DNA from: a virus
IMG/VR virus record: IMGVR_UViG_3300027847_002834
Location: 62,001-126,000 of that record
Reading direction: 5' to 3' (one strand)
Length of the DNA stretch: 64,000 bases
Part shown: positions 1 to 64,000 of the stretch, piece by piece
Numbering within the stretch: position 1 is the first letter of the stretch
How the letters are laid out: every line of letters begins with the position of its first letter
Made by a program: the position numbers and the translations under genes
Notes under the pieces: model-generated
Database searches by the model: none
Seen by the model: only the letters and a program-made list of their open reading frames with translations
Told to the model about the DNA's origin: nothing

Positions 1-1212
1 ATTCTTGGCGGTGTTCTTTATTTTATGCTGATATAAATTATGGTCGATTGAACTTCGAGTTAAAAATTCTATAACTTGATTACCATATGAGTTTTCCTCT
101 ACAATAGTTAAATTCCGTGGGAAAATCTTACACACTGACTCCACTACCTTACAAAAATCATCAACCCGTAGCTTACCTACATACTCCGCAACCTGTTCAA
201 ATGTAACATAATCTATAATTTCAATTGCTGAATAATCAGTACCAGATGCAGATGCCACATCAACACATATCATATAATATGAATCTTTATTTGGCTGTTT
301 CCATATCTGCAAATCGTGACTCTCAAATGTCAACTTGGCTATAGGGGGAGTATCAACATCATTAAGTTTCTCGATAATTTCACCAGGGAAAAATGAATTT
401 ATTGAAGCTAAGAATTTCATTTCTAGCTCTTGTTGAATCTTTGCACGATCATTATGTAAGATAGCACACTGCCTAGGATACCAAGTAGGATCTTCTCTGA
501 ATTCTTTAACCTGCTTCCAATGAATCTTTTTAGCTTTATAGATAGAATTAGGATTAGTCTCAGCTTCTACCCAACGCTCATAATACCATTTACCAATACC
601 TACAGTTTTATTAGGAGTACTAATTACTATTGTCCCATAAGGAACTCCCTTTGCTTCGGCTGCACTTTGGGCCTTAACAAGAGTTGGTCCAAATCCCGAG
701 AATGCTTCATCTATATAATCAATGAATGCAGCTTCATCCACAACAACAATCGTACATGCCTTTCCTCTAAATAAGTTTTCAGGTTTCTTTGCATTTACCT
801 GTGATGCATGAAATTTACATCCATTATCTAATATGAATGTTTGCTCTGCTTCTTTAACAAATTTAGGTCTGATCCAATCTGGTAAATTCCTGATCATTGC
901 CATGACCTTTCTGCAAAAGTCAGTAGACTCAGGACCATCTCTACTAACAACACCAACAACAACGTTTTTATTGAATATCAATGCCCATACAATAAATGCT
1001 TGAACTATTGTTGAAATTCCAATCTGTCTTGACTTTAAAGTTATAACATGATGATCATTTACAATAGTACGCAAGAAATCTTTTTGTGGATCGTACAACT
1101 TAAATAGAATGTTTCCGCCTACTTCTTCTAGCTCTATAAAATGCTCTATAAAATAGACAGAATCTTCTTTAGCTTTATAGTATATCTCTAATCGTTCTGT
1201 TGTTGTTTCCAT
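1..1212 (-). CDS. terL: Large terminase subunit (TerL), 3' end cut by window edge
   Basis: ATP-driven DNA packaging motor and headful nuclease. Reading the minus strand from an ATG at 1212 gives 404 open codons that run off the left edge, so the C-terminus is missing. Visible motifs are a Walker A-like loop SRQIGIST (about residues 61-68), Walker B IVVVDEAAF with D159/E160, a coupling-motif-like ISTPNK near 198, and the start of the RNase H nuclease domain with the catalytic-type segment CVDVASASGTDYSA near 310, followed by IVEENSYGNQ. This matches T4 gp17-type terminases in order and spacing. It follows the putative baseplate hub gene by 6 bases and is probably co-transcribed with it. Family assignment is strong. 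Confidence 0.93.
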   Translation of the reverse strand, partial: METTTERLEIYYKAKEDSVYFIEHFIELEEVGGNILFKLYDPQKDFLRTIVNDHHVITLKSRQIGISTIVQAFIVWALIFNKNVVVGVVSRDGPESTDFCRKVMAMIRNLPDWIRPKFVKEAEQTFILDNGCKFHASQVNAKKPENLFRGKACTIVVVDEAAFIDYIDEAFSGFGPTLVKAQSAAEAKGVPYGTIVISTPNKTVGIGKWYYERWVEAETNPNSIYKAKKIHWKQVKEFREDPTWYPRQCAILHNDRAKIQQELEMKFLASINSFFPGEIIEKLNDVDTPPIAKLTFESHDLQIWKQPNKDSYYMICVDVASASGTDYSAIEIIDYVTFEQVAEYVGKLRVDDFCKVVESVCKIFPRNLTIVEENSYGNQVIEFLTRSSIDHNLYQHKIKNTAKN

Positions 1213-1218
1213 AAATAT

Positions 1219-2550
1219 TTAAACTATATTTTGAGTTGATCCAGAAAATTTATTTTCTATAATTGGATTCTCAAAATAACTAGGAGAAGTTCTGAATAAT
1301 GTCAAGTGGCACACTGAATCCCAGTTATCAGATGTTTCCCTACTAAGAATAAAATCACTAGAATTCAAAATATACTTTCCTCTATATGATTGATATTCAA
1401 ATATCGTTGGTACAAAATCTACTGGATTTCCTATTTTAACAATAGGTATCATCCTGATATTTCTTCTTATTGTAATCCCCATCCCCAACATACTTCTGAT
1501 ATCATTGGAGACGGCTGTCGTTGCCAATGCTGAATTACTCACACCACCAATATTATGAGTATACCGTTTTCGGATTCTTACATTAGGATGCATCTTTGCC
1601 CCTGAAGATCCTTCAAACACACCTTTGGTTGTTGCAATATTTCCAATAGTCTCAGAAAAATGTTGATATAAATCATTTGGGGGATGTGTTGTAAATACTC
1701 TATTAAATCCATTTTCTACAATAGAACTATTTCCAAAATATAAAGTTTTAATAGGATCTCTAGTGTAATATGTACCACTATTATGATGTACATCATCCAT
1801 TATTTTAGAGAATAGAGTCTTATCTCGTCTTGCAGTGTTCATCTGGAATATTCTACATACGGGAATATCTTTTATTTTCTCATTTAAATTCCACATATGA
1901 ATCTTCCCATCAAATCCACAAAATCTAAACATCGGCCCATTATATAAAGAAAATGCATTATCTATAAATGAAATCAGTTGTGTTACTGTCATTGGTGGGC
2001 ATATAAACTGAGGAATCAACTCTAAATTCTTCCCCCTATTATCTATATCTAATCTATCTCCTAATCCTAAATCTGTTATTATCTTAGCCACTGTATCTAC
2101 AGGACATAGACTAGGATCTTCTTCTTCTGTAATATAATTTACAAAAGAACACATTGTATTAAATGAAGGAAGTGGAATTGCAGTAAATGTTACTGGACCT
2201 CTATCACCCATTGTATCTGGTGTTTCTGTTTCATTCATTTCAGGTCTAAGGAATAGATGAGTATCAGCTTTTAAATACAACAATTTGTACTGTACCAACT
2301 CCACTGGCATATTATCTTCTTGCATTAAGTAGATTCTCAAATGCATTGTTTCTTGACCATAAATGTCATTTAAGATTATATCATTTGAACTAATGTTCAA
2401 ACTTATACTAAATTTCGGCCACACTGAATTCGCAGTATGTATCATACGAACCCGGGTCAAGAATTTAGATATGTCTACATTTCCTATGTATAATTCTACA
2501 CTAAAATTCTTACCAAGTCTATTTACCTTTGAAATATCAATAGCTGGCAT
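1219..2550 (-). CDS. Probable baseplate hub / tail structural protein (gp27-like?)
   Basis: 443 aa, soluble, beta-rich, with no signal peptide or membrane segment. I recognise no catalytic motif. The N-terminal part looks like a domain describing a strand-rich ring (SVELYIGNVDISKF, residues 16-29). The middle contains FIDNAFSLYNGPMFRF followed by DGKIHMW, which resembles the hub domains of gp27/gpD-type proteins where a small domain packs on the tail axis. Position supports this: two small genes and a 290-aa gene precede it and the terminase follows. The order is reminiscent of T4 genes 26-51-27, but that is inference from size and context only. It could be another virion protein. Confidence 0.4.
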   Translation of the reverse strand: MPAIDISKVNRLGKNFSVELYIGNVDISKFLTRVRMIHTANSVWPKFSISLNISSNDIILNDIYGQETMHLRIYLMQEDNMPVELVQYKLLYLKADTHLFLRPEMNETETPDTMGDRGPVTFTAIPLPSFNTMCSFVNYITEEEDPSLCPVDTVAKIITDLGLGDRLDIDNRGKNLELIPQFICPPMTVTQLISFIDNAFSLYNGPMFRFCGFDGKIHMWNLNEKIKDIPVCRIFQMNTARRDKTLFSKIMDDVHHNSGTYYTRDPIKTLYFGNSSIVENGFNRVFTTHPPNDLYQHFSETIGNIATTKGVFEGSSGAKMHPNVRIRKRYTHNIGGVSNSALATTAVSNDIRSMLGMGITIRRNIRMIPIVKIGNPVDFVPTIFEYQSYRGKYILNSSDFILSRETSDNWDSVCHLTLFRTSPSYFENPIIENKFSGSTQNIV

Positions 2551-2570
2551 TTAAATTCCTACAAAAAAAA

Positions 2571-2825
2571 TTACTTGGATGTTTTTATCCAAAACGACTC
2601 AATATTGCTATATATTTGTTTGGCAAAATCTTCCCTTGATTCCAAAGGAAGACTTTTCCAAACTTGATTTACCTTAGTTTGAATAGCCTGACTCCATGTT
2701 ATAAGTCTAGGATCATTTGCTCTATCATTTTCTAACTTTGATTCTTTTGCTAGTGGACATTCCCCGTCTGCTACTGGGGGATGAATATATCCACATTCAG
2801 GACAATTTCCATTATCAGTGGTCAT
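2571..2825 (-). CDS. Small zinc-ribbon protein
   Basis: 84 aa. The N-terminus carries CPEC (residues 8-11) and a further Cys in GECPLAKE near residue 23, with His in YIHPP between, which is enough for a small Cys/His metal site. The rest is helical and charged, including SQAIQTKVNQVWKSLPLES. Its ATG overlaps the stop of the preceding 54-aa gene in an ATGA arrangement, suggesting translational coupling. Function is unknown. Position among tail genes suggests a baseplate assembly factor; a DNA- or RNA-binding role is also possible. Confidence 0.6.
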   Translation of the reverse strand: MTTDNGNCPECGYIHPPVADGECPLAKESKLENDRANDPRLITWSQAIQTKVNQVWKSLPLESREDFAKQIYSNIESFWIKTSK

Positions 2826-2986
2826 TTTCGTTTACCTTTTTGTTCCTGCTTATATTTATCTGCAAGAACCCATTTTACCAATTTTTTCTGATCACTTATT
2901 ATTCGAACACTCTCTTTGTAACTTTGACATTGAAATCTAATTATTTCTAAATCTCTCCAATTATCTTGAAGATTTTCAACTGTCAT
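2822..2986 (-). CDS. Small basic protein, 54 aa
   Basis: An ATG at 2986 opens 54 codons beginning MTVENLQDNWRDLE and ending in a Lys-rich tail (EQKGKRK). It is predicted helical and strongly charged. The stop overlaps the start of the zinc-ribbon gene by 4 bases. The ribosome binding site is poor: GAGG lies about 14 bases upstream. The open frame continues upstream of the ATG for about 15 codons without an ATG, so a non-standard start is possible. Function unknown; context suggests tail or baseplate assembly. Confidence 0.5.
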   Translation of the reverse strand: MTVENLQDNWRDLEIIRFQCQSYKESVRIISDQKKLVKWVLADKYKQEQKGKRK

Positions 2987-3080
2987 ATTTTGAAATACAG
3001 CCTCAATCCAAAATATATTCCATTTCAGATTTTAACATACCAATGGGAGGTCGTTAGTAGTTATATTTACAATTTGTTCC

Positions 3081-3953
3081 TTATATTAACTTTCCATCTT
3101 TTTTTGCTACAAATGCTGATAGATACTTTCTTAATTCTAATTCCCTAACAATGTTCTTATCAGCGTCGATAAGATATGATAGAATGAATGAAGCATAATA
3201 CAGATTACGAAATTCGTCATTCAAGTTGTCTTGCATTTCGATAAACGTTCTCACTAATTTTTTCGGAAAAGCTTTGGTTAAACCAGTTAAGAAATCAATA
3301 TCAACAGGAATCTGTTTGAACTTGTTTATTCTATCCTCGCATTTACTCTTAACATCCTTAACTTGTTCATACGTTAAATTGAGTGTGTCATCATGAATAA
3401 GCCGGTGAGTAAACTCATCTAATACAAAAGGATTAGATACACTTGCTTTAGCTTTAGTACCATCTTCTTTGTCCCCAAACAATGCAGTAACGAAACTGTA
3501 ATTCAACTGCAAAGCAAGATTACCAGAAAATCCATTTATTATTCCAAATGCTAATCCGGTCTTAGAAGTTATTTCTTCTAGATTCAAATTTGTCATTAAA
3601 TTGAATAGAATTTTATCTACATCAGTATCACCAGGAATATCTAAAACATAATCCTTTAGTATAAATATACTTTTAACTGATGTTTTATCTCTAAAATGCT
3701 TTTCGCCAATTGTTTTAGCACCAAGAGACGCTTGTATATCTTTAATTATTTCTGATGTTTTGGCTACTTGGTATTCTTCGGACAATAGTCCATTACATGT
3801 TAGCCACGGTTGCCCGGACTCTCTATATGATAAACTGAAATACGGAGTATCTGAACCGTCTGGATCTTTAACTCTCTTATATCCAAAATCATAATTCATA
3901 TCTTGTACTAATACAGAATCTGATATTGTCTGTAGACTAATTATAGATGCCAA
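3081..3953 (-). CDS. Unknown protein in tail gene cluster
   Basis: 290 aa, start ATG with a clear AGGAGA ribosome binding site 8 bases upstream. The N-terminal half is mixed alpha/beta; the C-terminal half (about 180-285) is helical and charged, with DDTLNLTYEQVKDVKSK and a LYYASFILSYLID segment. No recognised motif. It sits immediately upstream, in transcription order, of two small genes and the putative hub gene, so a T4 gp26/gp51-like baseplate-assembly role is conceivable but unproven. A run of seven A bases lies near the 3' end in slippery phase, but a -1 shift would add only about 10 residues. Confidence 0.55.
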   Translation of the reverse strand: MASIISLQTISDSVLVQDMNYDFGYKRVKDPDGSDTPYFSLSYRESGQPWLTCNGLLSEEYQVAKTSEIIKDIQASLGAKTIGEKHFRDKTSVKSIFILKDYVLDIPGDTDVDKILFNLMTNLNLEEITSKTGLAFGIINGFSGNLALQLNYSFVTALFGDKEDGTKAKASVSNPFVLDEFTHRLIHDDTLNLTYEQVKDVKSKCEDRINKFKQIPVDIDFLTGLTKAFPKKLVRTFIEMQDNLNDEFRNLYYASFILSYLIDADKNIVRELELRKYLSAFVAKKDGKLI

Positions 3954-4027
3954 TGGGATATCTCTCCTTTGATAAATATTTTGAAATGAAAAACTTATTA
4001 AATTCTCGTTTAAAATGATTTTTTAAA

Positions 4028-4123
4028 ATGAAATCATTTACAGACACAATTCTTACTTCGATAGTAATATTCCCAATCATGGTTATACTTGTAATCATGG
4101 ATGTCATATATTATTACATTTAG
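4028..4123 (+). CDS. Possible 31-aa membrane peptide on the plus strand
   Basis: ATG at 4028 to TAG at 4121-4123 gives a 31-residue peptide with a single hydrophobic span (TSIVIFPIMVILVIMDV) after a short MKSFTD head. It lies in the gap upstream of the 290-aa gene, on the opposite strand to its neighbours, and ends exactly where the helicase gene's stop begins. No convincing ribosome binding site is visible. The hydrophobic composition is protein-like but the length is short, so it may be chance. Confidence 0.25.
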   Translation: MKSFTDTILTSIVIFPIMVILVIMDVIYYYI

Positions 4124-5341
4124 TCACCTTGCCACTATTAGAAGTTGATTCTGTGCTCTTGTTATTGCTGTATATAACCACCTAGCCCAATATTCATCAT
4201 CCCAATAGCTACTTCGTTCTTCTAATACCATGACTCGATTTGCTTGACTTCCTTGTGCTTTATGAACACTCAAGCAATAACCATAATCAAAATAATCAAG
4301 TTTAGCTGCATATACGTTAAGAGACGATGCAGATATCACTGCTCTATTCACTTTAGTAGGATTCATCTCAGGAGACGAATTCCCAAAACATGTTTTATCT
4401 ATGGGTCCATGATATACTTCAGGGGTTTCATCTATTGCTACTTCTATTTCATAATAACAACCATGATCTGAGATATATCTTATCCTGCCACAACTACCAT
4501 TGTATATAACAGTATCCATTGCAAAATGATTATTCTTTAAACAAACTACTCTGTCTCCCTTCTGGGGATCTGAAGTAGTTCTTTTCAATAAATTTTCTCG
4601 AATGTAATTATTCATCTTTACTCTAGTAGCATTAAACCCACATAGTAATAAAGTTGTATCAAAGTTATTAGTATTACGAAGGAAGTTATTTACAGCTTTG
4701 TTTTTACTTCCAACTACCTTTGCAACTTTTTCTCCATACATACCTGGAGGTATAACTCCGTTCGATCTTATATCCATAGATAATTTTATTATTGGATTTC
4801 CTTCACTCTGCCTATGTATTTCACGTAACATAAAATCAGGATTTTCCATTAAATTTAATGTTCCTTCAATAGGTGGAAGTTGAAAGCAATCCCCAACTGC
4901 TAATATGGGGATTTCATAACTTTTCAAATCCTTATATATATCCGATCCAATCATACTAGCTTCATCTACAACTAGTAGATCATACTCAACTTCATCCTTG
5001 GTTTTTAAATCCCAGGAAATGATATTCCCTGAAGATTCCTCAACCTTTGGTTTATATATCAAGGAATGTATAGTTCCGCAATAATCTACGGGTCTTAATG
5101 AATTAGTAGACTTGAGTTTAACTCTTAACACATGAGATGCCTTACCAGTATAACTGATATATGCAATTTTCACCATTCTAGGAAATATACGCTGGATTGT
5201 ACTTACTAACGTAGTTTTGCCAGTTCCAGCATAACCTCCAAGAATAAATGGTTTCTCCTCATTATAATTATACCACTCGGTTATTAATCCAATGGCTTCG
5301 TTTTGTTCTTTACTGTATTCCAGGGTCGTCTGTTGGGTCAT
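4124..5341 (-). CDS. SF1B DNA helicase (Dda/RecD-like)
   Basis: 405 aa, close to T4 Dda (439 aa). Motif I GGYAGTGKTTL (residues 35-45, Lys42), motif II LLVVDEASM, motif III AVGDCFQLPP, then motif V/VI region SVHKAQGSQ and LYTAITRAQ at the C-terminus are all present and in order. Dda-type enzymes move 5'-3' on single strands and help start replication forks and displace proteins. The start overlaps the upstream dUTPase-like gene by 32 bases; no later Met leaves the Q-motif region intact. No additional domain is visible. Confidence 0.92.
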   Translation of the reverse strand: MTQQTTLEYSKEQNEAIGLITEWYNYNEEKPFILGGYAGTGKTTLVSTIQRIFPRMVKIAYISYTGKASHVLRVKLKSTNSLRPVDYCGTIHSLIYKPKVEESSGNIISWDLKTKDEVEYDLLVVDEASMIGSDIYKDLKSYEIPILAVGDCFQLPPIEGTLNLMENPDFMLREIHRQSEGNPIIKLSMDIRSNGVIPPGMYGEKVAKVVGSKNKAVNNFLRNTNNFDTTLLLCGFNATRVKMNNYIRENLLKRTTSDPQKGDRVVCLKNNHFAMDTVIYNGSCGRIRYISDHGCYYEIEVAIDETPEVYHGPIDKTCFGNSSPEMNPTKVNRAVISASSLNVYAAKLDYFDYGYCLSVHKAQGSQANRVMVLEERSSYWDDEYWARWLYTAITRAQNQLLIVAR

Positions 5342-5798
5342 TCTCTTCTCCAGTCTCTTCTTCAGTCTCTTCTTCTTTTTCGTATATGTCTAATGTCCCT
5401 CCAGGTGACGAGAATACAAATACTCTAGCAATAACATCACCTACTGCAAATTCATATGCATAGTTAAAAGCAGTAACACTTAGCCACACTTCCCCATCAT
5501 GTTCATTTCTATACATGTAATTTTGAACATAGACACCATGATCAAATTCTAATGATGGATCAACTTGAATGAATGGAATTACACCTATAGGAAAATCTAT
5601 ACTCAACCCCATTGGTATTTGGGTTGGGTTCATTACTCTCATGTTAGCGGCTGACTTTAATTCAAAATATCCATCTTTATGAAAAACAGGTTTATTGACA
5701 TTAGACGAAATATGAGTATATGTTATAGCCGGGTTACAAACCGATGTAACATAATTGTTTGCCATTGTAGTAACAGCATCAGGTTGCTGGGTGTCCAT
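5310..5798 (-). CDS. dUTPase-fold-like protein
   Basis: 162 aa. The core (about 40-135) follows the pattern of trimeric dUTPase/dCTP deaminase folds: GYFELKSAAN, then GLSIDFPIGVIPFIQV, a RNEHDGEVWLSVTAFN strand pair resembling the DYRGE...L.N motif, and FAVGDVIARVFVF resembling the GDRIAQ motif. The usual PRSG loop and the catalytic Asp motif are not obvious, so it may be inactive or structural. The C-terminal tail is extremely acidic (runs of Glu/Asp from about 140). It precedes the helicase and follows QueC by 3 bases, in one operon with nucleotide metabolism genes. Confidence 0.4.
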   Translation of the reverse strand: MDTQQPDAVTTMANNYVTSVCNPAITYTHISSNVNKPVFHKDGYFELKSAANMRVMNPTQIPMGLSIDFPIGVIPFIQVDPSLEFDHGVYVQNYMYRNEHDGEVWLSVTAFNYAYEFAVGDVIARVFVFSSPGGTLDIYEKEEETEEETGEENDPTDDPGIQ

Positions 5799-5801
5799 AG
5801 A

Positions 5802-6725
5802 TTAACCTCCTAATCGAGAACGTAATTCACTTTTTCTATCTTCAGGAATTTGTATTCTATCTATAATATTGTAGATATCTTTATCTAGAGTCTTCCCTTC
5901 GTTTATATGAACAGGTATGTATGGGTGGTAATCAGGATCATCTACTTCATAGAAGTTTCTAATATTCATGTCATCTATCCCAACCATTTTAGAAGACCAA
6001 TATGACAGAAGTCCCGATCCACATGCGGGAAGACCATCCTTCATACAATTATGTGGGGTCGATACTGAATCCCCATCAGATGTACTATATAAATAAGGTC
6101 TATCACAACTAATAGTATGTTTGATGGCATCCCATAAATCAAAGTGTTTAATCAATTCCCACTGATCTGATTTCATTAAATTAGATAATCCATATAATGG
6201 AGTTATCCTATTTCCTATCAATGTTCCATAATTAAATAGTTCCAAACATGATTGTAAAAAGTATTCTGAATTGTCGGGGTAGTGACCTGATTCTGTAAGA
6301 TTCAAAAATCCACCTAATAGATAAACTTTATCATATCCATGTTTCATAACCAATGATTCTGCATATGATGCCATTACCGTCATGAACATCATATTGCGTC
6401 CAGGGTGCCATGCATGTAGTGTTTTCAGCCCCTTAGCCGTTCCGGTGGTCACTTCGGCCTCAGGATTCTCTAACATAGATATATCCTTACTTCCCATAGC
6501 TTCATAAATACCAGAAAGATCAAATTCCTTAAGTGTAACAGGCATTCCTTTAGCTGTTAATTCATCAACAACATTCGTGATAGCCAATTTTTCACAATCG
6601 CCACCTCTATGATTATAATTGAAATAACATGCTATGACATTCTCGTAGCCTGCTAATTTTAACATTGCTAATGTAGAGGAAGAGTCTAAGCCCCCACTAC
6701 ATGATACTAGACATAATTCACTCAT
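5802..6725 (-). CDS. queC: 7-cyano-7-deazaguanine synthase (QueC-like)
   Basis: PP-loop enzyme that converts 7-carboxy-7-deazaguanine to preQ0 with ATP and ammonia. The N-terminal PP-loop is SCSGGLDSSS (about residues 8-17). Downstream, SGHYPDNSEYF, the ITPLYGLSNLMKSDQWELI segment and the HTISCDRP motif follow the QueC order. The C-terminal zinc site is altered: Cys in SCDRP, NCMKD and ACGSG remain but the usual CxxCxxC spacing is not seen. At 307 aa it is longer than typical QueC (about 230). It overlaps the DNA ligase gene by 4 bases. The protein ends in RSRLGG, an unusual diglycine tail. Confidence 0.85.
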   Translation of the reverse strand: MSELCLVSCSGGLDSSSTLAMLKLAGYENVIACYFNYNHRGGDCEKLAITNVVDELTAKGMPVTLKEFDLSGIYEAMGSKDISMLENPEAEVTTGTAKGLKTLHAWHPGRNMMFMTVMASYAESLVMKHGYDKVYLLGGFLNLTESGHYPDNSEYFLQSCLELFNYGTLIGNRITPLYGLSNLMKSDQWELIKHFDLWDAIKHTISCDRPYLYSTSDGDSVSTPHNCMKDGLPACGSGLLSYWSSKMVGIDDMNIRNFYEVDDPDYHPYIPVHINEGKTLDKDIYNIIDRIQIPEDRKSELRSRLGG

Positions 6726-8035
6726 ACATCTCTTTCTCCATCATAAATATGCTTGATAACTGGAAATCGCAAACTCGGTTTTCCTTTTTCATCTACTGTT
6801 TCCTCAAAATATCTAACTGTTATAGTTCTACCTAACAGATCATTCGGATCTTTATGCCACATCTTTCTCTGTTCAAGACTAAATCCAGAACCTACCCCCA
6901 CCGGATTCCCCTTATGTTCAATACTAACTCTACTGAGCAATTCACATTCAACTTCTAATCCTGTTATAGAATCAATATGCCTGAATGGACCCATTGATAC
7001 ACTTTTAATTATATACTCTGCATCTATAAATTGTTTAACTTTATACATGCTTCTGGTCCGCTTTCCTTCATACACTGAATCTCCATTTCGAAGTATCAGT
7101 CCTTCCCATTCATTGTCATTAGCTGCCTTAGCACAAGCATCAAACATATCAGTGGAAGTGATTAGCGTTTGTGGTAGCGAGGTCAAAACTGTTCCATCAA
7201 ATCCAATATTTGTTAAAAACCCCAATCGATTAATGAATGTGGTTGTTCCCTTTTCATTCCAAAAATCATCCATAGACATTATATCAAATGCATAGAATTT
7301 AGGATTTAGAATTGTATAGTTCTTTTTCCTTATATATTTCATTATCTTCTGGAAATCCTCTAGTCCATCTTCAACCATACAGATTTCACCATCAATGACT
7401 TTATTCCTAATTAGATCTTCTTTTTCTTTTTCACCAGCCCACGTTAATAAAGTAGATTTAACTACATCTAATGTGTAGAATTCTTTACCACTTCTTGAAA
7501 AGAATTTAACATTAAGATCATTATCTACAAATATTAAACAACGATTGCCGTCGAGTTTCCTTGACGCATACCATTTCTCTTTTACAAAATCAACTTTTGC
7601 TTTAGCATTATATGTTTCACACAATGAAACATTAAACACTGGAATAGTATTAGGAAATATTTTATTGATTAATTTAGTATCAGTTCTAGTCTTTAGATTT
7701 CTGTCAATGATATTATATATAAGATCAGTATGTTCATGGTTTTCTGCTATGAATCTATTAACTGCTCCTACTGCATCATGACCGGTCAGAGTTCTATTAT
7801 CTAACGCCTTTAATAATGTTATAATTTCATTGTATTCATTTGTTTCAGCCACAACACTAGATAACTTTTTAAGGTTATCAGAAGTAACGCCATACTGATA
7901 GTTTATCGTATCATATATGTACTTCCATATTTCCTTGCATTGTGGATATCTTTCAATTACTTTCTTTTTATCTAATGTAGAATTAGAAGCATTAGCTTCT
8001 TCTACAAAGGGTGCTAAGTTTTGTAAGTCATTCAT
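6722..8035 (-). CDS. ATP-dependent DNA ligase
   Basis: 437 aa. The nucleotidyltransferase motif I is SRKLDGNR with the adenylated Lys at residue 160. Motif III (FYAFDIMSM), motif IV (EGLILRNGDS) and motif V (MYKVKQF) follow in order, and a C-terminal OB domain (TITVRYFEE) closes the protein. The first 150 residues form an N-terminal helical domain as in T4-type ligases. It seals nicks during replication and repair. It is translationally coupled to QueC downstream and the amidotransferase upstream through 4-base overlaps, so ligase sits inside the base-modification operon. Confidence 0.93.
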   Translation of the reverse strand: MNDLQNLAPFVEEANASNSTLDKKKVIERYPQCKEIWKYIYDTINYQYGVTSDNLKKLSSVVAETNEYNEIITLLKALDNRTLTGHDAVGAVNRFIAENHEHTDLIYNIIDRNLKTRTDTKLINKIFPNTIPVFNVSLCETYNAKAKVDFVKEKWYASRKLDGNRCLIFVDNDLNVKFFSRSGKEFYTLDVVKSTLLTWAGEKEKEDLIRNKVIDGEICMVEDGLEDFQKIMKYIRKKNYTILNPKFYAFDIMSMDDFWNEKGTTTFINRLGFLTNIGFDGTVLTSLPQTLITSTDMFDACAKAANDNEWEGLILRNGDSVYEGKRTRSMYKVKQFIDAEYIIKSVSMGPFRHIDSITGLEVECELLSRVSIEHKGNPVGVGSGFSLEQRKMWHKDPNDLLGRTITVRYFEETVDEKGKPSLRFPVIKHIYDGERDV

Positions 8036-8844
8036 CTTCTATTTCCATCATTATCAAAGTTTGTATCAAAATTCTGAGTTACAAATCTAGGACTGAATTT
8101 AATATTTCTAATAAAGCCAGAATCTAAATCCAGACTCTTAATACGTTGGCCTCTTAGATAGTGATTATAAAAGTCTTCCCATGTATTTTCGCCGTTTCTA
8201 GTACAATCAGTAACATCTTCTATTATTTCTGTAAGACACCCGTTAGAACTAGATAATCCATATCCTATTCCCCGAATAGCCATATGGGCTAACGGTTTAA
8301 AATCAGTCCAGTAATAAACTCTATCTAATGCAATATCATATAGTATTGCAGCAAAACCACCAGACAAATGTTCGCATGTGTCTTTGATATTTTTGTCCTG
8401 CCTTATATACTCTGCAATAATAGCTTCAGAATCAATCTGTGTATTAAACTTAAACTTGCCAGTATTATTAGACCAATTCTTCAAATCCACACATACAAAA
8501 TTAGAGACAGAACCATTATGAACAACTACAACTCCATCATTTACAATAGGCTGCATATTTGTTTCAGTAGTAGGAGGCTCTTGTTCAGGAGCTGCTCTTG
8601 CATTGGATAGTAATAAATCTCCTTTGTCAAAGTTAACTTTCACAAAACTTTTCACTTCACCCTTACATGTTGAATAGGGGTAAATACTTCTGTATGTAGT
8701 TATCTTCCTTGCAGGTTCAGATCTTTTTATAATTGAAATTCCAAATCCGTCGGTCCCTCGTTTTTCAGACCATTTAAACAGAGGCTCTATAATTTCATAA
8801 TCTGGTTTTGATTCTCTTGCGAAAAACATTGATATTCCACACAT
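8032..8844 (-). CDS. Class II glutamine amidotransferase, GAT partner of QueC
   Basis: The N-terminal nucleophile family needs Cys2, so the start chosen is the ATG at 8844 giving MCGISMFFA (270 aa), not an upstream Met at 8907. Other family motifs are RGTDGFG, SNARAAPEQEPPT, VVHNGSVSN and QIDSEAI, followed by LSGGFAAILYD. These enzymes release ammonia from glutamine. In archaea, and in reported phages, a GAT domain fused to QueC makes the formamidino base of archaeosine (G+). Here GAT and QueC are separate genes with ligase between them, all in one coupled operon. Supplying ammonia to the QueC-like protein is inference from this context. Confidence 0.8.
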   Translation of the reverse strand: MCGISMFFARESKPDYEIIEPLFKWSEKRGTDGFGISIIKRSEPARKITTYRSIYPYSTCKGEVKSFVKVNFDKGDLLLSNARAAPEQEPPTTETNMQPIVNDGVVVVHNGSVSNFVCVDLKNWSNNTGKFKFNTQIDSEAIIAEYIRQDKNIKDTCEHLSGGFAAILYDIALDRVYYWTDFKPLAHMAIRGIGYGLSSSNGCLTEIIEDVTDCTRNGENTWEDFYNHYLRGQRIKSLDLDSGFIRNIKFSPRFVTQNFDTNFDNDGNRR

Positions 8845-8860
8845 GTTTTTTTGTCTCTTG

Positions 8861-9346
8861 TTATCCGTTAACTCGTATACTATTATGGATCTTTGGCTGA
8901 CCATCAAAATACTTATAAATTAATCCATTCTCATTTATAAGTAACACAATCTTACTATTTCTGCTAGCATATCTGATTGTTGACCATGTTCCAGATCTCT
9001 GTTCCTCAATTAATGTTTCTGGTGTGGCAATAAGAATATCTGTACAATTTACAATATCCTTATTACGTTCTAAATAATCCTTTGCTCTATGTTCTACTTT
9101 GGAATCGTTATTGTAATTCCTCAATCTTGAATTAGTTGGGGGGTGGATAATAATACTTATACCCATGTTAAGACATATGATATGAGAATCAGTATCTGAT
9201 CCGATACAATCCCCATGATGAAATTCAGTTACTATACCATTTGCGGATAACATTTGTCTCAATGTCTCTTTTTGGTAGAGGCTCATTCCAATTCTAGTTC
9301 CTGTAAATCCCACTCTTAACGGAGTGTCATTGCTTTCAGTATTCAC
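8861..9346 (-). CDS. SLOG-fold (YpsA/DprA-like) nucleotide-binding protein
   Basis: 161 aa, GTG start at 9346 with AGGA 9 bases upstream. The N-terminal Rossmann signature VGFTGTRIGMS (about 12-22), the HHGDCIGSD segment and the later HPPTNSRLR and LIATPET motifs match the SLOG superfamily, which binds nucleotides or their derivatives. It is the first gene after the candidate promoter at 9390-9417 and leads the amidotransferase-ligase-QueC operon. The exact ligand is unknown; a role in modified nucleotide handling or in signalling is possible. Confidence 0.7.
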   Translation of the reverse strand: MNTESNDTPLRVGFTGTRIGMSLYQKETLRQMLSANGIVTEFHHGDCIGSDTDSHIICLNMGISIIIHPPTNSRLRNYNNDSKVEHRAKDYLERNKDIVNCTDILIATPETLIEEQRSGTWSTIRYASRNSKIVLLINENGLIYKYFDGQPKIHNSIRVNG

Positions 9347-9389
9347 TATTTATAATCCTGATTAAAAATAAAATATTGTAAAAACAACC

Positions 9390-9417
9390 ATATTAAATTT
9401 CTCTTAAAGAAAGTCAA
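9390..9417 (-). promoter_or_regulatory. Candidate host sigma70-type promoter
   Basis: On the minus strand TTGACT (9412-9417) and TAATAT (9390-9395) are separated by 16 bases, close to the sigma70 consensus. The predicted start would lie near 9383, about 37 bases ahead of the GTG of the SLOG gene. It sits directly after a terminator-like hairpin, as expected for the head of a new transcription unit. Confidence 0.55.
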
Positions 9418-9418
9418 T

Positions 9419-9447
9419 AAGTGACGAGACATTATAACCCGTCACTT
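9419..9447 (-). terminator. Hairpin terminator after the 162-aa gene
   Basis: Perfect 8-bp inverted repeat AAGTGACG/CGTCACTT with a 13-base loop, 20 bases beyond the stop of the 9468-9956 gene in the direction of transcription. It is followed by ATTGACTTTCTTT, a modest T-rich tail. The tail overlaps the candidate promoter of the next unit. Confidence 0.65.
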
Positions 9448-9467
9448 ATATCATTTGTCCTTTTCTA

Positions 9468-9956
9468 TTATGGATATGGTGCGCCTAAATGTAAGATTTT
9501 CTTTTCTGCCTCAGTTGGCGTAACTGCAAACTGAGATTTATATCCGAAATTTCCTTCTTCTGACCTTTCTTCAGATTGTAAAATCTCACCATGATGTTCA
9601 ATCGTGATCAATACTGAAGCAGGAGCTATAAACAGTTTATCCCCACTGTCATCATCGCCCTCCGTCACACTAACAATAACTGGAAGAGTGTGTTCTTTCT
9701 TCTTTGTTGCTCTAAGAGCTCTTACTGCTGATCGACACCATCCTTCGTCTTTGTTGAATGTTTCAGTGGTACTGCATATTGAAACGCCCCTGCAAACATC
9801 TCCATCTGATGTAAGCCCAACAAACACGGTTCCTATTCGATGCCGTCCACTATCCCCACTATCCCCACTATCTACTTTCAAATAGTAGTGCTGGTGAGCA
9901 GAGAAAGCTTTCTCGACTTGTGCCGCTATGTGTTCATGTTTTGCATTATATGCCAT
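9468..9956 (-). CDS. Unknown protein, 162 aa
   Basis: Start taken at the ATG at 9956 (MAYNAKHEH); an in-frame TTG two codons earlier is the alternative. A short GDS repeat (GDSGDSGRH, around 30) precedes a beta-rich core: IGTVFVGLTSDGDV, LPVIVSVTEG and LFIAPASVLITIEHHGE. No known motif. It uses more G and C than most neighbours and ends at a strong hairpin, features shared with the 202-aa gene at 31470-32078, which suggests a separately and perhaps strongly expressed product. Function unknown. Confidence 0.6.
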   Translation of the reverse strand: MAYNAKHEHIAAQVEKAFSAHQHYYLKVDSGDSGDSGRHRIGTVFVGLTSDGDVCRGVSICSTTETFNKDEGWCRSAVRALRATKKKEHTLPVIVSVTEGDDDSGDKLFIAPASVLITIEHHGEILQSEERSEEGNFGYKSQFAVTPTEAEKKILHLGAPYP

Positions 9957-9967
9957 AGTCAATTACT

Positions 9968-10123
9968 TCATTGTGGTTCCGGTTTGGGGACTTCCGTTAT
10001 TGAATGGATGTCCCAGTTAGTTTCTGTTTTAACTTGTTCTTCCGTCATTTCTAAAAACTCTAATAACCGTTTTCGGCACTCAGGGTTTAGATCATCAATA
10101 AATATTTCAAAAAGTTCGTCCAT
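9968..10123 (-). CDS. Small acidic protein, 51 aa
   Basis: ATG at 10123 to TGA at 9968-9970. The product begins MDELFEIFIDDLNPECRKRL and ends in a Pro/Glu tail (EVPKPEPQ). It is predicted helical and strongly acidic. It ends 11 bases before the next gene's ATG, consistent with co-transcription. No clear ribosome binding site. Coding is supported by the good fit into the gap and by its sensible composition, but function is unknown. Confidence 0.5.
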   Translation of the reverse strand: MDELFEIFIDDLNPECRKRLLEFLEMTEEQVKTETNWDIHSITEVPKPEPQ

Positions 10124-10189
10124 AATATATATAAAAGGGGGATACGCATGATAAATCTATTAAATCTACTATGTATCCAATTTAAACTT

Positions 10190-11353
10190 CTATAGTTTTC
10201 CTTCTGTTATGAGTTCAACACGGCTCGGAATGTTCGAACGAGTGTTCACTTGTTGGGTTCCTTCTTTGACCCTGTATCTGAGAGATACGGATCTTTCACC
10301 CACAGATGGTTGTGTAATCTTTAAGCGATTCCATGTGGTCCTTTTGATCTTGTCAGGTTCCCAATTCACATTTTGAATCCATGTTGGGAAACTATCAGTT
10401 CCTTCTCTGCTTGCTGCAAATTCAACACAACGAGTTGTGAATCTGAATTTTGCTTGTGCAGTTTTTACCGCTTTAAGTTTATTCTTAATGGTTCTTAAGG
10501 CATCTTCGTTTTTATCATATTCTTCAAACGAAGTCTCAATGTCAGGAGTATCAATCTCCACCAAGAAATACTCAACCTTTACCGGCTTTGTTTTTTCTCT
10601 TTCAGATGTCGTAGTCTTATACGTATTAATAACTCCTTCTTTATCGTCCGATAGAACAATTCCAGTGGAGCTAAGTCTATCCCATTCATGAATGAGATGC
10701 TTTTTCTCTTCAGTCAATCTGTCCAGCATTGATTTCGTCAAGAAATAATACTGACCATAAAACGAGATCCATCTTTCTGGTGAAACGAAGTTGTCAAAGA
10801 CAATCTTGTTATCAGTAAGAATACCCGACTCCATCATGAATTTATTTTCAGCTGCGGTTGGCATGAACTCGATAGTGTTCCATCCGTCATACCATTCTCC
10901 ATTCAATCCTGTTACGTTGAATGTTCTTGGATGTCCTGTACCATCAGTAGTCATCACATTTTGATCGAAAATACGAATTCCGAATGTGAATACCTCTTTG
11001 TGTGCAGTTAATCCCATAATTTTGCCATGCCGATTTTTATCCGACACAACCATTTGTCCTTCTTGTTTGGTTCCACCCCTCATTGAATGATACTCAGGTA
11101 TATTGATGACTGCTTCTCTATCCCATAATGCATACAGAAAAGTAGCGAGATCTAGATCTGTTGCACAAATCAGATTACCGGCGTCATCGTGCTGAGCAGC
11201 ACTCGGGTTGCGACTGAATAGATCGTACACCCATAAGGCGTCAATCTTATCAATCAACGAAACCACATCATGTCCTCTATCTCTAATCCCCACCATCAAT
11301 GGATTTTCTAGGATATTAGTCAGGGTAGCTGCAACTTGTTTTGCTTTTGGCAT
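10190..11353 (-). CDS. Unknown protein, 387 aa
   Basis: ATG at 11353 preceded by GAAGGAAG, a strong ribosome binding site that lies inside the 3' end of the 31-aa gene. The protein is soluble, with no signal peptide or membrane span, and shows no motif I recognise. Features are a Lys-rich segment in the middle (TSEREKTKPVKVEYFLVEID) and a helical stretch NEDALRTIKNKLKAVKTAQ (about 275-295), with a basic C-terminal third. Codon use is somewhat less AT-rich than neighbours. It may be a virion protein or an abundant early protein; there is no direct evidence for either. Confidence 0.6.
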   Translation of the reverse strand: MPKAKQVAATLTNILENPLMVGIRDRGHDVVSLIDKIDALWVYDLFSRNPSAAQHDDAGNLICATDLDLATFLYALWDREAVINIPEYHSMRGGTKQEGQMVVSDKNRHGKIMGLTAHKEVFTFGIRIFDQNVMTTDGTGHPRTFNVTGLNGEWYDGWNTIEFMPTAAENKFMMESGILTDNKIVFDNFVSPERWISFYGQYYFLTKSMLDRLTEEKKHLIHEWDRLSSTGIVLSDDKEGVINTYKTTTSEREKTKPVKVEYFLVEIDTPDIETSFEEYDKNEDALRTIKNKLKAVKTAQAKFRFTTRCVEFAASREGTDSFPTWIQNVNWEPDKIKRTTWNRLKITQPSVGERSVSLRYRVKEGTQQVNTRSNIPSRVELITEGKL

Positions 11354-11355
11354 AC

Positions 11356-11451
11356 TTATGCTTCCTTCTTTGTTGATTGTATCTTTTCGAGCTGTGCTAC
11401 AATATCGTTATTAACCGCAGATTTCTCTACGATACTCAGGATATTCCACAT
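11356..11451 (-). CDS. Small protein, 31 aa
   Basis: ATG at 11451 with CGGAGA 9 bases upstream, ending at TAA 11356-11358, only 2 bases before the ATG of the 387-aa gene. The product is MWNILSIVEKS followed by a helical charged tail ending TKKEA. The good ribosome binding site and the tight spacing argue for translation, either as a leader peptide coupled to the next gene or as a small functional protein. Confidence 0.55.
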   Translation of the reverse strand: MWNILSIVEKSAVNNDIVAQLEKIQSTKKEA

Positions 11452-11502
11452 TGGAAATAATCTCCGTTGGGATAGTGTTAAGATTCACATGATATCAAAT
11501 GA

Positions 11503-12129
11503 TTAAGGCTTGGAGCAAAAAATTCTCATATAGATATTTCTACCCTTATGAATTACATCATGTTCTATTTTATCTATTTTCCATGTTCCGCCTTCTGAAG
11601 CAATATAACTATGAGCTAATTTTGGAGTCCATTGCGACCCATGTGGATCTGACATTGTGTTATTGAATTCCGTATTTAATAATAATTTGGTTGATTCTAC
11701 TTTCTCTGAAGTCATCTCTTCATATCTTTTCTCAAAATCAATTAAAATCTCAGATAATTTTAATGCATCAGGAACAAGAATTACCAATTCCGCATCATCA
11801 TTTGTTATTTGATTACATGCATCTAATAATCTTCCAATTTCACCACTATCGTAAAACTGGTGTTCGAAAATTCTATCCGCTATTAGTTTATCAAATTGAT
11901 ATTTGTATGTATCTAGAAACTCAAATAAATCTGTTCCAACGTATATTCTACATGGGGTATTATCATTCATGTTTCTGGTATATGATTCTTCAGCTTCTCT
12001 TACCGTTGAATTGACTCCAGTTGCATAACTCCTATCCACGCATACTACACAATCAAAATCAGATGTTATGTCCCGAAAAGTGTTTCCTATTTTTCCTGTA
12101 CCTAATGATAATAATGATGTATAACTCAC
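11503..12129 (-). CDS. Methyltransferase-fold-like protein (SAM site uncertain)
   Basis: 208 aa, GTG start at 12129 overlapping the stop of the Trp-Trp repeat gene, with GAGGG just upstream. The layout resembles class I methyltransferase folds: LLSLGTGKIGN at the N-terminus, a DKLIADRIFEHQFYDSGEIG segment near 78-97, then LLDACNQITNDDAELVILVPD, typical of the strand 5 to helix E region. The glycine-rich SAM loop (GTGKIGN) is degenerate. The later HGSQWTPKLAHSYIASEG stretch resembles the type 11 methyltransferase C-terminus. Substrate unknown; it may be a catalytically dead member. Confidence 0.45.
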   Translation of the reverse strand: MSYTSLLSLGTGKIGNTFRDITSDFDCVVCVDRSYATGVNSTVREAEESYTRNMNDNTPCRIYVGTDLFEFLDTYKYQFDKLIADRIFEHQFYDSGEIGRLLDACNQITNDDAELVILVPDALKLSEILIDFEKRYEEMTSEKVESTKLLLNTEFNNTMSDPHGSQWTPKLAHSYIASEGGTWKIDKIEHDVIHKGRNIYMRIFCSKP

Positions 12130-13145
12130 ACTGATCCCTCTGTTGCTATTTTAAATATTATTAAATCGGATGCCCACATATTGGAATGCTCGTTACAATA
12201 GTTTTCCAAATGTCGAAAATTTTCATTATTGGGCCTTATTCGTTGACGATCCCACCACTTATTAAAATACCCAGAACAGTATTTCATGAGACCATGACGA
12301 CCGACAGGTCGATTACTCCCACGATCACAAGGATATGAGCAATGGTTCTGTCCATAATTAAACTTTTTCTTATCCCACCACTTATCAAATAGATCTGGAT
12401 GATTTGCTGCTAACCAGTGAGATTGAGTCTTCCACCATTTTGTGGGTATTCTCTCGGGTAACCACCAATCATCAAAATATTCCAAACAATACGAAAACAA
12501 GTAATACATTACATCAGTAGAATAAACAAACTTCTCAGGGTCCCACCATGTAGTAAACTTACTAGGATAAGACATTGGCATAATTTCACTAATACGATTC
12601 CATTGCCATTTTGTTAGTTTCTCTGGCTTCCACCAGATATCAAACTGCCCCGAACAACTAGTTACTAATGACATAAACGATTGCGAGTTAAACTTATTTT
12701 CATCCCACCACGTATTAAAGTGGCTCCTACATCCAGATGCTAATGCCGAACTACCATACTTCCAATCATATTTATCAGGATCCCACCATTCATCAAATTT
12801 AGATGATAAAGAAAAAGCTAAATCAGAAGAGTAATTCTCCCAATCATATTTATCAGGATCCCACCATTCATCAAATTTACCATTAAGATATCTACATAAT
12901 AACTTACTATGTTTTTTATAATCTATTAATTCTTTATCAAACCACAAATCAAAATTCTTATATTGATGGGTACTAAGCCAGTTAAATTCTTTTGTTCTCC
13001 AATCTGGTTCTAACTCATAAAATCGAGTTTTAAATTTTCTAGAAACACTTTGTCTAAATGATCTAATCCTTTTTACGTTGTCAATAGAAACAGGAAATTT
13101 CTGTTTCACTAAATTAATATCAATTTTTCCTAATAAATCGTCCAT
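12126..13145 (-). CDS. Tandem Trp-Trp repeat protein
   Basis: Start set at the ATG at 13145 (MDDLLGKID, 339 aa), because the longer frame to 13256 overlaps the previous gene by about 100 bases. The protein is built of about nine repeats of a module with core F-[DN]-x-W-W-[DK]-x-x-[KR], spaced about 25-45 residues apart, for example FDEWWDPDKYDW twice, FNTWWDENKF, FTTWWDPEKF, FDKWWDKKKF and FNKWWDRQRI. Between cores lie helical, Ser/Tyr-rich linkers. I recognise no family. Such regular aromatic repeats suggest a solenoid binding scaffold; the ligand is unknown. Confidence 0.65.
   Translation of the reverse strand: MDDLLGKIDINLVKQKFPVSIDNVKRIRSFRQSVSRKFKTRFYELEPDWRTKEFNWLSTHQYKNFDLWFDKELIDYKKHSKLLCRYLNGKFDEWWDPDKYDWENYSSDLAFSLSSKFDEWWDPDKYDWKYGSSALASGCRSHFNTWWDENKFNSQSFMSLVTSCSGQFDIWWKPEKLTKWQWNRISEIMPMSYPSKFTTWWDPEKFVYSTDVMYYLFSYCLEYFDDWWLPERIPTKWWKTQSHWLAANHPDLFDKWWDKKKFNYGQNHCSYPCDRGSNRPVGRHGLMKYCSGYFNKWWDRQRIRPNNENFRHLENYCNEHSNMWASDLIIFKIATEGSV
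12762..12879 (-). repeat. 40-bp direct repeat within the Trp-Trp repeat gene
   Basis: The 40 bases at 12762-12801 recur identically at 12840-12879, a 78-base period equal to 26 codons. They encode two successive FDEWWDPDKYDW modules. Perfect identity over 40 bases, including third codon positions, implies a recent duplication and an array able to gain or lose units. Confidence 0.85.
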
Positions 13146-13152
13146 GTATAAA

Positions 13153-13863
13153 TTATATGAACTCCAAGAATATAGATTCAAAGAATTCTCTGAAGAAATG
13201 ATTAAAATACTTATTAGTGTCAACTGCTTTGACATCGACCAGACTGGAATTTGCAACTAATATAGTTCCATGTTTCTTTGTCTGAATTGCATTCTTTCCA
13301 TCAACATCAACCATATAAAATTCAGGATTTGGATTATCTAACACTAATTTTTGTATATTATTTAATTGTGCAAATAATGTTTTTCTGTCGTAGAAGTTTA
13401 ATTTTCTGAACTTCTCATACACCAAATCAAGATTATGGTATTTACCTTTAACTCCTTTTACAGTAACCCCATCTGTTCCACACGTCATATATTTTTTACG
13501 ATCCGGAGTTAATACAATAAAATCTATATAACTTCTAAGATCTAATTCAAGAAAGTCTTCTGTTTTCTCTAGCAGTTTAGTTGAGATGAACCCGTCCCGT
13601 TGGGTAACAATGATATCCGAATCAGTTAAACTATTCTCGGATACATAAAATTGAATTAGACTATTTATATTAGATATTAAATATGAACTAAGATCAGGAT
13701 TATTAATTTGGATTTTACCAATTTGAATATTCCTATCCCTTTTATTCATCTTTTCTAATTCGCTGACATCCCAATCTATACTGTCGAGAATACGCATATA
13801 TGCAGATTTAAAGTCGTACAGATATACATTCTTTATTATGAGAGGACATCTTTTGCTTATCAT
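13153..13863 (-). CDS. Family B polymerase palm-like protein (truncated)
   Basis: 236 aa. The N-terminus YLYDFKSAYMRIL (about residues 13-25) resembles polymerase motif A. TDSDIIVTQRDGF (about 79-91) resembles motif C around the second catalytic Asp. KKYMTCGTDGVTVKGVKG resembles the family B KKRY...KG motif that contacts the primer end. No exonuclease, fingers or thumb of normal size is present, so this is far shorter than an active polymerase. It may be an accessory subunit of a split polymerase or a remnant. The assignment rests on motif resemblance alone. Confidence 0.35.
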   Translation of the reverse strand: MISKRCPLIIKNVYLYDFKSAYMRILDSIDWDVSELEKMNKRDRNIQIGKIQINNPDLSSYLISNINSLIQFYVSENSLTDSDIIVTQRDGFISTKLLEKTEDFLELDLRSYIDFIVLTPDRKKYMTCGTDGVTVKGVKGKYHNLDLVYEKFRKLNFYDRKTLFAQLNNIQKLVLDNPNPEFYMVDVDGKNAIQTKKHGTILVANSSLVDVKAVDTNKYFNHFFREFFESIFLEFI

Positions 13864-13879
13864 TATTAAAGGCAGATGC

Positions 13880-13902
13880 CCGTAAATCTATTAAATTCAC
13901 GG
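13880..13902 (-). terminator. Imperfect hairpin downstream of the 257-aa gene
   Basis: CCGTAAAT and ATTCACGG flank a 7-base loop and pair with one mismatch, 20 bases beyond the stop of the 13922-14695 gene. There is no long T run. It contains a 14-base sequence that recurs at 10152-10165, also just ahead of a gene start, so it may instead be, or also be, a promoter element. Confidence 0.35.
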
Positions 13903-13921
13903 ACACTGCACTACAAATATG

Positions 13922-14695
13922 TTACAGCTTACACGTCATCATGACATCTTCATTCAGCTTAATCAGATGATTAATGTCTGTGGTGATTGCCATGAATGCA
14001 AGTGTTTCATTCTTAATGTCACTCTTCTCAGTCATTTCAGCTACCAGTCCACTCAGTCGTGGAGAAGATTTGCTAATATGTAACTTGATTGCATCAATAT
14101 CCATGTCGGATGAATCTACAGAGATTGTTTCAATTGGTGAATCCTGTCCCTTTCTAACAACTGTTTTGATAGTGGGGCTACCATCGAGTACATTAAACGA
14201 AATAGTATTCGTCTTACCAATATACGCTCTTTTGGTATTTGATTCAACAATAATTCCAGACTTGTGGACAGTAATGTTACTAGGTGTGAAGTTTTCAATA
14301 TACAATTGATCAAGATTCTCATGAAGATAAATATCACCTTTTAGTGTTTTTTCATCTCCATCATTTGTAATAAACAAGACATATCTGCCAGGTCTAACAT
14401 TAGGGAATTGCATGTTAGCTTTGCTAGCATTAGATATCTTAGATCCATGTTCCTCTAGTAATGCATACACACTACCCGTATCAGGTGGGTCTACTTCTAC
14501 TTCTACTTGTGCTTCAACTTCTTCTGCTGTTTCTGCTTCGGTAGTTACCATTTCAGTTGTAGTTTCCTCTGCAACTGTTTCTGGTGTATCCAATGCTTCC
14601 TCGGTTGGAGACTCAGCCACTATGGTTGACGATTCATTGTTTGTACCTAATAGCTCGTCCAGATCGTACTGTTTTGTGTTGGTATCGTTTGACAT
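13922..14695 (-). CDS. Unknown protein with long acidic Thr/Glu-rich N-terminus
   Basis: 257 aa. Residues about 20-75 are low-complexity Thr/Glu/Val/Ala (TVAEETTTEMVTTEAETAEE), likely disordered. After that comes a beta-rich domain (RPGRYVLFITNDGDE, GDIYLHENLDQLYIENF, KTNTISFNVLDGS) and a helical C-terminus. AGGAG sits 11 bases before the ATG. The architecture of an acidic disordered arm plus a compact beta domain suits an abundant virion or DNA-mimic-type protein, but nothing proves it. Confidence 0.55.
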   Translation of the reverse strand: MSNDTNTKQYDLDELLGTNNESSTIVAESPTEEALDTPETVAEETTTEMVTTEAETAEEVEAQVEVEVDPPDTGSVYALLEEHGSKISNASKANMQFPNVRPGRYVLFITNDGDEKTLKGDIYLHENLDQLYIENFTPSNITVHKSGIIVESNTKRAYIGKTNTISFNVLDGSPTIKTVVRKGQDSPIETISVDSSDMDIDAIKLHISKSSPRLSGLVAEMTEKSDIKNETLAFMAITTDINHLIKLNEDVMMTCKL

Positions 14696-14708
14696 TAAAT
14701 AATAGCTC

Positions 14709-15305
14709 CTAGTCCTTGATTAAGGACAAAAACTCAGTTCTAGTCTGAGGTTGATTTTTAAATTTTCCTTTCATAGCTGAGGTTATCATTGAAGCATTTT
14801 GCTTCTTGACACCTCTACATATCATACAGAAATGCTGTGCTTCCATTATTACTCCGACACCATCTGGCTTTAAATACATGTCCATGGTCTCGGCAATGTC
14901 AACAGTCATTTTTTCCTGAATTTGTAATCTACTGGCAAATATATCAACAAGTCTTGCCATCTTAGATAATCCTAATACTTTTCCGTTTGGAAGATAACCT
15001 ATATGACATACCCCACTAAACGGTAGCATATGATGCTCACATATTGAAGTAAAATCAATATTTTTACACATTACTATCTCGTCAGCGAGTTCTCCCTCAC
15101 CTAAACCTTCTTGGAAGAATGTAGATAACACTGTAGAAATATCATGATTGTATCCAGCATACAATTCTATCCATGATTTTACAACCCTGAATGGGGTATC
15201 AATCAATCCTTCTCTTGTTGGATTATCTCCAATAGATGCAAGAATTGATTTAACATTATCCATTGCTCCTGGAAACTTTGCTTCTACTTCTTCTTTAGTT
15301 ATCAT
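14709..15305 (-). CDS. folE: GTP cyclohydrolase I (FolE)
   Basis: 198 aa, full length for the family. It converts GTP to 7,8-dihydroneopterin triphosphate, the first step toward folates and toward 7-deazaguanines. Zinc ligands are visible in TSICEHHMLPFSG (Cys and His) and in FCMICRGVKK (Cys); the substrate-binding KMARLVDIFASRLQIQE helix is intact. The ATG overlaps the stop of the RNA polymerase beta gene by one base, so it is co-transcribed with polymerase 1. With QueD at 33524-33964 and QueC at 5802-6725 it supplies the deazaguanine pathway. Confidence 0.96.
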   Translation of the reverse strand: MITKEEVEAKFPGAMDNVKSILASIGDNPTREGLIDTPFRVVKSWIELYAGYNHDISTVLSTFFQEGLGEGELADEIVMCKNIDFTSICEHHMLPFSGVCHIGYLPNGKVLGLSKMARLVDIFASRLQIQEKMTVDIAETMDMYLKPDGVGVIMEAQHFCMICRGVKKQNASMITSAMKGKFKNQPQTRTEFLSLIKD

Positions 15306-18300
15306 TATAATTCCTCTTTTATTTCGTAGTCTAATCCCATAGTCTTTAATTCTGATTGAAATAATCTGATTGACTGACTTACGTCATCATCATTTTCATC
15401 CAATTTCATATCATCATTTTGGATCATTTTTGAGATAGTAGCATTTCTCTTTTTGATTGAATCCGATTTAGTGGTAAGAAACTCCCACAAATTAGATTCG
15501 GCTCCATGACCTGCTACTGCCCAAACTTCCATTTCTCCTAATCTTTGTCCACCCTTTCTATTCTTGCCATCAAGCGGTTGACATGTTTTAGATGAATATG
15601 GTCCAACTCCTCTATGGGCTATTTTATCCTTTGATATATGATTCATCTTTATAAAATATTGATAACCTACTGCAATCTCATTGATTATATTCTGTTCAAA
15701 ATAAGATGGATCCTTATTGTGTTCATCATCCCCATAAGGATCATAACACGGATACTCCATTCTGGTTCCAGTATAATCCATTGCCTCTGATAATTTATCA
15801 ACTGGGGTTGATTCATACGGAGGCTGAATAACATAGAACGAATCAATATGATTGACAATATACTCTACTGATACTGCTTCTAAAAAGAGTTTCATTTGAT
15901 GAGTATACTCTTTATTTTTAGTACTATCAATAATCTTTATATAGTTTAAAATGAATTCTTTAATTTCTTCTTCTTCTTCTTTATCTTCGAACTTCTTAAC
16001 AATAATGTTTCTCATATCTTGAACGGACATTGCCATATGCAACTCAAAGAGCTGCCCAATATTCATTCTTGAAATCACACCTAATGGGTTCAGTACAACA
16101 TCTGCACTTTGACCATTTTCTAATCTAGGCATTTCATGTTCTGGAACTATCTTTGAAATGATTCCCTTGTTTCCATGCCTGTTCCCAATTTTATCACCAA
16201 CTTCAATTGGTCGTTTATACATTGCTGTTATTTCGAATCTAATCCCATCAATAGATCCACCTTTTACTTTATACGTCCCTCTCTTCTTCTCAGTGTTATC
16301 AATTGCAATTGATTCCAAGAAGTGACCTAACTGATCTTGACTAAGATACGTAGATAGGTTATCAATCATACTAGTCCGATCTTTATTCTTTTGTGCTATC
16401 AATGATGTCACGAATGTATCATATTGTGGAAACTCTTTATTCCACTTGTTAGCAAAAAGTTTTACATCAGTGATAACACAATCTTCAGTTACCACCTTTT
16501 CAAACGGTTCATCAAATATCATATCCAGACTATCATTAATACCAGTCAATGTCTTTATCTTGGCATATATGTCACCTTTAGTCAAAACATCTCCAATATT
16601 AGGAATTCCCTTATATGCAGTTTCATCATCTCCAAGATTCAGTAAAAGCTTATTTGGGGGAACTTCAAATGTCAAGTCTAAATAATGAACTGATGTCAAT
16701 TCATTGTCTTTAACCAATCTATCAGATATTACTATAGCATCTTCAAAGTTATAACCATGCCATATAGTAACAGCAGTCAATAAGTTTTTACCAACAGTAA
16801 GTCTACCTTGTTTCAAATAATTACTTTCTGCAATCATTTGATCCTTCTTGAATGTATGACCTATATCAAAATAAACATGATAAAAATCATATATAGACAA
16901 GAATAACTTTTTGTAACCAATATTAAACGCTTGACATTTCTTGTTATCAAATTGAACAACTATGACACTATCATCCTTGAATACCACAGTACCATCTCTA
17001 GAAGCGACAAAGCAGAATGAGGTATACTTGGTATACATTCCCTCCACTCCAGATTGTACTAGTGGTACATCGAAGTTTTCTAACATAATAGCATGACGTT
17101 GTTGGGAACTAGACATTTGTAATCTAGTTGGATCATCATGTTCTAAAAACGGAACATGTGATATGGCAATTGAATTTCTGCAATCACCTTCCCCTTTATT
17201 AAACGTCAAATCATTTCCAAGCTGTATTGTTGGTGTCAAATATTGAACTGTTCCACAATTTTCTCTATCCCCTGTATCCGCAGGACATACATGACTCTTC
17301 ATTGAAGGATGTATATCTCTTAGGTATGGAGGAACATTTCCCTTTTCAAATCCACCTGGCCCAGACAATGATAACCTAGTTAACATTGCTAACTCTGATA
17401 ATGGGTTGATTGAAAAGTCAAACTGTACAATTGCAGACTGATTTATATTGTTTAGTATAACTTTAGAATTATTCCGAAATCTATTCTTCTTAGATTGTCT
17501 CAATGAAACAATCATCTGGTAGAAGTCTCTAGCCAGATGAGAGTAAACTAATTGTTCAGAAAATCTAATTCGTTTATTTGAATAGTCTAAATCGTCATTA
17601 TCCCAATCTCCTAATGAGCTAATCAATTCCTCTAATACATTTGGTGTGGTGAGGAATTCCTTAGTGAAAATATCTACCTCAGATATTAGAAGAACGTTAT
17701 TAACAATATCAACGTCCTCTTTTCTATTAAAGTACTGAGATAACAATCTCTTCTTGCTTGAAGGAGAGTCAATCAAATCTTTAATATCTTGTGCCAAATC
17801 GTAATCAATAGTAACATTGGTAGATAACGAATCTTCCTTTGTTATACCAAATCTATCCTTAATCTTATCTTCTCCCAAATAAGCATAGACAAGATAACAA
17901 AACGGAACTTCCTTACCAAACAGAGTAACATAGTAAAAGTAAGGTCGTCTAAGACGTTGTTTCTTAGTTAAAGTAAAATTATGAATATTGGTCCTGAGTT
18001 TAATTATATCATTTCTTCGAATCAAAGGTCTATCAAACAATTGAAAGATCGAAACTTTTTTGTTTCCACCAATAAAGAAATGATTATCTACAAGCCAAGG
18101 AATTTCATATTCTAAATCTAACGTCTTATTATCACCATGAACCATCGAAATTTTCAATATTCGAGATATTGTTTGTTTTAATTCAGAGCGGTCAACTTTT
18201 TCTGGTCGTTCAACAGAAATAGAACTAACTCGAATACCATACTGTTCGCCACATTGCAGCATCTTAGTTATATTAGAAACAAGACTGTTTTCCCAGTCTT

Positions 18301-18364
18301 TCTGTCTAAGATCAAATATATTATGTTTACTTAATATATAATCAGGTACACATAGATTTAACAT
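15305..18364 (-). CDS. Multisubunit RNA polymerase 1, beta subunit-like
   Basis: 1019 aa (Escherichia coli RpoB is 1342), so a shortened but single-chain beta. Diagnostic segments: GDKIGNRHGNKG near residue 720, followed by EHEMPRLENGQSADVVLNPLG and SRMNIGQLFELHM, then GKNRKGGQRLGEMEVWA near 960 and HGAESNLWEFLTT. The order matches cellular beta. In phages with such polymerases beta and beta' are often split over several genes; here each is one reading frame. The start overlaps the beta' stop by 7 bases. With the 919-aa beta' it should form a host-independent transcription core. No alpha, omega or sigma was recognised next to it. Confidence 0.93.
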   Translation of the reverse strand: MLNLCVPDYILSKHNIFDLRQKDWENSLVSNITKMLQCGEQYGIRVSSISVERPEKVDRSELKQTISRILKISMVHGDNKTLDLEYEIPWLVDNHFFIGGNKKVSIFQLFDRPLIRRNDIIKLRTNIHNFTLTKKQRLRRPYFYYVTLFGKEVPFCYLVYAYLGEDKIKDRFGITKEDSLSTNVTIDYDLAQDIKDLIDSPSSKKRLLSQYFNRKEDVDIVNNVLLISEVDIFTKEFLTTPNVLEELISSLGDWDNDDLDYSNKRIRFSEQLVYSHLARDFYQMIVSLRQSKKNRFRNNSKVILNNINQSAIVQFDFSINPLSELAMLTRLSLSGPGGFEKGNVPPYLRDIHPSMKSHVCPADTGDRENCGTVQYLTPTIQLGNDLTFNKGEGDCRNSIAISHVPFLEHDDPTRLQMSSSQQRHAIMLENFDVPLVQSGVEGMYTKYTSFCFVASRDGTVVFKDDSVIVVQFDNKKCQAFNIGYKKLFLSIYDFYHVYFDIGHTFKKDQMIAESNYLKQGRLTVGKNLLTAVTIWHGYNFEDAIVISDRLVKDNELTSVHYLDLTFEVPPNKLLLNLGDDETAYKGIPNIGDVLTKGDIYAKIKTLTGINDSLDMIFDEPFEKVVTEDCVITDVKLFANKWNKEFPQYDTFVTSLIAQKNKDRTSMIDNLSTYLSQDQLGHFLESIAIDNTEKKRGTYKVKGGSIDGIRFEITAMYKRPIEVGDKIGNRHGNKGIISKIVPEHEMPRLENGQSADVVLNPLGVISRMNIGQLFELHMAMSVQDMRNIIVKKFEDKEEEEEIKEFILNYIKIIDSTKNKEYTHQMKLFLEAVSVEYIVNHIDSFYVIQPPYESTPVDKLSEAMDYTGTRMEYPCYDPYGDDEHNKDPSYFEQNIINEIAVGYQYFIKMNHISKDKIAHRGVGPYSSKTCQPLDGKNRKGGQRLGEMEVWAVAGHGAESNLWEFLTTKSDSIKKRNATISKMIQNDDMKLDENDDDVSQSIRLFQSELKTMGLDYEIKEEL

Positions 18365-21117
18365 TCTATTTCCGCCACCGGTTTATCATTTGTCATAATT
18401 TTTTCGAGAATTCCTGATGATTCCCCATCTCCAGAAATTATTCCATCTATCAAATATGATTTTGGTTTGCTGAATGCAAGTGCAAGAAGCCATGATTCCC
18501 TAGATGGGATCGACTCAATACTAACCATTTCATAATCTGTTATATCTCTTTCCGGATTAACTCTCCATCTCATTTTCCCATTACGCATCATTTGAGAGAC
18601 TATGCACTCATAATGAACCAATAGGACTAATTTATAAGCCGAGTATACACCGAATAGCTTCATAAGAGAATCGTAATAAGAATTCTTTTCACTTGCATGA
18701 AATACTTTCTTTACACGACTCAAATCATTTACAATATCTTGTTGTTGAGAAGCGTCTCCAGTTGATTTCTTTGCTGCACCTGATGTATGAAACGTTCTTA
18801 ACACTAACTGGGTTGATACTTCTCCCATTGCTTGTGCTGCAATAATGCCAATGTATTTAGAATGTAAATACTTATGACTTGACCCATAACATGTTTGACA
18901 CACGCCATGGTCTTCACAAAACAACGGAGATCGAACATGTACTAATTGTCCCAGAAATGAATGATAGTTACCATATGTAATTTCAACTAATCCATCATCT
19001 GTTACACTATACCGTCCTATTAGAGACTTTGCTAATTTCAATCCTCCATTTTCCTTCTCGGGAATATTAATTGCAAGAGTATCTACTGTACCACAATCTT
19101 CGTTTTTACCCAATTCAAGATTAACAGAACAATACACCAATTTTCTAGTTAAGTATCCAGAATCTCCAGTGTTAAGTGCTGTATCTAATAATCCTTTTCT
19201 TGAACCATAGCAAGAGATGAAAAAATCATCTCTAGTCAATCCACCAATTAGATTACTCTTAATTGGTGTTTCAATGATCTTCCCTGCAAAGTTAGAAACA
19301 AATCCTCTACACAGCACAATCTGGTTCGCTTGATCCCATGATCCTCTTGAACCCGAATCGATGAATAGGGAATAAGGGAATGCTTCTCGTACCTTCTCTT
19401 GTATTTCTGTTGATTGAATCTTAGAGAATTTATCACCCCACTCTAATTCAGGATCATCCATTATATCGGACACTATTGTATCAGCGCCTTTTAATAACAT
19501 ATTCTTTAATGACATAGTACAACCAAATCGAGATGTAGACTTAAATCCTAACACCTTTATATCGTCTAAAATATCACACACTTGATCAGAGTTTCTAGTT
19601 CTAGCCAAATCATCCAACAAAACTCTCAACAGTTTTTTATCAATTACTTCATTGATGAATGGATAATCTGGCAATATGCTATTGAATTCAACTCTTCCTT
19701 CGTATGTATCAATGCCATCTGCTATCACCTTTTTAGATTCGTCTTCTTTGGTTAAGAGATATAATCCTAAAATTATATCCTGATTAACACCAAGAATAAG
19801 ACTTCCAGTAGTTGGACAGATCAGATTGTTCTTTATAGATAACTTCTCTTTGCATTCTGCCGTGGTTTCTTCTGTCAACGGTCTATATATTGCCATTTGA
19901 TCTCCATCAAAATCTGCATTATATGGCTCGCATACCATCGGATGTATTTTAATTACATTGTCAGTATTGATTAATACATCAAATGACAATATTCCCATTC
20001 TATGTAACGTTGGTTGTCTATTAAGAATAACGGATGTACCCTCACAACAGTTCTTTACAACATCTAATAATGAGAGATCTTTAATTTTTATACATGAATC
20101 AATATGATCTATTGCTGAATCATATCGTTTGAATGTTCTCTTCTCTAGTAATTTGTTTGCTAGTTCCAATTTATACAATTCAAGTGCAAGCACATAAGGT
20201 ATAGAGCATTGATTTAATCTCAAACTAGGTTCAGGTGCAATAACTGCTCTCCCTGAAAAATCAACTCTCTTGCCCAAAATCGATCCTCTGATCAATCCTG
20301 TTTTCTTACTCAACTTCTTGAATATAAAATCATAAAGAGACGTTACATGTCGTTGAAGATTTCTAAATGTGGCTTCCCGTATTCCTGCAACCGCAGCAGT
20401 TTCTAAATGGTCGTCCTTCATTAAAATCGAGAAATTCAAGATAGTTGTTAAATATCTATTCATCTCATCTCGCATTTGAGCATCCTTTGTCTTAGACACT
20501 GGTCTAAACTCAGGTGGTAAGATAATTATATTAGACATGTAAAATTTAGACAAGTGAGTCTCAACTATTTTCCACATCGCATCTTTATCTTTCTTTCTAT
20601 CACACTCAAACTTTACGAGATCGTAAACTCCATCAACACCAATAAACACAGGTTTATCATCTGGTAATGTTGGAAGTTCCTCTTCATCTGATTCCCTCTC
20701 TTTGAATATTCGTTCAACTAATACATAACTAGCCAACTCTTCATCAAAATAATATGCATAAATCTTTTCATTAAAGAACAGATTCTCTATCATGTCCCTC
20801 ATTTTTGTCTTTCCTGCCCTAATAATTAATTGATACATAATAGGGTTTAGTATTGGAAAGGGTAACACTATTTTTGCAAATCTTTTTCGTCTCTCATTAG
20901 AATATGTAATGTCTACATCACATGTTCCACATTTATCTCCAATTCTAGATCTTCCCCAATACGTTTTACAACCACACCATGTAGTTTTGACTGGTCCGAA
21001 TATCTTTTCACTGAAAAGACCTTCTGGGTGAAATCCGTGCTTTGAATAAATTTTAGAACTTGATACTTGGGGTATACCCTCGCAGAATTCATCTACGTTA
21101 AAGAAATCTAATTTCAC
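18358..21117 (-). CDS. Multisubunit RNA polymerase 1, beta' subunit-like
   Basis: 919 aa, GTG start at 21117 behind AGGA. The catalytic magnesium loop NADFDGDQMA is at residues 400-409, with Asp402, 404 and 406. The N-terminal zinc site is present (WCGCKTYWG and KCGTCDVDI, near 47-67), as is the second zinc site CEDHGVCQTCYG. RVDFSGRAVI and NRQPTLHRMG precede the active site, and the trigger-loop region LRTFHTSGAAKKS near 775 is uninterrupted. This is a complete, compact beta'. It lies directly downstream of the E2-like gene cluster in the same orientation. Confidence 0.94.
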   Translation of the reverse strand: MKLDFFNVDEFCEGIPQVSSSKIYSKHGFHPEGLFSEKIFGPVKTTWCGCKTYWGRSRIGDKCGTCDVDITYSNERRKRFAKIVLPFPILNPIMYQLIIRAGKTKMRDMIENLFFNEKIYAYYFDEELASYVLVERIFKERESDEEELPTLPDDKPVFIGVDGVYDLVKFECDRKKDKDAMWKIVETHLSKFYMSNIIILPPEFRPVSKTKDAQMRDEMNRYLTTILNFSILMKDDHLETAAVAGIREATFRNLQRHVTSLYDFIFKKLSKKTGLIRGSILGKRVDFSGRAVIAPEPSLRLNQCSIPYVLALELYKLELANKLLEKRTFKRYDSAIDHIDSCIKIKDLSLLDVVKNCCEGTSVILNRQPTLHRMGILSFDVLINTDNVIKIHPMVCEPYNADFDGDQMAIYRPLTEETTAECKEKLSIKNNLICPTTGSLILGVNQDIILGLYLLTKEDESKKVIADGIDTYEGRVEFNSILPDYPFINEVIDKKLLRVLLDDLARTRNSDQVCDILDDIKVLGFKSTSRFGCTMSLKNMLLKGADTIVSDIMDDPELEWGDKFSKIQSTEIQEKVREAFPYSLFIDSGSRGSWDQANQIVLCRGFVSNFAGKIIETPIKSNLIGGLTRDDFFISCYGSRKGLLDTALNTGDSGYLTRKLVYCSVNLELGKNEDCGTVDTLAINIPEKENGGLKLAKSLIGRYSVTDDGLVEITYGNYHSFLGQLVHVRSPLFCEDHGVCQTCYGSSHKYLHSKYIGIIAAQAMGEVSTQLVLRTFHTSGAAKKSTGDASQQQDIVNDLSRVKKVFHASEKNSYYDSLMKLFGVYSAYKLVLLVHYECIVSQMMRNGKMRWRVNPERDITDYEMVSIESIPSRESWLLALAFSKPKSYLIDGIISGDGESSGILEKIMTNDKPVAEIEC

Positions 21118-21131
21118 GTCTAGTTCCTAAT

Positions 21132-21695
21132 TTATGAAGTTGATACACTAAATGATATTGAATTTATCTTATCTGCAATGATACCGTTAATGCTTTCTTT
21201 TAAATCTGAAGTTCTATTAGCTAGTGTGGCGTTTATAGCTGGAGCTAATGTATTATCGAATTCTTGTTTAATAAGTCTAATTAAATTTTCATCACAATAT
21301 CGTTCAATTACATCAGTTATTATTGAATGATCTCTTTTAATAACTGCTTCAACTCCTTCCATGATAACAGTAGATAGAATATCATTAGTTAACATGTTAG
21401 TAACTGAAACGTCTGCACATAGCATATCAAGATCACCATACTTCTCAACACTTTTAAACTTCCACCCTTTAGTCTGTCTATCATAACTCATTCGGCTATT
21501 GTACTTCGCAAACTGTTTCTTAAACTCCTCAATTCCAGTAATACCATAATCCTGTTCTAAGTCTGTAGATATAATATGTAACTCTTTTAAGGTAAAACTA
21601 TCCTGATTATCAAATTCTTCCGTGGCAGTTATAACATCGTTTATTAATGTTTCTATGTTATTAACTACAGGAACTGAATTAATTTCATCTGACAT
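21132..21695 (-). CDS. Unknown protein upstream of polymerase 1
   Basis: 187 aa, predicted mostly helical and acidic, with no motif recognised. It contains the charged stretch TEEFDNQDSFTLKELH, a KGWKFKSVEKYGDLD segment and a C-terminal helical run. Its ATG is immediately adjacent to the E2-like gene's stop, and beta' begins 15 bases after its own stop, so it is co-expressed with both. Being next to a phage polymerase, it could be a promoter-specificity or accessory subunit, or belong to the conjugation set; neither is shown. Confidence 0.6.
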   Translation of the reverse strand: MSDEINSVPVVNNIETLINDVITATEEFDNQDSFTLKELHIISTDLEQDYGITGIEEFKKQFAKYNSRMSYDRQTKGWKFKSVEKYGDLDMLCADVSVTNMLTNDILSTVIMEGVEAVIKRDHSIITDVIERYCDENLIRLIKQEFDNTLAPAINATLANRTSDLKESINGIIADKINSISFSVSTS

Positions 21696-22397
21696 TTATT
21701 TCTCCTTTAGTATATGTTTAAGAGTTTCAAAATGCTTATTATGCTCATATGGATTATCCATATTTACATATCCTAACATCATCTTAGCTATATTTAAAGA
21801 ATCCGGAGTTAAACACATTCGCTTAATAGCGGAATCCATGCAAAATTTATTATTTAGTGGACTTAAATTGGGATGTACACCTGTACAATATAAGCCCCCT
21901 CTTAATGTTTTGTCAATAGAAATCTTAAACTCTGTGATTCCATAACCTAACTGCCTTAATTCATCTGGGTTTGTCCTGATTATTTTTCCATTGTACAGTA
22001 TCGAATTAATCGGAATATAATCAACCCATATTATCCATTTATTATTAACAAGATATCCTTGTTTTAAAATTTCATTTATGGCTTGACATCCTTCAGTGGT
22101 AGCGAAATAGGTTAATCTCTTTACATCTGCCATTATCCTAGTCAAACTTGAAGCCAATGAAACGTGTGCCTTAACTTTACGTGATACTATAAATTTTCTA
22201 ATGTCCCTTAATACATCAGATAAATTGATTTGAATATCGCCTATTATAATCAACCCTGTCCTATCTTTTGATAATCTATATCCCGATTTTTGTTTATTTA
22301 TTAAACATACTGAATACATATTATCTTCATCATAATGTTCCCAATTATTAATATCTGATAACGTTAATAATTTTGATACTTCATCTAATATGGTCAC
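21696..22397 (-). CDS. E2-like (ubiquitin-conjugating-enzyme-like) protein, PRTRC-B-like
   Basis: 233 aa, GTG start overlapping the previous stop by 4 bases. Near the C-terminus lies VHPNLSPLNNKFCMD: His175-Pro176-Asn177 followed 9 residues later by Cys186, the arrangement of the E2 HPN motif and active-site Cys (one residue longer than the eukaryotic spacing). Strand-rich sequence (WIIWVDYIPI, ITEFKISIDKTL) precedes it and helices follow (YVNMDNPY), as in the E2 fold. Size and motif position recall PRTRC protein B, an E2-like family of bacterial gene cassettes. The neighbouring E1-like gene supports this. Activity is unproven. Confidence 0.55.
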   Translation of the reverse strand: MTILDEVSKLLTLSDINNWEHYDEDNMYSVCLINKQKSGYRLSKDRTGLIIIGDIQINLSDVLRDIRKFIVSRKVKAHVSLASSLTRIMADVKRLTYFATTEGCQAINEILKQGYLVNNKWIIWVDYIPINSILYNGKIIRTNPDELRQLGYGITEFKISIDKTLRGGLYCTGVHPNLSPLNNKFCMDSAIKRMCLTPDSLNIAKMMLGYVNMDNPYEHNKHFETLKHILKEK

Positions 22398-22672
22398 GCC
22401 GTTCCTGTTAATGGATTAACCGTGACCTCTAAATTGTTATCAAAATCTTTTCTGAACGTCAAAGCAAACTTCTTTTGTGGGAATAATGTACATTCTGTTT
22501 TGACTTCAGCTTGTACTGTTTTAATAAAATCTAATATTGAAAATCTGGACCCGTCTACCTGTTTAGGTCTTTTAGAGGAATCAGATCTAATTGATATTTT
22601 CATATGTGGATTTTCATATATAAATCCACTTAATGCGTTTTCATTTTCTACTTGGTTAATTAATCGATTCAT
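22394..22672 (-). CDS. Small alpha/beta protein, candidate Ubl or cassette partner
   Basis: 92 aa between the E2-like and E1-like genes, overlapping both (4 and 17 bases). The order of predicted elements is strand (HMKISIRSD), helix (FSILDFIKTVQAEV), then a strand pair (KFALTFRKD, NLEVTVNP). That is compatible with, but not diagnostic of, a beta-grasp fold. The C-terminus is NPLTGTA, with no diglycine. In PRTRC and Bil cassettes a small Ub-like protein sits in this place, which is why it is worth attention; the identification is speculative. Confidence 0.5.
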   Translation of the reverse strand: MNRLINQVENENALSGFIYENPHMKISIRSDSSKRPKQVDGSRFSILDFIKTVQAEVKTECTLFPQKKFALTFRKDFDNNLEVTVNPLTGTA

Positions 22673-23219
22673 TTCTTTCTATCCTTTGTCCATCTTGTAC
22701 ATGTGCTCTAAGATTATAAACGTAGTAAGTATTAGGAAATAATAACTCTTTGTCTATTACATTACATACTATACTTGTTGCCAAATCTACATATAAGAAA
22801 TCTTTAGCTACAGAGTATTCGGAATAATCATCTGTAACTTTAGGGTCATCTCTGGTATCTATTATTAAAGTAGAACCATCTAGTGATATTCTTGCATGAC
22901 TATTAATTGGTCTAGCCTTATCATCTCTACAATCTAAAATAATTCCTGTCTTATCTATATCCGTCTTAATTTCTTTATGATGACAAACCAATTTTCCCAA
23001 ATCTAATATTCCTAAACTTTCTATTAGGTCGGCTATTGCTACAACCTTTTCCACTCCTGCCATTGATGTATAAAATGGAGGTTCTACTACCCCATATGAT
23101 ATTACATCTTTGTCATAAATATGATAATCACGAAAAACTTTATTTCTCCAAAGTTTGAAGAATATATTTGAGCCAACTGTTCCACATCCAACTATCCGAA
23201 CAATTTTAGTTTCATACAT
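22656..23219 (-). CDS. E1-like (ThiF-family) Rossmann protein, short form
   Basis: 187 aa. The N-terminal nucleotide-binding loop IVGCGTVGSN (about 9-18), the acidic strand end HIYDKDVIS and GILDCRDDKARP are ThiF/E1 features, and a Lys aligned with the E1 catalytic Lys occurs in GVEKVVA. The usual NLNRQ segment is replaced by GVVEPPFY, and the protein lacks the C-terminal third of ThiF, so adenylation activity is doubtful. Its 3' end overlaps the 92-aa gene. Together with the E2-like gene it forms a compact conjugation-type cassette. Confidence 0.62.
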   Translation of the reverse strand: MYETKIVRIVGCGTVGSNIFFKLWRNKVFRDYHIYDKDVISYGVVEPPFYTSMAGVEKVVAIADLIESLGILDLGKLVCHHKEIKTDIDKTGIILDCRDDKARPINSHARISLDGSTLIIDTRDDPKVTDDYSEYSVAKDFLYVDLATSIVCNVIDKELLFPNTYYVYNLRAHVQDGQRIERNESIN

Positions 23220-23549
23220 TTAAATCTTAATTAAAAATCTACATACTTCTATGTCTTCAGTTTTATATTCATATGGTTTTTCATCAACCACAGTTATATC
23301 TAATTCCGTAAATGCAGCTCTGGTATTTGATAGAATCTCTCTATTCACTTCAATAATACCTACATTGGTCGTTATTGATTCAAAGAATCCTCTATACTGG
23401 GGAGTAGTTGGTACACCAAATCCCAACACTGATATTTTCTTTTCTTTTAATCGTTTTACTAATGTATGAACCTTTCTAGTATCATTTCTAATTCTGTCAT
23501 CTTCCTTAGTACTAAAAGTTGACTTTTTATCCTTTTTATCCGTTCTCAT
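23220..23549 (-). CDS. Unknown small protein, 109 aa
   Basis: Basic N-terminus (KDKKSTFSTKEDD), then an alpha/beta core: KKISVLGFGVPTTPQY, SITTNVGIIEVN and ITVVDEKPYE. It is immediately adjacent to the E1-like gene and precedes it in transcription. No family recognised. It may be a regulatory or substrate component of the neighbouring cassette, but there is no motif to support that. Confidence 0.5.
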   Translation of the reverse strand: MRTDKKDKKSTFSTKEDDRIRNDTRKVHTLVKRLKEKKISVLGFGVPTTPQYRGFFESITTNVGIIEVNREILSNTRAAFTELDITVVDEKPYEYKTEDIEVCRFLIKI

Positions 23550-23558
23550 TAATATTCC

Positions 23559-24038
23559 CTATAAGTAATTCTGGAATTCCCCAGCTCTAAAATCAAATGT
23601 ACTAATAGCGTTGAATGGGTAACCATTCGTCATAGAATTCATTTTTTTAATACCCTCAATATCATTATCAACGTAATAAATCTTATCTACATCAAAATTA
23701 ATTTCATCATGTGTACCATCTATAATACTTTTTATTGTATCCACTTTATATTTTATAACTTCACTATATGTAGTATTGGAATAAAAAATTCTTGGAAGAG
23801 TGAATATTTTTTCAGGTTCCATGCCCCTCAACAAACAAACCAAGTAAACAAATGGCTTATCTATCCTTGGGCGACCTGTTAACACAGACCATCTTACTCC
23901 AAAATCCTCATTGGGGTTTATATATGTTCCTGATGTTATACATTGTTTAGTGTTATGTATCAATCCTTTCCAGTTCGTATCACCACAAAGTGTTCCATCA
24001 AAATCAAAAAGGTATAATATATTTCTAGATTTTAACAT
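23559..24038 (-). CDS. HAD-superfamily phosphatase-like protein
   Basis: 159 aa, preceded by a strong GAGGAGG ribosome binding site. HAD motif I is LFDFDGTLCGD (Asp12, Asp14), motif II is SVLTGRPR, and the motif IV acidic pair is in IYYVDNDIEG. Motif III Lys could be in the KVDTIK region. The cap is minimal, similar to nucleic-acid end-processing phosphatases and 5'-nucleotidases of phages. It follows the gp46/gp47 nuclease genes in the operon, so a repair or nucleotide-salvage role is plausible. Confidence 0.75.
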   Translation of the reverse strand: MLKSRNILYLFDFDGTLCGDTNWKGLIHNTKQCITSGTYINPNEDFGVRWSVLTGRPRIDKPFVYLVCLLRGMEPEKIFTLPRIFYSNTTYSEVIKYKVDTIKSIIDGTHDEINFDVDKIYYVDNDIEGIKKMNSMTNGYPFNAISTFDFRAGEFQNYL

Positions 24039-24085
24039 TAATAACCTCCTCTCATATATAGATATATATAGAAATAGCTTTCCAT

Positions 24086-26602
24086 TTAAATACTCAGAAC
24101 CACATCACTCTCAGCGTCTTGTGTATAAGAGTGTGTAATCAATGTAATGTTTTTATTGTTTGCTAACGCTTTTAAATTCTGACAAAAAGTAGAAGAATTA
24201 GCAGAATCAAGACTGTCTAATACTTCATCCAGTAAAATAATATTAAATGATTTATCATATAGATTTTCAACTAACTTTCGTAATACCATCATACAACAAA
24301 CATCAATCTGACGTTTTTCCCCACCAGATAATAACTTATGACTATCTGCCCCTGTTTCTGTATTCAATACATTCACAGAAAATCTCTCTCTGATATCTCC
24401 ACCTTTTGTTTCAGATAGGGTATCAAACGAGACTATAAATTTACCTGGTGCAATCTTTGTTAGTTCCTCACGAATTGTCTTATTCATAAAAGGAATAGAT
24501 CCATCAATTAACATCGACGGTATTCCTTTATCAGAAAATGCAATTTTCCAAAACTTATAAACTTCCAGTTTTTTATTTCCCTTTTTTATAGAAGCGGCAT
24601 AATTATTTTTTTCAACTGTCAATTCATTTAATTCACTCTTTACAGAATCTAATTTAGATTCATCTATATCAGTATCTTCTTCCAACGTATAAAGCTCATT
24701 TCGATTAAAGTCTAAAGATGCTATAAGACGAACAATAGAAGCAGTCCTTCCTTCTATTTCAAGTTTAGATTCTAACTGTTCAACTTTCTCTACTTGTATA
24801 TTAAGCAAATCTGATTCAAGTGTATATTTGGATGATAGAAACTCATTTAATATTTCTTTAGACTCTGTTTTAGATTTAATATCTATTTCATCTTCTATCT
24901 TTATTTTAAATACTTCAAAATCAGATTTAAGTTTTTTCTTTTCAGATTCTATTTGAATAGACAACTTAGACTTGTTCTCTTGGCATTCATCCATTAGCAT
25001 ATCATATTTTTCATCAATAGCTTTATCGGTTTCTTTTCTGGCAACTATAATAATATCTAACTGTTGTGTAATATCTAATATACTTGTAGAATTATCTGTT
25101 TTCTTTTTATCTCCTGTAGCTAAGAGAGTACTAAGATCTTTCTCTACCTTCTCATTTTCATCTATGAGTTTTTGTTTATAATCAGCATATAATGTTTTGA
25201 TGTTTAAGAATTCAGCCTTTATAGCTTCGATTCGATCAGTCTTTTCATTAATTAATTTCTCAATCAATTCAGATTGTTCTTGTAAATGTTGTTTATGGCT
25301 ATTGTCCTCTACCTTTTGATTACACATTAAACATGTATCAAAATCAATTTGGACTTGATGCCTTTTTTCATTTACTTCACCATTAAGAGCTTTAGCCTCT
25401 TGTTTAAGATCCTCTGACTTCTTTATAAGAGAATCAATTTGATCTTGAATGTCATATACATTAACTGACTTATTCTTTCGTGCTTTTTCAATATCATATT
25501 GTTGACTTAAAAGAACCTTCCCTCTCTCCAATTCAATAAGATCAGATTTCAATTTAGATTCGTTATCAAACGATCCTTTAATAGAAGTTTGAGTCTCTTC
25601 CGCCTTTTGACTTGTCAAGATAGTTAATGTGTCAGCCAATGTTGTGAGCTTTTGTCCCAATGTTTCACGGGTATTCGAGAAACTAGTGTCTAACTCATTT
25701 TTCATTTTAGACAAGATATCATCTTTTTCTCTTACTAGCTTACTGATAAGATTCTCTTGTTTCTTCTCTTTAGCTTCTTCCAATCCAAATAATTCATCTG
25801 ACATTTTAACTATATCTACATCTATATGGACTAGTTTTTTATTTATAGAATCCAGATCTTTCTTTGTTTTATCTTCATCAAGATCGTTAAGATCCTTTTC
25901 CATTAACGGTATTCTAATAGTCAAATCTTTAATTCTATTAGCAAGATCATCTTTCTGTGCCTGAATAAATGCAGATGTTTCAGTCAACAGAGTTTCTTTT
26001 TCTTCAAGTCTAACTTCTATTTTGTCAAACTCTCTACTCTGATTATCAACTTCTATAGTGAGAGTTTTAGAATCTTCGTCTATATATTCTTTATATCTTT
26101 TCCATTCCTCAAGTTGTAGGATAGATGAAAAAATTTGCTTTTGTTGAGAATCATTCAACGACGTAAAGAAATCCTTAACTTGCTGAGAAAAATAAATACT
26201 ATTTAAAAAAACTTGTTTAGGAACTAAAATCTGCTCTATTCTCTTATATGTATCAGTTGTAGTTTTCCCTGAAATGTCAGTTCCATTCAGATACAAATAC
26301 AACTTATTAGAATGTTTAGAATGTTTATAATAACGCTTTATTAGATATTCATCAGTGTCCACTAGAAAATCTACTTCTACTTCGAGATTTTTCCCTTCCT
26401 TTTTATTTACTAAATCTGGAAGTTCAATTCCTTCTGCTGTTTTCCCATATAAGGCAATCATTAAAGCCATAAAATAAGAAGACTTTCCTTTACCATTTGG
26501 TCCAACAATAGATACTAATTTATTATTAGGGAATTCTAATTCTGTTTCAATGTGACATCTAAAATTTACTAACTTTACTTTATTAAATTGGATATTTTTC
26601 AT
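24086..26602 (-). CDS. SbcC/Rad50/gp46-like recombination nuclease ATPase
   Basis: 838 aa. Walker A GPNGKGKSSYF lies near residue 34, followed by long coiled coils with a central zinc hook CLMCNQKV (near residue 425), then the ABC signature LSGGEKRQ and Walker B IILLDEVLDSLDS at the C-terminus. This is the complete Rad50 layout. It forms a nuclease complex with the Mre11-like partner encoded just upstream (4-base overlap) and processes broken ends for recombination-dependent replication, as T4 gp46/gp47 do. Confidence 0.96.
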   Translation of the reverse strand: MKNIQFNKVKLVNFRCHIETELEFPNNKLVSIVGPNGKGKSSYFMALMIALYGKTAEGIELPDLVNKKEGKNLEVEVDFLVDTDEYLIKRYYKHSKHSNKLYLYLNGTDISGKTTTDTYKRIEQILVPKQVFLNSIYFSQQVKDFFTSLNDSQQKQIFSSILQLEEWKRYKEYIDEDSKTLTIEVDNQSREFDKIEVRLEEKETLLTETSAFIQAQKDDLANRIKDLTIRIPLMEKDLNDLDEDKTKKDLDSINKKLVHIDVDIVKMSDELFGLEEAKEKKQENLISKLVREKDDILSKMKNELDTSFSNTRETLGQKLTTLADTLTILTSQKAEETQTSIKGSFDNESKLKSDLIELERGKVLLSQQYDIEKARKNKSVNVYDIQDQIDSLIKKSEDLKQEAKALNGEVNEKRHQVQIDFDTCLMCNQKVEDNSHKQHLQEQSELIEKLINEKTDRIEAIKAEFLNIKTLYADYKQKLIDENEKVEKDLSTLLATGDKKKTDNSTSILDITQQLDIIIVARKETDKAIDEKYDMLMDECQENKSKLSIQIESEKKKLKSDFEVFKIKIEDEIDIKSKTESKEILNEFLSSKYTLESDLLNIQVEKVEQLESKLEIEGRTASIVRLIASLDFNRNELYTLEEDTDIDESKLDSVKSELNELTVEKNNYAASIKKGNKKLEVYKFWKIAFSDKGIPSMLIDGSIPFMNKTIREELTKIAPGKFIVSFDTLSETKGGDIRERFSVNVLNTETGADSHKLLSGGEKRQIDVCCMMVLRKLVENLYDKSFNIILLDEVLDSLDSANSSTFCQNLKALANNKNITLITHSYTQDAESDVVLSI

Positions 26603-27606
26603 TCTGCCCTAGATTCTATACTTTCACATGCTAATTTCATATACTCAGGATCAGTTATTTCCATTATTTCTGCATACTTTTCAATTTTCTCTTTCCAGTT
26701 CATTGAAATATCAATGCCACGATTAGAGATATCTATAATATCAGATTCATCAATAACTGAGATATTGTTATCATTTTCTTCAATTTTGTTTTTAGTCTTC
26801 TTTCTAATTCTTACGTTATGACCATCAGCTTTAGATATAGATGCTTCTTCTAATATTTTTTTTGTATCAGAATCGTCATCTAATATATACTCTCTATATT
26901 CGGTAAATCCACTCACCTTAATAGCTTCCACTTCTAATGTTTCAGTATCATAAATTAAAAAACGTTTATCTTCATTTTTATCATTCCATGATGTATGAAT
27001 AGGACTTCCCACATACATTAATCGGGTAGTTTCATTCTTTATTTCTTGAGGTTTATGATAATGACCCAATAAAATAAGTTTGAATTTTGAAAGATGTCCC
27101 ATGTTTAAATTAGACATAATCGATATCCCGGACTGAAGTTGCGCCTCTGATAGCCCAAAATGACCTAACAGAATATCACAGGCTTCAGCCTCAAGGATAT
27201 CGACTACCATAGTACTGGACCAGGGGACCAGTAATACGTTATCTAATTTAATTGTCTCTGTATAACAACTAACATTTGAATATCCTTCAAACGCCGATAT
27301 GCTTGAAGTTTTATGATCACCAATACTAGATAAATCATGATTTCCTGATATGATCAAGAACTCTAAATCTGAATAATCTAATATTATATCTTTGAATGCA
27401 TTCTGTGCGTCTGTAAAAATTATATTCTTGTCATGATTTAGATCGCCAAGAATATCAATATTTTTTATCTTCTCTTTTCGTGCGTAATCACAAACCTTTC
27501 TTATCAATGAAATAAGATCGCTTAATCTTTTAGGTAGTCCATCTTCTTGGATATTAGAATCTCTATACCAAGACAGATGTAAATCCGCTAAGGCAATTCT
27601 TTTCAT
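26599..27606 (-). CDS. SbcD/Mre11/gp47-like nuclease subunit
   Basis: 335 aa metallophosphoesterase. Motifs in order: ADLHLSW (7-13), GDLNHD, SGNHDLSS and LLGHYHKPQE, providing the two-metal site. The C-terminal third is charged, with a DDDSD stretch, and should bind the partner ATPase. AAGGAG precedes the ATG. Partner of the gene at 24086-26602. Confidence 0.95.
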   Translation of the reverse strand: MKRIALADLHLSWYRDSNIQEDGLPKRLSDLISLIRKVCDYARKEKIKNIDILGDLNHDKNIIFTDAQNAFKDIILDYSDLEFLIISGNHDLSSIGDHKTSSISAFEGYSNVSCYTETIKLDNVLLVPWSSTMVVDILEAEACDILLGHFGLSEAQLQSGISIMSNLNMGHLSKFKLILLGHYHKPQEIKNETTRLMYVGSPIHTSWNDKNEDKRFLIYDTETLEVEAIKVSGFTEYREYILDDDSDTKKILEEASISKADGHNVRIRKKTKNKIEENDNNISVIDESDIIDISNRGIDISMNWKEKIEKYAEIMEITDPEYMKLACESIESRAE

Positions 27607-27662
27607 AATCTAAAAAATTTAAACTCCTTTTTGTTTATTCTAAAAGTCGTACAATCTTATCT

Positions 27663-28529
27663 TTACAACAGTGTTAGAATCTCAGTGTCATCGTCATCAT
27701 CTGCACCGTGTTGTATTCCCGCAGAATTTACAGCCTCTTCTTGGCTAATGACATCATGATCCATCAATAATACATAATCTTGCAAACAAGCACTTCCATC
27801 TTCCATTGATTCCATTGCTTGTTCTAATCTTTCTCTCAACATATCAGCGGGATCTACAATAGGAATGTTCATTCCTAGAAAATCTTCACGGTTTCCTACC
27901 ATTCCTGTCTGATGCTTTACTTGGCCATGGGAATTATAGTTATAATGTCCAGTATGAACAACTGCTTTTTGTTGATAGACCTTTTTACTAACTTTCTCAA
28001 GATCAAGATCAAACTTTTTAGTATTTATAATATTAATATCCAACGGTAGTTGAATTCTACCAACTGGACTATTAATATTAATTATACCTGAATGAATAAT
28101 TCTATTCACAAACAATAGAGAAAATTCATGATTAACATTGATATACTCATCATCGGTGCCTGAGAATTTTGTACAACCAGAAGGATGTCTATGAATTACT
28201 CCATTGAACCCCGCTGGTGCTTCTTCTTTAAAATCTATAGTTGCAGCAGTTACTTCTTGTTCAGGAAGCATCCACTTATTTTCCAGCATTAATATGCCAT
28301 CGACAACCTTACCCTTTAAATACAATGCAAATTCAACAGAAGAATCTGGAAGATCATATTGGATTTGTAACATGACTTCCTGTAAATCACTTGGAATTAC
28401 GACATCTACACTGTTGATTATTTGTAGAGCAGGATTTTCATTTTTCCAAACTACTTCCCCCGAACTCTTTTTTATTTTCATGTCTGCTTTAGACGTATCT
28501 ACTGATTCATCCTTTATGGTCGTTAGCAT
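27663..28529 (-). CDS. JAMM/MPN+ metalloprotease (deubiquitinase-like)
   Basis: 288 aa. Residues 113-126 read HRHPSGCTKFSGTD, an exact HxHPx6SxxD JAMM motif (His113, His115, Ser123, Asp126), with the upstream catalytic Glu likely Glu66 in SSVEFALYL. JAMM enzymes remove ubiquitin-like modifiers or cut at their C-termini. The C-terminal 100 residues are an unknown extension ending in an acidic DDDDTE tail. GAGGAAG precedes the ATG, and the first 23 bases overlap the E1 gene, so the two are coupled. PRTRC protein A, BilC and Cap3 are bacterial counterparts by role. Confidence 0.85.
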   Translation of the reverse strand: MLTTIKDESVDTSKADMKIKKSSGEVVWKNENPALQIINSVDVVIPSDLQEVMLQIQYDLPDSSVEFALYLKGKVVDGILMLENKWMLPEQEVTAATIDFKEEAPAGFNGVIHRHPSGCTKFSGTDDEYINVNHEFSLLFVNRIIHSGIININSPVGRIQLPLDINIINTKKFDLDLEKVSKKVYQQKAVVHTGHYNYNSHGQVKHQTGMVGNREDFLGMNIPIVDPADMLRERLEQAMESMEDGSACLQDYVLLMDHDVISQEEAVNSAGIQHGADDDDDTEILTLL

Positions 28530-29277
28530 TGTACACTTCCTCTGTTACCGGTTGTTGATCTACATTCTGGCCCAAATAAATTCCTTCTAATAATCGTCCT
28601 GTATCAAATGTTATAAGTTTATTAAATAAGTTATCTTTATCATTGCATGAAAAACTTCCATCGTCAATTAATGAGTATTTTGGCATTAGAATGTGATTAC
28701 ATACCAAATTTGCAACTAATTGAGCAGAGCAAACAAAAGAAGGAACTATATCATAATTCCCCCGTGCACTCGTACCCATTACAGTTGTATGTCTTGGATT
28801 TCCGTCTATTGTAACAGACAATCCATCATAACCTAATTTCCAAACCTTTGTATGTTCTGAAAACTGCTTTATATCTTTAAAGATATTATCTCTACAATCT
28901 ATAACTACCTCTGGGTAACTCCCCTTCCCCTTAAGTACTTCCAATGAGTTTTCATCATACTTTTCATTATATATAACTATATCAATATCAATTCTTCTTT
29001 CAAGGATAAGCTCTAATACTACATCTGTTTTATTTCTTCCAATATCACATATTCTAAATAACGTTCTATTCAGATTAGTATTTTCAATTGTATCCGAATC
29101 GTACATAACTAGTTTCTTAATTTGGCCAGTTAACGCCAAATTAAGAGCAACCCATGAACCTATTCCGCCAAGTCCAATTACTAGTGCACAATTATATTCT
29201 CTAAGATTTAATGATCGTTGTCTGTCACGTACTTCTTCTCCCCGATCATTAACTATATTATAAATTGATTGTGTCAT
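28507..29277 (-). CDS. E1/ThiF-family adenylating enzyme
   Basis: 256 aa, the size of MoeB/ThiF. Nucleotide loop VIGLGGIGSW (residues 33-42), acidic strand YDSDTIENTNLNR (Asp60, Asp62, Arg71), catalytic-type Lys in DIGRNKTDV (Lys83), and VVIDCRDN. A C-terminal segment IVPSFVCSAQLVAN contains a Cys that could carry a thioester. Unlike sulfur-carrier operons, no thiamine or molybdopterin genes are nearby. Its neighbours are a JAMM protease and an E2-like protein, which is the composition of a bacterial protein-conjugation cassette. Confidence 0.85.
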   Translation of the reverse strand: MTQSIYNIVNDRGEEVRDRQRSLNLREYNCALVIGLGGIGSWVALNLALTGQIKKLVMYDSDTIENTNLNRTLFRICDIGRNKTDVVLELILERRIDIDIVIYNEKYDENSLEVLKGKGSYPEVVIDCRDNIFKDIKQFSEHTKVWKLGYDGLSVTIDGNPRHTTVMGTSARGNYDIVPSFVCSAQLVANLVCNHILMPKYSLIDDGSFSCNDKDNLFNKLITFDTGRLLEGIYLGQNVDQQPVTEEVYNANDHKG

Positions 29278-29283
29278 TATAAA

Positions 29284-31407
29284 TCACTCGTTTGTTGAGT
29301 TTGTTGAATATCTAATGTCCGGTGAATTATCTATATATTGTATACAATCTGACGCGGATACTATTTTATCCTTTATATTCTTATATGCCTCCTTTTCCCA
29401 ATCTTTAGGTATTATGTCAGATTCTTTAGTCTTCTTTTTGGGTGGAGTTAATAACAATCCAAACTTTTTCCTTACTGTTTCTGAGAGAAATCCCCATGCC
29501 CTACAAATGACATCTCCACCTAATAATGAAAGATTCATGATCACCTTTTCAAAAGTTTCAGGATCATTAAAAAGCATTGGTCGGGTATATGAATTTTTAC
29601 AATAGAAATATAAAGGTTTATCACTATCGTGGGAACCATCAGGCAAAAATACACCTATAACAGTTACACCATTAGGATGTACCCAAGTTAATCTTCTATC
29701 AGAGTTTAAGATGAAAGATGATGAAACAGTTTCGGCATTACGCATTTGATCTAAAATTCGTATATATACAGATAATTCTTCAACATCAATTTTATCATCT
29801 ATAGCCTCTTTAATTACGTCTACATCTATTAATTTGCCGTCCTTAATAATTTCAACTTCATCTTTTCCATTTATTGTTCTTGAGGGAGACAGCCCTCTAT
29901 TATCATCCTTTTCATCATCTATTATTAAATCTCCTGCACCAATAGCAATCATTTTAGATTTAGATGATTTTTTAGATACTTTAAGAAATTCTGATTCTGA
30001 TTTGCATTTAACCTTTAATATTTTGTGATAATACGATTCATTATAAGCACTATCATAATTTAGAATCTGTAATAACGATTCCATTTTTATTAAATGCTCT
30101 TCAATTTTTTCCGTGGGTCCAGAAAATTTAATATTTCCTAAATCACCTAAGCATACTGAACCATCAGAAGATACATTTGGATGGGTGGATTCTGTAAAAG
30201 AAAATCCATCTCCATTAATATATAACCATTTTACTCTAAACATTCTTAACTCTTTAGGAATTATTTTACAAACACCATCTCTAAAAAATCGATCAGGTAA
30301 TATATCTATCTTCTTTTTCCATAACAAATTAGATCTATAATTACTACTAAATCGTTCATGGGTAGCTACTTCCCATCCATATTTAGTTAACAGACCAGAT
30401 ATAGTCAATCCTCTATGAAACGATTGTTGTGAGCTGTCTCGATTTTCATTTGAAGCTCGTTCTAATACTTTGGTTAATAAACTTGCATATATTTCAGATT
30501 TCCCTGATTGATAGATTGTGTCCCACTCTGCGGTAGCCATAGTGCGTTTTAATTCTTTCAAAATCCCTTCGGAATCTAAAGTAAAGTCTGCATCTGATGG
30601 GGAATATTTACATTCCTCTAATCTCTTTATAAGTTTACATATAGATTCATCTTTTCCGTCAGCTTCCCAATGTTTAATATCTATATCATGAAGTCTATTA
30701 TGAACGAATGTAATTCGATCAAGAATGTTTTCTAGTAATACATTAACCTTTTCTACATCTCTTGATCGTCCACTTCTCATCAAATATCTTAATACTGGCC
30801 ATTTTATATAAGTGGTTCCATCCACACACATAAACCCAACTAAAACTGAATTAGTTCCAACAAAGAAGACCTCTGATACTAAACTATCTTTGACATCACA
30901 AATATCTTGTAATAATCTTGAATTTACAACTGAAGTAAGATTTGCAAATCCTGGATTTCTAAATCTCATATTTGGACATATATTGACACATAATTTTCTA
31001 AATGTTACATCGGAATCATTTAAAGGAGTTCCTAAATATTTAGAAAATGACGTAGCCATACTTGCATGTGAAACTCTAGGATTACATGTAATATATTTTA
31101 AAAGATCACTAAGTCCAAAGTTTGTTATAACTAACTTGTGATTCATCTTTAATGACTTACCATATTCATCCAAGGTTAGCTGTTCGTCATAAACTAGACT
31201 ATATGAATTCAACCTATGGGTGTCACCTGGATCGTCAGATATGACATCTCTTACTACTACATTATTTACCAAATCTAAATATTTATCATTTACCAAAAGT
31301 TTAGAAAGACATTTATTTAGCTTTTCTATAAATCTTCGTTCAAATGTATAATCTCTATGGTTATCTGGGGTAAACAAACGAGAAAGGGTTTCTTGTGTTC
31401 TGCTCAT
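29284..31407 (-). CDS. Large protein with an E2-like HPN-Cys domain
   Basis: 707 aa. THPNVSSDGSVCLGDLG places His409-Pro410-Asn411 and Cys419 at the exact spacing of the E2 active site (HPN then Cys ten residues after His). It is preceded by strands (MFRVKWLYINGDGFSF) and followed by a helical segment with LLQILNYDSAYNESYY, as in bacterial E2-like families. About 330 N-terminal residues are helical and unrecognised; a Lys/Asp-rich linker (520-540) leads to a C-terminal domain of about 150 residues. It could combine conjugating and substrate-recognition functions. Seven bases separate it from the E1 gene. Confidence 0.65.
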   Translation of the reverse strand: MSRTQETLSRLFTPDNHRDYTFERRFIEKLNKCLSKLLVNDKYLDLVNNVVVRDVISDDPGDTHRLNSYSLVYDEQLTLDEYGKSLKMNHKLVITNFGLSDLLKYITCNPRVSHASMATSFSKYLGTPLNDSDVTFRKLCVNICPNMRFRNPGFANLTSVVNSRLLQDICDVKDSLVSEVFFVGTNSVLVGFMCVDGTTYIKWPVLRYLMRSGRSRDVEKVNVLLENILDRITFVHNRLHDIDIKHWEADGKDESICKLIKRLEECKYSPSDADFTLDSEGILKELKRTMATAEWDTIYQSGKSEIYASLLTKVLERASNENRDSSQQSFHRGLTISGLLTKYGWEVATHERFSSNYRSNLLWKKKIDILPDRFFRDGVCKIIPKELRMFRVKWLYINGDGFSFTESTHPNVSSDGSVCLGDLGNIKFSGPTEKIEEHLIKMESLLQILNYDSAYNESYYHKILKVKCKSESEFLKVSKKSSKSKMIAIGAGDLIIDDEKDDNRGLSPSRTINGKDEVEIIKDGKLIDVDVIKEAIDDKIDVEELSVYIRILDQMRNAETVSSSFILNSDRRLTWVHPNGVTVIGVFLPDGSHDSDKPLYFYCKNSYTRPMLFNDPETFEKVIMNLSLLGGDVICRAWGFLSETVRKKFGLLLTPPKKKTKESDIIPKDWEKEAYKNIKDKIVSASDCIQYIDNSPDIRYSTNSTNE

Positions 31408-31414
31408 ATTAAAT

Positions 31415-31448
31415 AAAAAAGGTGGCTAGAGATTTATCCCTAACCACC
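31415..31448 (-). terminator. Rho-independent terminator of the 202-aa gene
   Basis: On the minus strand GGTGGTTAG pairs with CTAGCCACC (one mismatch) around a 10-base loop, followed directly by TTTTTT. It lies 22 bases beyond the stop of the 31470-32078 gene and 8 bases before the ATG of the E2-like gene. Confidence 0.85.
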
Positions 31449-31469
31449 CTCCTCTATTTATATAATTGC

Positions 31470-32078
31470 TTACGCAGCTTTATTTACTTTGCCGACTTTC
31501 AACGAAAGAATACGACCTTCACCCAGAACGATATCAGTCTTACCGGAAATGTCGGTATTAGTTTTGACATCAGAAACAGCAAACGAGGCCATTCCTTGTT
31601 CAGTGGCATAAGTACTAATCGCGGAGAGGGTGTCATTTGCGTCCTCAACCTTGAACTTTGGTTCGCCGTTGATTACCAAAAGATACGCACCGTCAGCGAG
31701 AGACACCTTATAACCTTTCGGAAATGCCTTGTTTGGCGGGCAGTGAACATGAACACGTCCACTCTTTTTCTTTGCTGTAAACCCAGACAATGTATCAGCA
31801 GTCAATGAAGCAGGAGAACCAACCTTGACCATGGGCTTCTTAGATGCTTTGATAGTTGTCACTCCGCTGGTTCCACTTCCTGCAGAATACGTCACAAATC
31901 GACCACCATTATAAACAGAAAGCGTTCCATTTTCTACTAATGTGGTCAGTTCTTCCTTCAGCGATGCTGATGCCTTTGATGTAAAAAGTACATCCTTGGA
32001 TATTCTGGTTGCGGTTGAGTTTTCGTTTTTCTTGACATACAACACGACTTTATTACTTACACTTTTTGTTAGTGACAT
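31470..32078 (-). CDS. Possible winged-helix protein in its own transcription unit
   Basis: 202 aa, basic. Residues about 20-65 (ATRISKDVLFTSK, SLKEELTTLVENGTLSV, GGRFVTY) follow the helix-helix-wing pattern of a winged helix, with a basic Ser/Gly linker after it. A beta-rich C-terminal domain follows (RVHVHCPPNKAF, AYLLVINGEPKFKV). The gene uses more G and C than its neighbours, has AAGGA upstream, a host-type promoter candidate at 32115-32143 and a strong terminator. That suggests an independently and highly expressed early protein, perhaps a DNA-binding regulator. The fold call is tentative. Confidence 0.6.
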   Translation of the reverse strand: MSLTKSVSNKVVLYVKKNENSTATRISKDVLFTSKASASLKEELTTLVENGTLSVYNGGRFVTYSAGSGTSGVTTIKASKKPMVKVGSPASLTADTLSGFTAKKKSGRVHVHCPPNKAFPKGYKVSLADGAYLLVINGEPKFKVEDANDTLSAISTYATEQGMASFAVSDVKTNTDISGKTDIVLGEGRILSLKVGKVNKAA

Positions 32079-32112
32079 AAGGGTATAATTCCTTGGTTAA
32101 AAATAAAGAATC

Positions 32113-33534
32113 CTATTTTAATATCTTTTCTTCTATTTGCCAATTCTTTTCTGTATAGAATCCAATCCGGTACTTTGCCCGATTGATCAAATTATCATCT
32201 CCTATATCGACTAAATCTATTACGACTGGTTGTTGTTTATCTGGATGAGATCTAACAACCCGCCCAACAGCCTGTTCTAAATTAGAAACAGGAGTAGCCA
32301 ATATTAAACAATCTAATATTTCTTTATTAGTACCGTCTCTAGCACTTCCATAAGTACTAAAAACTAATCTACGCTGTAGATGAGCATCACGCTCATTCTT
32401 CGATCTTGGGATGAAGAAACCTACTTCTTCTTTGTTTTTACATGCCTGCGAGGCATGATCTAAAATTTTAATTCTATCTGCCAAAAATAATAAGTGTCTG
32501 GTCGACTTAGACACTTCCATGACCAATTTTTTTATAGCTTTTTTATACGGCTCGGACTTGACTAACAAACTCAAATATCTAGCCGTGTCAAAAAACGGTT
32601 TAATATTGTTATCCCGATCGTACTTTGTAAGATGTGTAATGTAATTTTTATGATTTTTCATAACACCATGATCAAATTTCAATAAGATCACTTTCGGTGC
32701 CATAGTGTCTATACCCGAGGAAACCGGTACGTATACCTGTCCAAGATGTTTATATATTATATCTGTATTTCCATCTAATCTACTTGGAGTAGCAGACAAA
32801 CCATAGATTCGTTTAGATGGAATCCAAATCGAAGTTCTAGAAAACTGTTCAGCACTTACCGAAGTATGACATTCATCCCATATAGCAATTCCAATTTGTG
32901 CATCATTCAATACCTTCTTCATTAGTTCGGGGGGCTTCCGCTTAACCAAACTACAAAATGTTTGAACAGTTGTGATTATTATATCCTTTTGCAAATCTTC
33001 CTCAAATGAAGAAGACCTAAGCCTAGAGATATTATCTTCCGATATATCTGTATGCTCTAAAAACTTATCGACCCATTGACTAGCTAAAGAGTCCTTATGT
33101 ACAAATATTATTGATTTTTTTCCAATTGTACATATCGAGTGGATGCTTACTACTGTCTTTCCTTCTCCAGGACTTAAACATAGTATACCATTAGTATTCG
33201 TTTCAAACCACTTGATCGACTCTTTCTGTCTTTCATTTCTTGGGACGACCTTGGAGGTTATACTTATATCCTTCCCTACAATACTTCTATCTGTTATCTG
33301 AAACATTGCAGGGAGTTCATAAAAACGTGGAATCATTAATTCGCGAGTTGACTTATCTGTATCGTAATATTTTCTAATATCAACATTTGGAGCATCACTA
33401 TCTGCCGTTTGTTGATATGACCTGGATTGTCTAGTCAAATCTCGAATTATTCTTGCAAACCATTCCTTGTCCTTATTGGAATCAACTGGAATTCGAATTG
33501 CAGAATCTTTTATGAGAGTTTGACTACATCCCAT
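32113..33534 (-). CDS. SF2 DNA helicase (UvsW-like)
   Basis: Start set at the ATG at 33534 (473 aa); an upstream TTG at 33561 would overlap QueD by 38 bases. Motif I LCLSPGEGKTVVS (near 125), motif II IWDECHT, motif III YGLSATPSR, motif V/VI region LDCLILATPVSNLEQAVGRVVR. T4 UvsW is a DEAH-type helicase that remodels branched DNA and R-loops and switches replication from origins to recombination. A host-type promoter candidate lies in the last 30 bases of this gene. Confidence 0.92.
   Translation of the reverse strand: MGCSQTLIKDSAIRIPVDSNKDKEWFARIIRDLTRQSRSYQQTADSDAPNVDIRKYYDTDKSTRELMIPRFYELPAMFQITDRSIVGKDISITSKVVPRNERQKESIKWFETNTNGILCLSPGEGKTVVSIHSICTIGKKSIIFVHKDSLASQWVDKFLEHTDISEDNISRLRSSSFEEDLQKDIIITTVQTFCSLVKRKPPELMKKVLNDAQIGIAIWDECHTSVSAEQFSRTSIWIPSKRIYGLSATPSRLDGNTDIIYKHLGQVYVPVSSGIDTMAPKVILLKFDHGVMKNHKNYITHLTKYDRDNNIKPFFDTARYLSLLVKSEPYKKAIKKLVMEVSKSTRHLLFLADRIKILDHASQACKNKEEVGFFIPRSKNERDAHLQRRLVFSTYGSARDGTNKEILDCLILATPVSNLEQAVGRVVRSHPDKQQPVVIDLVDIGDDNLINRAKYRIGFYTEKNWQIEEKILK
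32115..32143 (-). promoter_or_regulatory. Candidate sigma70-type promoter for the 202-aa gene
   Basis: Minus strand TTGGCA (32138-32143), a 17-base spacer and TAAAAT (32115-32120), inside the 3' end of the UvsW-like gene and about 37 bases before the downstream ATG. Combined with the terminator at 31415-31448 it would define a monocistronic unit. Confidence 0.5.
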
Positions 33535-33964
33535 ATTGCGCCCACGAATTAGGAGTTTCAAACAACTTTACATTGATTAATTCTAATCCTGAAGTTGGCG
33601 GTAAATTGTCGTTGACTTGTTCAAAGCACCACCTTGATAATTCTTCTGCTGTTGGGATAAATGGAACTTTTATAAGATTCCATGTGTCCTTAAATGGTTC
33701 AAACATTTCAGCTATCTCTTTGTCATTCTCGTAATAAATAAATCCATGATCTAATACATCATGTACATATGTTGTCATTACATCTTTCAAATCCCCAAAA
33801 TCAATAACCATTCCTTGTTCAGATGAGCCTGATTCGCTATTTAGATATCCTGAAACTGTACATTCTAGTCTATATCTATGACCATGGGGATTTCTACATT
33901 TACTTTTATGATTAGGGACTCTGTGACCTGCATCAAATTCTATAATTTTAGTTATTCTAATCAT
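33524..33964 (-). CDS. queD: 6-carboxytetrahydropterin synthase (QueD-like)
   Basis: Converts dihydroneopterin triphosphate to 6-carboxytetrahydropterin in the 7-deazaguanine pathway. ATG at 33964 gives 146 aa; a GTG two codons earlier is possible. Zinc-binding His residues are in FDAGHRV (His14) and NPHGHRYR (His27, His29), with Cys23 as likely catalytic Cys. LDHGFIYYEND and the Glu in GLELINVKLFETP complete the family signature. It sits between the topoisomerase and UvsW genes, away from FolE and QueC. Confidence 0.92.
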   Translation of the reverse strand: MIRITKIIEFDAGHRVPNHKSKCRNPHGHRYRLECTVSGYLNSESGSSEQGMVIDFGDLKDVMTTYVHDVLDHGFIYYENDKEIAEMFEPFKDTWNLIKVPFIPTAEELSRWCFEQVNDNLPPTSGLELINVKLFETPNSWAQYGM

Positions 33965-34253
33965 CTTCACTTTTTATTTGGTTTTTATTATTCTGTTCTT
34001 TTATTTTCTCTAATAAATCATCATACACAATAGCTAAATTGTCAGTTGGTAAAAAACACATACATTCACTCTTCTTCCAAATGTATCTGTCATGTTTAGA
34101 TGCTTTAACAAAAGCAGGAAATGATAACTCTAAATTATTATCAACGAATTTTACTTCTATTATATTAGTACATATATATTGATCAACATGTTCGTCTACG
34201 ACTGTTACTATTAACGTCATTGCGCCATATTGAATTAAAATTACTTTTTTCAT
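33957..34253 (-). CDS. Unknown small protein, 98 aa
   Basis: Start at the ATG at 34253 (MKKVILIQYGAMT), which overlaps the topoisomerase A stop as ATGA and has GAAGGAGAA upstream; an in-frame Met seven codons earlier lies before that site and is less likely. The core is beta-rich (TLIVTVVDEHVDQY, IIEVKFVDNNLELSF) followed by a charged helical tail ending in KSEDD. No family recognised. It is co-translated with the topoisomerase and QueD. Confidence 0.6.
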   Translation of the reverse strand: MKKVILIQYGAMTLIVTVVDEHVDQYICTNIIEVKFVDNNLELSFPAFVKASKHDRYIWKKSECMCFLPTDNLAIVYDDLLEKIKEQNNKNQIKSEDD

Positions 34254-35557
34254 TTCAAATATTTCTCCTTCCATATGTAATTAGAAAGATCAGCTAGATG
34301 AGATTCTACCTCACCCTTTAGTTGCCCAAGCCGCTGTGTATCAGTTGATATTTTAAACAGTCTAGCTAATGTATACTTGTCAAACAAACCTTTTAGGATA
34401 TCCTCAGAGCAAGAGATAGCGGACGATATGTTAGTTATCACCTTATCTAAATCATTTGGATTAGACTTCAATTCAATGCTCAAATGGGGTTTAATTTTGC
34501 CAATTAATGTTAGCTCATCTATTGCAACTTGGAACGCTTTGGTCTTTTTGATTAAATGATTTTTTACAACATTAGTAAATACAGAATGAACATTCTTAAG
34601 CATTTGATCAATACTTACCAATATTACTTTTCCATCTGTATTACACATGTGACATTCATACGTCACAGATCCAATCATCACATCATTCAATTTCTTCACA
34701 ACTTGTTCAATCTTTAACATTCTAGGCTTTACTATCGTAAATCTAACCTTTGTAGATGTTCTTGATTCATCCTGCCAACCAAGTGATTTATCAATAGTAA
34801 TTTCCTTATTGAACTTTTTTAGAATTGCAGTAAATGTTTTCGATGGGGGGATAGATTCAATAACAACTGATTTGGTATCAATCTTTTTAAATTTCCCTTT
34901 GAATTCAAGTTTTGCTCTTCCTGTTGTGAGTAATGTTTCCAATTCTTCGTTACCTGATATAATCTTACTAAGAGATATCGGTTTAATAATTGGCCCATCA
35001 CCCTTTTTGTCATCTAAAATCCATTCTAATCGTTTTAATAAATCTTTTTGCTTAAAACTAGGAATTAATGTTCTGTATCCAAATCCCATACCTTGACAAT
35101 ATGAATTTTGAGGTAATAGACAAATAGGAAACATTGTTGGCAAGAACACTGGCTCTTCTTCCATTTCCACTTCATCATACGGAACATCTTTTATATATTC
35201 AAACGTCCTATCTAATATATCCTTTTGTAATTTTACTTCTGTGTATCTTTGTGCAGCAGGGGGATTCTGGTCAACTCCAATGTTATTACCCCAATTTCCT
35301 TGTCCTGTTGCAAATCCATTTTGTACAAGCCCAACCAATGACGAATAAGCTGATTCATCTCCATGTGGATGATAGTGAGCAATACAATGCCCTACTATCT
35401 TGGCAGACTTTACAAAATTAGATTTGGCGACTTCATACAATGAGTACAATAGTCTCCTTTCAACTAATTTAGCCCCATCCATAATAAACGGAAAAGATCT
35501 AAATTTGTTTATATATTGCCCATACTCAGCGTACAGATCTTTTATTATATCATCCAT
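34250..35557 (-). CDS. Type II topoisomerase, DNA-cleaving subunit (GyrA/ParC, T4 gp52-like)
   Basis: 435 aa, the same size class as T4 gp52 (442). The active-site Tyr is Tyr105 in AAQRYTEVKL. Also present are DGAKLVERRLLY, AHYHPHGDESAY and GQGNWGNNIGVDQ, the winged-helix and tower signatures. There is no C-terminal beta-pinwheel, so it is topoisomerase IV/T4-like rather than a supercoiling gyrase. It works with the ATPase subunit at 35734-37539, from which it is separated by a 59-aa gene. Confidence 0.96.
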   Translation of the reverse strand: MDDIIKDLYAEYGQYINKFRSFPFIMDGAKLVERRLLYSLYEVAKSNFVKSAKIVGHCIAHYHPHGDESAYSSLVGLVQNGFATGQGNWGNNIGVDQNPPAAQRYTEVKLQKDILDRTFEYIKDVPYDEVEMEEEPVFLPTMFPICLLPQNSYCQGMGFGYRTLIPSFKQKDLLKRLEWILDDKKGDGPIIKPISLSKIISGNEELETLLTTGRAKLEFKGKFKKIDTKSVVIESIPPSKTFTAILKKFNKEITIDKSLGWQDESRTSTKVRFTIVKPRMLKIEQVVKKLNDVMIGSVTYECHMCNTDGKVILVSIDQMLKNVHSVFTNVVKNHLIKKTKAFQVAIDELTLIGKIKPHLSIELKSNPNDLDKVITNISSAISCSEDILKGLFDKYTLARLFKISTDTQRLGQLKGEVESHLADLSNYIWKEKYLK

Positions 35558-35737
35558 TTATATCTCAATTATTGGTTGTCCATCCACCAATCCTAGTTTT
35601 GGGGCGTCTCCGTCTTTAACATATATTTCAGAGATATCTAAATAATCTTCTTCGTCCCCATCAAATACAACAGCTTCCATGTCTAATTGTTCTTCATCCA
35701 TCTCACCCAACCATTCCTTCAACTCACGGTATATCAT
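35558..35737 (-). CDS. Small acidic protein between the topoisomerase subunits
   Basis: 59 aa (MIYRELKEWLGEMDEEQLDM at the start). ATG at 35737 overlaps the stop of the topoisomerase ATPase gene as ATGA, and its TAA abuts the ATG of the cleaving subunit. AGGAAG is about 7 bases upstream. Very acidic, with FDGDEEDYLD and a hydrophobic end LVDGQPIIEI. In T4-related phages a small subunit (gp60) can lie between topoisomerase genes, but this shows no similarity I can see. Function unknown. Confidence 0.65.
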   Translation of the reverse strand: MIYRELKEWLGEMDEEQLDMEAVVFDGDEEDYLDISEIYVKDGDAPKLGLVDGQPIIEI

Positions 35738-37539
35738 ACTAACTTCCTTTTTTCCTCTGACTTTAACATCAAGTCAAAAATACCATTACAATCTTTAGGG
35801 TAAGCAATCCTAACCAACCTTCTAGTTTTCTCATCTAATAAGCAAACTTGTAATTGGTCTGGATTCATTTCACCTAAACCCTTATATCTCTGGATCTTAC
35901 AGCTAGTATGTTTTTTCTTAAATACGTCTACTTCTTCTTGGGTGTATAACGGGACAAATTTTCCTTTTAATGTTGAACCGTATAACGGAAGAACTGCTTT
36001 ATATATGTATCCATTTCTCAATAAATCAGGAACTAGTTTTAACAACACCGTCATTAATAATACAGAAATATGTGCGCCATCTGCATCTGCATCTGTTGAC
36101 ACAATAAACTTCCCATATCTAATACCTTCTATATCAAAATCTGGAACATGCCCTGTACCTAAAGCATTTATCATTTCAATGATTTCTTTATTCTTAAGAA
36201 AATCCTTTTTATCATCTGCTATATTTGGTATCTTACCTCTAAGGGGCAATACGGCATGAATCCTAGGATTTCTACACATCAACAATGATCCACCAGCCGA
36301 TTGACCTTCTAATACAAAAAGTTCAGACTCAGAAACATTATGTGTTGTACAATCTCGTAATTTAGAATCAACTACTGAATTGAGTCTAGTTACTTGCTTT
36401 CCAGTTTTTACAATCTTCTTGCTTGAGTCTTTTTTCTTTCTATAGGAAACAAAAAATTCAAGAAGTTGATTTCTAACATCAGGATTTGCAGCTAATTCCT
36501 TTTTGAATATAGCTTCAGCTTTAGAATATAGATGAGCTAATTTAGTCCTCGGAGTTGATAACTTTTCCTTTGTTTGAGAACTATATGATGGCTCGTATAA
36601 CATTATAGATGTATAACATCTAAATCCAAGCAACGAATCAGTTTTATTAAATTCTATCTTCTCTTTCTTGGCTTCATTCTCTAATACATTTCTAATAATA
36701 TCATTTGTGCTATTTACGTGTCCACCATGATTAACACTTAGTATATTAACACATCCTAAATGTTTAGCAGTTACCGATCCTTCTAACTCCCAACAAAATC
36801 GAATATCAAGGGTTTCATCTTTTTGTGAAGTGGAGATATTAAATACTTTACTAATAGAATCTTCACTTCCACCTAACACATCCTCTTTAAAGAAAGAGTC
36901 TAAATCACAATCTATAACTTCTTTCTTTTTATCTACTATAAGTATTAACTTAAGATCATTAAGATGAATTGATGCTACTCTAAGTCTCGCCCTAATATCA
37001 TCTAAATTAAAAATCAATCCTTCAAAGTATTTTTTACTGGGCTTGAATTTTATTTGAGTTGCAAATGGCCGTTTAGCTGAATCAAAATCTTCTTCTGTAT
37101 GTTTTGCTACTTCTGCATCTTCAAATCTATAAAAGACATGTTTATCATCTCGATAAACTTCTACTTCCATAAAATCACTTAATGCAGTAACAGCAACAAT
37201 ACCAATACCATGAAGACCAGATGCTATCTTGTATACACCACTTTCGCCTTTAGAAAATTTTCCACCAGAAAACAACTGAGTGGCAATCGTAGGAATGGTG
37301 TCATTCTCAAATGGAATTCCTCTTCCATTATCTGCAACGGTGACAGTATGTTTCTTACTATCAATTTGCACTCCTATAATATCGGAATAGCCACCTTGTG
37401 CTTCATCTAATGAATTATCTAATAGCTCATATATCAAATGGTTCGGACATGTCGTATCACCGATATACATTCCCGGATGCTTTCTAATATGATCTAATTG
37501 CTCTAATACTTGAATACTTTCGTGTGTATAATCAGACAT
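35734..37539 (-). CDS. Type II topoisomerase, ATPase subunit (GyrB/ParE, T4 gp39-like)
   Basis: 601 aa. The GHKL ATPase domain shows ELLDNSLDEAQGG (about 43-55), DNGRGIPF and SGLHGIGIV. The Toprim domain shows LFVLEGQSAGGS, PLRGKIPN and STDADADGAHI, and the C-terminal RYKGLGEMNP motif is intact. All residues for ATP hydrolysis and metal binding appear present. Unlike T4, where this subunit is split into gp39 and gp60, it is one chain here. Needed for decatenation and fork progression. Confidence 0.96.
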   Translation of the reverse strand: MSDYTHESIQVLEQLDHIRKHPGMYIGDTTCPNHLIYELLDNSLDEAQGGYSDIIGVQIDSKKHTVTVADNGRGIPFENDTIPTIATQLFSGGKFSKGESGVYKIASGLHGIGIVAVTALSDFMEVEVYRDDKHVFYRFEDAEVAKHTEEDFDSAKRPFATQIKFKPSKKYFEGLIFNLDDIRARLRVASIHLNDLKLILIVDKKKEVIDCDLDSFFKEDVLGGSEDSISKVFNISTSQKDETLDIRFCWELEGSVTAKHLGCVNILSVNHGGHVNSTNDIIRNVLENEAKKEKIEFNKTDSLLGFRCYTSIMLYEPSYSSQTKEKLSTPRTKLAHLYSKAEAIFKKELAANPDVRNQLLEFFVSYRKKKDSSKKIVKTGKQVTRLNSVVDSKLRDCTTHNVSESELFVLEGQSAGGSLLMCRNPRIHAVLPLRGKIPNIADDKKDFLKNKEIIEMINALGTGHVPDFDIEGIRYGKFIVSTDADADGAHISVLLMTVLLKLVPDLLRNGYIYKAVLPLYGSTLKGKFVPLYTQEEVDVFKKKHTSCKIQRYKGLGEMNPDQLQVCLLDEKTRRLVRIAYPKDCNGIFDLMLKSEEKRKLV

Positions 37540-37699
37540 ATTATGTACTAAAACTATTTCTGCAAATCATCTGAATCTCCTTAATAAATTTCCTTCAATT
37601 CTTATTTCTTATACACTATATTAATCCCATACATATGACTGTTCAACTAACAAGAATTTATTATTCATCTTTTTTTACACCAGATCCAATTATCTATAT

Positions 37700-37751
37700 T
37701 TAACCATACCCCTATCAAATTAGTTATATTCGATAGGGGACATGTGGTTAA
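37700..37751 (-). terminator. Large two-part hairpin after the lipoprotein gene
   Basis: Inner stem CCCCTATC/GATAGGGG (37709-37716 with 37732-37739) and outer stem TTAACCA/TGGTTAA (37700-37706 with 37745-37751), separated by small internal loops. It lies 13 bases beyond the lipoprotein stop. No T run follows on either strand, so it may be a terminator, an mRNA end-protecting structure or a protein site. The rest of 37540-37763 holds nothing else I can identify. Confidence 0.55.
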
Positions 37752-37763
37752 TCTTCCAATTCA

Positions 37764-38054
37764 TCAATTTTCAGTTTCGGGGACTGAATCGTTCTCACCA
37801 ATTAAACCATCTATTATTTTATCAACTCCTTTATTGATAATGCCAGCAGCATCTTTCCTTGTAACGTTAGTATCTGAATTTCGGATAACAACAAATACGT
37901 CCTCATTCTGTCTACCTTCGTAAGTAAATTTTCTTACTGGGTCACCAGGAGCATCTAAACTAAGAGTTCCAAACCCTGGAAGAGTTGTTGTTAAACAGCC
38001 ACTTGTTAAAAACAAACAACCAATCAACCCCACTACAAATATTACCTTTTTCAT
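37764..38054 (-). CDS. Small lipoprotein
   Basis: 96 aa. N-terminal signal peptide MKKVIFVVGLIGCLFL followed by a lipobox LTSGC, with Cys near residue 20 as the lipidation site. The mature part is short and polar (TYEGRQNEDVFVVIRNSD, then a C-terminal acidic tail). AGGGAG precedes the ATG. Phage lipoproteins act as Rz1-like spanins, superinfection-exclusion factors or receptor blockers. No neighbouring Rz partner was seen, so exclusion or envelope modification is at least as likely as lysis. Confidence 0.8.
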   Translation of the reverse strand: MKKVIFVVGLIGCLFLTSGCLTTTLPGFGTLSLDAPGDPVRKFTYEGRQNEDVFVVIRNSDTNVTRKDAAGIINKGVDKIIDGLIGENDSVPETEN

Positions 38055-38121
38055 AAAACGTCTCCCTATATCTTTTGACTATTCTTTATAGTTATATGTT
38101 CTTTAAATTTTAAATCTAACT

Positions 38122-39174
38122 TTAAGTAACTAAATCTGCATTTGCAAGATATGTCTGACCATCATGATCAACAATCTGTTCGCTGAAATCACCACTCATC
38201 ATTGGACAAGTCCAATTACAACCTTTACAATAATGTTTATAGTCATACTTGATAGCATCTAGTAACTTGTCAGTGAAAACTCCGTCTGATGAAATGATAT
38301 CATCTACATCTTTAATTAATGGAGATGCAACTCCCTTAACTCTAAGACACAATCTAAAACTTCCATCTGGTTCTATACTAACATTATGGAGATCTTTATT
38401 TAATGTACATTTCATCTTACTAGGGAGATATTTATATAACTCATCTAGTAATCCGGGAATATGTACTAGTAATTCCCCACTATCTGCTCCTGCTTTCAAC
38501 TCATCAAAAATATCTCTGATCTCTTGATCCTGTGGGAGTAGAACTTCTGCTCCAACATTTGAGAAATCATAATAAGGAGTTTTTTGATCATCTACAGCAG
38601 TTATTGAACTATAGATTCCTTTATCTGTTAATTCCTTTACCATCGTCAAGATGTAGGGAATTGATTCTTTCATTATGGTGATCTCTGCAACTACATCATC
38701 CGATATGCCATCTTTTTTCATAACAGCAAGATTCTCTAATCCCCATCTAGACTTCTTTGCAATATCATCATTTCTACCAGGAATGAATGCTACAGGATCA
38801 ACTGATGAAGTGAATCCTTTAAACTTTCCATACTTCTCATATACCTGATAAATCTTCTTTTTAGCTGCTGGAGTATTATTTGATATGACCGTGTAATTCA
38901 TTTTGGTTTCATTAAGATATTTAATGATTCCTGGAAATGATTTTACAATTGTTGGCTCTCCGCCATAAATTATGAGAAATACATGAGGATTATTTGCTCT
39001 AAGTCTTTCGAATATAGGAATCCATCCATCTGCATCTAATTCAGCTTTATGATAAGCTCTCATTAAAGGATATTCTTCTGGCATATCCTCATAATCTTTT
39101 ACAATATTACAATACGAACATGCCAAGTTACAATGTCTTGTAATAAGGATATTTGCTATCCATACTTTATTCAT
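38122..39174 (-). CDS. Radical SAM enzyme with SPASM-like C-terminus
   Basis: 350 aa. The iron-sulfur motif is CNLACSYC (CxxxCxxC, residues 15-22), followed by IIYGGEPTIV, the GGE SAM-binding motif. The C-terminus contains CTLNKDLHNVSIEPDGSFRL and HYCKGCNWTCPMM, a Cys cluster like the SPASM auxiliary-cluster domain. Typical QueE is smaller and lacks this, so although QueE is the one missing step of the local deazaguanine pathway, this looks more like a peptide or other substrate-modifying enzyme. The substrate is not evident from context; neighbours are an 82-aa protein, an SSB-like protein and a lipoprotein. Confidence 0.8.
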   Translation of the reverse strand: MNKVWIANILITRHCNLACSYCNIVKDYEDMPEEYPLMRAYHKAELDADGWIPIFERLRANNPHVFLIIYGGEPTIVKSFPGIIKYLNETKMNYTVISNNTPAAKKKIYQVYEKYGKFKGFTSSVDPVAFIPGRNDDIAKKSRWGLENLAVMKKDGISDDVVAEITIMKESIPYILTMVKELTDKGIYSSITAVDDQKTPYYDFSNVGAEVLLPQDQEIRDIFDELKAGADSGELLVHIPGLLDELYKYLPSKMKCTLNKDLHNVSIEPDGSFRLCLRVKGVASPLIKDVDDIISSDGVFTDKLLDAIKYDYKHYCKGCNWTCPMMSGDFSEQIVDHDGQTYLANADLVT

Positions 39175-39178
39175 ACTA

Positions 39179-39427
39179 TCATCCTAATTCTGTTCTAGTA
39201 TTGCGTCCGTCTACAATATGAAGTTCACCCATCATATCTTTAATAAAACTTGTTACATCATTGTGATATATTCGTTGATTTGTCTTCGAATCAACAACAG
39301 TTACACTTGAAAAATCAAGGAGATATTCTAATTTTTGTTTCTTCTGTTGTACAATAAGTCGACTAATACAAGGTATCGGAACCGACAGTGGAGGATCATC
39401 TTTAACTCTAGCATTTTTTCTTGCCAT
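39179..39427 (-). CDS. Unknown small protein, 82 aa
   Basis: Preceded by AAGGTGAT at a good distance from the ATG and followed 4 bases later by the radical SAM gene, with which it is probably coupled. Basic N-terminus (MARKNARVKDD), then a strand-rich middle (KLEYLLDFSSVTVVD) and a helix-strand end (SFIKDMMGELHIVDG). A small protein directly upstream of a radical SAM/SPASM gene could be a peptide substrate or a chaperone, but there is no leader-like or repeated core sequence to support that. Confidence 0.55.
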   Translation of the reverse strand: MARKNARVKDDPPLSVPIPCISRLIVQQKKQKLEYLLDFSSVTVVDSKTNQRIYHNDVTSFIKDMMGELHIVDGRNTRTELG

Positions 39428-39490
39428 AAAATTATCACCTTGTTAACAAATTAATTAATCTTATTAATAGGCCATATGTGATCTAAACTA

Positions 39491-40339
39491 TTATAAACCC
39501 AAATCAAGTTCCACATCAAGTTCATCTACAACTGAATCAACAACATCCGTTGAATTATCCTCAAATGTAGGAGCATCATCGTCAACAGATGTCTGCCTTG
39601 AATGTCCCCCACTGCCACCATCAACATTGCCAGATAAATCAAACTGCAACTTAAATGGATCTTGCCATTTAGACGCCTTCTGGACTATTGATTCTACTGA
39701 CTTGTCTGGTAACTTCTTGTCTAATGAAAACCCAAATACACTTTTCTTGCCATAATCACTATCAACTGAATTACGTGTAACTTTAGTTATGAAACGTCTA
39801 GGTGTAATGACCGACTCTTCAAACGCATCAGTTCCATCAGATAAATTATCTAACTCCTTAGCCCTCTCTGAAATTTGATTCAAGAATTCAATAACTGGTC
39901 CTACTTTAAGACCATTACACTTGAAAAATATCAAAGCTGCACGTTCGGGATCAGTTTTATCTAGAATTGGCTTTCCTGCACTATTAACCGCTGCACCAGC
40001 TATAACATAATAACATCTAGCTTCCGGAGGATAATTTGGATCCGAATCTGGATCTGCCGAAAAATAAGTTAGTTTATCTCTATCTCCTAACTTCGTATAT
40101 GCAGCTCTATACTTGTGTATGAATAACACAATAAAACTAACTTCATCTTCATTTCTAAATACATATTTTTCATCTACATCTCTAGAATCAAACATACCCG
40201 GCCATATTGAATGTAACTTGTGTAATTGTTGTTCATCTCTTTCCTGGCCTGAAATGAAACATGAAATAAACGGTCCGGACTCTTTTCTTGTAGCAATCGA
40301 CGTTTCAGCCAGATGCCCATATTCTTCTGCTTTAATCAT
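39491..40339 (-). CDS. Possible single-stranded DNA-binding protein
   Basis: 282 aa. The mixed core (FISCFISGQERDE, EVSFIVLFIHKYRAAY, RCYYVIAGAAVN, ALIFFKCNGLKVGPV) resembles phage SSB proteins with an OB-type fold. The last 45 residues are disordered and acidic, ending DVVDSVVDELDVELDLGL, the hallmark tail by which SSBs and gp32 recruit partners. It is placed among replication genes. There is no zinc-binding motif like that of T4 gp32. The identification is by general features, not by a diagnostic motif. Confidence 0.45.
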   Translation of the reverse strand: MIKAEEYGHLAETSIATRKESGPFISCFISGQERDEQQLHKLHSIWPGMFDSRDVDEKYVFRNEDEVSFIVLFIHKYRAAYTKLGDRDKLTYFSADPDSDPNYPPEARCYYVIAGAAVNSAGKPILDKTDPERAALIFFKCNGLKVGPVIEFLNQISERAKELDNLSDGTDAFEESVITPRRFITKVTRNSVDSDYGKKSVFGFSLDKKLPDKSVESIVQKASKWQDPFKLQFDLSGNVDGGSGGHSRQTSVDDDAPTFEDNSTDVVDSVVDELDVELDLGL

Positions 40340-40494
40340 TTAAAAACTCCATAAGAAAAATAACTGAATGGTTTTATAATCTCCATAACTTATCAACAAT
40401 CTATAAACTACATCTTCTTGGTTTTGCTTATTAAATACAAAATCCCGATGTAATCAACAGATAACGGGTCATAACTTATTTCTTCAATCGTAAA
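40340..40494 (-). pseudogene. Possible frame-broken small ORF upstream of the SSB-like gene
   Basis: The 194-base gap has no intact gene. On the minus strand two protein-like pieces lie in different frames: an N-part EEISYDPLSVDYIGILYLI and a C-part NKQNQEDVVYRLLISYGDY ending in FLWSF, whose stop abuts the SSB ATG. Joining them with one -1 shift near 40425-40440 gives a continuous peptide of about 50 residues. Neither piece has an ATG. It may be a decayed gene, a non-ATG-start coding sequence or chance. Confidence 0.25.
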
Positions 40495-40533
40495 TTAATA
40501 TATATGGACTATCAATCTAAAACCAAGTAAAGT

Positions 40534-40773
40534 TTATGGTTGTACAAACGATACAAGATTTTGAGGATTAGTAAAATCTATAGTTATATTAGGTGCAGTA
40601 GCGGCAGTAACAGTTTCTAACAATCTAGTTATTCTGTTATCTAATTTACAAGGAATGATTATTTCAGACTGATCTACAAACTTGAAATATACTTGGTCCA
40701 TTGATGGCTGAACTGCCATTACGTCACAGTTATTTCTAGTAACGGTCATGCCATGTGTCATAATTGTTAACAT
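40534..40773 (-). CDS. Unknown small protein, 79 aa
   Basis: Starts 2 bases after the stop of the 205-aa gene. Mostly strands: MLTIMTHGMTVTRN, VYFKFVDQSEIIIP and NITIDFTNPQNLVSFV, with a short helix (RITRLLETVTAAT) between, an order loosely compatible with a beta-grasp-like or SH3-like small domain. It lacks a C-terminal Gly-Gly. Function unknown. Confidence 0.55.
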   Translation of the reverse strand: MLTIMTHGMTVTRNNCDVMAVQPSMDQVYFKFVDQSEIIIPCKLDNRITRLLETVTAATAPNITIDFTNPQNLVSFVQP

Positions 40774-40775
40774 TT

Positions 40776-41393
40776 TTATTCTACTCCTGTTTGGATTGCG
40801 ATTTTATTTTCTACAATTTTAGTTTTATATTTCATTATTAATTTAACAACTGTATTGAACACATCTTCTTTTGATCCAGTTATTAGATAATAATAAACAT
40901 GTTTGGGTATTGAGTTCTTAAGTTTTTTTATATTATTTATAAACGAATTATAATATAAATCTAGATATTCTAAAAGTGTTTCTCTATCATGCATAAAAAA
41001 TTTATAATCATCAGCAGGAATAGCTCTAGCTAATAAATCACTACAATCTCCTTTTTCAAAAAATCCTAATAATACAGTCAAAATTAAACCAGGTTTATTA
41101 ACTGAATATCTATCTATCAGAAGATCTTCTAGTGTAGTTAACCCGTATATCGTTATTAATTTCTCCATACAAATATTGTAAAAGTTATATAGTGCATCTT
41201 GATCTAATTCTTTTAAAATATCATTTAAAAATAGATCTATATTATACGCACATTCCACAGTACCTATAGTTTCAGAGATAGAATCAACTCTATACTGAGC
41301 TTCCCCAGCCAGAATTGCTGACTCTTGATCTCTAGAATCATCCTCTCTAAAAGGATTAACTACAATAGATCTATAATATTCTAATGATTCCAT
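40776..41393 (-). CDS. Unknown helical protein, 205 aa
   Basis: Almost entirely helical and acidic in the N-terminal half, basic at the C-terminus (KLIMKYKTKIVENKIA). No signal peptide, membrane span or recognised motif. It is the first gene of the leftward unit that continues into the 79-aa and SSB-like genes and begins next to the divergent intergenic region at 41394-41658. May be a replication accessory protein by position only. Confidence 0.6.
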   Translation of the reverse strand: MESLEYYRSIVVNPFREDDSRDQESAILAGEAQYRVDSISETIGTVECAYNIDLFLNDILKELDQDALYNFYNICMEKLITIYGLTTLEDLLIDRYSVNKPGLILTVLLGFFEKGDCSDLLARAIPADDYKFFMHDRETLLEYLDLYYNSFINNIKKLKNSIPKHVYYYLITGSKEDVFNTVVKLIMKYKTKIVENKIAIQTGVE

Positions 41394-41658
41394 CTTTAAT
41401 ATTTATTCTCATTTTGTTAAAAAACATTCTTTTAAGATTAAAAAAACAGGGGAAGAGATTTAATGTATAATACAACACCACAAGATAATACAACCCACTC
41501 CTGTTATCTTATGAAAATATATATAGTATGATACCATATATAAGGCATAGCCCCAGAACAAATCATCCAGAATAACATTAACGAAAATAAAATATATATT
41601 ATCCAAAACTGGGTCTACTTATGTTATTATTCAATATAATAACCGCAGGAGACATATC
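41394..41658. promoter_or_regulatory. Divergent intergenic region
   Basis: 265 bases between the leftward 205-aa gene and the rightward MscS-like gene, the longest non-coding stretch in the window. It contains an inverted repeat AAGATAA/TTATCTT (41482-41488 with 41504-41510), two TATAAT boxes on the plus strand (41466-41471 and 41635-41640) without convincing -35 partners, and GCAGGAG just before the rightward ATG. Promoters for both directions are expected here; phage-polymerase promoters may not resemble sigma70 sites. Confidence 0.45.
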
Positions 41659-42027
41659 ATGTCAGAAGAAACAATGGCAGTCGAAGAAGTTACAAAAATA
41701 GTCTTAGGTGACTATGGTTGGTTATTTCTAGTTGGTATCATTGTATTAATGAGCAGATCACTGATTACTAATATAGTAGCATCAATGATGATTCGTGGCC
41801 CTAAATTTTCAGAATTAGATATAATATTTATATCTGGCAGAAAAGCAATGATACTAAATATAGGAATAAGGAAAACTTCGTTTTATATGTATGATAGACA
41901 AACGTTAATGATAGTTCCTAATGAAAAATTAAATTCATTAACTATAGAAGTTGTAGCAGCAGGAATAGAATTACCTGATCGTCTTAATGGTCATGATAAA
42001 CCAAAAGACGAAGTAATTTTAGACTAA
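41659..42027 (+). CDS. Truncated MscS-like membrane protein
   Basis: 122 aa, ATG behind GCAGGAG. One membrane helix (about 19-42: YGWLFLVGIIVLMSRS...) leads into a domain like the MscS middle beta domain: FSELDIIFISG, then AMILNIGIRKTSFYMYDRQ, then LMIVPNEKLNSLTIE, matching the F..GD.I...G..G.V..I..R.T.....PN..L pattern. Mechanosensitive channels normally have three helices and a cage domain, both absent here. It may co-assemble with or disturb host MscS-type channels, or act as a membrane anchor. It is convergent with the SNF2 gene, overlapping by 4 bases. Confidence 0.6.
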   Translation: MSEETMAVEEVTKIVLGDYGWLFLVGIIVLMSRSLITNIVASMMIRGPKFSELDIIFISGRKAMILNIGIRKTSFYMYDRQTLMIVPNEKLNSLTIEVVAAGIELPDRLNGHDKPKDEVILD

Positions 42028-43940
42028 CCTTCTACTATTCCTTTAAACATATCCTTACTCCATTGGACTATCTCATCCATCCGTGTTGACAAGTTAGCAG
42101 ATCCACCAGTATCTAAAGTTAGAGTATAAATATACACCGGTGTATCTTGGCCTATTCTATGGATTCTATCACTCGCTTGTTGATAGTCGGTATATCGCCA
42201 CGGCATATTTAAAAAGATAAGAGTATTTGCTTCAATCAGAGTTACACCAGTTGCCATTGTCTGAACTGTAGCAATTAAAGGATTTCGTTTAGCATCAGAA
42301 GCAAACTCAGCTAATAATGGTTTGATTCTAGAGGATGTATCACCATATACAAGAATAGGATTAAATCTATTTTTTTTGAGGTATGATTCACATTGTAATA
42401 CCACTCCCCGATATGTGGAAAAAATAACAGTCTTCTTCTCAGATTTGTTTATAATATCAATGATTCCACTTCTAGGAATCATATGTGCATACATTTCAGA
42501 TCTCAATTTATTTAACAATCCACCTAGTACTTCTCCTCTAATTTTAAGATCAACATATTTTATAACTGATTTAGACTTCAAGAACTTCTTTTTTAAATCC
42601 GAAGGTAGCAATTTATAAATTGTGGCTTTCTCGTATATATTTGCCCATACTACATTTTCAACTTGCCGTTTGTCTCTAGCGTTATATCCCGATTTTTTTA
42701 ATCTTTTTACTATATATAAATATCTAACAAAATCAGAATCATCATTTAATTGAGTGGATACATATTTTAAACATTCATTATAATCATTTAAATACTTTCC
42801 ATAATTCTTATTATAATGTGCTTTTCGTTCAATGACGTATGCCATTATTGTCTTTTTAACTTCTTCTGTTGTATAATCTTTAGAATTAGAAATCTTTACC
42901 TTTATCTTGATTTCATTCTTTTTAGGAAGATTCAATACCTCATGCTTCATTTTCCTATGCATCATGAATCCCAATCTATTGTTGAGTATATCTAACGCTA
43001 TAGTGGTATTAAGTCCAAATGCCTTTTTAAATATAGCAAGAGCTTCATCGTCAAAGAAAGGATCTAACACTTTCAAATAAGGAAGCATGTCAATCCCCAA
43101 TGCTTTTATAGGAGTTCCGCTCATAAATAAAACATCATTACAATTAGTGAATTCTTTTATCTTTACTAAATTTGTAGTTCTGACTGAATTTATATTCTTA
43201 AAATTATGACTCTCATCTACAATTATTCCAATTCTCTTTGCTTTAGATATATGTGATGCGACTTGAGCAAATTTAGACAGTGATTCATAATTAAAAATAT
43301 AATACTTTACTGGCCGAGAAGGAGGTGGTTCCCCAACAATCCACGTTGATTGTTCATCTTTAAATGCTGCATTTATCTCATTTCTCCATACTGTACTTAC
43401 AGTATTTTTTGGAGCTATGATAATTACACAATCTTTAGATAGCCCCTCCATTAATGCGAGGCTTGTTACAGTCTTTCCTAATCCTTGTTCAAATGACAAA
43501 ATATAACCATTCAAAAAATACTTTTGTTTCATTGTATCATACAACTTAATAAACTGTTGCTGATATGGCTTTAAAGTAAATACAATACTTTTATTTATTC
43601 TTGATCCCTTTACTCTAGATCTTACATTACCATTTAATGTAGATAACCATGAATCTTCTAATATATTATTAACTATTATTGCATATATATTTCTACCTGG
43701 AAGCTGTCCTAATATATAAACCAATTCTGGCAAAAAGAAATTATGAATTCGTATAGTACTATTTCCAAAAAATTTAAATCCTATAGCTTCTAATAATTTA
43801 GTTATTTTACTAGTTTTATATACCCGTTTAATATCTAATGCAAATCTATTAACTGGAAAAGATTTTATTATAGTATATTTATCTTTAGTAATAACGTCAT
43901 TACTAAATAATTCAGAAACATAAGTAAACTTAGGATTCAT
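42024..43940 (-). CDS. SNF2-family DNA translocase/helicase
   Basis: 638 aa. Motif I SFEQGLGKTVTSL (near 147), motif Ia IIAPKNTVSTVW, motif II IIVDESHNFKN, motif III LFMSGTPIKA, motif V ATVQTMATGVTLIEA, motif VI YQQASDRIHRIGQ. The TVWRNE and DRIHRIGQ signatures are typical of SNF2 ATPases. These translocate on duplex DNA and displace bound proteins. Being directly after the second RNA polymerase beta gene and the AAA gene, it may act in transcription on incoming DNA or in clearing host proteins. An insert of about 150 residues separates the two RecA folds. Confidence 0.92.
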   Translation of the reverse strand: MNPKFTYVSELFSNDVITKDKYTIIKSFPVNRFALDIKRVYKTSKITKLLEAIGFKFFGNSTIRIHNFFLPELVYILGQLPGRNIYAIIVNNILEDSWLSTLNGNVRSRVKGSRINKSIVFTLKPYQQQFIKLYDTMKQKYFLNGYILSFEQGLGKTVTSLALMEGLSKDCVIIIAPKNTVSTVWRNEINAAFKDEQSTWIVGEPPPSRPVKYYIFNYESLSKFAQVASHISKAKRIGIIVDESHNFKNINSVRTTNLVKIKEFTNCNDVLFMSGTPIKALGIDMLPYLKVLDPFFDDEALAIFKKAFGLNTTIALDILNNRLGFMMHRKMKHEVLNLPKKNEIKIKVKISNSKDYTTEEVKKTIMAYVIERKAHYNKNYGKYLNDYNECLKYVSTQLNDDSDFVRYLYIVKRLKKSGYNARDKRQVENVVWANIYEKATIYKLLPSDLKKKFLKSKSVIKYVDLKIRGEVLGGLLNKLRSEMYAHMIPRSGIIDIINKSEKKTVIFSTYRGVVLQCESYLKKNRFNPILVYGDTSSRIKPLLAEFASDAKRNPLIATVQTMATGVTLIEANTLIFLNMPWRYTDYQQASDRIHRIGQDTPVYIYTLTLDTGGSANLSTRMDEIVQWSKDMFKGIVEG

Positions 43941-43943
43941 AAA

Positions 43944-45275
43944 TTATTGTTTAGATGATACAATGATAGCAGTCATTTCTTTCCATCCATTGGGATTTCC
44001 TACTCTGGAATCTACCGCATTTTTATAATCTCTAAATGTTATTTGTAATTTCGGATTCTTTTTATATAATGATATAATATACTGATATACTTCCTGTTTA
44101 ATTTTCATATCTATAGATGGAGATGTAAATTTAAGCATATCACCTATCAATGATATAATCTTTTTAGAATCAAAAGCTATTTCAATAGCAGGAGCCCTAC
44201 TTAATACAGCAGAATCTATTTGGTTAAGTGAAAGGTTAGTAATAATAATTAATTTCCCCTTAAACTCAAATTTATCTGGGGATGCTGATTCGTCTCCTCC
44301 AGTTTCTATCGTTGCCAATGTTGCTTTTTTAGGAAGAGATACTATTCGATTATCATAACTATCAGTAATTGATTTTATCAGATTGATAACATCATCGTTC
44401 TGTAATGGAGTATCAAAATCATCAAGAATTAAAATTCTTTTCCTGTATTTATACAACATATCATAAACCTCAGTCAAGCCCAAACTACTTCCCTTTATTA
44501 TAGCATAATCTTTTCTAGGAGCTAATCCTGAAAAATGCAAAGCTCGTCTAACATTATATGTTTTAGACATCCCAGGTGGGCCATATATTATTAATGCAGG
44601 AGAAGGACCAGTTAGAGTATGATTAATCATATTAACCAAATCATTATACACCGCATATGCAGGTTCATCTTTTTTCTGACTAGCAAATAACCCGTCATTT
44701 ATAGCTTGTTCTAAAGGACCACTTACATACCTTTCTTGATACCAATTATATACTTTCTTAAAAATATATCTAGCTTTCAAATAAAGACCAACAAGCCACA
44801 CTATACCAAACATTGCAGCTATCGCCATCGCCGCAGGGTTGGTTTTTATTTGGTTTATGGCGGTAGCCTTAAGATCAATATCAGTCGACTCATATTGCAT
44901 CTTATTCTTTTTAGCTAATATTATCATTCCGATAAACTTAAGAAGATCTTCTTTTTCAATATTACTATTTATTGAAAATCCAGCGAGTGCTTGTAATTTA
45001 TTATTACATATATCTAAACTATATATTTGCTTAAATGATTTATTTTTAGACGTAATTCTGATAACTCTTAACTTTCCACTAGATAAATATAAGAAATATT
45101 TTATAGCAAATAATTTACCATGCGTTTTAGTTGTTATTTCTTCTATATCTGGAATCCTGATAATTTTGTTAATACCAGGTAAGCGCTCTTTATTCAATTT
45201 TAAAACAAAACTAAAATCATTATTTTTAGTCTTCTTCTGTAACTCTTCCTTAGCTATTGTATACTTAATATTCAT
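43944..45275 (-). CDS. Membrane-anchored AAA+ ATPase
   Basis: 443 aa. A hydrophobic segment (AMAIAAMFGIVWLVGLYLKA, about 153-172) precedes the AAA module: Walker A IYGPPGMSKTYNV, Walker B ILILDDFDTP, sensor-type IIITNLSLNQ and an Arg-finger-type AVLSRAPAIEIAFDS. The N-terminal 140 residues resemble no domain I know. It lies between RNA polymerase 2 beta and the SNF2 gene. Its membrane anchor suggests a role in genome entry or at the host membrane rather than in free replication. Confidence 0.85.
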   Translation of the reverse strand: MNIKYTIAKEELQKKTKNNDFSFVLKLNKERLPGINKIIRIPDIEEITTKTHGKLFAIKYFLYLSSGKLRVIRITSKNKSFKQIYSLDICNNKLQALAGFSINSNIEKEDLLKFIGMIILAKKNKMQYESTDIDLKATAINQIKTNPAAMAIAAMFGIVWLVGLYLKARYIFKKVYNWYQERYVSGPLEQAINDGLFASQKKDEPAYAVYNDLVNMINHTLTGPSPALIIYGPPGMSKTYNVRRALHFSGLAPRKDYAIIKGSSLGLTEVYDMLYKYRKRILILDDFDTPLQNDDVINLIKSITDSYDNRIVSLPKKATLATIETGGDESASPDKFEFKGKLIIITNLSLNQIDSAVLSRAPAIEIAFDSKKIISLIGDMLKFTSPSIDMKIKQEVYQYIISLYKKNPKLQITFRDYKNAVDSRVGNPNGWKEMTAIIVSSKQ

Positions 45276-45290
45276 TTTATATCTCGTTAG

Positions 45291-48200
45291 TTATCCTATA
45301 TCAGTCTCTAACATCATTCCACGCATATAAGTATCAAATAGATCCTTAGTGGGAGATGTTCTTGGGGTTCTGTATTCTGCACTTCCTGTCTGAATAATAT
45401 CAGCTACAATTTGATCTTTAGTTACATGATCATCAGCTAAAGGTCCAAAGAATTCTCTTAAAATATTAGTTGCTCCATGATTTATAATAGAATAACTATC
45501 CATCTCACCAATTCTCTGTCCTCCACCCTTACCAGACATAGCCTGTTTAGTAACAGAGCTTACCATTCCAGTTGATCTTGCTGACAATTTAATTCCACTT
45601 TGTTGTTCAAGTTTCTTGTAGTATAGGTATCCTACAGCAATATCAGTGGATGTACTTGTTCCATACTCTTTAATTTTTAATTTATATCCTTCCTTTGCAC
45701 CAACTAACCGTAAGGCAGCTCTAATATGTATAATAGTTGGCTCTTGGAATGGAGGAACAATGATAGGAATAAATCCACCTCTATCTACAACAGTTTTTAA
45801 CCATTTTTGATATGTAGCATTGGTCATTGAATTGACTGCAGTAACCACTTGTCTAGAATAGGACTTTCCTTTAGTTCCATCTAATACGCCTAACACTTTA
45901 GTAAGTAGAGCAATAGTCTTATCATTTTTTCGTGGTCCATAACCAATTATTTTAGTAGCCATGAATTTAGAAATTAAGGATAAATATAATTCTTTAATGG
46001 TTGAGGGGTTCATTCTATTTACAATAGCAATAGGATTAAGAATGATATCTACATGTTCACCCCAAGGAGTTAGTGGCATATTCTCTTCTTTTTCAATTTT
46101 AGCAATAACGCCCTTTCCACCATAGTTGTTAGTGATCTTGTCTCCAAGTTCAGCAACCTGAGTTTCTTCTATTTTAAATCTGATTAATACTCCAGAAAAC
46201 TGCTGTTTCTCAGAACCAACTCTAGCAGTAAATTTCTTTGGTGTTGCGTGACCTTGTGCTTCCTCATATTTTTCTTTATATGCAGCATGTGCCTTCTTTA
46301 ATGCAGGAAATTTACTTATAGGAGAATTTGCATAAACCTCTAGGGAAATAATCTTTCCACCTGGAGATTTTGTTATTAGCTGACCTTGCTGTATTTCATC
46401 TTCTTCGAGACCAACAACATCTTCCACTTCTTTAGAAATTCTCATTAGAAGTGGTTCGCCCCGCTTAGTCAATACTCCTTCTTGATTAATAAAACTAACT
46501 CTGTCTGTTGGTTTTACCAAAATCTCAATTTCATGATATGCTTCAGATGTTAATTTTGTTTTTGCAATTTTGTCTGAAACAATATATCCATCCTCATATG
46601 AATAACCTTTCCATGTCATAACTGCACACAATAAATTAGTTCCTACAGAAATAACGCCATCTTGAATATGTTTCCCTTCCGCAACAATCTGATTCTTTTT
46701 AACCTTCTGATTCTCAACCACAATAGGCTTGAAGTAATTTAATGCACTTTGTCCCTGACCAGCTCTTAATATCTTAGTAGCAAGAGATATAGTTTGAAGT
46801 CTACCAGATTTTAGTTTTATAACAATAGCATTAGTGGTAATACTTCTAACTATACCATCACTAATTGCTTTCTTAACATAGTTATCAGATAACATAGATG
46901 TTAATACGCTTTCATATCCAGTTTGAACAATAGGAGCTTCTTCTCCATTTATAGGAATAGCCTGCCGACCTTGGCTTCCTGCGAACATAACTCTAGCTCC
47001 ATCACAAGATCCGATAAATGGAATCATAACTGAATTTACCCCTAAGATTCCTGACTTCTCATCTCTGCCATCAGTCTTATCAACAAAGGCACCTCTAGAA
47101 TTAGTTATAGCAGCACCAACAGAAAGCTGATTAATTATTCCTACATTTTCACCTTCTGGTGTATCCATTGAATCTATATTGCCATAATATGTAGGATGAA
47201 TATTTCTAGCTTGTTTTGTTATTGCATTAGAATCTGGTATACCACCTTCACCAATAGGCTTAAGTCTAGTCAAGCATGATAATTCTTCAGTAGGATTAAT
47301 ATTCTCTAAATCATCCATCAGTTTAGAGTTAACAATTCTCTTTATAGCTTCTGTTACATCTAACTTGTATTCAGCATCTTTAAACCCTGAAATTCTACGC
47401 TCTCTGTAATCTGTATATGACCCCAAAATCAATTTCTGAATTTGGTGGGCAAATACTTCTGATGTTCTAATTCTTTGCTTAGATATATCATTTCGGTCAT
47501 CAACTCTTTCCTTTACTAACTCTTCACAAATATATAAAACAATTTGGGGATATGTAAATGGTAGAAGTTTTGATTTCAGTACTTGAGTAGCAACAGGTTC
47601 CATTATATTCTCTAATACTTGCTTTACTTTCCATGTAGAGTTTCTATTACCTGTTATTTTGATTAATGCCTGTTCAAATGTTTTTTGATCCTCTAAGTTA
47701 TCTTCTGTAAAAATATTTGGAGATTCTGCAAATGAATTTAATAAAATTCTTGCGGCATCTGTTTTATAATCTACAACAATAAAGTTACCATCACTCAATA
47801 TCAGATAATTGATTCCTTCAGGTGGTTCTGTGTCAACTATTTTATATTTAACACCAAACAATCGACATGTCTTCTTAAATCCAATGTAATAACCCATGAG
47901 AACAATTAATGGGAGTTTATATCCCCCTATCAATATCTGAAAGTATTGCTTTTTAACGGTCTTCTTGAGGTAAATAGTAGAAACGGCATATAGCGTTTCT
48001 AACTTGGCTTGTCCCTTTTTAACAAAGAAAATAGGATCTAATATGATCTGATATGTAAGATACTTCTTCTTTCCATTTATTAAAAATGTACCATCACCCA
48101 TTAGACGGGGTATTTGGATTTCTACTTCATGTTTATTTTTCTTGTCATCTTGTAATACAACAATATACCTATCATATAAAGAAGGATTCAAGTCACCAGG

Positions 48201-49490
48201 ATCAGATGGGATAGGTTCCTTTTTCATACTGAATAGTTTCAATGGATAATCTTTTTTCTCCAACAATTTAAATGAATTTAATAAATCCTTTTCAAATGAG
48301 GTAGCAAAATCTAATTGACGTTTATTTAATATATGACTAGGATCTTTATGTTCAACTAACCCATGTATATCAACTTTAGAATGAATCAAATCTCTATTAT
48401 TGTTTTGTGGTGGATCTCGTTTAACCACATCAGATAACAATTCCTTCTTAACCTGATCCAACATATACTTTCTTCGTTCAGGAACAACTGTTTCAACTGT
48501 TTCATTTGATTTTTTAAGATCTCCAGATACACTAAACAAAATAGATTTTGTTGCTAGAGTTGTCGCTGCATTCTTATCAATACTTCTAGATAAAATACTT
48601 CTCCTAACTTGAGGTGGCATTGCTTTCAGGTAATTTGCAACTGCATATCTAATAGTATCTCTTTCTTCTTCTGTTTTTTCTATAATCGGATCAACTGTTA
48701 CTGTATCTTCTGTATCTGAAATAATTTCATCAGTCGTCTTGTTATTGGGTAACTTAACAACCATGTCATCATTAGGAACTATATCAATTTTACCAACTGC
48801 CAAATCAGCAGCAGCCATTGCTTCATCTTGACTTATAAAATCAGTTTTAGTCGATATAAGGGACTTTAAGATATTTCTAATTCTTGTATAGGGGAGACTA
48901 TCATTTTCATTCCCCAACATTGAATATTTAGTTATTCCGTTTTTGATGATCGCTATTAGGAAATATTCAAAAGGATTTTCACCTTCAGTCTTTAACATTT
49001 CTAGAATTGGCCAAGCTCGTCTTTTAGTTATTCCTCTTGGTAATTCCTCATCTAGATTCACAACATACAGTAAGACTTTCTTTCGGCCTTCATGTAAGCC
49101 TCTAAGACCAGATAAATATTCCTTTATCCTTGAACTAACAACGTTTCTTCTGTAATTTCCTTTTTTGAATTTTACATCAATAGCATCCAAGTATCTAGTT
49201 AAATCAATATAAATATTATCTGCTTGACGTTGTAAATTTCTAGCTACAATTAATCCCAGCTTTCTATAAGGAAGAATTGCCTTACCATTAATCATAACTC
49301 TAGGATATCTAGACGCTATAGGAACAATCTTTCTGACATGTGTTTTCTTTATCTTAAGATGTTCATATGTTGTTATAAAATCCACATTCTCTGGATAGAA
49401 AAAAATGGAATATGAACTAGCCCGTGAATTATCAATTCCTATTTGGGCAGTAGAAAACGGGAATAATTTTAACCGATCAATAAATATCAT
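45291..49490 (-). CDS. Multisubunit RNA polymerase 2, beta subunit-like, with N-terminal extension
   Basis: 1399 aa. Beta motifs: RNIHPTYYGNIDSMDTPEGENVG (in parts), GDKITNNYGGKGVIAKI near residue 1115, NIMPLT-like EENMPLTPWGEHVDIILNP, VNRMNPSTIKELY, and SGKGGGQRIGEMDSYSI with NHGATN near 1330. Motif residues are more divergent than in polymerase 1 (YGGKG instead of HGNKG). The first about 380 residues precede the recognisable beta protrusion and contain no known domain; the stretch 230-310 is acidic and probably disordered. Downstream of the M48 peptidase and 141-aa gene, separated by 3 bases. Possible virion-packaged polymerase subunit. Confidence 0.9.
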   Translation of the reverse strand: MIFIDRLKLFPFSTAQIGIDNSRASSYSIFFYPENVDFITTYEHLKIKKTHVRKIVPIASRYPRVMINGKAILPYRKLGLIVARNLQRQADNIYIDLTRYLDAIDVKFKKGNYRRNVVSSRIKEYLSGLRGLHEGRKKVLLYVVNLDEELPRGITKRRAWPILEMLKTEGENPFEYFLIAIIKNGITKYSMLGNENDSLPYTRIRNILKSLISTKTDFISQDEAMAAADLAVGKIDIVPNDDMVVKLPNNKTTDEIISDTEDTVTVDPIIEKTEEERDTIRYAVANYLKAMPPQVRRSILSRSIDKNAATTLATKSILFSVSGDLKKSNETVETVVPERRKYMLDQVKKELLSDVVKRDPPQNNNRDLIHSKVDIHGLVEHKDPSHILNKRQLDFATSFEKDLLNSFKLLEKKDYPLKLFSMKKEPIPSDPGDLNPSLYDRYIVVLQDDKKNKHEVEIQIPRLMGDGTFLINGKKKYLTYQIILDPIFFVKKGQAKLETLYAVSTIYLKKTVKKQYFQILIGGYKLPLIVLMGYYIGFKKTCRLFGVKYKIVDTEPPEGINYLILSDGNFIVVDYKTDAARILLNSFAESPNIFTEDNLEDQKTFEQALIKITGNRNSTWKVKQVLENIMEPVATQVLKSKLLPFTYPQIVLYICEELVKERVDDRNDISKQRIRTSEVFAHQIQKLILGSYTDYRERRISGFKDAEYKLDVTEAIKRIVNSKLMDDLENINPTEELSCLTRLKPIGEGGIPDSNAITKQARNIHPTYYGNIDSMDTPEGENVGIINQLSVGAAITNSRGAFVDKTDGRDEKSGILGVNSVMIPFIGSCDGARVMFAGSQGRQAIPINGEEAPIVQTGYESVLTSMLSDNYVKKAISDGIVRSITTNAIVIKLKSGRLQTISLATKILRAGQGQSALNYFKPIVVENQKVKKNQIVAEGKHIQDGVISVGTNLLCAVMTWKGYSYEDGYIVSDKIAKTKLTSEAYHEIEILVKPTDRVSFINQEGVLTKRGEPLLMRISKEVEDVVGLEEDEIQQGQLITKSPGGKIISLEVYANSPISKFPALKKAHAAYKEKYEEAQGHATPKKFTARVGSEKQQFSGVLIRFKIEETQVAELGDKITNNYGGKGVIAKIEKEENMPLTPWGEHVDIILNPIAIVNRMNPSTIKELYLSLISKFMATKIIGYGPRKNDKTIALLTKVLGVLDGTKGKSYSRQVVTAVNSMTNATYQKWLKTVVDRGGFIPIIVPPFQEPTIIHIRAALRLVGAKEGYKLKIKEYGTSTSTDIAVGYLYYKKLEQQSGIKLSARSTGMVSSVTKQAMSGKGGGQRIGEMDSYSIINHGATNILREFFGPLADDHVTKDQIVADIIQTGSAEYRTPRTSPTKDLFDTYMRGMMLETDIG

Positions 49491-49493
49491 GTC

Positions 49494-49919
49494 TTACTTC
49501 AATTTCTTTAATGTAACAAGTCCTTTCTTTTTACTAGCAGTAAGACTCCATTTGCCTTCCAATATCTCAGACGTAAATACGAAACGTTCTGATCCTGCAT
49601 TCACATTTCCTTTCAGATTATAGCTTCCCTGTCTTGTCTTTCCTGCAAACTTAATCCGTTGTTTAAATGTTTGAGGTTTAGAAGCTGGCATTATACGGCC
49701 CATAATCTCATCCCCCTTTTTTAACAGTTCAATTGGTGTTTGAGATATGAGCATATATGACGCCCATCCGTCTGCAAGATTGGTTCCATCTGAAACTGAA
49801 TTAAAATATTTAAAATGTAAAGCTAACTCTTTCCCACTATTTGAAAAGGATATTGCTAATATATTATCCATCTTTGCTTCAAACAGAATACGTTTAATGT
49901 AAAAAAATTTATTATCCAT
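49494..49919 (-). CDS. Unknown protein between peptidase and polymerase 2 beta
   Basis: 141 aa, basic and beta-rich (FYIKRILFEAKMDN, ALHFKYFNSV, SERFVFTSEILEGKW, ending KKKGLVTLKKLK). It fits exactly between the M48 peptidase (2-base gap) and polymerase beta (3-base gap), so it is co-expressed. Features suggest a small nucleic-acid- or protein-binding domain, perhaps a virion component. No family recognised. Confidence 0.6.
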   Translation of the reverse strand: MDNKFFYIKRILFEAKMDNILAISFSNSGKELALHFKYFNSVSDGTNLADGWASYMLISQTPIELLKKGDEIMGRIMPASKPQTFKQRIKFAGKTRQGSYNLKGNVNAGSERFVFTSEILEGKWSLTASKKKGLVTLKKLK

Positions 49920-49921
49920 GG

Positions 49922-50785
49922 TTAATGTCCAATTTTCTTGTTTTTCATTGCAGATATAATTTTATCTGCTGAAATATTAAATATGCCCGCCACCTTTGTT
50001 GCTACATTTTTTGGTTTATCAATTTTTTCATTTTTCATTGATCCTCTGGCTTCTTCTATTCTTTTTCTCATATCGGGATGAGTTTTGAATATTTCAGTAA
50101 ACTTGTTAACTGCGACCATAAATTTAGACTTGGATTTATTTAAATTCATTTTGTATGCATTAGCTAGAATTTTAAATGCTTGAATTAACTCCTTTCCGTA
50201 TCCCATCTTCACAGCAAAATCATCAGCTCTATACTCAAATCGTCTTGACATATAATTAGGAACTGTGGCTACTAATAGAGCAGTGACAAACATAAAAATA
50301 CCTACTATTTTAAGGTCTTTGATATTCCCGGACTTCATGAGATCCAGTGGCTTGCCGATCTCTAAATTAAGTGACACTAACACCTGAACAAGAATAAAAG
50401 CACTAGATCTCTTAATAACATCATTATTAGTAGAATGTGCCACTTCGTGTAATAATATCGATATTGCTTGTCTATCATTAGTTAATTTTACAAGACTATC
50501 GGTTATGTACAAATTTTTACCTCCAAATGTAAACGCATTTGGGATTGGCTTTTTTCCACCACTCATGTCATCTATTTCATGAACGATCCATCCACCTTCC
50601 TTCTTTGCCTTCTTCATAATATCATTAAGAAGTTTAGTAAACTTCTTATGAATTTTAGTAGAATTTGCTAACTTAGCAGCTCGGAGCATACACACCGTAA
50701 TCATAATAACTACAAAAACAGGAGTTGCCATGAAGGTTGGACTATCCATTAACCCTTCTTTGACTTCTAAATATTTTTTATTCAT
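49922..50785 (-). CDS. M48-family membrane metallopeptidase (HtpX/Ste24-like)
   Basis: 287 aa. Zinc motif HEVAH in SILLHEVAHSTNND (near 131-144) and the third ligand Glu in FEYRADDFAVK near 188. Two hydrophobic segments, one N-terminal (ATPVFVVIMITVCML) and one before the FEYRAD motif (IVGIFMFVTALLVATV), place it in a membrane. HtpX-type enzymes cut misfolded membrane proteins. It is rare in phages. Encoded between the two polymerase 2 subunits, it could process virion proteins or act on host membrane proteins during entry. Confidence 0.88.
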   Translation of the reverse strand: MNKKYLEVKEGLMDSPTFMATPVFVVIMITVCMLRAAKLANSTKIHKKFTKLLNDIMKKAKKEGGWIVHEIDDMSGGKKPIPNAFTFGGKNLYITDSLVKLTNDRQAISILLHEVAHSTNNDVIKRSSAFILVQVLVSLNLEIGKPLDLMKSGNIKDLKIVGIFMFVTALLVATVPNYMSRRFEYRADDFAVKMGYGKELIQAFKILANAYKMNLNKSKSKFMVAVNKFTEIFKTHPDMRKRIEEARGSMKNEKIDKPKNVATKVAGIFNISADKIISAMKNKKIGH

Positions 50786-50860
50786 AATATTAAATATTCC
50801 TTATTTATTATTTTGTTCTGAGATTTAAGGTTTTATAAATATGAACCATAACCAACTGTC

Positions 50861-53800
50861 TTAAAGTGTACCATTTACCATTTGTTCCAATATGCTTTCA
50901 CTCTGGTCTCTATCATAAGTGAGACCAGTCATAACTGCTAATCCCGGATTTTCAAAACTAAGAGCAGATAACCAACTTTCCAATGAAGGTATCTTTTTAA
51001 GACTTACTACTATTGCATTATAATCTTTGTTTAATCTTGCTGGGAATGACGGGTTAGATTTATCTCGTAAAAGTTGACTTGCGAGAATTTCAAAATGAAC
51101 CATATCTGCACCTGTCATTGGGCCATACTGATCATAAATTTTCATACAAAAGTGATCGGCTGATTTCCATGGTTTCTTACCAGACAGTAAATGATTAATT
51201 ATTCTAACCTTATCTGAAAAATCAGATGTAGAAGCAGGACATGTAAATACTGCTGAGTTATCAGAAAACGGAATAGTGATTATATTACCATCATCTTGTA
51301 CTTGGCGTCCCTTCAATGGAATATGAGTATGAAAATCCAATGCACAATCAATCACAACTCTATCTTTTGTAACTATCTCAAAATAACCATACTCTAATTC
51401 AAATGTATCACCAACTTTCTTAATATCCTTTTTCGGATCTAAAAATTGATTTCTATTAATGATAATACTTCCAGATGTTTTAGTCACTAAGTCATTGATC
51501 TTTTGTGAAAACATTTTAGAGAAATACTGACTAGTCTTAACATCCATATTTGCGGTTAATGGCTTTATGATATCCACAGCAGTAACAGATATCGCTCCAC
51601 CACTATGAAATGTATTATGATTTTGAATTCCTCCCAACATATAATCTTTAGTATTGGTTTGGATATCGTATACAGGATAATCCCATTTCCAAATATCTTT
51701 TACTGTAGATACTACATCAAAGCCACGAACAGGCAAGTCTCTTCTTATTTTTATTGGTAGAATTTTACCATTTGCTTTTAGTTTTTCACTACTAAGATTC
51801 TCATTTTTTAGAAATCGTATATCAATTGCAAAATTAGGTCTTTTTTGTTTACACCCCTTAGATCCTTCTTTATCTGGAGGGACAATACATGTATTACATT
51901 TATAACCTAACTTATCACATATAGCTTTAATCTGCTGAACCAGATAATAACTACAAGTGTACACCCTGCAACACGTACTAGCTGTATTAAATACAGTCCC
52001 GTCTCCATCAATCATTCCAGATAGAAAATCTTTTAACCATGATTTACTAAAATCTATAAAATTCTCTGGGAGTCTCTTTTCCCATGCATACGAACCATAA
52101 ACAACATCATTAACATATCTATCATTATCTACAATAGTAATATATTTATCATAAACTCTAATATCATTATATTGTTTTTTCAATTCTGATATTATTCTAG
52201 GCTTTATATAATTATCATGTTGGGAGATTATGTTCCCTTTAGTATTTCTGCCTTCTCCCGCTTTACATCCTTCGGCACAATATATTCCAGCAACATAACC
52301 ACTTACACCAGGAACTACTCTCTTTTTATTATTAGATGCAATGGTCGAATCTATCCATATGGCATCATGTTTTGTTAACTCAGATGCTTCTATCTCAATT
52401 AATTCTTCATCGGTTATTGTAAATGGTGTTCGGGTAGATTGTGTTTCATTATATAATCTATCCCCAATAAGCCTACACTTGTCATTAGAATATTTTGAAT
52501 GAATAGAAGTTTTCTTGATCCATAATGGATGATTGGATTGGCACACCAACGTATGGCCACTTTTTGTAGTTATGAACATCATCTTTTCAGTAGGATCATG
52601 TTTTTGTATTGTAAGTGCCTTAACCTCTCCTTCCTTTCCTTGTACGGTAAAAGTAGATGGTAATTCTTTTGTTTCTTTTCCATCAATAATATCAATATCA
52701 GATGATACTGAATTCCATAAATCCTTAAATGCTATAAGGTTAGAATTATGATGAACTAATCCATCTGAACATTTCATAATCATCTGGGTTCCACGTTCAC
52801 CAAAGATCTGACCAGCCAATACTCCAACGTAAGGAGTTCTATTTCTTTCTAATAGATCACCATAACAAGTTTTGCATATTTTAGGAGATATACAATACAG
52901 TGGAGACTTTAAAGAAATGACTTTACCCATAGCTTTACTGGGATCTAGTTTAATAGGATTACCAACTTTATTAAGATAGTATCGGCCTTCTAATCGTCTT
53001 GCTATATCTGGAGTTACTTTTAATTGGAATCCCCGTTGGGTCTTACAATTAAAAATAGTAGGATCAGCTTCTACCCGTTGAAGTGCGAATACTAACTGTC
53101 TGCTCAAATATCCAGTATCAGCAGTATTCAATACACGATCAGCAATACCACGTCTACTTCCTGCTCCACTCATAAAGAAATCTTTACTGGTCATTCCTTC
53201 TGCATATGACTGGGCAATTGGCTCTTGGATATTCCCTTCATTATCAGAAATTAATCCTTTAGCTACAAGTATCTGTCTAGCTTGATCATAACCACCTTTT
53301 AGAACTCCAGCTTTTCCTAACGTCCCAATATTGCCATCTTTCTTTTCTAAATGAGCACCAATATCAACAGTGGATTGTTGAATTATTCTATCAGCCTCTT
53401 GTGGTGATTTTCCTACTAATTGTTTTTTAGCATCGACAATAGATTTTGGAATTTCAAGGTCTTCAAGGCCAAATGAAGGAGAACCAATTGTTCCATACTT
53501 ATAAGATATTTTTAATATCTTATCAGCCCAATCAACATATTTTTCTCTTCCATATGTTATAAAGTATTCATTAGCTATATTGTTTAGCTTCTTCTGATTC
53601 ACTTGTTCATTTATAAATGTATGACCATCAGGAAAGATATCATTAAACATAATCCTTCCAACTGTGGTATCAAGTGTTCCATACTTTACTTTATCATTAA
53701 TAGGCAATCCTTTTAACTGTCCAGGTCTAGTTACCCTTACTGCCGCCTTTCTAGACTTCGAATCCTTAGTAAGCAAATAGATACCAATTGCACTATCTTT

Positions 53801-55033
53801 ATCAAACGAATCACTAATTTGATTTATTGAGTCCTTTGATGTGGTGACCATCATCTTGTCCTTTGCTTCCTCAATAGCCTGTCTAGTTATTGGGACATAG
53901 ACTGCCATTTGATCCCCATCAAAGTCTGCATTATAAGCTGAACATTTCATGGGATTAATTCTAATGGTATTTCCGTCTACTAATACAGGTTTAAATGCTT
54001 GCACCGATTCAGCATGGAGACTAGGATCTCTTTTTGCTAATACAATTTTATCTTTGATTGCATTATTTGTTGAAACTACTAATATGTCATATAACTCTTG
54101 AGATATTTCATCATGCTTTGATATTGCAATGAATAGTCTTCTTAGACTTAATGCAGATAATTTACTTCCGTCAAAACGTTCTAATGCATCAGAAAGCTGT
54201 TCTTTTGGTATATTTCCACTATTCAATAAATCAAATATAATAAATGGTTCAAATAGTTTAACAAGAAGCCTTAATGGTATTCCTAATTCGTCTGCACGTA
54301 GTTCGGATGCAGCTCCAGATATAACTGCCCTAGCTGTAAAATCTACTCTCTTACCCAATAAATCACTTCTAAGTAATCCTTTCTTCTTAGAGACTTTACT
54401 TGTAAGATAATTGTATAATTCGAGTACTAACTCATGCATTCTAAATGCTAATACATCATATACGGGTCCTGATGTTTGTGTTCTTAATTGTAATGACAAT
54501 CTAAGAATTTTAAGGTAGTAATCATTTAAAGGATTAACTGTAATATCCCCAGTATCAGTGATCTCAAGTTGTCTATAATCTGGAGGAATAATGATACACT
54601 TATCAGTAAATGCATGTCCTTTCTTTGTATAGAAATCAACCATTCCAATTAAATCAGCTCTCGATTTTGAATCTGCTGAAAATTTTATTTTTGACCAATT
54701 ATCAACCACTGAAGACATTCCCGTTATCTCACCATCCTCATCAAGAATCAATTCACCGTTCTGTAGAGTAAATGTTTTCTCTCCTGACATTGCAGTTATA
54801 ACAGATCTCTTTAATCTCCTTATAGTACCAAATAACGCTGGATGTAAAACATTACAATTTAAATCAATGAAAGAATATATTTTTCTTCTATCTGAAGTAT
54901 CAACTGCCCCAAAGATCTTTTCAGAGAAAAATCCTTCGGGGTGAAATGTTGTAGTTTTTCCTACGAAATATTCAGTAGATGTAACAGGAACTAATTTAGA
55001 TGTCTCCTTATCTATATTCAACAATTTTAGCAT
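50861..55033 (-). CDS. Multisubunit RNA polymerase 2, beta' subunit-like, intein-containing
   Basis: 1390 aa as translated, about 1004 aa after intein removal, close to the 919 aa of polymerase 1 beta'. The catalytic loop NADFDGDQMA is at residues 368-377 (Asp370, 372, 374), with RVDFTARAVISG before it and a zinc site CISPKICKTCYG after it. The N-terminal zinc ribbon present in polymerase 1 is missing. The trigger-loop segment GTQMIMK...TFHSGGA is interrupted after Lys754 by an intein ending at Asn1140. Precedes M48 peptidase in the operon and pairs with the beta at 45291-49490. Confidence 0.93.
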   Translation of the reverse strand: MLKLLNIDKETSKLVPVTSTEYFVGKTTTFHPEGFFSEKIFGAVDTSDRRKIYSFIDLNCNVLHPALFGTIRRLKRSVITAMSGEKTFTLQNGELILDEDGEITGMSSVVDNWSKIKFSADSKSRADLIGMVDFYTKKGHAFTDKCIIIPPDYRQLEITDTGDITVNPLNDYYLKILRLSLQLRTQTSGPVYDVLAFRMHELVLELYNYLTSKVSKKKGLLRSDLLGKRVDFTARAVISGAASELRADELGIPLRLLVKLFEPFIIFDLLNSGNIPKEQLSDALERFDGSKLSALSLRRLFIAISKHDEISQELYDILVVSTNNAIKDKIVLAKRDPSLHAESVQAFKPVLVDGNTIRINPMKCSAYNADFDGDQMAVYVPITRQAIEEAKDKMMVTTSKDSINQISDSFDKDSAIGIYLLTKDSKSRKAAVRVTRPGQLKGLPINDKVKYGTLDTTVGRIMFNDIFPDGHTFINEQVNQKKLNNIANEYFITYGREKYVDWADKILKISYKYGTIGSPSFGLEDLEIPKSIVDAKKQLVGKSPQEADRIIQQSTVDIGAHLEKKDGNIGTLGKAGVLKGGYDQARQILVAKGLISDNEGNIQEPIAQSYAEGMTSKDFFMSGAGSRRGIADRVLNTADTGYLSRQLVFALQRVEADPTIFNCKTQRGFQLKVTPDIARRLEGRYYLNKVGNPIKLDPSKAMGKVISLKSPLYCISPKICKTCYGDLLERNRTPYVGVLAGQIFGERGTQMIMKCSDGLVHHNSNLIAFKDLWNSVSSDIDIIDGKETKELPSTFTVQGKEGEVKALTIQKHDPTEKMMFITTKSGHTLVCQSNHPLWIKKTSIHSKYSNDKCRLIGDRLYNETQSTRTPFTITDEELIEIEASELTKHDAIWIDSTIASNNKKRVVPGVSGYVAGIYCAEGCKAGEGRNTKGNIISQHDNYIKPRIISELKKQYNDIRVYDKYITIVDNDRYVNDVVYGSYAWEKRLPENFIDFSKSWLKDFLSGMIDGDGTVFNTASTCCRVYTCSYYLVQQIKAICDKLGYKCNTCIVPPDKEGSKGCKQKRPNFAIDIRFLKNENLSSEKLKANGKILPIKIRRDLPVRGFDVVSTVKDIWKWDYPVYDIQTNTKDYMLGGIQNHNTFHSGGAISVTAVDIIKPLTANMDVKTSQYFSKMFSQKINDLVTKTSGSIIINRNQFLDPKKDIKKVGDTFELEYGYFEIVTKDRVVIDCALDFHTHIPLKGRQVQDDGNIITIPFSDNSAVFTCPASTSDFSDKVRIINHLLSGKKPWKSADHFCMKIYDQYGPMTGADMVHFEILASQLLRDKSNPSFPARLNKDYNAIVVSLKKIPSLESWLSALSFENPGLAVMTGLTYDRDQSESILEQMVNGTL
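51614..52771 (-). mobile_element. LAGLIDADG-type intein in the polymerase 2 beta' subunit
   Basis: 386 residues, from Cys755 (CSDGLVHHNSN) to Asn1140, followed by Thr as the +1 residue. Block B is HTLVCQSNHPLW (near 827-838), block F is PVYDIQTNTKDYMLGG and block G is IQNHN, so splicing residues Cys1, His, Asn and Thr+1 are present. Two homing endonuclease motifs are GYVAGIYCAEG (912-922) and FLSGMIDGDG (about 1001-1010). Block A is unusual. The insertion point is in the invariant trigger-loop region of beta', a functionally essential site. Confidence 0.9.
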
Positions 55034-55080
55034 AAATATTTCCTTCCGTTACACGTTATCTATATACAGAAACTTATATT

Positions 55081-56223
55081 TTAGAGAGTCTTTTCGAATT
55101 CTTCTCTACCATCTACATCACTTTGCTTAACTTTACTTAGATTATAATTATCTACCATTTCTGCAAATAGGTACATAATAATAGCTCCACATATAATCGG
55201 AATTGCAACCTTTATTGTTAATTCCCCAATCTTGGTTCCATGAAATTTTCCTTTACTAAGAGCGCTACTAAGAGATTTAGGGGGAGCTAAGTCATGATGT
55301 TTAATCTTCTTACCAGTAGAATCAACAACCTTTTTAATGAGACCTGTATTCAGGTCCTTTGCCGTGTCCTTGATTATTGTTGATCCGTCTGTCGACCATA
55401 TGGCTTTCTTTGTCTTTTCATAGGAGCCTTTTATCCCCGTAAGCCAAGGAATTTCATCACCAGCATTTGCAACAAAATCTTTAATACCCCATATACCTCT
55501 AGCTAAACCTTTACCCAATACACTAAATGCTCCAATTACTTTAGTTTTGAATACTTTTGTTCTAATAAAAATAAGGAATGCTGTAATTATAGCAGTACCA
55601 ATAGCAAATCTACCCTGTTCCTTTTCTAACTTTAAGGTAGTAAACCATCTCTTAAATCCAGAAATTACATTTTTAGATGCAGATTTAATATCAATTACTT
55701 TTGATTTATCTCGCATATCTTTAGTTTGTTCAACTGCATTAATAATACATGTTATAGTTAAAATCAATGCGATAGGAATAACAATAGGGGCATTTAATAA
55801 ACCCAATGATACTCCAAATCCAACAGTCCCTAATGCCTTAACTACCACGACCAATGATGCATCAAATACCTGATCAACATCTCCAGCTTTCAATCCAGGA
55901 AGTTTTTTGTCAAGATAACCGGTCAGCTTCTTTAAAAATGATTTTGCTTCTCGGGTTGTTTTAGGTCCATCACGTTTAACAGGAGAGTTAGTGCGAGATG
56001 GCTTAGATGTATCACCAAATAGATCATCATCCGCCGACGCTAATGCTAGTTGTGTCGCATTAATAACAACTTTCTTATGATTACTAAATACTTTCTTTAT
56101 ATCCGCCCAATTTTTAATGTTAGATGTTGAATCTATTGCTTTCTTTAATGGACGCAGTTTAGTAAATTCTAATACAACGCTTCCCTCTTGTAGATAAGAA
56201 GTAATTTTTTTCTCTGAACTCAT
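55081..56223 (-). CDS. Unknown protein with several membrane segments
   Basis: 380 aa. Hydrophobic stretches near 145-165 (LLNAPIVIPIALILTITCII), 205-220 (FAIGTAIITAFLIFI) and 345-362 (VAIPIICGAIIMYLFAEM) suggest three spans; long basic, Lys-rich segments separate them. It begins a run of membrane proteins upstream of polymerase 2 beta'. Such virion membrane proteins could form an ejection channel, but there is no motif evidence. Polar N-terminus with a DLFGDTSKPSR linker. Confidence 0.6.
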   Translation of the reverse strand: MSSEKKITSYLQEGSVVLEFTKLRPLKKAIDSTSNIKNWADIKKVFSNHKKVVINATQLALASADDDLFGDTSKPSRTNSPVKRDGPKTTREAKSFLKKLTGYLDKKLPGLKAGDVDQVFDASLVVVVKALGTVGFGVSLGLLNAPIVIPIALILTITCIINAVEQTKDMRDKSKVIDIKSASKNVISGFKRWFTTLKLEKEQGRFAIGTAIITAFLIFIRTKVFKTKVIGAFSVLGKGLARGIWGIKDFVANAGDEIPWLTGIKGSYEKTKKAIWSTDGSTIIKDTAKDLNTGLIKKVVDSTGKKIKHHDLAPPKSLSSALSKGKFHGTKIGELTIKVAIPIICGAIIMYLFAEMVDNYNLSKVKQSDVDGREEFEKTL

Positions 56224-56238
56224 TAGTGTAATCCTATT

Positions 56239-57132
56239 TTACTGTGTCTCTGGTGGCTCTATGCTACCTGTTTTACGTTCTGTAGATTGGCTTTGGTCAG
56301 CTTCTCTAGCTGCTACTTTAAATTTCTTCAATCTTTCTTCTTCTGTTTTTAAGATGTCATTATATTTTGCAACATGCTCAATCAGTTTACGTTGACATGA
56401 TTCTGGATTATCGGTCACTTTACAATCACTTACATCCCGACGCAATTTAGCTATGACATCTGCTAATCCTCCAATTTTACATCTAGAAATACATATTTTT
56501 AAATCCAAACCTTGGTGATTCTCCTTACGACATTTATCCTTACATAAACTTTTTCTTTTCTCAATTGATATAAATAATATTTTAGTTAATAGTTTAGACA
56601 TTATCTCATAACCAACCATAATCATAAATACTGCGGCAGCCGCCTTTCCACCCTTCCCAAGTTTTCCTGCTATATTACTTAACCCTGTATTAAGTCCTCT
56701 AGATTTTGGCGTAAGACCTAATGTCTTAGCTGTGTTCCCAATCTTCTTAGCTACTGCCGTATAATATCCTTTATTTTTACCAGTCTTAAATGAATGTAAT
56801 AATTTCTTTTTTATTCCGCCTGCAAACAATGCAAGAGATAAAGTCATTATACCAGAAATTATTCCTTCAGTATTTTTTAACCTAAGATTCCTCTGGGCAT
56901 CAGCTTCTACTTCTCCTAGATTAGCTTCTTCTAACATATCAAAGTTTCTTCCAACTGAAAGAACTACTTCATTATATGACATTTCATGGACAATATAACT
57001 AGTCAATCCTCCATAGTCTTTATACTCGCCTTGATCAATTGCATCTAATAGATATGCTCTACAAAAGATATCTACACTATTTTTATCTATCATTCTATGA
57101 AACTCCAATTTTTTAATTTGTTCTTGTCGCAT
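56239..57132 (-). CDS. Unknown Cys-rich protein with membrane segments
   Basis: 297 aa. Hydrophobic segments at about 92-107 (IISGIMTLSLALFAGG) and 165-182 (AAAAVFMIMVGYEIMSKL), followed by a Cys-rich stretch (SLCKDKCRKENH, LKICISRCKIGG, then DCK and ESCQRK), six Cys that could form a metal or disulfide cluster. A Gly/Lys-rich segment lies between the spans. The C-terminus is a coiled coil. It is the first leftward gene after the divergent junction at 57133-57222. No family recognised. Confidence 0.6.
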   Translation of the reverse strand: MRQEQIKKLEFHRMIDKNSVDIFCRAYLLDAIDQGEYKDYGGLTSYIVHEMSYNEVVLSVGRNFDMLEEANLGEVEADAQRNLRLKNTEGIISGIMTLSLALFAGGIKKKLLHSFKTGKNKGYYTAVAKKIGNTAKTLGLTPKSRGLNTGLSNIAGKLGKGGKAAAAVFMIMVGYEIMSKLLTKILFISIEKRKSLCKDKCRKENHQGLDLKICISRCKIGGLADVIAKLRRDVSDCKVTDNPESCQRKLIEHVAKYNDILKTEEERLKKFKVAAREADQSQSTERKTGSIEPPETQ

Positions 57133-57222
57133 ATTTAAAATAGTCAGGATCCTTTCTTGTATGTCGAGTCAGCTCTATATATATTACTTTACCAAGAGTA
57201 ACATTTATCAATAGGAGCATCC

Positions 57223-58629
57223 ATGATAAAACTCAACAAAACAGAGAAGAGGAAATATGATGTTGTATACATCAACGGGGAAGAGGAAGAAAATTTGGTT
57301 TCTCTAGACCTTATTTTTACCCCTGCCACAAATAAGTTTGACAAGATTGTAGAGTTTGTAGAAGATTGCTCTTTGACATTAGGAGCCGAATTTGATGATT
57401 GGTTCAAATCATATATAACAGAATACATATCATCAGGATATGATTCAGGAATCATCAAAAAGAATATTCCGCAGATAACTTCATTGTGTGATAAATACCT
57501 TGAAGCATGTGAAATTGATTTTGATGGATATGTGGATAAAGGTAAAGTATCTAAAAATTCGATTTTTTTCGATTCGCCTGAAATCAAGAAGATCGTGCGC
57601 GTATCTAATTATTTAAAGTTATATTTTATTATATCACAGGACATCAATCTAAAATTACCAATAAAGTTTCATAGAGAAGTATACAATGAATTAGTAGCAC
57701 CAATAACGGAATGTGATATTCTACACAAGCTATTCAAGATTGTATCTTCTAAAACATATAAGTATAATATGTCTGATTCATATATGTGGGAATACATTAG
57801 AACGATCTACTGTAAAACTACGGACATGCACATCATGTCTATTTTTAATTTTATTGTCAACAACATTCTTGTAGCATGTGATACAAGAAAGAATCCAATA
57901 CCATTCATCATTACAGTTGTTGATGAATCTATTAGATGGATCCTTCAAAGTGTATATAAGGATGCAGTTGTATATTCTGATACAATAAACACAGAAGATA
58001 CATATTCAACTCCAGGTAAAGATAATCTCAAAACATATGCATACAATGACTCAATTGGTAAATTGGTTGTTATCGCATATAACTATCTGGAAGATCATGG
58101 AATTTCCGATGTATCGTTTAATGAATCAGTAAAGGCAAATAATGAAATTTCATTATTCTCAACCTATTTGACATATCCGATTTTATGTAAAGTACTTAAC
58201 ATCCCATATCGTCATTTCCTAACGATTCCTGCTGAACATGGTTATCTGTTGAATATCTTATTGTACCATCACTTACCTGAAGGATTCAAACGTAAATATT
58301 CGACAATTATAAATCTCCTATTATTCTACAACAAGAATAAGGCGATATCGAAAACAACTTATAAAATTAAAGATATAAATCATTTTACTTCGACTACTGG
58401 GAACTTCCTTGGATTCAAAAACCAAATGTTTGTTTATGAATTCTATTCTAGTATTGTAGGTAAAATTGCTAGAAACTCATATATCGGTTTTAAAACCGGA
58501 GAAGAGATATCTAATTTTCCTTTAGCCAAACTTGAAAAGGATTTAGTATCATTTTATAATGATTACTTTGATGGTAAGTTAGATGAACCATTTAAAGAGA
58601 TTCAAGATAAATTAGATTCACTAGTATAA
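57223..58629 (+). CDS. Unknown 468-aa protein on the plus strand
   Basis: ATG behind ATAGGAGC. One of the few plus-strand genes. The protein is largely helical and acidic and shows no motif I recognise; notable segments are EFDDWFKSYITEYIS (about 56-70) and the C-terminal FYNDYFDGKLDEPFKEIQD. It lies divergently from the 297-aa gene. Its opposite orientation implies separate control. A transcription-associated role has been reported for some unknown phage proteins near such polymerases, but nothing here shows it. Confidence 0.7.
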   Translation: MIKLNKTEKRKYDVVYINGEEEENLVSLDLIFTPATNKFDKIVEFVEDCSLTLGAEFDDWFKSYITEYISSGYDSGIIKKNIPQITSLCDKYLEACEIDFDGYVDKGKVSKNSIFFDSPEIKKIVRVSNYLKLYFIISQDINLKLPIKFHREVYNELVAPITECDILHKLFKIVSSKTYKYNMSDSYMWEYIRTIYCKTTDMHIMSIFNFIVNNILVACDTRKNPIPFIITVVDESIRWILQSVYKDAVVYSDTINTEDTYSTPGKDNLKTYAYNDSIGKLVVIAYNYLEDHGISDVSFNESVKANNEISLFSTYLTYPILCKVLNIPYRHFLTIPAEHGYLLNILLYHHLPEGFKRKYSTIINLLLFYNKNKAISKTTYKIKDINHFTSTTGNFLGFKNQMFVYEFYSSIVGKIARNSYIGFKTGEEISNFPLAKLEKDLVSFYNDYFDGKLDEPFKEIQDKLDSLV

Positions 58630-58638
58630 GAGGATTGA

Positions 58639-58831
58639 ATGGTTATTAAAAATCCTGAGAAATTAATTGAAAAACTAAATAGTTTACAACAAGAATGGAA
58701 TGAAGGTCAATCATATCATTGGGGGTAACGATGATCATAGATATGACGAAGGTATCGAGACAGGAAAACAAGGATGTGCTTCGGAACTAGAAGATTTACT
58801 TCTAGTTCATAATTTACTCAAACCTAAATAA
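58639..58831 (+). pseudogene. Frame-broken small gene (or programmed +1 frameshift)
   Basis: AAGAGG precedes an ATG at 58639. Frame 1 runs 29 codons to TAA at 58726-58728, just after a run of five G bases (SYHWG stop). The next frame continues at once with GGNDDHRYDEGIETG and CASELEDLLLVHNLLKPK to TAA at 58829-58831. Removing one G gives a single 63-residue protein of even composition. Either a point insertion, a sequencing homopolymer error or a programmed +1 shift explains it. Function unknown. Confidence 0.5.
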
Positions 58832-58834
58832 AGG

Positions 58835-58851
58835 TTAGTCAATAAGACTAA
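58835..58851 (+). terminator. Small hairpin after the plus-strand unit
   Basis: TTAGTC and GACTAA pair around a 5-base loop (58835-58840 with 58846-58851), 3 bases after the stop of the plus-strand small gene. The following sequence is only weakly T-rich. It lies between convergent genes and may end either transcript. Confidence 0.35.
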
Positions 58852-58871
58852 TTAATAAGAACGATATTAGT

Positions 58872-59516
58872 TTATGTAATCAACTGTTTAAGTTCTGCCG
58901 TATGTTTTTTCAAACCATATAATTCTTGTGCATACAATGATGCATAGCGTTTATGAGCAGCATCTTTGCATATTTCTATATCTTTAGTAATTTTTGGAAT
59001 TAATGTGGATACAAAGAATTTAGCTTTCTTGTTATCATCTACTTCTTTTCCCATTTTGTACAACCTGTATTGTTTATTATATTTATACAAAATTACACTC
59101 ATAACATAAACGGGATGTCTTTTTGCCAATTCTTCGAGTGGAAGTTCCGCAGCCGTTTCTTTCATGGAAGAAAATTTATCTTTACGTAATTTAATAAACA
59201 ATTCATTAATAAGTGCTAATATTCCTGCAATTCCTGCAATTTTTCCTAATGACAAATTTTTGAAAATAGGAACTACATATGGGTTGGAAGGCACCTGTAA
59301 CCAAGATAATATCCCAGCAAATGTTATAGATGTTATCCCCATTCTACTCAAAACAAATCCTATTTTGCCCCATACTCCACCATCTGGTTTAACTCCATCT
59401 TTTCTCCACCGATCATTACTAACATTTGAAGTTAAAACCTTTCTTTTTAGTTTATCTAACATTGATAAATTATCCTCTAATACTAATATACGATTTACTT
59501 CATTATACTTATTCAT
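58872..59516 (-). CDS. Unknown membrane protein, 214 aa
   Basis: Hydrophobic segments at about 50-75 (GKIGFVLSRMGITSITFAGI) and 87-108 (LGKIAGIAGILALINELFI), with a basic helical C-terminal half (HKRYASLYAQELYGLKKH). The ATG overlaps the small 46-aa gene's stop by 8 bases. Follows the lysis-type amidase by two genes. It could be a holin-like or virion membrane protein; neither shown. Confidence 0.55.
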   Translation of the reverse strand: MNKYNEVNRILVLEDNLSMLDKLKRKVLTSNVSNDRWRKDGVKPDGGVWGKIGFVLSRMGITSITFAGILSWLQVPSNPYVVPIFKNLSLGKIAGIAGILALINELFIKLRKDKFSSMKETAAELPLEELAKRHPVYVMSVILYKYNKQYRLYKMGKEVDDNKKAKFFVSTLIPKITKDIEICKDAAHKRYASLYAQELYGLKKHTAELKQLIT

Positions 59517-59649
59517 TTTTTTTCCCTTTATTAAATAATTTTTTCACTGCATTAACGGTCGATAATTTATTAAAAAGTTCAATTATCTTGAATTCTTCTT
59601 TATCTTTTGATTCTAATAATATAGCTACTAACGTATATTTGTCATTCAT
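59509..59649 (-). CDS. Small basic protein, 46 aa
   Basis: ATG at 59649 with GAAGGAAC upstream and an ATGA overlap with the previous gene's stop. The product starts MNDKYTLVAILLESKDKEE and ends VKKLFNKGKKNE. The C-terminal VNAVKKLFNKG resembles the end of the preceding 219-aa protein (YSAVKNLLLKEQ), and the DNA over that stretch is also similar, hinting at a partial duplication. Function unknown. Confidence 0.6.
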   Translation of the reverse strand: MNDKYTLVAILLESKDKEEFKIIELFNKLSTVNAVKKLFNKGKKNE

Positions 59650-60305
59650 TTTTGTTCCTTCAATAAAAGATTTTTTACTGCGCTATATGTTGAGTCAAAT
59701 AATATTTTCCTGGATACATCATACGGTATTTCTGTCTCGTATATCGACAGAACATTTAACCAATCTTTTTTGATCATCTCAACTGGATCAAATGTTCCCC
59801 CCTCGTTCCCAGGATAAGGTTTCATATTTAAAATATTCTTGGTTGCAGTTACGTGAGTCTTTATTATTTTTTTTGCATACTGTACATTAGATTTTTCCCA
59901 TTTAGGTTCTAAATTTAATGAGAATGCTTCATCATCATAAATAATATATTTTTTTTGATTTTTAGATAACCACTTTAATAAAAAATCAAAACTTTTATAA
60001 AACTTTTCTGATTTATCTTCTATGTTTAATTTATTAGTAAGAAGTCTAAGTCTCTTTAAATTATCTAATCCTTTCTTATAATCTGAAATAAAAATATTTT
60101 GAGTGAATTCACTTCCATCAAAAGAATCTCGGCTTTTAACTTTTATAAATTTAAGAGGCTTAGACCCAACTAAAAATATAAAAGGAATAATCATATATAC
60201 ATTTTGAGAATATATACTAGAATATATAGAAAATTCACCTTTACCACTATCGTCATAATCCTTTGGAAAATTATTAGATCCATGTATTGAACATCTTACA
60301 CCCAT
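59646..60305 (-). CDS. Unknown protein, 219 aa
   Basis: Mixed alpha/beta, basic, no signal or recognised motif. Contains FSIYSSIYSQNVYMIIPFIF (about 26-45, hydrophobic) and long helices with KSFDFLLKWLSKNQKK. It is followed by the 46-aa and 214-aa genes and preceded, 6 bases away, by the amidase gene. May be tail-related or an ejection protein by location. Confidence 0.55.
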   Translation of the reverse strand: MGVRCSIHGSNNFPKDYDDSGKGEFSIYSSIYSQNVYMIIPFIFLVGSKPLKFIKVKSRDSFDGSEFTQNIFISDYKKGLDNLKRLRLLTNKLNIEDKSEKFYKSFDFLLKWLSKNQKKYIIYDDEAFSLNLEPKWEKSNVQYAKKIIKTHVTATKNILNMKPYPGNEGGTFDPVEMIKKDWLNVLSIYETEIPYDVSRKILFDSTYSAVKNLLLKEQK

Positions 60306-60311
60306 AATAAA

Positions 60312-60839
60312 TTATCCCTTCGGAATGGCAACCATTCTTACATGCGCTAATAGTTTCTTTTTATCAAAGTTTCTACCAGGACATGCATTTTCCATTTCCT
60401 TGTCAGTAGTTACTTCACTATGCAACATAATCTTTGTGTACGGTACTCTAAATAATTGAGCTATGGGAGCCAAAACTCTATATGCCAATTGTTTATACAG
60501 CCTAGCATTAGGACTTTCATATACAAAATTACCCATAACTGCAATATGAATAGCGTTCTTATATGGATCAATAATATCATCAAAATCACAATGTGCTGTA
60601 ATTGGACGACCAACTACTGTTTCGTAGTCATCTCCAATTCGTTCTGCGATAAAATGAAAACTTAAATCACTTTCACCATGCAAAACATAATCATTGACCC
60701 TAAGTCTATTAGACTGCATTTTAATTGAGTCTTTATAGAAATCGGATAGGTGAGAGAACTTACAAGACACATCATGGATAATAATGTACCTTACTTTTTT
60801 TAGTCGTTTAAATGACGCTGGTTTATATGGGATTCTCAC
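60312..60839 (-). CDS. N-acetylmuramoyl-L-alanine amidase-like (Amidase_2/PGRP fold)
   Basis: 175 aa, GTG start at 60839. IIIHDVSC near residues 19-26 gives the first zinc His (His22); LHSEVTTDKEMENACPGRNF near 137-156 gives the second His and the Cys-Pro-Gly motif. DLSFHFIAE and HIAVMGNF complete the amidase order. This cleaves the glycan-peptide bond of peptidoglycan. No signal peptide. Its position beside the spike protein suggests either a tail-associated enzyme for entry or the endolysin. Confidence 0.8.
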   Translation of the reverse strand: MRIPYKPASFKRLKKVRYIIIHDVSCKFSHLSDFYKDSIKMQSNRLRVNDYVLHGESDLSFHFIAERIGDDYETVVGRPITAHCDFDDIIDPYKNAIHIAVMGNFVYESPNARLYKQLAYRVLAPIAQLFRVPYTKIMLHSEVTTDKEMENACPGRNFDKKKLLAHVRMVAIPKG

Positions 60840-60864
60840 TATCTAGCTTCTTTATATTTTTGTT

Positions 60865-61926
60865 CTAATCTTCAATATCTGATATTATTAATGTGGTAGG
60901 CAATACAATAGGATTCGTAACTGGTAGTTCATCTTCTGGACCTTGAGTTGATCCGGGTATAATTCTTTCTCCGTTAGGTTCAGGTGGAGTTGCCACAATT
61001 CCAGAAACCAAAGAAGATATTGATGTGCTTGACTGTTGGGACACTTTAGAAGCATCTATATTTACTGTACCACTTGCCTTAAAATGAATTGAATTACTAA
61101 TGGATGTTTGAAATATTCCTCCATCCACTTTTATATTACAATCCCCTCCAATATTCTCACTCAACGAATTACCAATATCAATATTCGCATCAATATTCGC
61201 TGTAATATTTATATTCTTATGAGCTAGTAATTCAATATTATCAGCAGCTTCAAAGAATATAGATTTTCCACTTTTAATTCTAATATTTTTAGTAAACGAA
61301 ATATGTAATTCTTGATTCTCAATATCAAAGTTAATAAAGTTACCTTTATGATCTTTGATTAAAATTTGTTCTTCCCCATCTCTCTCATTCAACAAGATAA
61401 TGGTTTGATTATCTTGAGTGTCATATACACTCTCGGGGTTACCAGATACATCATCCCCACTCAACTTTCTTTTTTTACCCGTTATTTCTACACGTTCATC
61501 ATGAGGATCATCAGATACTATAATGGTCCGACCTTTGCTAGACTTGAATATGGTAGTCTTGTTGTAATATTCATCACCTTGTTGATTCTCAATAGGGACT
61601 TTAGACTGACCAAAATCTCCAGCAGCAAAATATCTAGGTTCTGTAGGATCATTATATTCAAAAAATATATAAACCCAACTCCCAACAGGAGGTATATAAC
61701 ATGTTCCTTGGTAATGGTGATTTGATCCGTTTTCCACTACGTTACGGCCACCTAATGGGTTATTAGCAGGTCTCGCCCATATACCTTTATCATCATCTAT
61801 TTCGGGCATAGTATCAGGACACCAAATTTTAACTCGTCCTTGATACTCAGGATCTTTAGCGTCTATGACCTTAGCTCTATAATTTCCTGTCCAAGAAAAC
61901 CCACTATCTTCTCCTGGATTTGGCAT
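60865..61926 (-). CDS. Baseplate central spike (gp5/VgrG-like)
   Basis: 353 aa. The N-terminal OB domain contains YRAKVIDAKDPEYQGRVKIW (about 15-34), WARPANNPLGG and IPPVGSWVYIFFEYNDP, the gp5-N/VgrG pattern, followed by EPRYFAAGDFG. The C-terminal half shows short valine/isoleucine-Asn repeats (NINITANIDANIDIGNS, KVDGGIFQTS, NSIHFKASGTVNIDAS) typical of a trimeric beta-helix needle. The lysozyme domain of T4 gp5 is absent; the adjacent amidase could replace it. GGAGATAAT precedes the ATG. Confidence 0.88.
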   Translation of the reverse strand: MPNPGEDSGFSWTGNYRAKVIDAKDPEYQGRVKIWCPDTMPEIDDDKGIWARPANNPLGGRNVVENGSNHHYQGTCYIPPVGSWVYIFFEYNDPTEPRYFAAGDFGQSKVPIENQQGDEYYNKTTIFKSSKGRTIIVSDDPHDERVEITGKKRKLSGDDVSGNPESVYDTQDNQTIILLNERDGEEQILIKDHKGNFINFDIENQELHISFTKNIRIKSGKSIFFEAADNIELLAHKNINITANIDANIDIGNSLSENIGGDCNIKVDGGIFQTSISNSIHFKASGTVNIDASKVSQQSSTSISSLVSGIVATPPEPNGERIIPGSTQGPEDELPVTNPIVLPTTLIISDIED

Positions 61927-61937
61927 ATATTATCTCC

Positions 61938-62432
61938 TTAGGTAATTACAAGACGTCCAACAATTTTAAACGTATTTATAAGATTCTTCTTTTGCCATAA
62001 TTTAATTATATCATTTTTAGATCTTAGTTTAGACAATCTTTTGCTTTCCATCTTATATCGTCTATTTTTATTTTTAGATATACCAGCATAAAATACATCA
62101 GCTAAAGTTATATCATATACAGAATTATTATCTATATTTCTTCTACAATAAAAATTAAATGAAATACTACCAGCCGATGATGACATGGAGCAGAACATCA
62201 CTACATAATTTTTTACTTGCATATTATGTTTATCTTTAGGATAATCCACAGATATGGTTTTACCATGAGTTATATGACTAGGGTCTACAACTTTTAATTC
62301 ATCATTAATAATATCAAGTGTTTTATTTGTAATTGGTCTAAACATATTAGCCAACGTATCAAATTCTCTAATTTGTATATGATGAGGCTTGTCTTTAAAA
62401 AACCCTTCGGTTAGTATGAATTTATTATTCAT
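61938..62432 (-). CDS. Unknown small tail-region protein, 164 aa
   Basis: Between the spike and a 292-aa gene, ATG overlapping the latter's stop by one base. Basic with strands (HNMQVKNYVVMFCSMSSSAG, FNFYCRRNIDNN) and a helical C-terminus (KLRSKNDIIKLWQKK). No recognised motif. T4 has several small baseplate and tail proteins in the same neighbourhood, so a structural role is likely. Confidence 0.55.
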   Translation of the reverse strand: MNNKFILTEGFFKDKPHHIQIREFDTLANMFRPITNKTLDIINDELKVVDPSHITHGKTISVDYPKDKHNMQVKNYVVMFCSMSSSAGSISFNFYCRRNIDNNSVYDITLADVFYAGISKNKNRRYKMESKRLSKLRSKNDIIKLWQKKNLINTFKIVGRLVIT

Positions 62433-63310
62433 TATGTAATGTCTTTTTTCATAGTATCTATTATTTTCGTAAACAATTGCGGATGATATTTTGCTATAGC
62501 TGGAGAAAATAAATCATTACCATTAATAGTAGATGCTCCCAATGTGGCCATAAATCTCATACCATCTTCAAACATAGAAAGACTTTGTACTCCAAATGTT
62601 CTAATTATCTTAGATGCAAACTCATATGTTGTCAATCCATGCAGTACACCACTATCAGATAAACATCTAAGAAAGTCTTTAGCATCTGAAAAATCAAAAT
62701 CAGTTAAATCAATATCAAAATCCTTAATAGTAATTTGAGATAGATTACCTGCCTTTTTGAATGCTTTACTTAGACTTGCATTAAAGAATGACTTCATTGT
62801 AAATGTAGTTACAAGAAATCTTAATTTATTAATTTCCCCTGCATAACTACCCATTAGTCCATATCTCTTTGCAAATAATTTAATATAAATACTAGACATG
62901 AAATCACAAATATCATTTTCAAATGCAGGCTTTATTGGTTTAACTGAATAATATGCACAGATGTAACCATAAATTATAATAGAATATAAATCTTGTGGGG
63001 GAATATTAAAAACATTCTTTCTCCCCCATACAGACATGTTTATTAAAATCTTTTTTGTGTTAGTATTAAATGCTGCGGGTAGAATATATTTTTGAATATC
63101 CACGAACGTATAATTTTTAAGGTCGTTACCCATTTGTCTCTGTACTAGTTCGTATGCAAAATTACCTTTTGCTTTATTCGAAAATAATTCTACAGTATCA
63201 AGAATTGCCTTTCTGCCTTCTTCTTCTACTTCGAATGAACTTAGCTTAGACTTTGGATAGTCTAAAATATTCTTAGCATTGTTTAATAAAACTAATTTTT
63301 GCTTAGCCAT
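62432..63310 (-). CDS. Unknown tail-region protein, 292 aa
   Basis: Starts one base before the end of the gp53-like gene (TAATG coupling). Largely helical, with a repeated aromatic pattern (LYSIIIYGYICAYYSV at about 107-122, AKRYGLMGSYAGEINKL) but no signal peptide. C-terminal half contains FSDAKDFLRCLSDSG and FEDGMRFMATLGAS. No match known to me; baseplate or tail function inferred from its neighbours. Confidence 0.55.
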   Translation of the reverse strand: MAKQKLVLLNNAKNILDYPKSKLSSFEVEEEGRKAILDTVELFSNKAKGNFAYELVQRQMGNDLKNYTFVDIQKYILPAAFNTNTKKILINMSVWGRKNVFNIPPQDLYSIIIYGYICAYYSVKPIKPAFENDICDFMSSIYIKLFAKRYGLMGSYAGEINKLRFLVTTFTMKSFFNASLSKAFKKAGNLSQITIKDFDIDLTDFDFSDAKDFLRCLSDSGVLHGLTTYEFASKIIRTFGVQSLSMFEDGMRFMATLGASTINGNDLFSPAIAKYHPQLFTKIIDTMKKDIT

Positions 63311-64000
63311 TAATTAGCATCCTCATCTTTAGCATATCTAACCTCTAAAATATCATTAACTTCTAATGTCCCATCCATTCCATCACCCAATGCGTTATCT
63401 ACTGCTTTCCATGATAATCGCTTTGCATCACCACTAATATCATCTATTAAAACATAATCTTTATTATATACAGGAAGAGCTGATAACTTGACCTGTGTAG
63501 GAGAAGCTATTGCAATATCTACCGATTCAGGATGCGGGACATAAGCCAAATCAATAAACCCATTATCTATGTTCGTATCGGTAAGATCAAATTTTTGTCT
63601 GATAAAAAATACACTTGTTGCCACTGTGGTTTCCTCTGCTGCAAAAATACTCAATTTAGGCTTAACTTTAGTTGAAAATAACTGAAGAGTTAACGTATTA
63701 GTATTAACTTCTGGAGATGCATCTAAATTAATCAAATTAACTGATATTTGATTATCTCTAGCTATATCCAAAATAGCCGAATGAGTAGGAACTAAAATTT
63801 CTGATTTTGTAAAATCTTCAATTGATGCCATGTCATTTATATATAGGAGCAATGTCCATAATCCAGTAACGCTATATTCTTCATATGAAAAATAATCTGG
63901 TCGGTAATGAAACTTCTGTTCTACTTTCTTCTTAACTGAATTCTTTAGAAGATAATATCTGAATTTTTCATATGTAACTATTTCAGGTGAAACAAACTGG
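63310..64000 (-). CDS. Baseplate wedge protein gp53-like (5' end beyond the window)
   Basis: The frame stays open from 63310 to the right edge, so the gene starts outside the window; the Met near 63852 is internal. Before that Met the sequence reads YRPDYFSYEEYSV...LWTLLLYIND, matching the gp53 signature in which a Tyr-Arg-Pro-Asp-x-x-Ser...Leu-Trp...Asn motif opens the wedge protein. The rest (IEDFTKSEILVPTHSAILDI onward) is beta-rich with a possible LysM-like ILVPT segment. At least 230 residues are visible. It joins the baseplate inner ring in T4-like tails. Confidence 0.75.
   Translation of the reverse strand, partial: QFVSPEIVTYEKFRYYLLKNSVKKKVEQKFHYRPDYFSYEEYSVTGLWTLLLYINDMASIEDFTKSEILVPTHSAILDIARDNQISVNLINLDASPEVNTNTLTLQLFSTKVKPKLSIFAAEETTVATSVFFIRQKFDLTDTNIDNGFIDLAYVPHPESVDIAIASPTQVKLSALPVYNKDYVLIDDISGDAKRLSWKAVDNALGDGMDGTLEVNDILEVRYAKDEDAN

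What the first reader, a model, noticed from the sequence alone, without database searches (positions are those of the whole stretch)
15305..55033. Two separate multisubunit RNA polymerases, each with single-chain beta and beta'
Set 1 (15305-21117) and set 2 (45291-55033) both carry NADFDGDQ active sites and complete beta motifs. phiKZ-like phages also have two polymerases but with beta and beta' split over several genes. Unsplit, compact versions (1019+919 and 1399+about 1004 aa) may be closer to the ancestral state. No alpha, omega or sigma is recognisable nearby.
Basis: partly seen in the sequence, partly recalled or inferred. Interest (0 to 1): 0.8.

Follow-up and report, generated by a model that had tools for sequence, protein, structure and literature searches.

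The report
Phage with two unsplit RNA polymerases
This uncultured bacterial virus carries two complete RNA-copying enzymes of the bacterial type plus a sigma-like start factor, each enzyme still made of whole subunits, which suggests that the fragmented twin enzymes of the giant phages phiKZ and AR9 came from whole ones already present as a pair in an older phage.

Summary
The window, from a 193.5-kb IMG/VR virus, encodes two beta/beta' pairs. Set 1 is 1019+919 aa. Set 2 is 1399 aa plus a 1390-aa beta' ORF that holds a 386-aa intein in its trigger loop (1004 aa without it).

The arrangement is widespread: 25 of 32 related contigs carry both sets. Set 1 belongs to a broad family of unsplit phage polymerases, probably the 'mReC' lineage published in 2020. 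I found no paper reporting the second set.

Each set is monophyletic and neither nests inside the split-subunit lineages. In concatenated trees set 2 is sister to the virion RNAPs of phiKZ/AR9-type phages (96/98; 100/99 without phiKZ-type rows). Set 1 leans towards the non-virion RNAPs (74/57; 87/78). A recent set 1/set 2 duplication is rejected (p-AU 0.025, 0.007). So both polymerases probably existed, unsplit, before the jumbo-phage splits; splitting recurs inside set 2.

The 'no sigma' remark needs correcting. A 468-aa ORF (57223-58629), with no sequence match, folds like AR9 gp226 and phiKZ gp68, the sigma-like subunits of non-virion RNAP (Z 19 and 9).

Virion packaging, and which enzyme uses this factor, remain untested.

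The parts
18358..21117 (-). Set 1 RNAP beta' (919 aa), NADFDGDQM active site, N-terminal Zn ribbon; nvRNAP-like / mReC-type
   Evidence: Pfam Rpb1_2 E 2.7e-33, Rpb1_5 1e-26; Zn ribbon in 10/10 set 1 members; trees
15305..18364 (-). Set 1 RNAP beta (1019 aa)
   Evidence: Pfam Rpb2_6 E 1.7e-51, Rpb2_7 4.5e-16, Rpb2_3 4.1e-9; intact single ORF in 79 of 79 loci
50861..55033 (-). Set 2 RNAP beta' ORF (1390 aa; 1004 aa after intein removal), no Zn ribbon; vRNAP-like
   Evidence: Pfam Rpb1_2 E 4.5e-31; sister to vRNAP 96/98 and 100/99; profile score to vRNAP 609 against 418 for set 1
51614..52771 (-). Intein in the trigger loop of set 2 beta' (386 aa; ...GTQMIMK|CSDG...QNHN|TFHSGG...), with LAGLIDADG-like endonuclease motifs by eye
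   Evidence: Pfam Intein_splicing E 5e-4; junctions; NCBIfam A'' profile match across the upstream junction
45291..49490 (-). Set 2 RNAP beta (1399 aa), with ~350-aa extra N-terminal region
   Evidence: Pfam Rpb2_6 E 7.8e-37; profile-profile with vRNAP beta E 1.6e-60 over 983 columns
57223..58629 (+). Predicted sigma-like promoter-specificity subunit (468 aa), AR9 gp226 / phiKZ gp68 fold
   Evidence: AF2 pLDDT 78.9; Foldseek 7S01_A E 1.5e-5, 7UM0_A 2.8e-4, 8QUE_B 1.5e-3; VIA Z 19.2 over 410 residues; single copy in 17 of 19 two-RNAP records
49922..50785 (-). M48-family zinc peptidase gene between set 2 beta' and beta
   Evidence: Pfam Peptidase_M48 E 1.8e-22; found in only 2 of the 26 set 2 loci compared
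49494..49919 (-). Unknown 141-aa ORF between set 2 beta' and beta
   Evidence: no Pfam or PHROG match
43944..45275 (-). AAA ATPase downstream of set 2 beta
   Evidence: phrog_1250 E 2.2e-22, phrog_168 clamp loader E 5e-4; Pfam AAA E 0.002
42024..43940 (-). SNF2-type helicase downstream of set 2 beta
   Evidence: Pfam SNF2-rel_dom E 9.3e-18, Helicase_C 3.8e-13

Best explanation
The virus encodes its own transcription system: two alpha-less multisubunit RNAPs, each built of an essentially unsplit beta and beta', and one sigma-like promoter factor. Set 2 is the orthologue of the virion RNAP of phiKZ/AR9-type phages. Set 1 is probably the orthologue of their non-virion RNAP. Both were present, unsplit, in a common ancestor; the jumbo-phage forms were later cut into 4-5 genes. 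Expected working: one enzyme (by orthology set 2) is packaged and transcribes early genes, including those of the other enzyme and of the sigma-like factor. The second enzyme with that factor transcribes middle and late genes. The set 2 beta' precursor must lose its intein by protein splicing before the trigger loop, and so the enzyme, can work. Shown: genes, intactness, conservation, absence of a detectable alpha domain, predicted fold of the factor. Supported: S2-vRNAP kinship. Weaker: S1-nvRNAP kinship. Inferred: packaging, temporal roles, splicing, which enzyme uses the factor.
For: Both sets complete and recurrent in 25 of 32 related records. Set 1 intact in 79/79 (beta) and 78/79 (beta') loci, the exception being cut by its contig. 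Concatenated trees: S2+vRNAP 96/98 and 100/99 without phiKZ-type rows; S1+nvRNAP 74/57 and 87/78. AU test rejects S1+S2 as one clade (p 0.025; p 0.0074) and, in the reduced set, v+nv (p 0.040). Profile-profile scores: vRNAP nearest S2, nvRNAP nearest S1, for beta and beta'. N-terminal Zn ribbon: 10/10 set 1, bacteria, phiKZ and EL-like nvRNAP have it; 0/12 set 2 and 0/7 vRNAP. Gene order beta'->beta is shared with the phiKZ, sm033 and EL-like vRNAP clusters. Sigma-like factor: top three PDB matches are AR9 gp226 and phiKZ gp68. No bacterial alpha domain or Sigma70_r4 in the genome, with working controls.
Against: v+nv as one clade is not rejected when phiKZ-type rows are included (p 0.154), and the beta' tree alone leaves the order of the four groups open. 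Jumbo-phage branches are long and the root relies on bacteria; no archaeal rows were used. Part of the nvRNAP group (AR9-like) also lacks the Zn ribbon. The sigma-like gene lies beside set 2, whereas its homologues belong to non-virion RNAP, so roles could be swapped or the factor shared. The set 2 beta N-terminal region is not detectably related to that of vRNAP. No proteomics, and the record is not shown to be complete.
Confidence: 0.66

Rival explanations
1. Two independent acquisitions: set 1 and set 2 were taken from (proto)bacterial hosts separately, and their resemblance to the nv/vRNAP pair reflects long-branch effects.
For: Groups are very divergent; S1 scores almost as high against bacteria as against S2 (1022 against 1139). 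The order of the four groups is unresolved in the beta' tree alone.
Against: S1, S2, v and nv fall on one side of a 99/98 branch, with bacteria and single-RNAP phages on the other. S2+v is starred in both concatenated trees. Zn-ribbon and profile patterns agree.
Confidence: 0.15
2. Recent gene duplication inside this phage lineage: set 2 is a paralogue of set 1, unrelated to the phiKZ-type pair.
For: S1 and S2 are each other's best profile matches by raw score, expected anyway since both are less diverged than v and nv.
Against: AU test rejects S1+S2 (p 0.025 and 0.0074). S2+v supported 96/98 and 100/99.
Confidence: 0.06
3. Secondary fusion: the ancestor had split subunits, as argued for jumbo phages by Iyer et al. 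2021 (PMC7824862), and sets 1 and 2 re-joined them.
For: Set 2 beta' needs at least 3-5 split/unsplit changes on its own tree, so joins may happen.
Against: Bacteria, all set 1 members, TM30, Carin-5, Va2, V1031 and the two deepest set 2 members (window, G009) are unsplit. The common v/nv beta' split (after the DPBB) differs in place from the set 2 split. HNH genes sit between beta'N and beta in phiKZ and EL-like vRNAP clusters, as if they had displaced the rest of beta'.
Confidence: 0.08
4. Roles are swapped or shared: the set 2 enzyme works with the gp226-like factor as the late or main polymerase, and set 1 is the virion enzyme or a second late enzyme. (This concerns function, so it can hold together with the ancestry proposed above.)
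For: The sigma-like gene lies just upstream of set 2 beta' in most relatives, is single copy, and its homologues are nvRNAP subunits.
Against: Sequence kinship of set 2 is with vRNAP. Gene neighbourhood is weak evidence in these genomes; the factor lies 13-58 kb from set 2 beta' in G010, G023 and G029.
Confidence: 0.25

Closest known systems
Virion and non-virion RNAPs of phiKZ / AR9 jumbo phages (PMC7598289, PMC9209446)
   Same: Two distinct multisubunit RNAPs per phage, no alpha found, a gp226/gp68-type sigma-like factor, probable split family-B DNA polymerase, SNF2-type helicase
   Different: [quoted passage not shown] here they are single chains, except recurrent splits of set 2 beta' in relatives. 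The capsid protein here is of the Gp23 type.
mReC, multi-subunit-RNAP-encoding Caudovirales (Weinheimer & Aylward 2020, PMC7481178)
   Same: Metagenomic tailed phages with unsplit beta/beta', NADxDGD motif, Gp23 (PF07068) capsid protein; set 1 is very probably this family
   Different: The parts of the paper read here mention neither a second RNAP nor a promoter factor nor an intein, and it does not include phiKZ-type RNAPs
AR9 gp226 / phiKZ gp68 promoter-specificity subunits
   Same: Overall fold of the 468-aa ORF; Z 19.2 over 410 residues with 7S01_A
   Different: 11-13% identity; the AR9 genome is not hit by the family's sequence profile; encoded next to the vRNAP-like set
Cultured phages with one unsplit RNAP (Cobetia phage Carin-5, Rhizobium phage RHph_TM30, Vibrio phage Va2)
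   Same: Single-chain beta' (and beta where found)
   Different: One RNAP place found; they group with bacteria in the beta' tree, apart from sets 1 and 2
Archaeal RNAP A'' intein
   Same: Insertion in the trigger-loop region; NCBIfam PRK14898 matches across the upstream junction
   Different: Host protein is a phage vRNAP-like beta'; relative G021 has a split version

Membership tests
phiKZ/AR9-type two-RNAP jumbo phage | Two different multisubunit RNAPs in one genome | tested here: met
   recurrent in 25/32 relatives
phiKZ/AR9-type two-RNAP jumbo phage | beta and beta' split over several genes | tested here: not met
   single ORFs; set 1 intact in 79/79 beta and 78/79 beta' loci
phiKZ/AR9-type two-RNAP jumbo phage | One RNAP akin to vRNAP, the other to nvRNAP | tested here: inconclusive
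   S2+v 96/98 and 100/99; S1+nv 74/57 and 87/78
phiKZ/AR9-type two-RNAP jumbo phage | gp226/gp68-type promoter-specificity subunit | tested here: met
   fold match
phiKZ/AR9-type two-RNAP jumbo phage | No alpha subunit or canonical sigma | tested here: met
   PF01000 and PF04545 absent with working controls, within the 193.5-kb record held; omega not tested
phiKZ/AR9-type two-RNAP jumbo phage | One RNAP packaged in the virion | not testable with these tools
   needs virion proteomics
phiKZ/AR9-type two-RNAP jumbo phage | phiKZ-type major capsid protein, chimallin | not tested
   a Gp23-type MCP was found; a phiKZ-type MCP and chimallin were not searched
mReC (PMC7481178) | Unsplit beta and beta' of at least 800 aa with NADxDGD | tested here: met
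mReC (PMC7481178) | Gp23-type (PF07068) major capsid protein | tested here: met
   E 1.8e-31 at G000:179057-180214
mReC (PMC7481178) | RNAP falls in the published mReC clade | not tested
   the paper's own sequences were not at hand; set 1 has more than 170 IMG/VR relatives
Intein | In-frame insert at a conserved site, Cys start, HN end, nucleophile after it | tested here: met
   Pfam splicing domain E 5e-4, below the curated cut-off
Intein | Protein splicing activity | not testable with these tools
   needs expression
AR9 gp226-type subunit | Same overall fold with sigma2-like domain | tested here: met
   Z 19.2 over 410 residues with 7S01_A; sigma region 2 matches Z 5-6.7 at residues 110-250; model pTM 0.52
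AR9 gp226-type subunit | Binds an RNAP core and confers promoter specificity | not testable with these tools
   needs biochemistry

The most novel reading that the evidence does not exclude
This lineage preserves the state before fragmentation of the jumbo-phage transcription system: one ancestral phage already carried two diverged, unsplit, alpha-less RNAPs plus a sigma-like factor. The 4- and 5-piece enzymes of phiKZ/AR9 arose from it by gene breakage, perhaps helped by inteins and homing endonucleases. The present intein, the split intein of relative G021 and the recurrent beta' split near the same loop would be visible stages of that process.
Probability: 0.4. Interest if true: 0.85.

Novelty: new variant of a known kind. 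Interest (0 to 1): 0.7.

Why it matters
Reviews up to 2026 (PMC7598289, PMC13282480) state that it is unknown whether vRNAP and nvRNAP arose by duplication or by two acquisitions, and one analysis (PMC7824862) argues that the split form predates LUCA. Phages with both enzymes unsplit give a missing intermediate group. They place the two-enzyme state before the splitting, make the split-first view less likely, and supply two-chain enzymes with a candidate initiation factor that can be expressed to test how an RNAP assembles without alpha.

Tried and rejected
Set 2 as a recent copy of set 1: rejected by the AU test. Secondary fusion inside split lineages: no nesting in any tree. The direct link 'intein site = split site': the recurrent split in nine relatives lies about 25-35 residues after the intein site, so it is near but not the same. 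Shared N-terminal extension of set 2 beta and vRNAP beta as a common trait: no detectable homology (hhalign E 0.2). phiKZ gp68 by its PHROG profile in the genome: no match, and no control rang, so uninformative; structure was needed. The S1-linked 236-aa conserved protein as an RNAP subunit: its fold matches the family-B DNA polymerase palm. Scan of IMG/VR with P0004 alone found nothing, probably because the peptide patterns used were poorly conserved. A first single-gene beta' tree mixed the MarsHill nvRNAP with vRNAP, where only its N part was used. An IQ-TREE run timed out. Several 'phage' records that matched set 1 beta' best look like bacterial rpoC contamination and were left out.

Full report
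What is there. The window is bases 62001-126000 of a 193,518-base IMG/VR virus record. On the minus strand it holds two beta'-beta pairs. Set 1 is beta' 18358-21117 (919 aa) followed by beta 15305-18364 (1019 aa). Set 2 is beta' 50861-55033, two small genes (an M48 peptidase and an unknown ORF), then beta 45291-49490 (1399 aa). Pfam recognises Rpb1 and Rpb2 domains in all four proteins. Both beta' carry NADFDGDQM.

The intein. The set 2 beta' ORF is 1390 aa. Residues 755-1140 interrupt the trigger loop (GERGTQMIMK|CSDG...NHN|TFHSGGA). They match the Pfam intein splicing domain (E 5e-4). An NCBIfam profile of archaeal subunit A'', whose length suggests an intein, matches across the upstream junction (residues 736-1035). 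In relative G021 (locus L188) the same site is occupied by what looks like a split intein. One gene ends 'MK|CSTGLV...' after about 24 intein residues. Then comes a 572-aa gene with a Vsr-like nuclease domain (E 0.0012, below the curated cut-off), then a gene that begins inside the intein and continues into the C-terminal extein. This resembles the 'fractured genes' with split inteins known from phage metagenomes (own knowledge, not looked up).

How common. A scan with set 1 beta' found 173 relatives in IMG/VR. Of 32 such records searched whole, 25 also carry a set 2 beta scoring over 500 bits. The seven without it are fragments of 51-113 kb. Two pairs of these records look near-identical (G008/G030, G012/G026), so the number of independent cases is slightly lower. 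Set 1 is a single ORF in all complete loci. Set 2 beta' is unsplit in 15 relatives, in two adjacent genes (about 782 + 235 aa) in nine, and in three pieces in G021; set 2 beta is split in G021 and G027 only. On the set 2 tree the two states of beta' need at least 5 changes, 3 of them forced by well-supported branches. The nine two-piece genes all break about 25-35 residues after the intein site.

Kinship. References were vRNAP and nvRNAP of phiKZ, AR9/Goe21, phiR1-37, S6/MarsHill, LPJP1, sm033 and an EL-like phage, with bacteria from 80 loci. In the beta' tree set 1, set 2, v, nv and bacteria are each monophyletic (at least 100/99). Bacteria plus single-RNAP phages separate from the rest at 99/98, but the order among the four groups is open. 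The beta tree groups set 2 with v (plus a long Carin-5/YerA41 branch) at 82/94. Concatenated (1410 columns), set 2 + v has 96/98 and set 1 + nv 74/57. Without the long phiKZ-type rows the values are 100/99 and 87/78. Holding set 1 and set 2 together is rejected (p-AU 0.025; 0.0074). Holding v and nv together is not rejected in the full set (0.154) and just rejected in the reduced set (0.040).

Independent traits. Profile-profile scores pair v with set 2 and nv with set 1 for both subunits. The N-terminal Zn ribbon of beta' is present in set 1, bacteria and the phiKZ and EL-like nvRNAP, absent in set 2 and all vRNAP, and absent in AR9-like nvRNAP too (compare PMC7824862 and PMC12809450). The order beta'->beta with a gene between recurs in the phiKZ and EL-like vRNAP clusters, where that gene is an HNH endonuclease. 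This order is also seen in set 1, so it is weak evidence.

The sigma-like factor. The 468-aa ORF at 57223-58629 matches no Pfam or PHROG family, yet its family sits just upstream of set 2 beta' in most relatives. It occurs once in 17 of 19 two-RNAP records; in the two without it the contig ends at or near set 2. An AlphaFold model (pLDDT 78.9, pTM 0.52) has as its only significant PDB matches AR9 gp226 (7S01_A, 7UM0_A) and phiKZ gp68 (8QUE_B) (chain identities checked). VIA-align gives Z 19.2 over 410 residues to gp226 and about 9 to gp68, then bacterial sigma region 2 at Z 5-6.7. The high rmsd to gp226 suggests that domains are placed differently. In AR9 and phiKZ this subunit belongs to the non-virion enzyme (PMC9209446, PMC12809450), while here the gene neighbours the virion-like set. 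I therefore do not assign it to one enzyme.

Other context. The genome has a Gp23-type capsid protein, as described for mReC. It has no detectable bacterial alpha domain or sigma region 4. [quoted passage not shown]

Verdict. Two complete unsplit RNAPs and a predicted sigma-like factor are shared by a wide uncultured phage lineage. The published mReC work, as far as read here, covers one polymerase; I found no account of the second, of the factor, or of the link to the v/nv pair (literature searches). The best-supported history is two unsplit enzymes in a common ancestor, split later. Deep branching is hard and packaging is untested.

Noticed in passing
L188:2771-7835 (G021): Set 2 beta' broken by a putative split intein: gene ending in ~24 intein residues, then a 572-aa gene with weak Vsr-like nuclease match, then C-intein fused to the beta' C-terminus.
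   Followed up: partly
L172, L175, L183, L184, L185, L190, L191, L161, L162: Set 2 beta' recurrently split into adjacent 782 + 235 aa genes just after the trigger loop; at least 3-5 changes on the tree.
   Followed up: yes
L195:4944-11995 (Vibrio phage D69): One chain of about 1530 aa fuses beta to the N-terminal half of beta'; the rest of beta' is in a separate gene.
   Followed up: no
AR9 NC_031039 99709-100455 (gp124): A 'virion structural protein' matches the C-terminal end of beta' (E 9e-6), probably the small fifth vRNAP subunit like SPN3US gp244.
   Followed up: no
window 28507-31407: ThiF/E1-like gene (Pfam E 5e-22) next to a 707-aa protein with weak ubiquitin-conjugating (E2-like) similarity: a possible ubiquitin-like conjugation pair in a phage.
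   Followed up: no
window 5802-6725, 8032-8907, 14709-15305: QueC-like, glutamine amidotransferase-like and FolE genes: a possible 7-deazaguanine DNA modification pathway.
   Followed up: no
window 38122-39174: Radical SAM protein with weak similarity to viperin and peptide maturases.
   Followed up: no
window 13153-13863: 236-aa protein conserved in 49 of 78 set 1 loci; AlphaFold model (pLDDT 92) matches the palm region of family-B DNA polymerases, so probably one piece of a split polymerase.
   Followed up: partly
L011 (IMGVR_UViG_3300009786_000012): A 64.5-kb contig from another metagenome carries set 1 beta' 100% identical to the window's.
   Followed up: no
phage records OR849902, OR844998, OR846602, CAKLQH020000005, AFYI01000006: Match set 1 beta' at 28-29% over about 80%, some with annotated rpoB/rpoC: look like bacterial rpoC in records filed as phage.
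   Followed up: no

Follow-up and report, generated by a model that had tools for sequence, protein, structure and literature searches.

The 193.5-kb contig of a T4-like myovirus (IMGVR_UViG_3300027847_002834) carries four genes that probably encode a self-contained, reversible ubiquitin-like conjugation system of the virus's own, acting on proteins during infection. The contig contains terminase, tail sheath, baseplate wedge and portal genes, which identify it as a phage. A sequence-only reading of the window (64,000 nucleotides, positions 62,001 to 126,000 of the record) had described three adjacent, coupled genes for E1, E2-like and JAMM proteins as a phage protein-conjugation cassette. These ORFs are all present at the coordinates in Table 1; they are intact, adjacent, conserved and on the minus strand, with a 6-bp gap between the E2-like and E1 genes and a 23-bp overlap between E1 and JAMM. 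The description was right for the three genes but incomplete, in that it overlooked a fourth gene at 31470-32078, just upstream of the E2-like gene, for a proposed ubiquitin-like (UBL) modifier. The order is thus UBL-E2-E1-JAMM. A conjugation cassette is still the best reading. It gains from the UBL gene, which lies where one would be expected, from the recurrence of the four-gene order in other viruses and from the full conservation of the catalytic residues named earlier. Chance is excluded because the linked genes are co-conserved in other viral contigs.

Table 1. Coordinates of the cassette, its key residues and its conserved neighbours in the window.
Feature	Position	Strand	Evidence or remark
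SbcC-like ATPase, conserved neighbour	24086..26602	minus	37% identity with syntenic L115 gene
SbcD-like metallophosphatase, conserved neighbour	26599..27606	minus	Pfam Metallophos 1.8e-4; syntenic in L028/L115
JAMM/MPN metalloprotease, 288 aa	27663..28529	minus	conserved catalytic set; relatives match Prok-JAB
JAMM H113, H115, D126 codons	28191-28193, 28185-28187, 28152-28154	minus	catalytic residues
E1/ThiF-type adenylation enzyme, 256 aa	28507..29277	minus	Pfam ThiF E=5.3e-22
E1 K83 codon	29029-29031	minus	ATP-site residue
E2-like protein, 707 aa, predicted UBC domain central	29284..31407	minus	Pfam UQ_con 2.9e-4 (under curated cut-off); profile vs PDB
Predicted UBC core, about residues 362-465	30013..30324	minus	HPNVSSDGSVCLG; H to C spacing 10
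H409 codon	30181-30183	minus	E2-like protein
Proposed catalytic C419 codon	30151-30153	minus	E2-like protein
Proposed UBL modifier, 202 aa, C-terminal beta-grasp domain, end ...VNKAA	31470..32078	minus	profile, shuffles, position, AlphaFold/Foldseek
Ubiquitin-like domain, about residues 123-202	31473..31712	minus	AlphaFold2 + Foldseek
XPB/ResIII-type helicase, conserved upstream neighbour	32113..33561	minus	Pfam ResIII 8e-19; 47% identity with syntenic L115 gene

The E1/ThiF core with GxGGxG and Lys83 that had been read from the letters was borne out by the Pfam ThiF match, which forms a single stretch in the protein, and by the invariance of GxGGxG (35-40), D60, N68/R71, K83, D127 and D130 in 11 of 11 viral sequences. 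A conserved cysteine C-terminal of the adenylation core was absent from the aligned viral E1s. A Pfam search with the JAMM protein itself gave no significant match, and its relatives matched Prok-JAB at 1e-4 to 1.6e-3. The motif residues singled out earlier (His113, His115 and Asp126) were kept, together with E66 and S123, in all 12 sequences compared.

The 707-aa protein is best read as containing a predicted UBC domain in its middle, with further N- and C-terminal regions that matched no assigned domain. Pfam UQ_con matched residues 405-465 at 2.9e-4, which is under Pfam's curated cut-off. A profile built from five members gave 148 matches against the PDB, and the best 60 of the 148 were all E2s, the best of them at 4.2e-4 and in catalytic register. 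The distance from H409-P-N to C419 is 10 residues, as in E2s, so that the canonical spacing noted for HPN...Cys419 held, and the H..C signature with C419 was kept in all five close members (this protein and those of L028, G001, L043 and L047). Homologues thus conserve both Cys419 and the JAMM residues, as the sequence-only reading would have it. An AlphaFold model of the 707-aa protein from 5 sequences (pLDDT 34) was uninformative on the UBC fold. The E2a and E2b profiles cross-matched at 1.6e-8. Of eight IMG/VR stretches that matched the HPN..C pattern, five were unrelated frames and the others were this virus, G001 and L020.

The fourth gene occupies the position of the UBL gene in other cassettes. 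A profile made from nine viral UBLs ranked its 202-aa product first of the genome's 716 ORFs (E 0.05), an enlarged profile of 14 UBLs gave E 0.018 and a phmmer search with the L050 UBL gave E 0.0058. At the sequence level the match is therefore weak (E 0.006-0.05), and an hhalign comparison of the 202-aa pair with the UBL family returned a probability of just 6.7%, albeit in the expected register. Shuffled versions of the protein scored equally high in no more than 2 of 5000 cases. AlphaFold2 folded residues 95-202, from 15 aligned sequences, into a beta-beta-alpha-beta-beta arrangement (pLDDT 83.1, pTM 0.68), a model not independent of the proposed homology since the alignment included other viral UBLs. 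When this model was searched against the PDB with Foldseek, the top matches were beta-grasp proteins and ranks 3 and 4 were bacterial Ubls (8tyx, titled as a bacterial Ubl-deubiquitinase complex, and 8tyz, titled as a bacterial E1-E2-Ubl complex), with nothing at E<=0.001. We take both entries to be Bil structures. The N-terminal part of the protein has, by eye, a putative resemblance to a winged helix-turn-helix.

The modifier ends in Ala-Ala, an unusual C-terminus for an E1 substrate, and not in Gly-Gly or Ala-Gly; the orthologue at L028:3282-3881 shares the NKAA end. In most viral UBLs a glycine is the last residue or close to it, and some carry residues beyond it (...DEAG, ...DEAGL, ...DVAGR, ...SGGG+8), as would be expected of JAMM-processed modifiers. 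The predicted UBL, E1, E2 and JAMM proteins suggest the following catalytic scheme. In the 202-aa protein, the UBL domain would be adenylated at its C-terminus by the E1. The E2-like protein would then take over the UBL on C419 and hand it to an amino group of the target, from which the JAMM protease would strip it off again. In relatives whose UBLs have extra C-terminal residues, the JAMM probably also matures the modifier. Direct transfer from the UBL-adenylate to the E2 is inferred because no catalytic cysteine is conserved in this E1 family.

A ThiF-type E1 that lacks such a cysteine would also suit a small-molecule pathway of the CysO or thioquinolobactin type, where E1, a ThiS/MoaD-like UBL and JAMM supply sulfide, and JAB proteases are found with ThiS/MoaD-like sulfur carriers as well (PMC1779556). 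We consider this very unlikely. Such a pathway does not account for an E2-like protein whose H..C signature is kept by all close members, and there was no sulfur-transfer enzyme among the proteins tested within a few kb of the cassette (helicase, SbcD, QueD and topoisomerase). The sequence-only reading, which saw no thiamine or molybdopterin genes near, had also called a sulfur-carrier role unlikely.

What is known of ubiquitin-like conjugation in the bacterial world comes mainly from machinery of hosts and plasmids, a large part of which is antiviral. The plasmid-borne PRTRC systems combine a ThiF-type E1, an E2-like protein, a JAB protein and small Ub-like proteins, the same set of components as the phage cassette. 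The sequence-only reading had likened the cassette to PRTRC, Bil and CBASS; the likeness held in kind, while scores and domain architecture spoke against membership. For PRTRC, the E1 reached 27.2 bits with the NCBIfam ThiF model, whose cut-off is 144.75, and the A, B and C models had no match. The E1, E2 and JAB chemistry of CBASS type II Cap2/Cap3 and of operon types 6a-6e (Iyer et al. 2006) is also like that of the phage set. However, Cap2 is an E2-E1 fusion whereas E2 and E1 are separate genes here, and no CD-NTase was matched among the scanned neighbours, which sets the cassette apart from CBASS type II. Assignment to 6A-MBL was likewise rejected (NF058523 cap2_3, 26.3 bits against a cut-off of 320). 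Bil (BilABCD, bacterial ISG15-like) resembles the cassette in having UBL, E2, E1 and JAMM in a single operon, but it is host-side. BilA contains a pair of Ub-like domains, BilB a CEHH motif, and BilD an inactive adenylation domain (IAD), an active one (AAD) and a Cys domain (PMC11354881). In contrast, the 202-aa protein gave one UBL match, in its C-terminal part, so that a single UBL domain is fused to an N-terminal region; the phage E2-like protein has HPN..C, and in place of the IAD, AAD and Cys domain the E1 has a single adenylation unit of 256 aa that lacks a conserved cysteine.

Bacterial hosts deploy such Ubl systems against phages (PMC10097602; Bil review PMC11354881; Bub, bacterial ubiquitination-like, named in PMC13373217). 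The phage cassette might serve to disrupt host Ubl-based immunity (CBASS Cap2/Cap3, Bil or Bub). The routes could include decoy tagging, or the removal of tags by the JAMM, which could deconjugate by itself. Deconjugation, however, needs no complete UBL-E1-E2 set of the phage's own, and that the UBL is virus-specific suggests a modifier for private use. The PADLOC matches were to generic E1-E2 models and fell on the E1 alone, and the neighbours are replication and repair genes rather than an anti-defence island. Counter-defence is therefore unlikely.

The UBL-E2-E1-JAMM order recurred in a phage contig of 321 kb that is syntenic with this one. Another 12 IMG/VR contigs (G001, L029-L031, L033-L035, L039, L043, L046, L047 and L055) and one MAG contig (L109) also had it. 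A scan of GTDB returned six E1 relatives; a full cassette was present once, on a MAG contig of 16 kb that looks viral. The E2 and JAMM proteins had no tblastn match among 50,697 phage records, and the G001 E1 had none among plasmids at 1e-5. We found no earlier report of a phage-encoded E1-E2-UBL-JAMM set in a literature search that covered few subscription journals, and a prior description is possible.

In this phage the cassette is surrounded by replication, recombination and transcription genes, among them the helicase and SbcCD (SbcC-like by its own sequence and its place beside SbcD). The synteny with the 321-kb contig spans about 20 kb. In relatives the neighbours are a clamp loader with a clamp-like gene, a DNA primase, a UDG or an RNAP; the clamp is proposed from position and sequence pattern, and its family had no PDB and no PHROG match. 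Because of these neighbours, our best guess for the putative targets is phage proteins of DNA metabolism, that is, of replication, recombination or transcription. The fuller proposal, that several large-phage lineages use private ubiquitin- or SUMO-like tagging of their own replication and transcription machinery, and that here the modifier is fused to a DNA-binding domain and the E1 passes the UBL directly to the E2, is tentative and, taken whole, rather improbable.

Captured defence systems of other kinds are carried by phages, and the cassette could be an antiviral conjugation system acquired by capture and used to tag the proteins of competing phages (superinfection exclusion). Bil offers a precedent, as it attaches a ubiquitin-like protein and so interferes with phage assembly (Hor et al. 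2024, as cited in PMC13288928). Yet the position amid core replication genes, the synteny kept with the 321-kb relative and the occurrence of E1 relatives across crAss-like phages suggest a core function and not variable defence cargo, and we regard this use as distinctly unlikely. Joining of the UBL to structural proteins during morphogenesis is also distinctly unlikely. It has a parallel in Lambda TAPI/TAPK, where lambdoid tail clusters couple a Ub-like domain (TAPI) with a JAB (TAPK); the pair is phage-encoded like the UBL and JAMM described here but comes without E1 or E2 and sits in tail genes (PMC1779556). The sheath, terminase and portal genes of this genome are instead far from the cassette, and the relatives examined closely had no recognisable structural genes flanking it. 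If the reading as a conjugation system is true, a complete, conserved viral set in a core region of large phages would make protein tagging a regular part of the phage life cycle.

Isolated crAss-like and Flavobacterium phages, namely crAss001 (gp79-76), DAC15 (gp91-88) and Fpv3 (gp55-52), also carry E1-JAMM sets, diverged ones accompanied by candidate genes for E2 and UBL; the genes are annotated as 'thiamine biosynthesis' or hypothetical. As in the cassette described here, a ThiF E1 adjoins a JAMM (Prok-JAB 6.5e-5 to 7.6e-3), and upstream lie two candidates recognised by position, motif and weak fold matches: a putative E2 that has an E2-like H..C, and a putative UBL protein whose N-terminal segment is UBL-like. 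These sets differ in being highly diverged and in their order, UBL-E2-JAMM-E1. Cultivable phages of the crAss001 type make the idea directly testable, and if it is true the 'thiamine biosynthesis protein' label in their genomes would need replacing. Foldseek matches of this phage's UBL in BFVD included proteins of Fpv3 and cr126_1.

The virus record to which the window belongs (G000; 193,518 bases) has matches to terminase, tail sheath, baseplate wedge, portal and clamp loader proteins and carries two pairs of multisubunit RNA polymerase genes; judged from its gene content, it is a T4-like large myovirus contig. The three ORFs that the sequence-only reading had taken for E2-like, E1 and JAMM genes of a conjugation cassette were located on the minus strand as described, tightly packed. 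In Pfam searches the E1 clearly matched ThiF-type adenylation enzymes and the 707-aa protein weakly matched UQ_con (residues 405-465). A profile of five relatives matched 148 PDB sequences, and all 60 of those listed were E2s. The JAMM protein had no Pfam match of its own, and matches were found in two of its relatives. Residues expected for catalysis were kept in JAMM (E66, H113, H115, S123 and D126; 12/12 aligned sequences), in E2 (H409, N411, G416 and C419; 5/5) and at the E1 ATP site (11/11). Beyond core positions 36 and 128, no widely shared cysteine column was present in the E1 alignment; the absence of a conserved catalytic cysteine from the E1 suggests that the modifier is passed directly from E1 to E2.

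A fourth gene probably supplies that modifier. The gene ahead of E2 in other viral contigs encodes a protein of 76-136 aa. When a profile of nine such proteins was compared with all 716 ORFs of the record, the ORF that scored best (E 0.05, residues 131-168) was the 202-aa one immediately upstream of the E2 gene. This ORF scored E 0.018 with 14 profile members and E 0.0058 with a single viral UBL protein (from contig L050) as query; of 5000 shuffled versions of the protein, 0 to 2 scored as high. AlphaFold modeled residues 95-202 with the strand and helix order of a beta-grasp (pLDDT 83.1) from an alignment of 14 added sequences that already included other viral UBLs. The best Foldseek matches of the UBL model in the PDB, none below E 0.001, were mostly beta-grasp proteins (PB1, RBD, two bacterial Ubls, DWNN, ubiquitin, ISG15 and SUMO); profile matches there were mostly SUMO. 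We consider a UBL in the 202-aa protein likely rather than proven, since hhalign agreement with the UBL family was weak and the model drew on other UBLs. Its C-terminus, NKAA, is common to its counterpart in the syntenic phage contig L028.

From the chemistry expected of such parts, which is established for Bil and CBASS (PMC11354881, PMC10097602), E1 would adenylate the UBL, which would move to C419 and then be joined to a target; JAMM would remove it or mature it. Maturation fits several viral UBLs, because one or more residues trail the glycine. Gene neighborhoods in the window (SbcCD, helicase) and elsewhere (clamp loader, primase, UDG, RNAP and a clamp-like gene whose identity had no database support) point to nucleic-acid metabolism.

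The 321-kb L028 shares gene order with the window over about 20 kb (helicase, 199-aa UBL candidate, E2, E1 (46%), JAMM, SbcD, SbcC, 159-aa gene, RNAP beta'). By HMM, the full combination of UBL, E2, E1 and JAMM is present in 12 IMG/VR contigs, of which some are near-identical (G001, L029, L030, L031, L033, L034, L035, L039, L043, L046, L047 and L055), and on a Thermoplasmata MAG contig (L109) that looks viral; JAMM matched at 73/80 E1 loci. E2 falls into two subtypes, one with HPN/HCN..C and one with HYHQ..DCWG; the profiles of the two match each other at 1.6e-8. By eye only, three large contigs (L037, L041 and L098) have other arrangements, for example two E1s together with a SAP-like N-terminal part fused to a UBL ending in glycine. 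In another contig the UBL-like part and E1 are joined, as if in a polyprotein to be cut.

In crAss001, DAC15 and Fpv3, E1 adjoins JAMM, with UBL-like and E2-like proteins beside them by position and motif. Among phage records, 74 hold relatives of the DAC15 E1, most of them from crAss-like and Flavobacterium phages. Annotation of the three isolates' sets as thiamine biosynthesis, metalloprotease or hypothetical is likely mistaken.

Iyer et al. 2006 (PMC1779556) described operons of bacteria in which E1 and E2 accompany JAB and Ub-like proteins; phage TAPI/TAPK have Ub-like and JAB domains only (same source). On the features tested, the cassette does not belong to PRTRC, Bil, CBASS or 6A-MBL. 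No phage-encoded full set was found in the literature searched, whose coverage left out most subscription journals.

Coordinates of the cassette, related sets and other genes (L011 and L012, stretches of the record outside the window)
Feature	Location	Remark
UBL candidate	window 31470-32078	minus strand
E2-like	window 29284-31407	minus strand
E1	window 28507-29277	minus strand
JAMM	window 27663-28529	minus strand
Variant set	L037:2623-7367	JAMM, two E1-like, small E2-like (HPN..C), UBL-like C-terminus GSGRKG
Variant set	L041:2878-7283	same; PAGQKG
Variant set	L098:2714-7207	same; EAGRKG
E1, UBL-like N-terminal extension	L044:5458-6819	ends NEAG
crAss001 E1-JAMM	L150:2295-6705	
DAC15 E1-JAMM	L148:1492-5669	
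Fpv3 E1-JAMM	L147:1622-5633	
beta/beta' pair	window 15305-21117	
beta/beta' pair	window 45291-55033	separate from the other
beta'-like	window 50861-55033	weak intein-splicing and LAGLIDADG matches, C-terminal half
QueD-like	window 33524-33970	
QueE-like	L011:12229-13923	long
TGT-like	L012:740-2164	weak match
GyrA/ParC-like + GyrB-like	window 34250-37539	two-subunit type II topoisomerase, near cassette
Radical SAM	window 38122-39174	weak viperin-like match, 31.4 bits (cut-off 180)

The QueE match is limited to residues 363-564 of 564, which suggests an insert such as an intein. Together, the QueD-like, QueE-like and TGT-like genes may possibly serve 7-deazaguanine DNA modification.

Follow-up and report, generated by a model that had tools for sequence, protein, structure and literature searches.

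A predicted self-splicing intein with a LAGLIDADG homing endonuclease in the trigger-loop codons of a phage RNA polymerase beta' gene

The gene for the beta' subunit of one of the two RNA polymerases of the phage studied here is interrupted in its trigger-loop codons, very probably by an intein that carries a LAGLIDADG homing endonuclease and is capable of self-splicing and homing. The window analysed covers 64,000 bases of a virus record that is 193,518 bases long (positions 62001-126000) and encodes two multisubunit RNA polymerases, with all four subunit genes on the minus strand (Table 1).

Position of the insert in the polymerase-2 beta' gene

The polymerase-2 beta' gene consists of a single open frame of 1390 codons containing the sequence NADFDGDQM, and its product was identified as an RNA polymerase beta' subunit by matches to the Pfam models RNA_pol_Rpb1_2 (4.5e-31) and Rpb1_5 (2e-14) and to TIGR02386 (2.4e-83). 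Apart from the intein, both the beta and the beta' subunits of polymerase 2 are intact. An M48-type peptidase gene (window 49922-50785; PF01435, 1.8e-22) is located between the two, and a 707-aa protein encoded elsewhere in the window (29284-31407) gave a weak, sub-threshold hit to PF00179, the family of ubiquitin-conjugating enzymes (2.9e-4). The polymerase-1 beta' is 100% identical to a copy found in another sample, on a 64.5-kb contig (L347, IMGVR_UViG_3300009786_000012) that contains no polymerase-2 beta'.

When aligned with bacterial beta' chains of solved structure, GERGTQMIMK/TFHSGGA of polymerase 2 corresponds to GEPGTQLTMR/TFHTGG, and the insertion point falls between R933 and T934 in E. 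coli numbering. The insert is in frame, starts with Cys, ends with His-Asn and is followed by Thr at position +1; its G+C content is 31.7%, compared to 33-34% in the exteins. A preliminary description of the window had proposed a 386-aa intein interrupting the trigger loop at exactly this place, and its coordinates and junctions were correct to the residue. In the trigger loop of the E. coli enzyme, it is R933 and H936 that stabilise the transition state during nucleotide addition (PMC8421135). The insert pushes the equivalents of these two residues 386 residues apart, and the unspliced beta' precursor can therefore reasonably be expected to be inactive.

Table 1. RNA polymerase genes of the window and features of the predicted intein (positions refer to the window)
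Feature	Position	Strand	Remarks
Polymerase 1 beta	15305-18364	-	
Polymerase 1 beta'	18358-21117	-	trigger-loop site uninterrupted
Polymerase 1 uninterrupted trigger-loop motif	18775-18816	-	STQLVLRTFHTSGA
Polymerase 2 beta	45291-49490	-	1399 aa; pairs with the intein-bearing beta'
Polymerase 2 beta' gene	50861-55033	-	1390 aa with intein, 1004 aa after predicted splicing
Polymerase 2 beta' catalytic motif	53912-53932	-	NADFDGD
N-extein	52772-55033	-	754 aa; ends GERGTQMIMK, last Lys equivalent to E. coli R933
Intein	51614-52771	-	386 aa; LAGLIDADG homing endonuclease within a Hint splicing domain
Cys1, first splicing nucleophile	52769-52771	-	Cys common to all phage trigger-loop inteins
Block B	52526-52540	-	QSNHP; catalytic His conserved
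LAGLIDADG motif 1	52268-52294	-	VAGIYCAEG; catalytic Glu present
LAGLIDADG motif 2	51998-52024	-	LSGMIDGDG; catalytic Asp present
Blocks F and G	51614-51679	-	YPVYDIQTNTKDYMLGGIQNHN; terminal His-Asn
C-extein	50864-51613	-	250 aa; begins TFHSGGA
+1 nucleophile	51611-51613	-	Thr
Trigger-loop His	51605-51607	-	equivalent to E. coli H936

Splicing domain and endonuclease

The splicing residues C1, H385-N386 and T+1 are all present, and the two LAGLIDADG-type motifs noted in the preliminary description were recovered with both of their acids intact. In block B, the Thr of the usual TxxH is replaced by Gln (QSNH), as it is in all phage trigger-loop members; this comparison covered 12 other trigger-loop intein sequences, in all of which block B was the same as in the phage studied here. 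Submitted alone, the insert scored 23.4 bits against the LAGLIDADG_3 model PF14528, which is above the curated cut-off of 22.5, and matched the Intein_splicing model PF14890 at 1.9e-5, below the gathering cut-off. When the latter model was run over the whole phage genome, it missed the intein and gave a single weak match elsewhere, and a PDB sequence search with the intein returned nothing useful.

An AlphaFold model of the insert, built from eight natural sequences, reached a mean pLDDT of 64.7 and a pTM of 0.66, with low pLDDT values in its central parts. The model aligned over its full length to endonuclease-bearing inteins (7qsu, 1.4e-14 by Foldseek; 2cw7, Z 17.9). Its splicing part, to which both ends of the insert contribute, aligned to mini-inteins at Z 14-17 and 2-3 Å, among them 6rpp (Z 17.3, 2.1 Å over 148 residues), and its centre matched I-DmoI (Z 13). 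Sequence motifs and predicted fold together confirmed the insert as a putative full-length intein of the Cys1/Asn type with a LAGLIDADG homing endonuclease.

The same phage encodes a 305-aa protein (L015 2827-3744, record bases 188827-189744) with a weak Hint-like domain that ends in LLVHN and is followed by a long proline-rich tail. Its matches to the Pfam models PT-HINT (0.0042) and Intein_splicing (0.0071) are both below cut-off, and the +1 residue after HN is Gln, which is no nucleophile.

Empty sites and related phage inteins

The preliminary description had also suggested a comparison with intein-minus relatives. In L025, the nearest polymerase-2 relative (48% identical), the sequence runs uninterrupted through the site as GERLTQTIMMTFHTGG, and about 28 further polymerase-2 relatives are uninterrupted at the trigger loop as well; among the approximately 31 polymerase-2 homologues, an insert was present only in L026 and L236. 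In the beta' tree, the phage pairs with the intein-free L025 at 100/100 support, and the presence of inteins on this tree requires at least three changes within the sampled homologues. Because the nearest relative and about 28 others are uninterrupted, these comparisons indicate that the insert is a mobile element and not a polymerase domain. We looked for the two findings named beforehand as speaking against an intein, a normal polymerase insertion in relatives or mutated splicing residues, and encountered neither. A split beta' gene, with the break about 25 residues past the trigger loop, occurs in many of the polymerase-2 relatives (L426, L429, L433, L437, L442, L448, L449 and L450), in some cases with small extra reading frames between the halves.

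At least 11 other viral contigs carry homologous inteins, of which one sits at the identical site and 10 at a site three residues downstream (L026, L236, L287, L292, L295, L456, L459, L461, L462 and L463). These relatives were recovered only through alignments and site patterns; tblastn searches yielded no direct relatives in 50,697 phage records, and none in viral contigs when P0001 alone was used as query. The downstream site lies after FH (KH in L026) and before TGG or SGG, with the general form (T/A)FH^TGG. All phage trigger-loop inteins start with Cys1, contain Q-x-N-H-P as block B and have Thr or Ser at +1. Joined by the zinc-site inteins of L292 and L295, they make up a single clade as opposed to the archaeal A'' inteins (100/100). 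The intein at the identical site (L466, IMGVR_UViG_3300044615_002205) reads GERGTQLSMK^C...GN^SFHSGGA and differs from that of the phage studied here in its GN end, its +1 Ser and its host protein, a fused polymerase of 2867 aa including the intein; the grouping of these two inteins is weakly supported (75/45), both being on long branches. The downstream-site inteins share the clade, Cys1, QxNHP, the HN end and the trigger-loop location with our intein, and most of them reside in fused beta-beta' polymerases related to those of Vibrio phage D69 and Salmonella phage Arash. An assignment of these fused polymerases to crAss-like phages was rejected, as the closest isolates are Vibrio phages D69 and D181 and Salmonella phage Arash. 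The trigger-loop intein of L236 (7440-8183, 248 aa) has lost both endonuclease acids and kept every splicing residue, as would be expected if selection maintains splicing.

L292 (7528-8757) and L295 (7552-8781) contain a second related intein, with Ser1, a TxxH block B and Cys at +1, in the zinc-binding motif CQK^CYG of the polymerase, about 40 residues ahead of their trigger-loop intein. In Vibrio phage D69 (L468) the polymerase gene is continuous, but in D181 (L467) and D148 it is interrupted by a segment, probably a mobile intron, in which a homing endonuclease is annotated.

Potential targets of the endonuclease

To represent the empty site, we rejoined both flanks of the intein and compared the 22 bases at the centre. 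Between 13 and 19 of these core bases of the rejoined site recur in intein-free polymerase-2 homologues. The polymerase-1 copy of the same phage is uninterrupted (STQLVLR/TFHTSGA), as had been described, and shares 14 of the 22, whereas up to 17 of 22 are matched at unrelated places in the same phage genome. Since LAGLIDADG enzymes accept only a small number of mismatches and the polymerase-1 site matches less well than chance sites do, the base counts make polymerase 1 an unlikely target, and the earlier idea that its coding sequence could be an off-target of the endonuclease was not borne out.

Proposed mechanism and alternative explanations

We propose that beta' is translated as a 1390-aa precursor, which would be unable to form a working trigger loop. 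Cys1 and the +1 Thr would then mediate an N-S shift and transesterification, followed by cyclisation of Asn386 and ligation to a 1004-aa beta' with an intact GTQMIMKTFHSGGA motif; from the conserved residues and the structural model, we strongly infer that polymerase-2 beta' is spliced. During co-infection, the excised protein or the precursor would cut intein-minus homologues at their trigger-loop codons, and repair would copy the intein into the cut homologue. The trigger loop may represent a haven for such an element because the codons for catalytic residues have little freedom to vary and any inexact removal of the intein would kill the polymerase. The distribution of the intein among the polymerase-2 homologues is sporadic, and a homologous copy occupies the identical site in another polymerase type (L466).

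The SI3 domain of bacterial polymerases is a sandwich-barrel domain inserted downstream of the catalytic His. A lineage-specific structural insertion like SI3, which occurs in Gram-negative bacteria and cyanobacteria, would be kept in the mature polymerase, and bacterial polymerases do bear domains in their trigger loops (PMC10120043, PMC10802570). We nevertheless discount this explanation almost entirely, because the insert combines the Hint and LAGLIDADG folds with a complete set of splicing residues, is absent altogether from close relatives, and separates the equivalents of R933 and H936, which places it upstream of both the His and the SI3 position. It is also very improbable that the intein is dead or slow, leaving polymerase 2 inactive through poor splicing and the work to polymerase 1. 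The unusual block B (QxxH) and the presence of a second polymerase would agree with such a loss of function, but all nucleophiles are present, polymerase-2 beta and beta' are otherwise intact, and the same block B occurs in 12 other trigger-loop inteins, one of which has lost the endonuclease but kept its splicing residues.

If splicing awaited a signal such as redox state, metal, temperature or infection stage, the intein could time the activity of polymerase 2; control of transcription by splicing had been raised in the preliminary description. Conditional splicing is documented elsewhere, e.g., for mycobacterial DnaB (PMC6195587, PMC7360933), and the position would suit a perfect on/off switch. 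We regard this regulatory role as improbable, since the sequence indicates no sensor, the patchy distribution fits a parasite, and most polymerase-2 homologues do without the intein, so that a switch must be dispensable for the life cycle. The endonuclease might further serve as a weapon between co-infecting phages by cutting the polymerase gene of a rival, with the intein as its protected carrier. Both endonuclease acids are intact, up to 19 of the 22 core bases are shared by intein-minus polymerase-2 homologues, and a phage homing endonuclease nicking the polymerase gene of a competitor has been reported in a review (PMC13282480); because ordinary homing accounts for the same facts, we consider a weapon function doubtful, though conceivable. 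Our preferred explanation is a self-splicing and homing intein in the polymerase-2 beta' gene, and polymerase 2 would accordingly be marked as an enzyme that requires protein splicing before it can act.

Comparison with known systems

Inteins in the largest subunit of RNA polymerase are already known from archaea. The phage inteins described here add a clade within the same catalytic motif, occupying two sites that are separated by three codons and do not coincide with the archaeal one, each directly before a Thr or Ser able to serve as splicing nucleophile. They provide a natural series, including L236 with homing lost and the splicing residues kept, in which the settling of inteins in catalytic motifs can be studied, as can the way an endonuclease lineage moves from one site to another.

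The known inteins of eukaryotic and algal RNA polymerases (RPA2, RPB2, RPC2 and chloroplast RpoB) all reside in the second-largest subunit, unlike the one described here. Crass-like phages contain inteins and group I introns in core genes, and the polymerase genes of their zeta group are heavily disrupted; the available part of the corresponding survey (Yutin et al. 2021, PMC7886860) names TerL inteins and describes no trigger-loop intein. The papers searched, from a collection with limited coverage of subscription journals, contained neither a phage trigger-loop intein nor a statement that assigns the archaeal site to the trigger loop. We also searched 84,980 species genomes for a cellular intein at the exact site, using the degenerate DNA pattern GEPGTQxTx[RKNSHQ]C, which covers only Cys-starting inteins after GEPGTQ, and obtained none.

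The archaeal A'' inteins (Mja rPol A'', Nph rPol A''; NF011491/PRK14898) share with the phage intein the location in the trigger-loop motif of the largest subunit, the LAGLIDADG endonuclease, the HN end and the +1 Thr, and differ by Ser1, a full length of 450-510 aa and their placement in a separate clade. The alignment of NCBIfam PRK14898 crossed the phage junction, yet the same allele was rejected because the archaeal inteins are located three residues upstream. Twenty intein-bearing archaeal A'' genes read GTQM^S...HN^TM(R/N)TFH, with TLRTFH in two of them, and in intein-free archaeal genes the match to the A'' model starts at the same Thr; the phage intein has neither the GTQM^TMR site nor Ser1 and falls outside the archaeal clade. 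A special kinship to the archaeal A'' inteins was likewise rejected, as an archaeal NrdD intein scores equally. The archaeal and the two phage insertion points thus lie within six residues, each immediately before Thr or Ser. That the trigger loop is a convergent target, reached at these three sites by separate lineages, and that the phage endonuclease at the same time acts as an inter-phage weapon against mutation-constrained codons, is in this combined form a speculative and rather unlikely proposal. The compared sequences themselves point to a case of one catalytic motif repeatedly invaded by different intein lineages.
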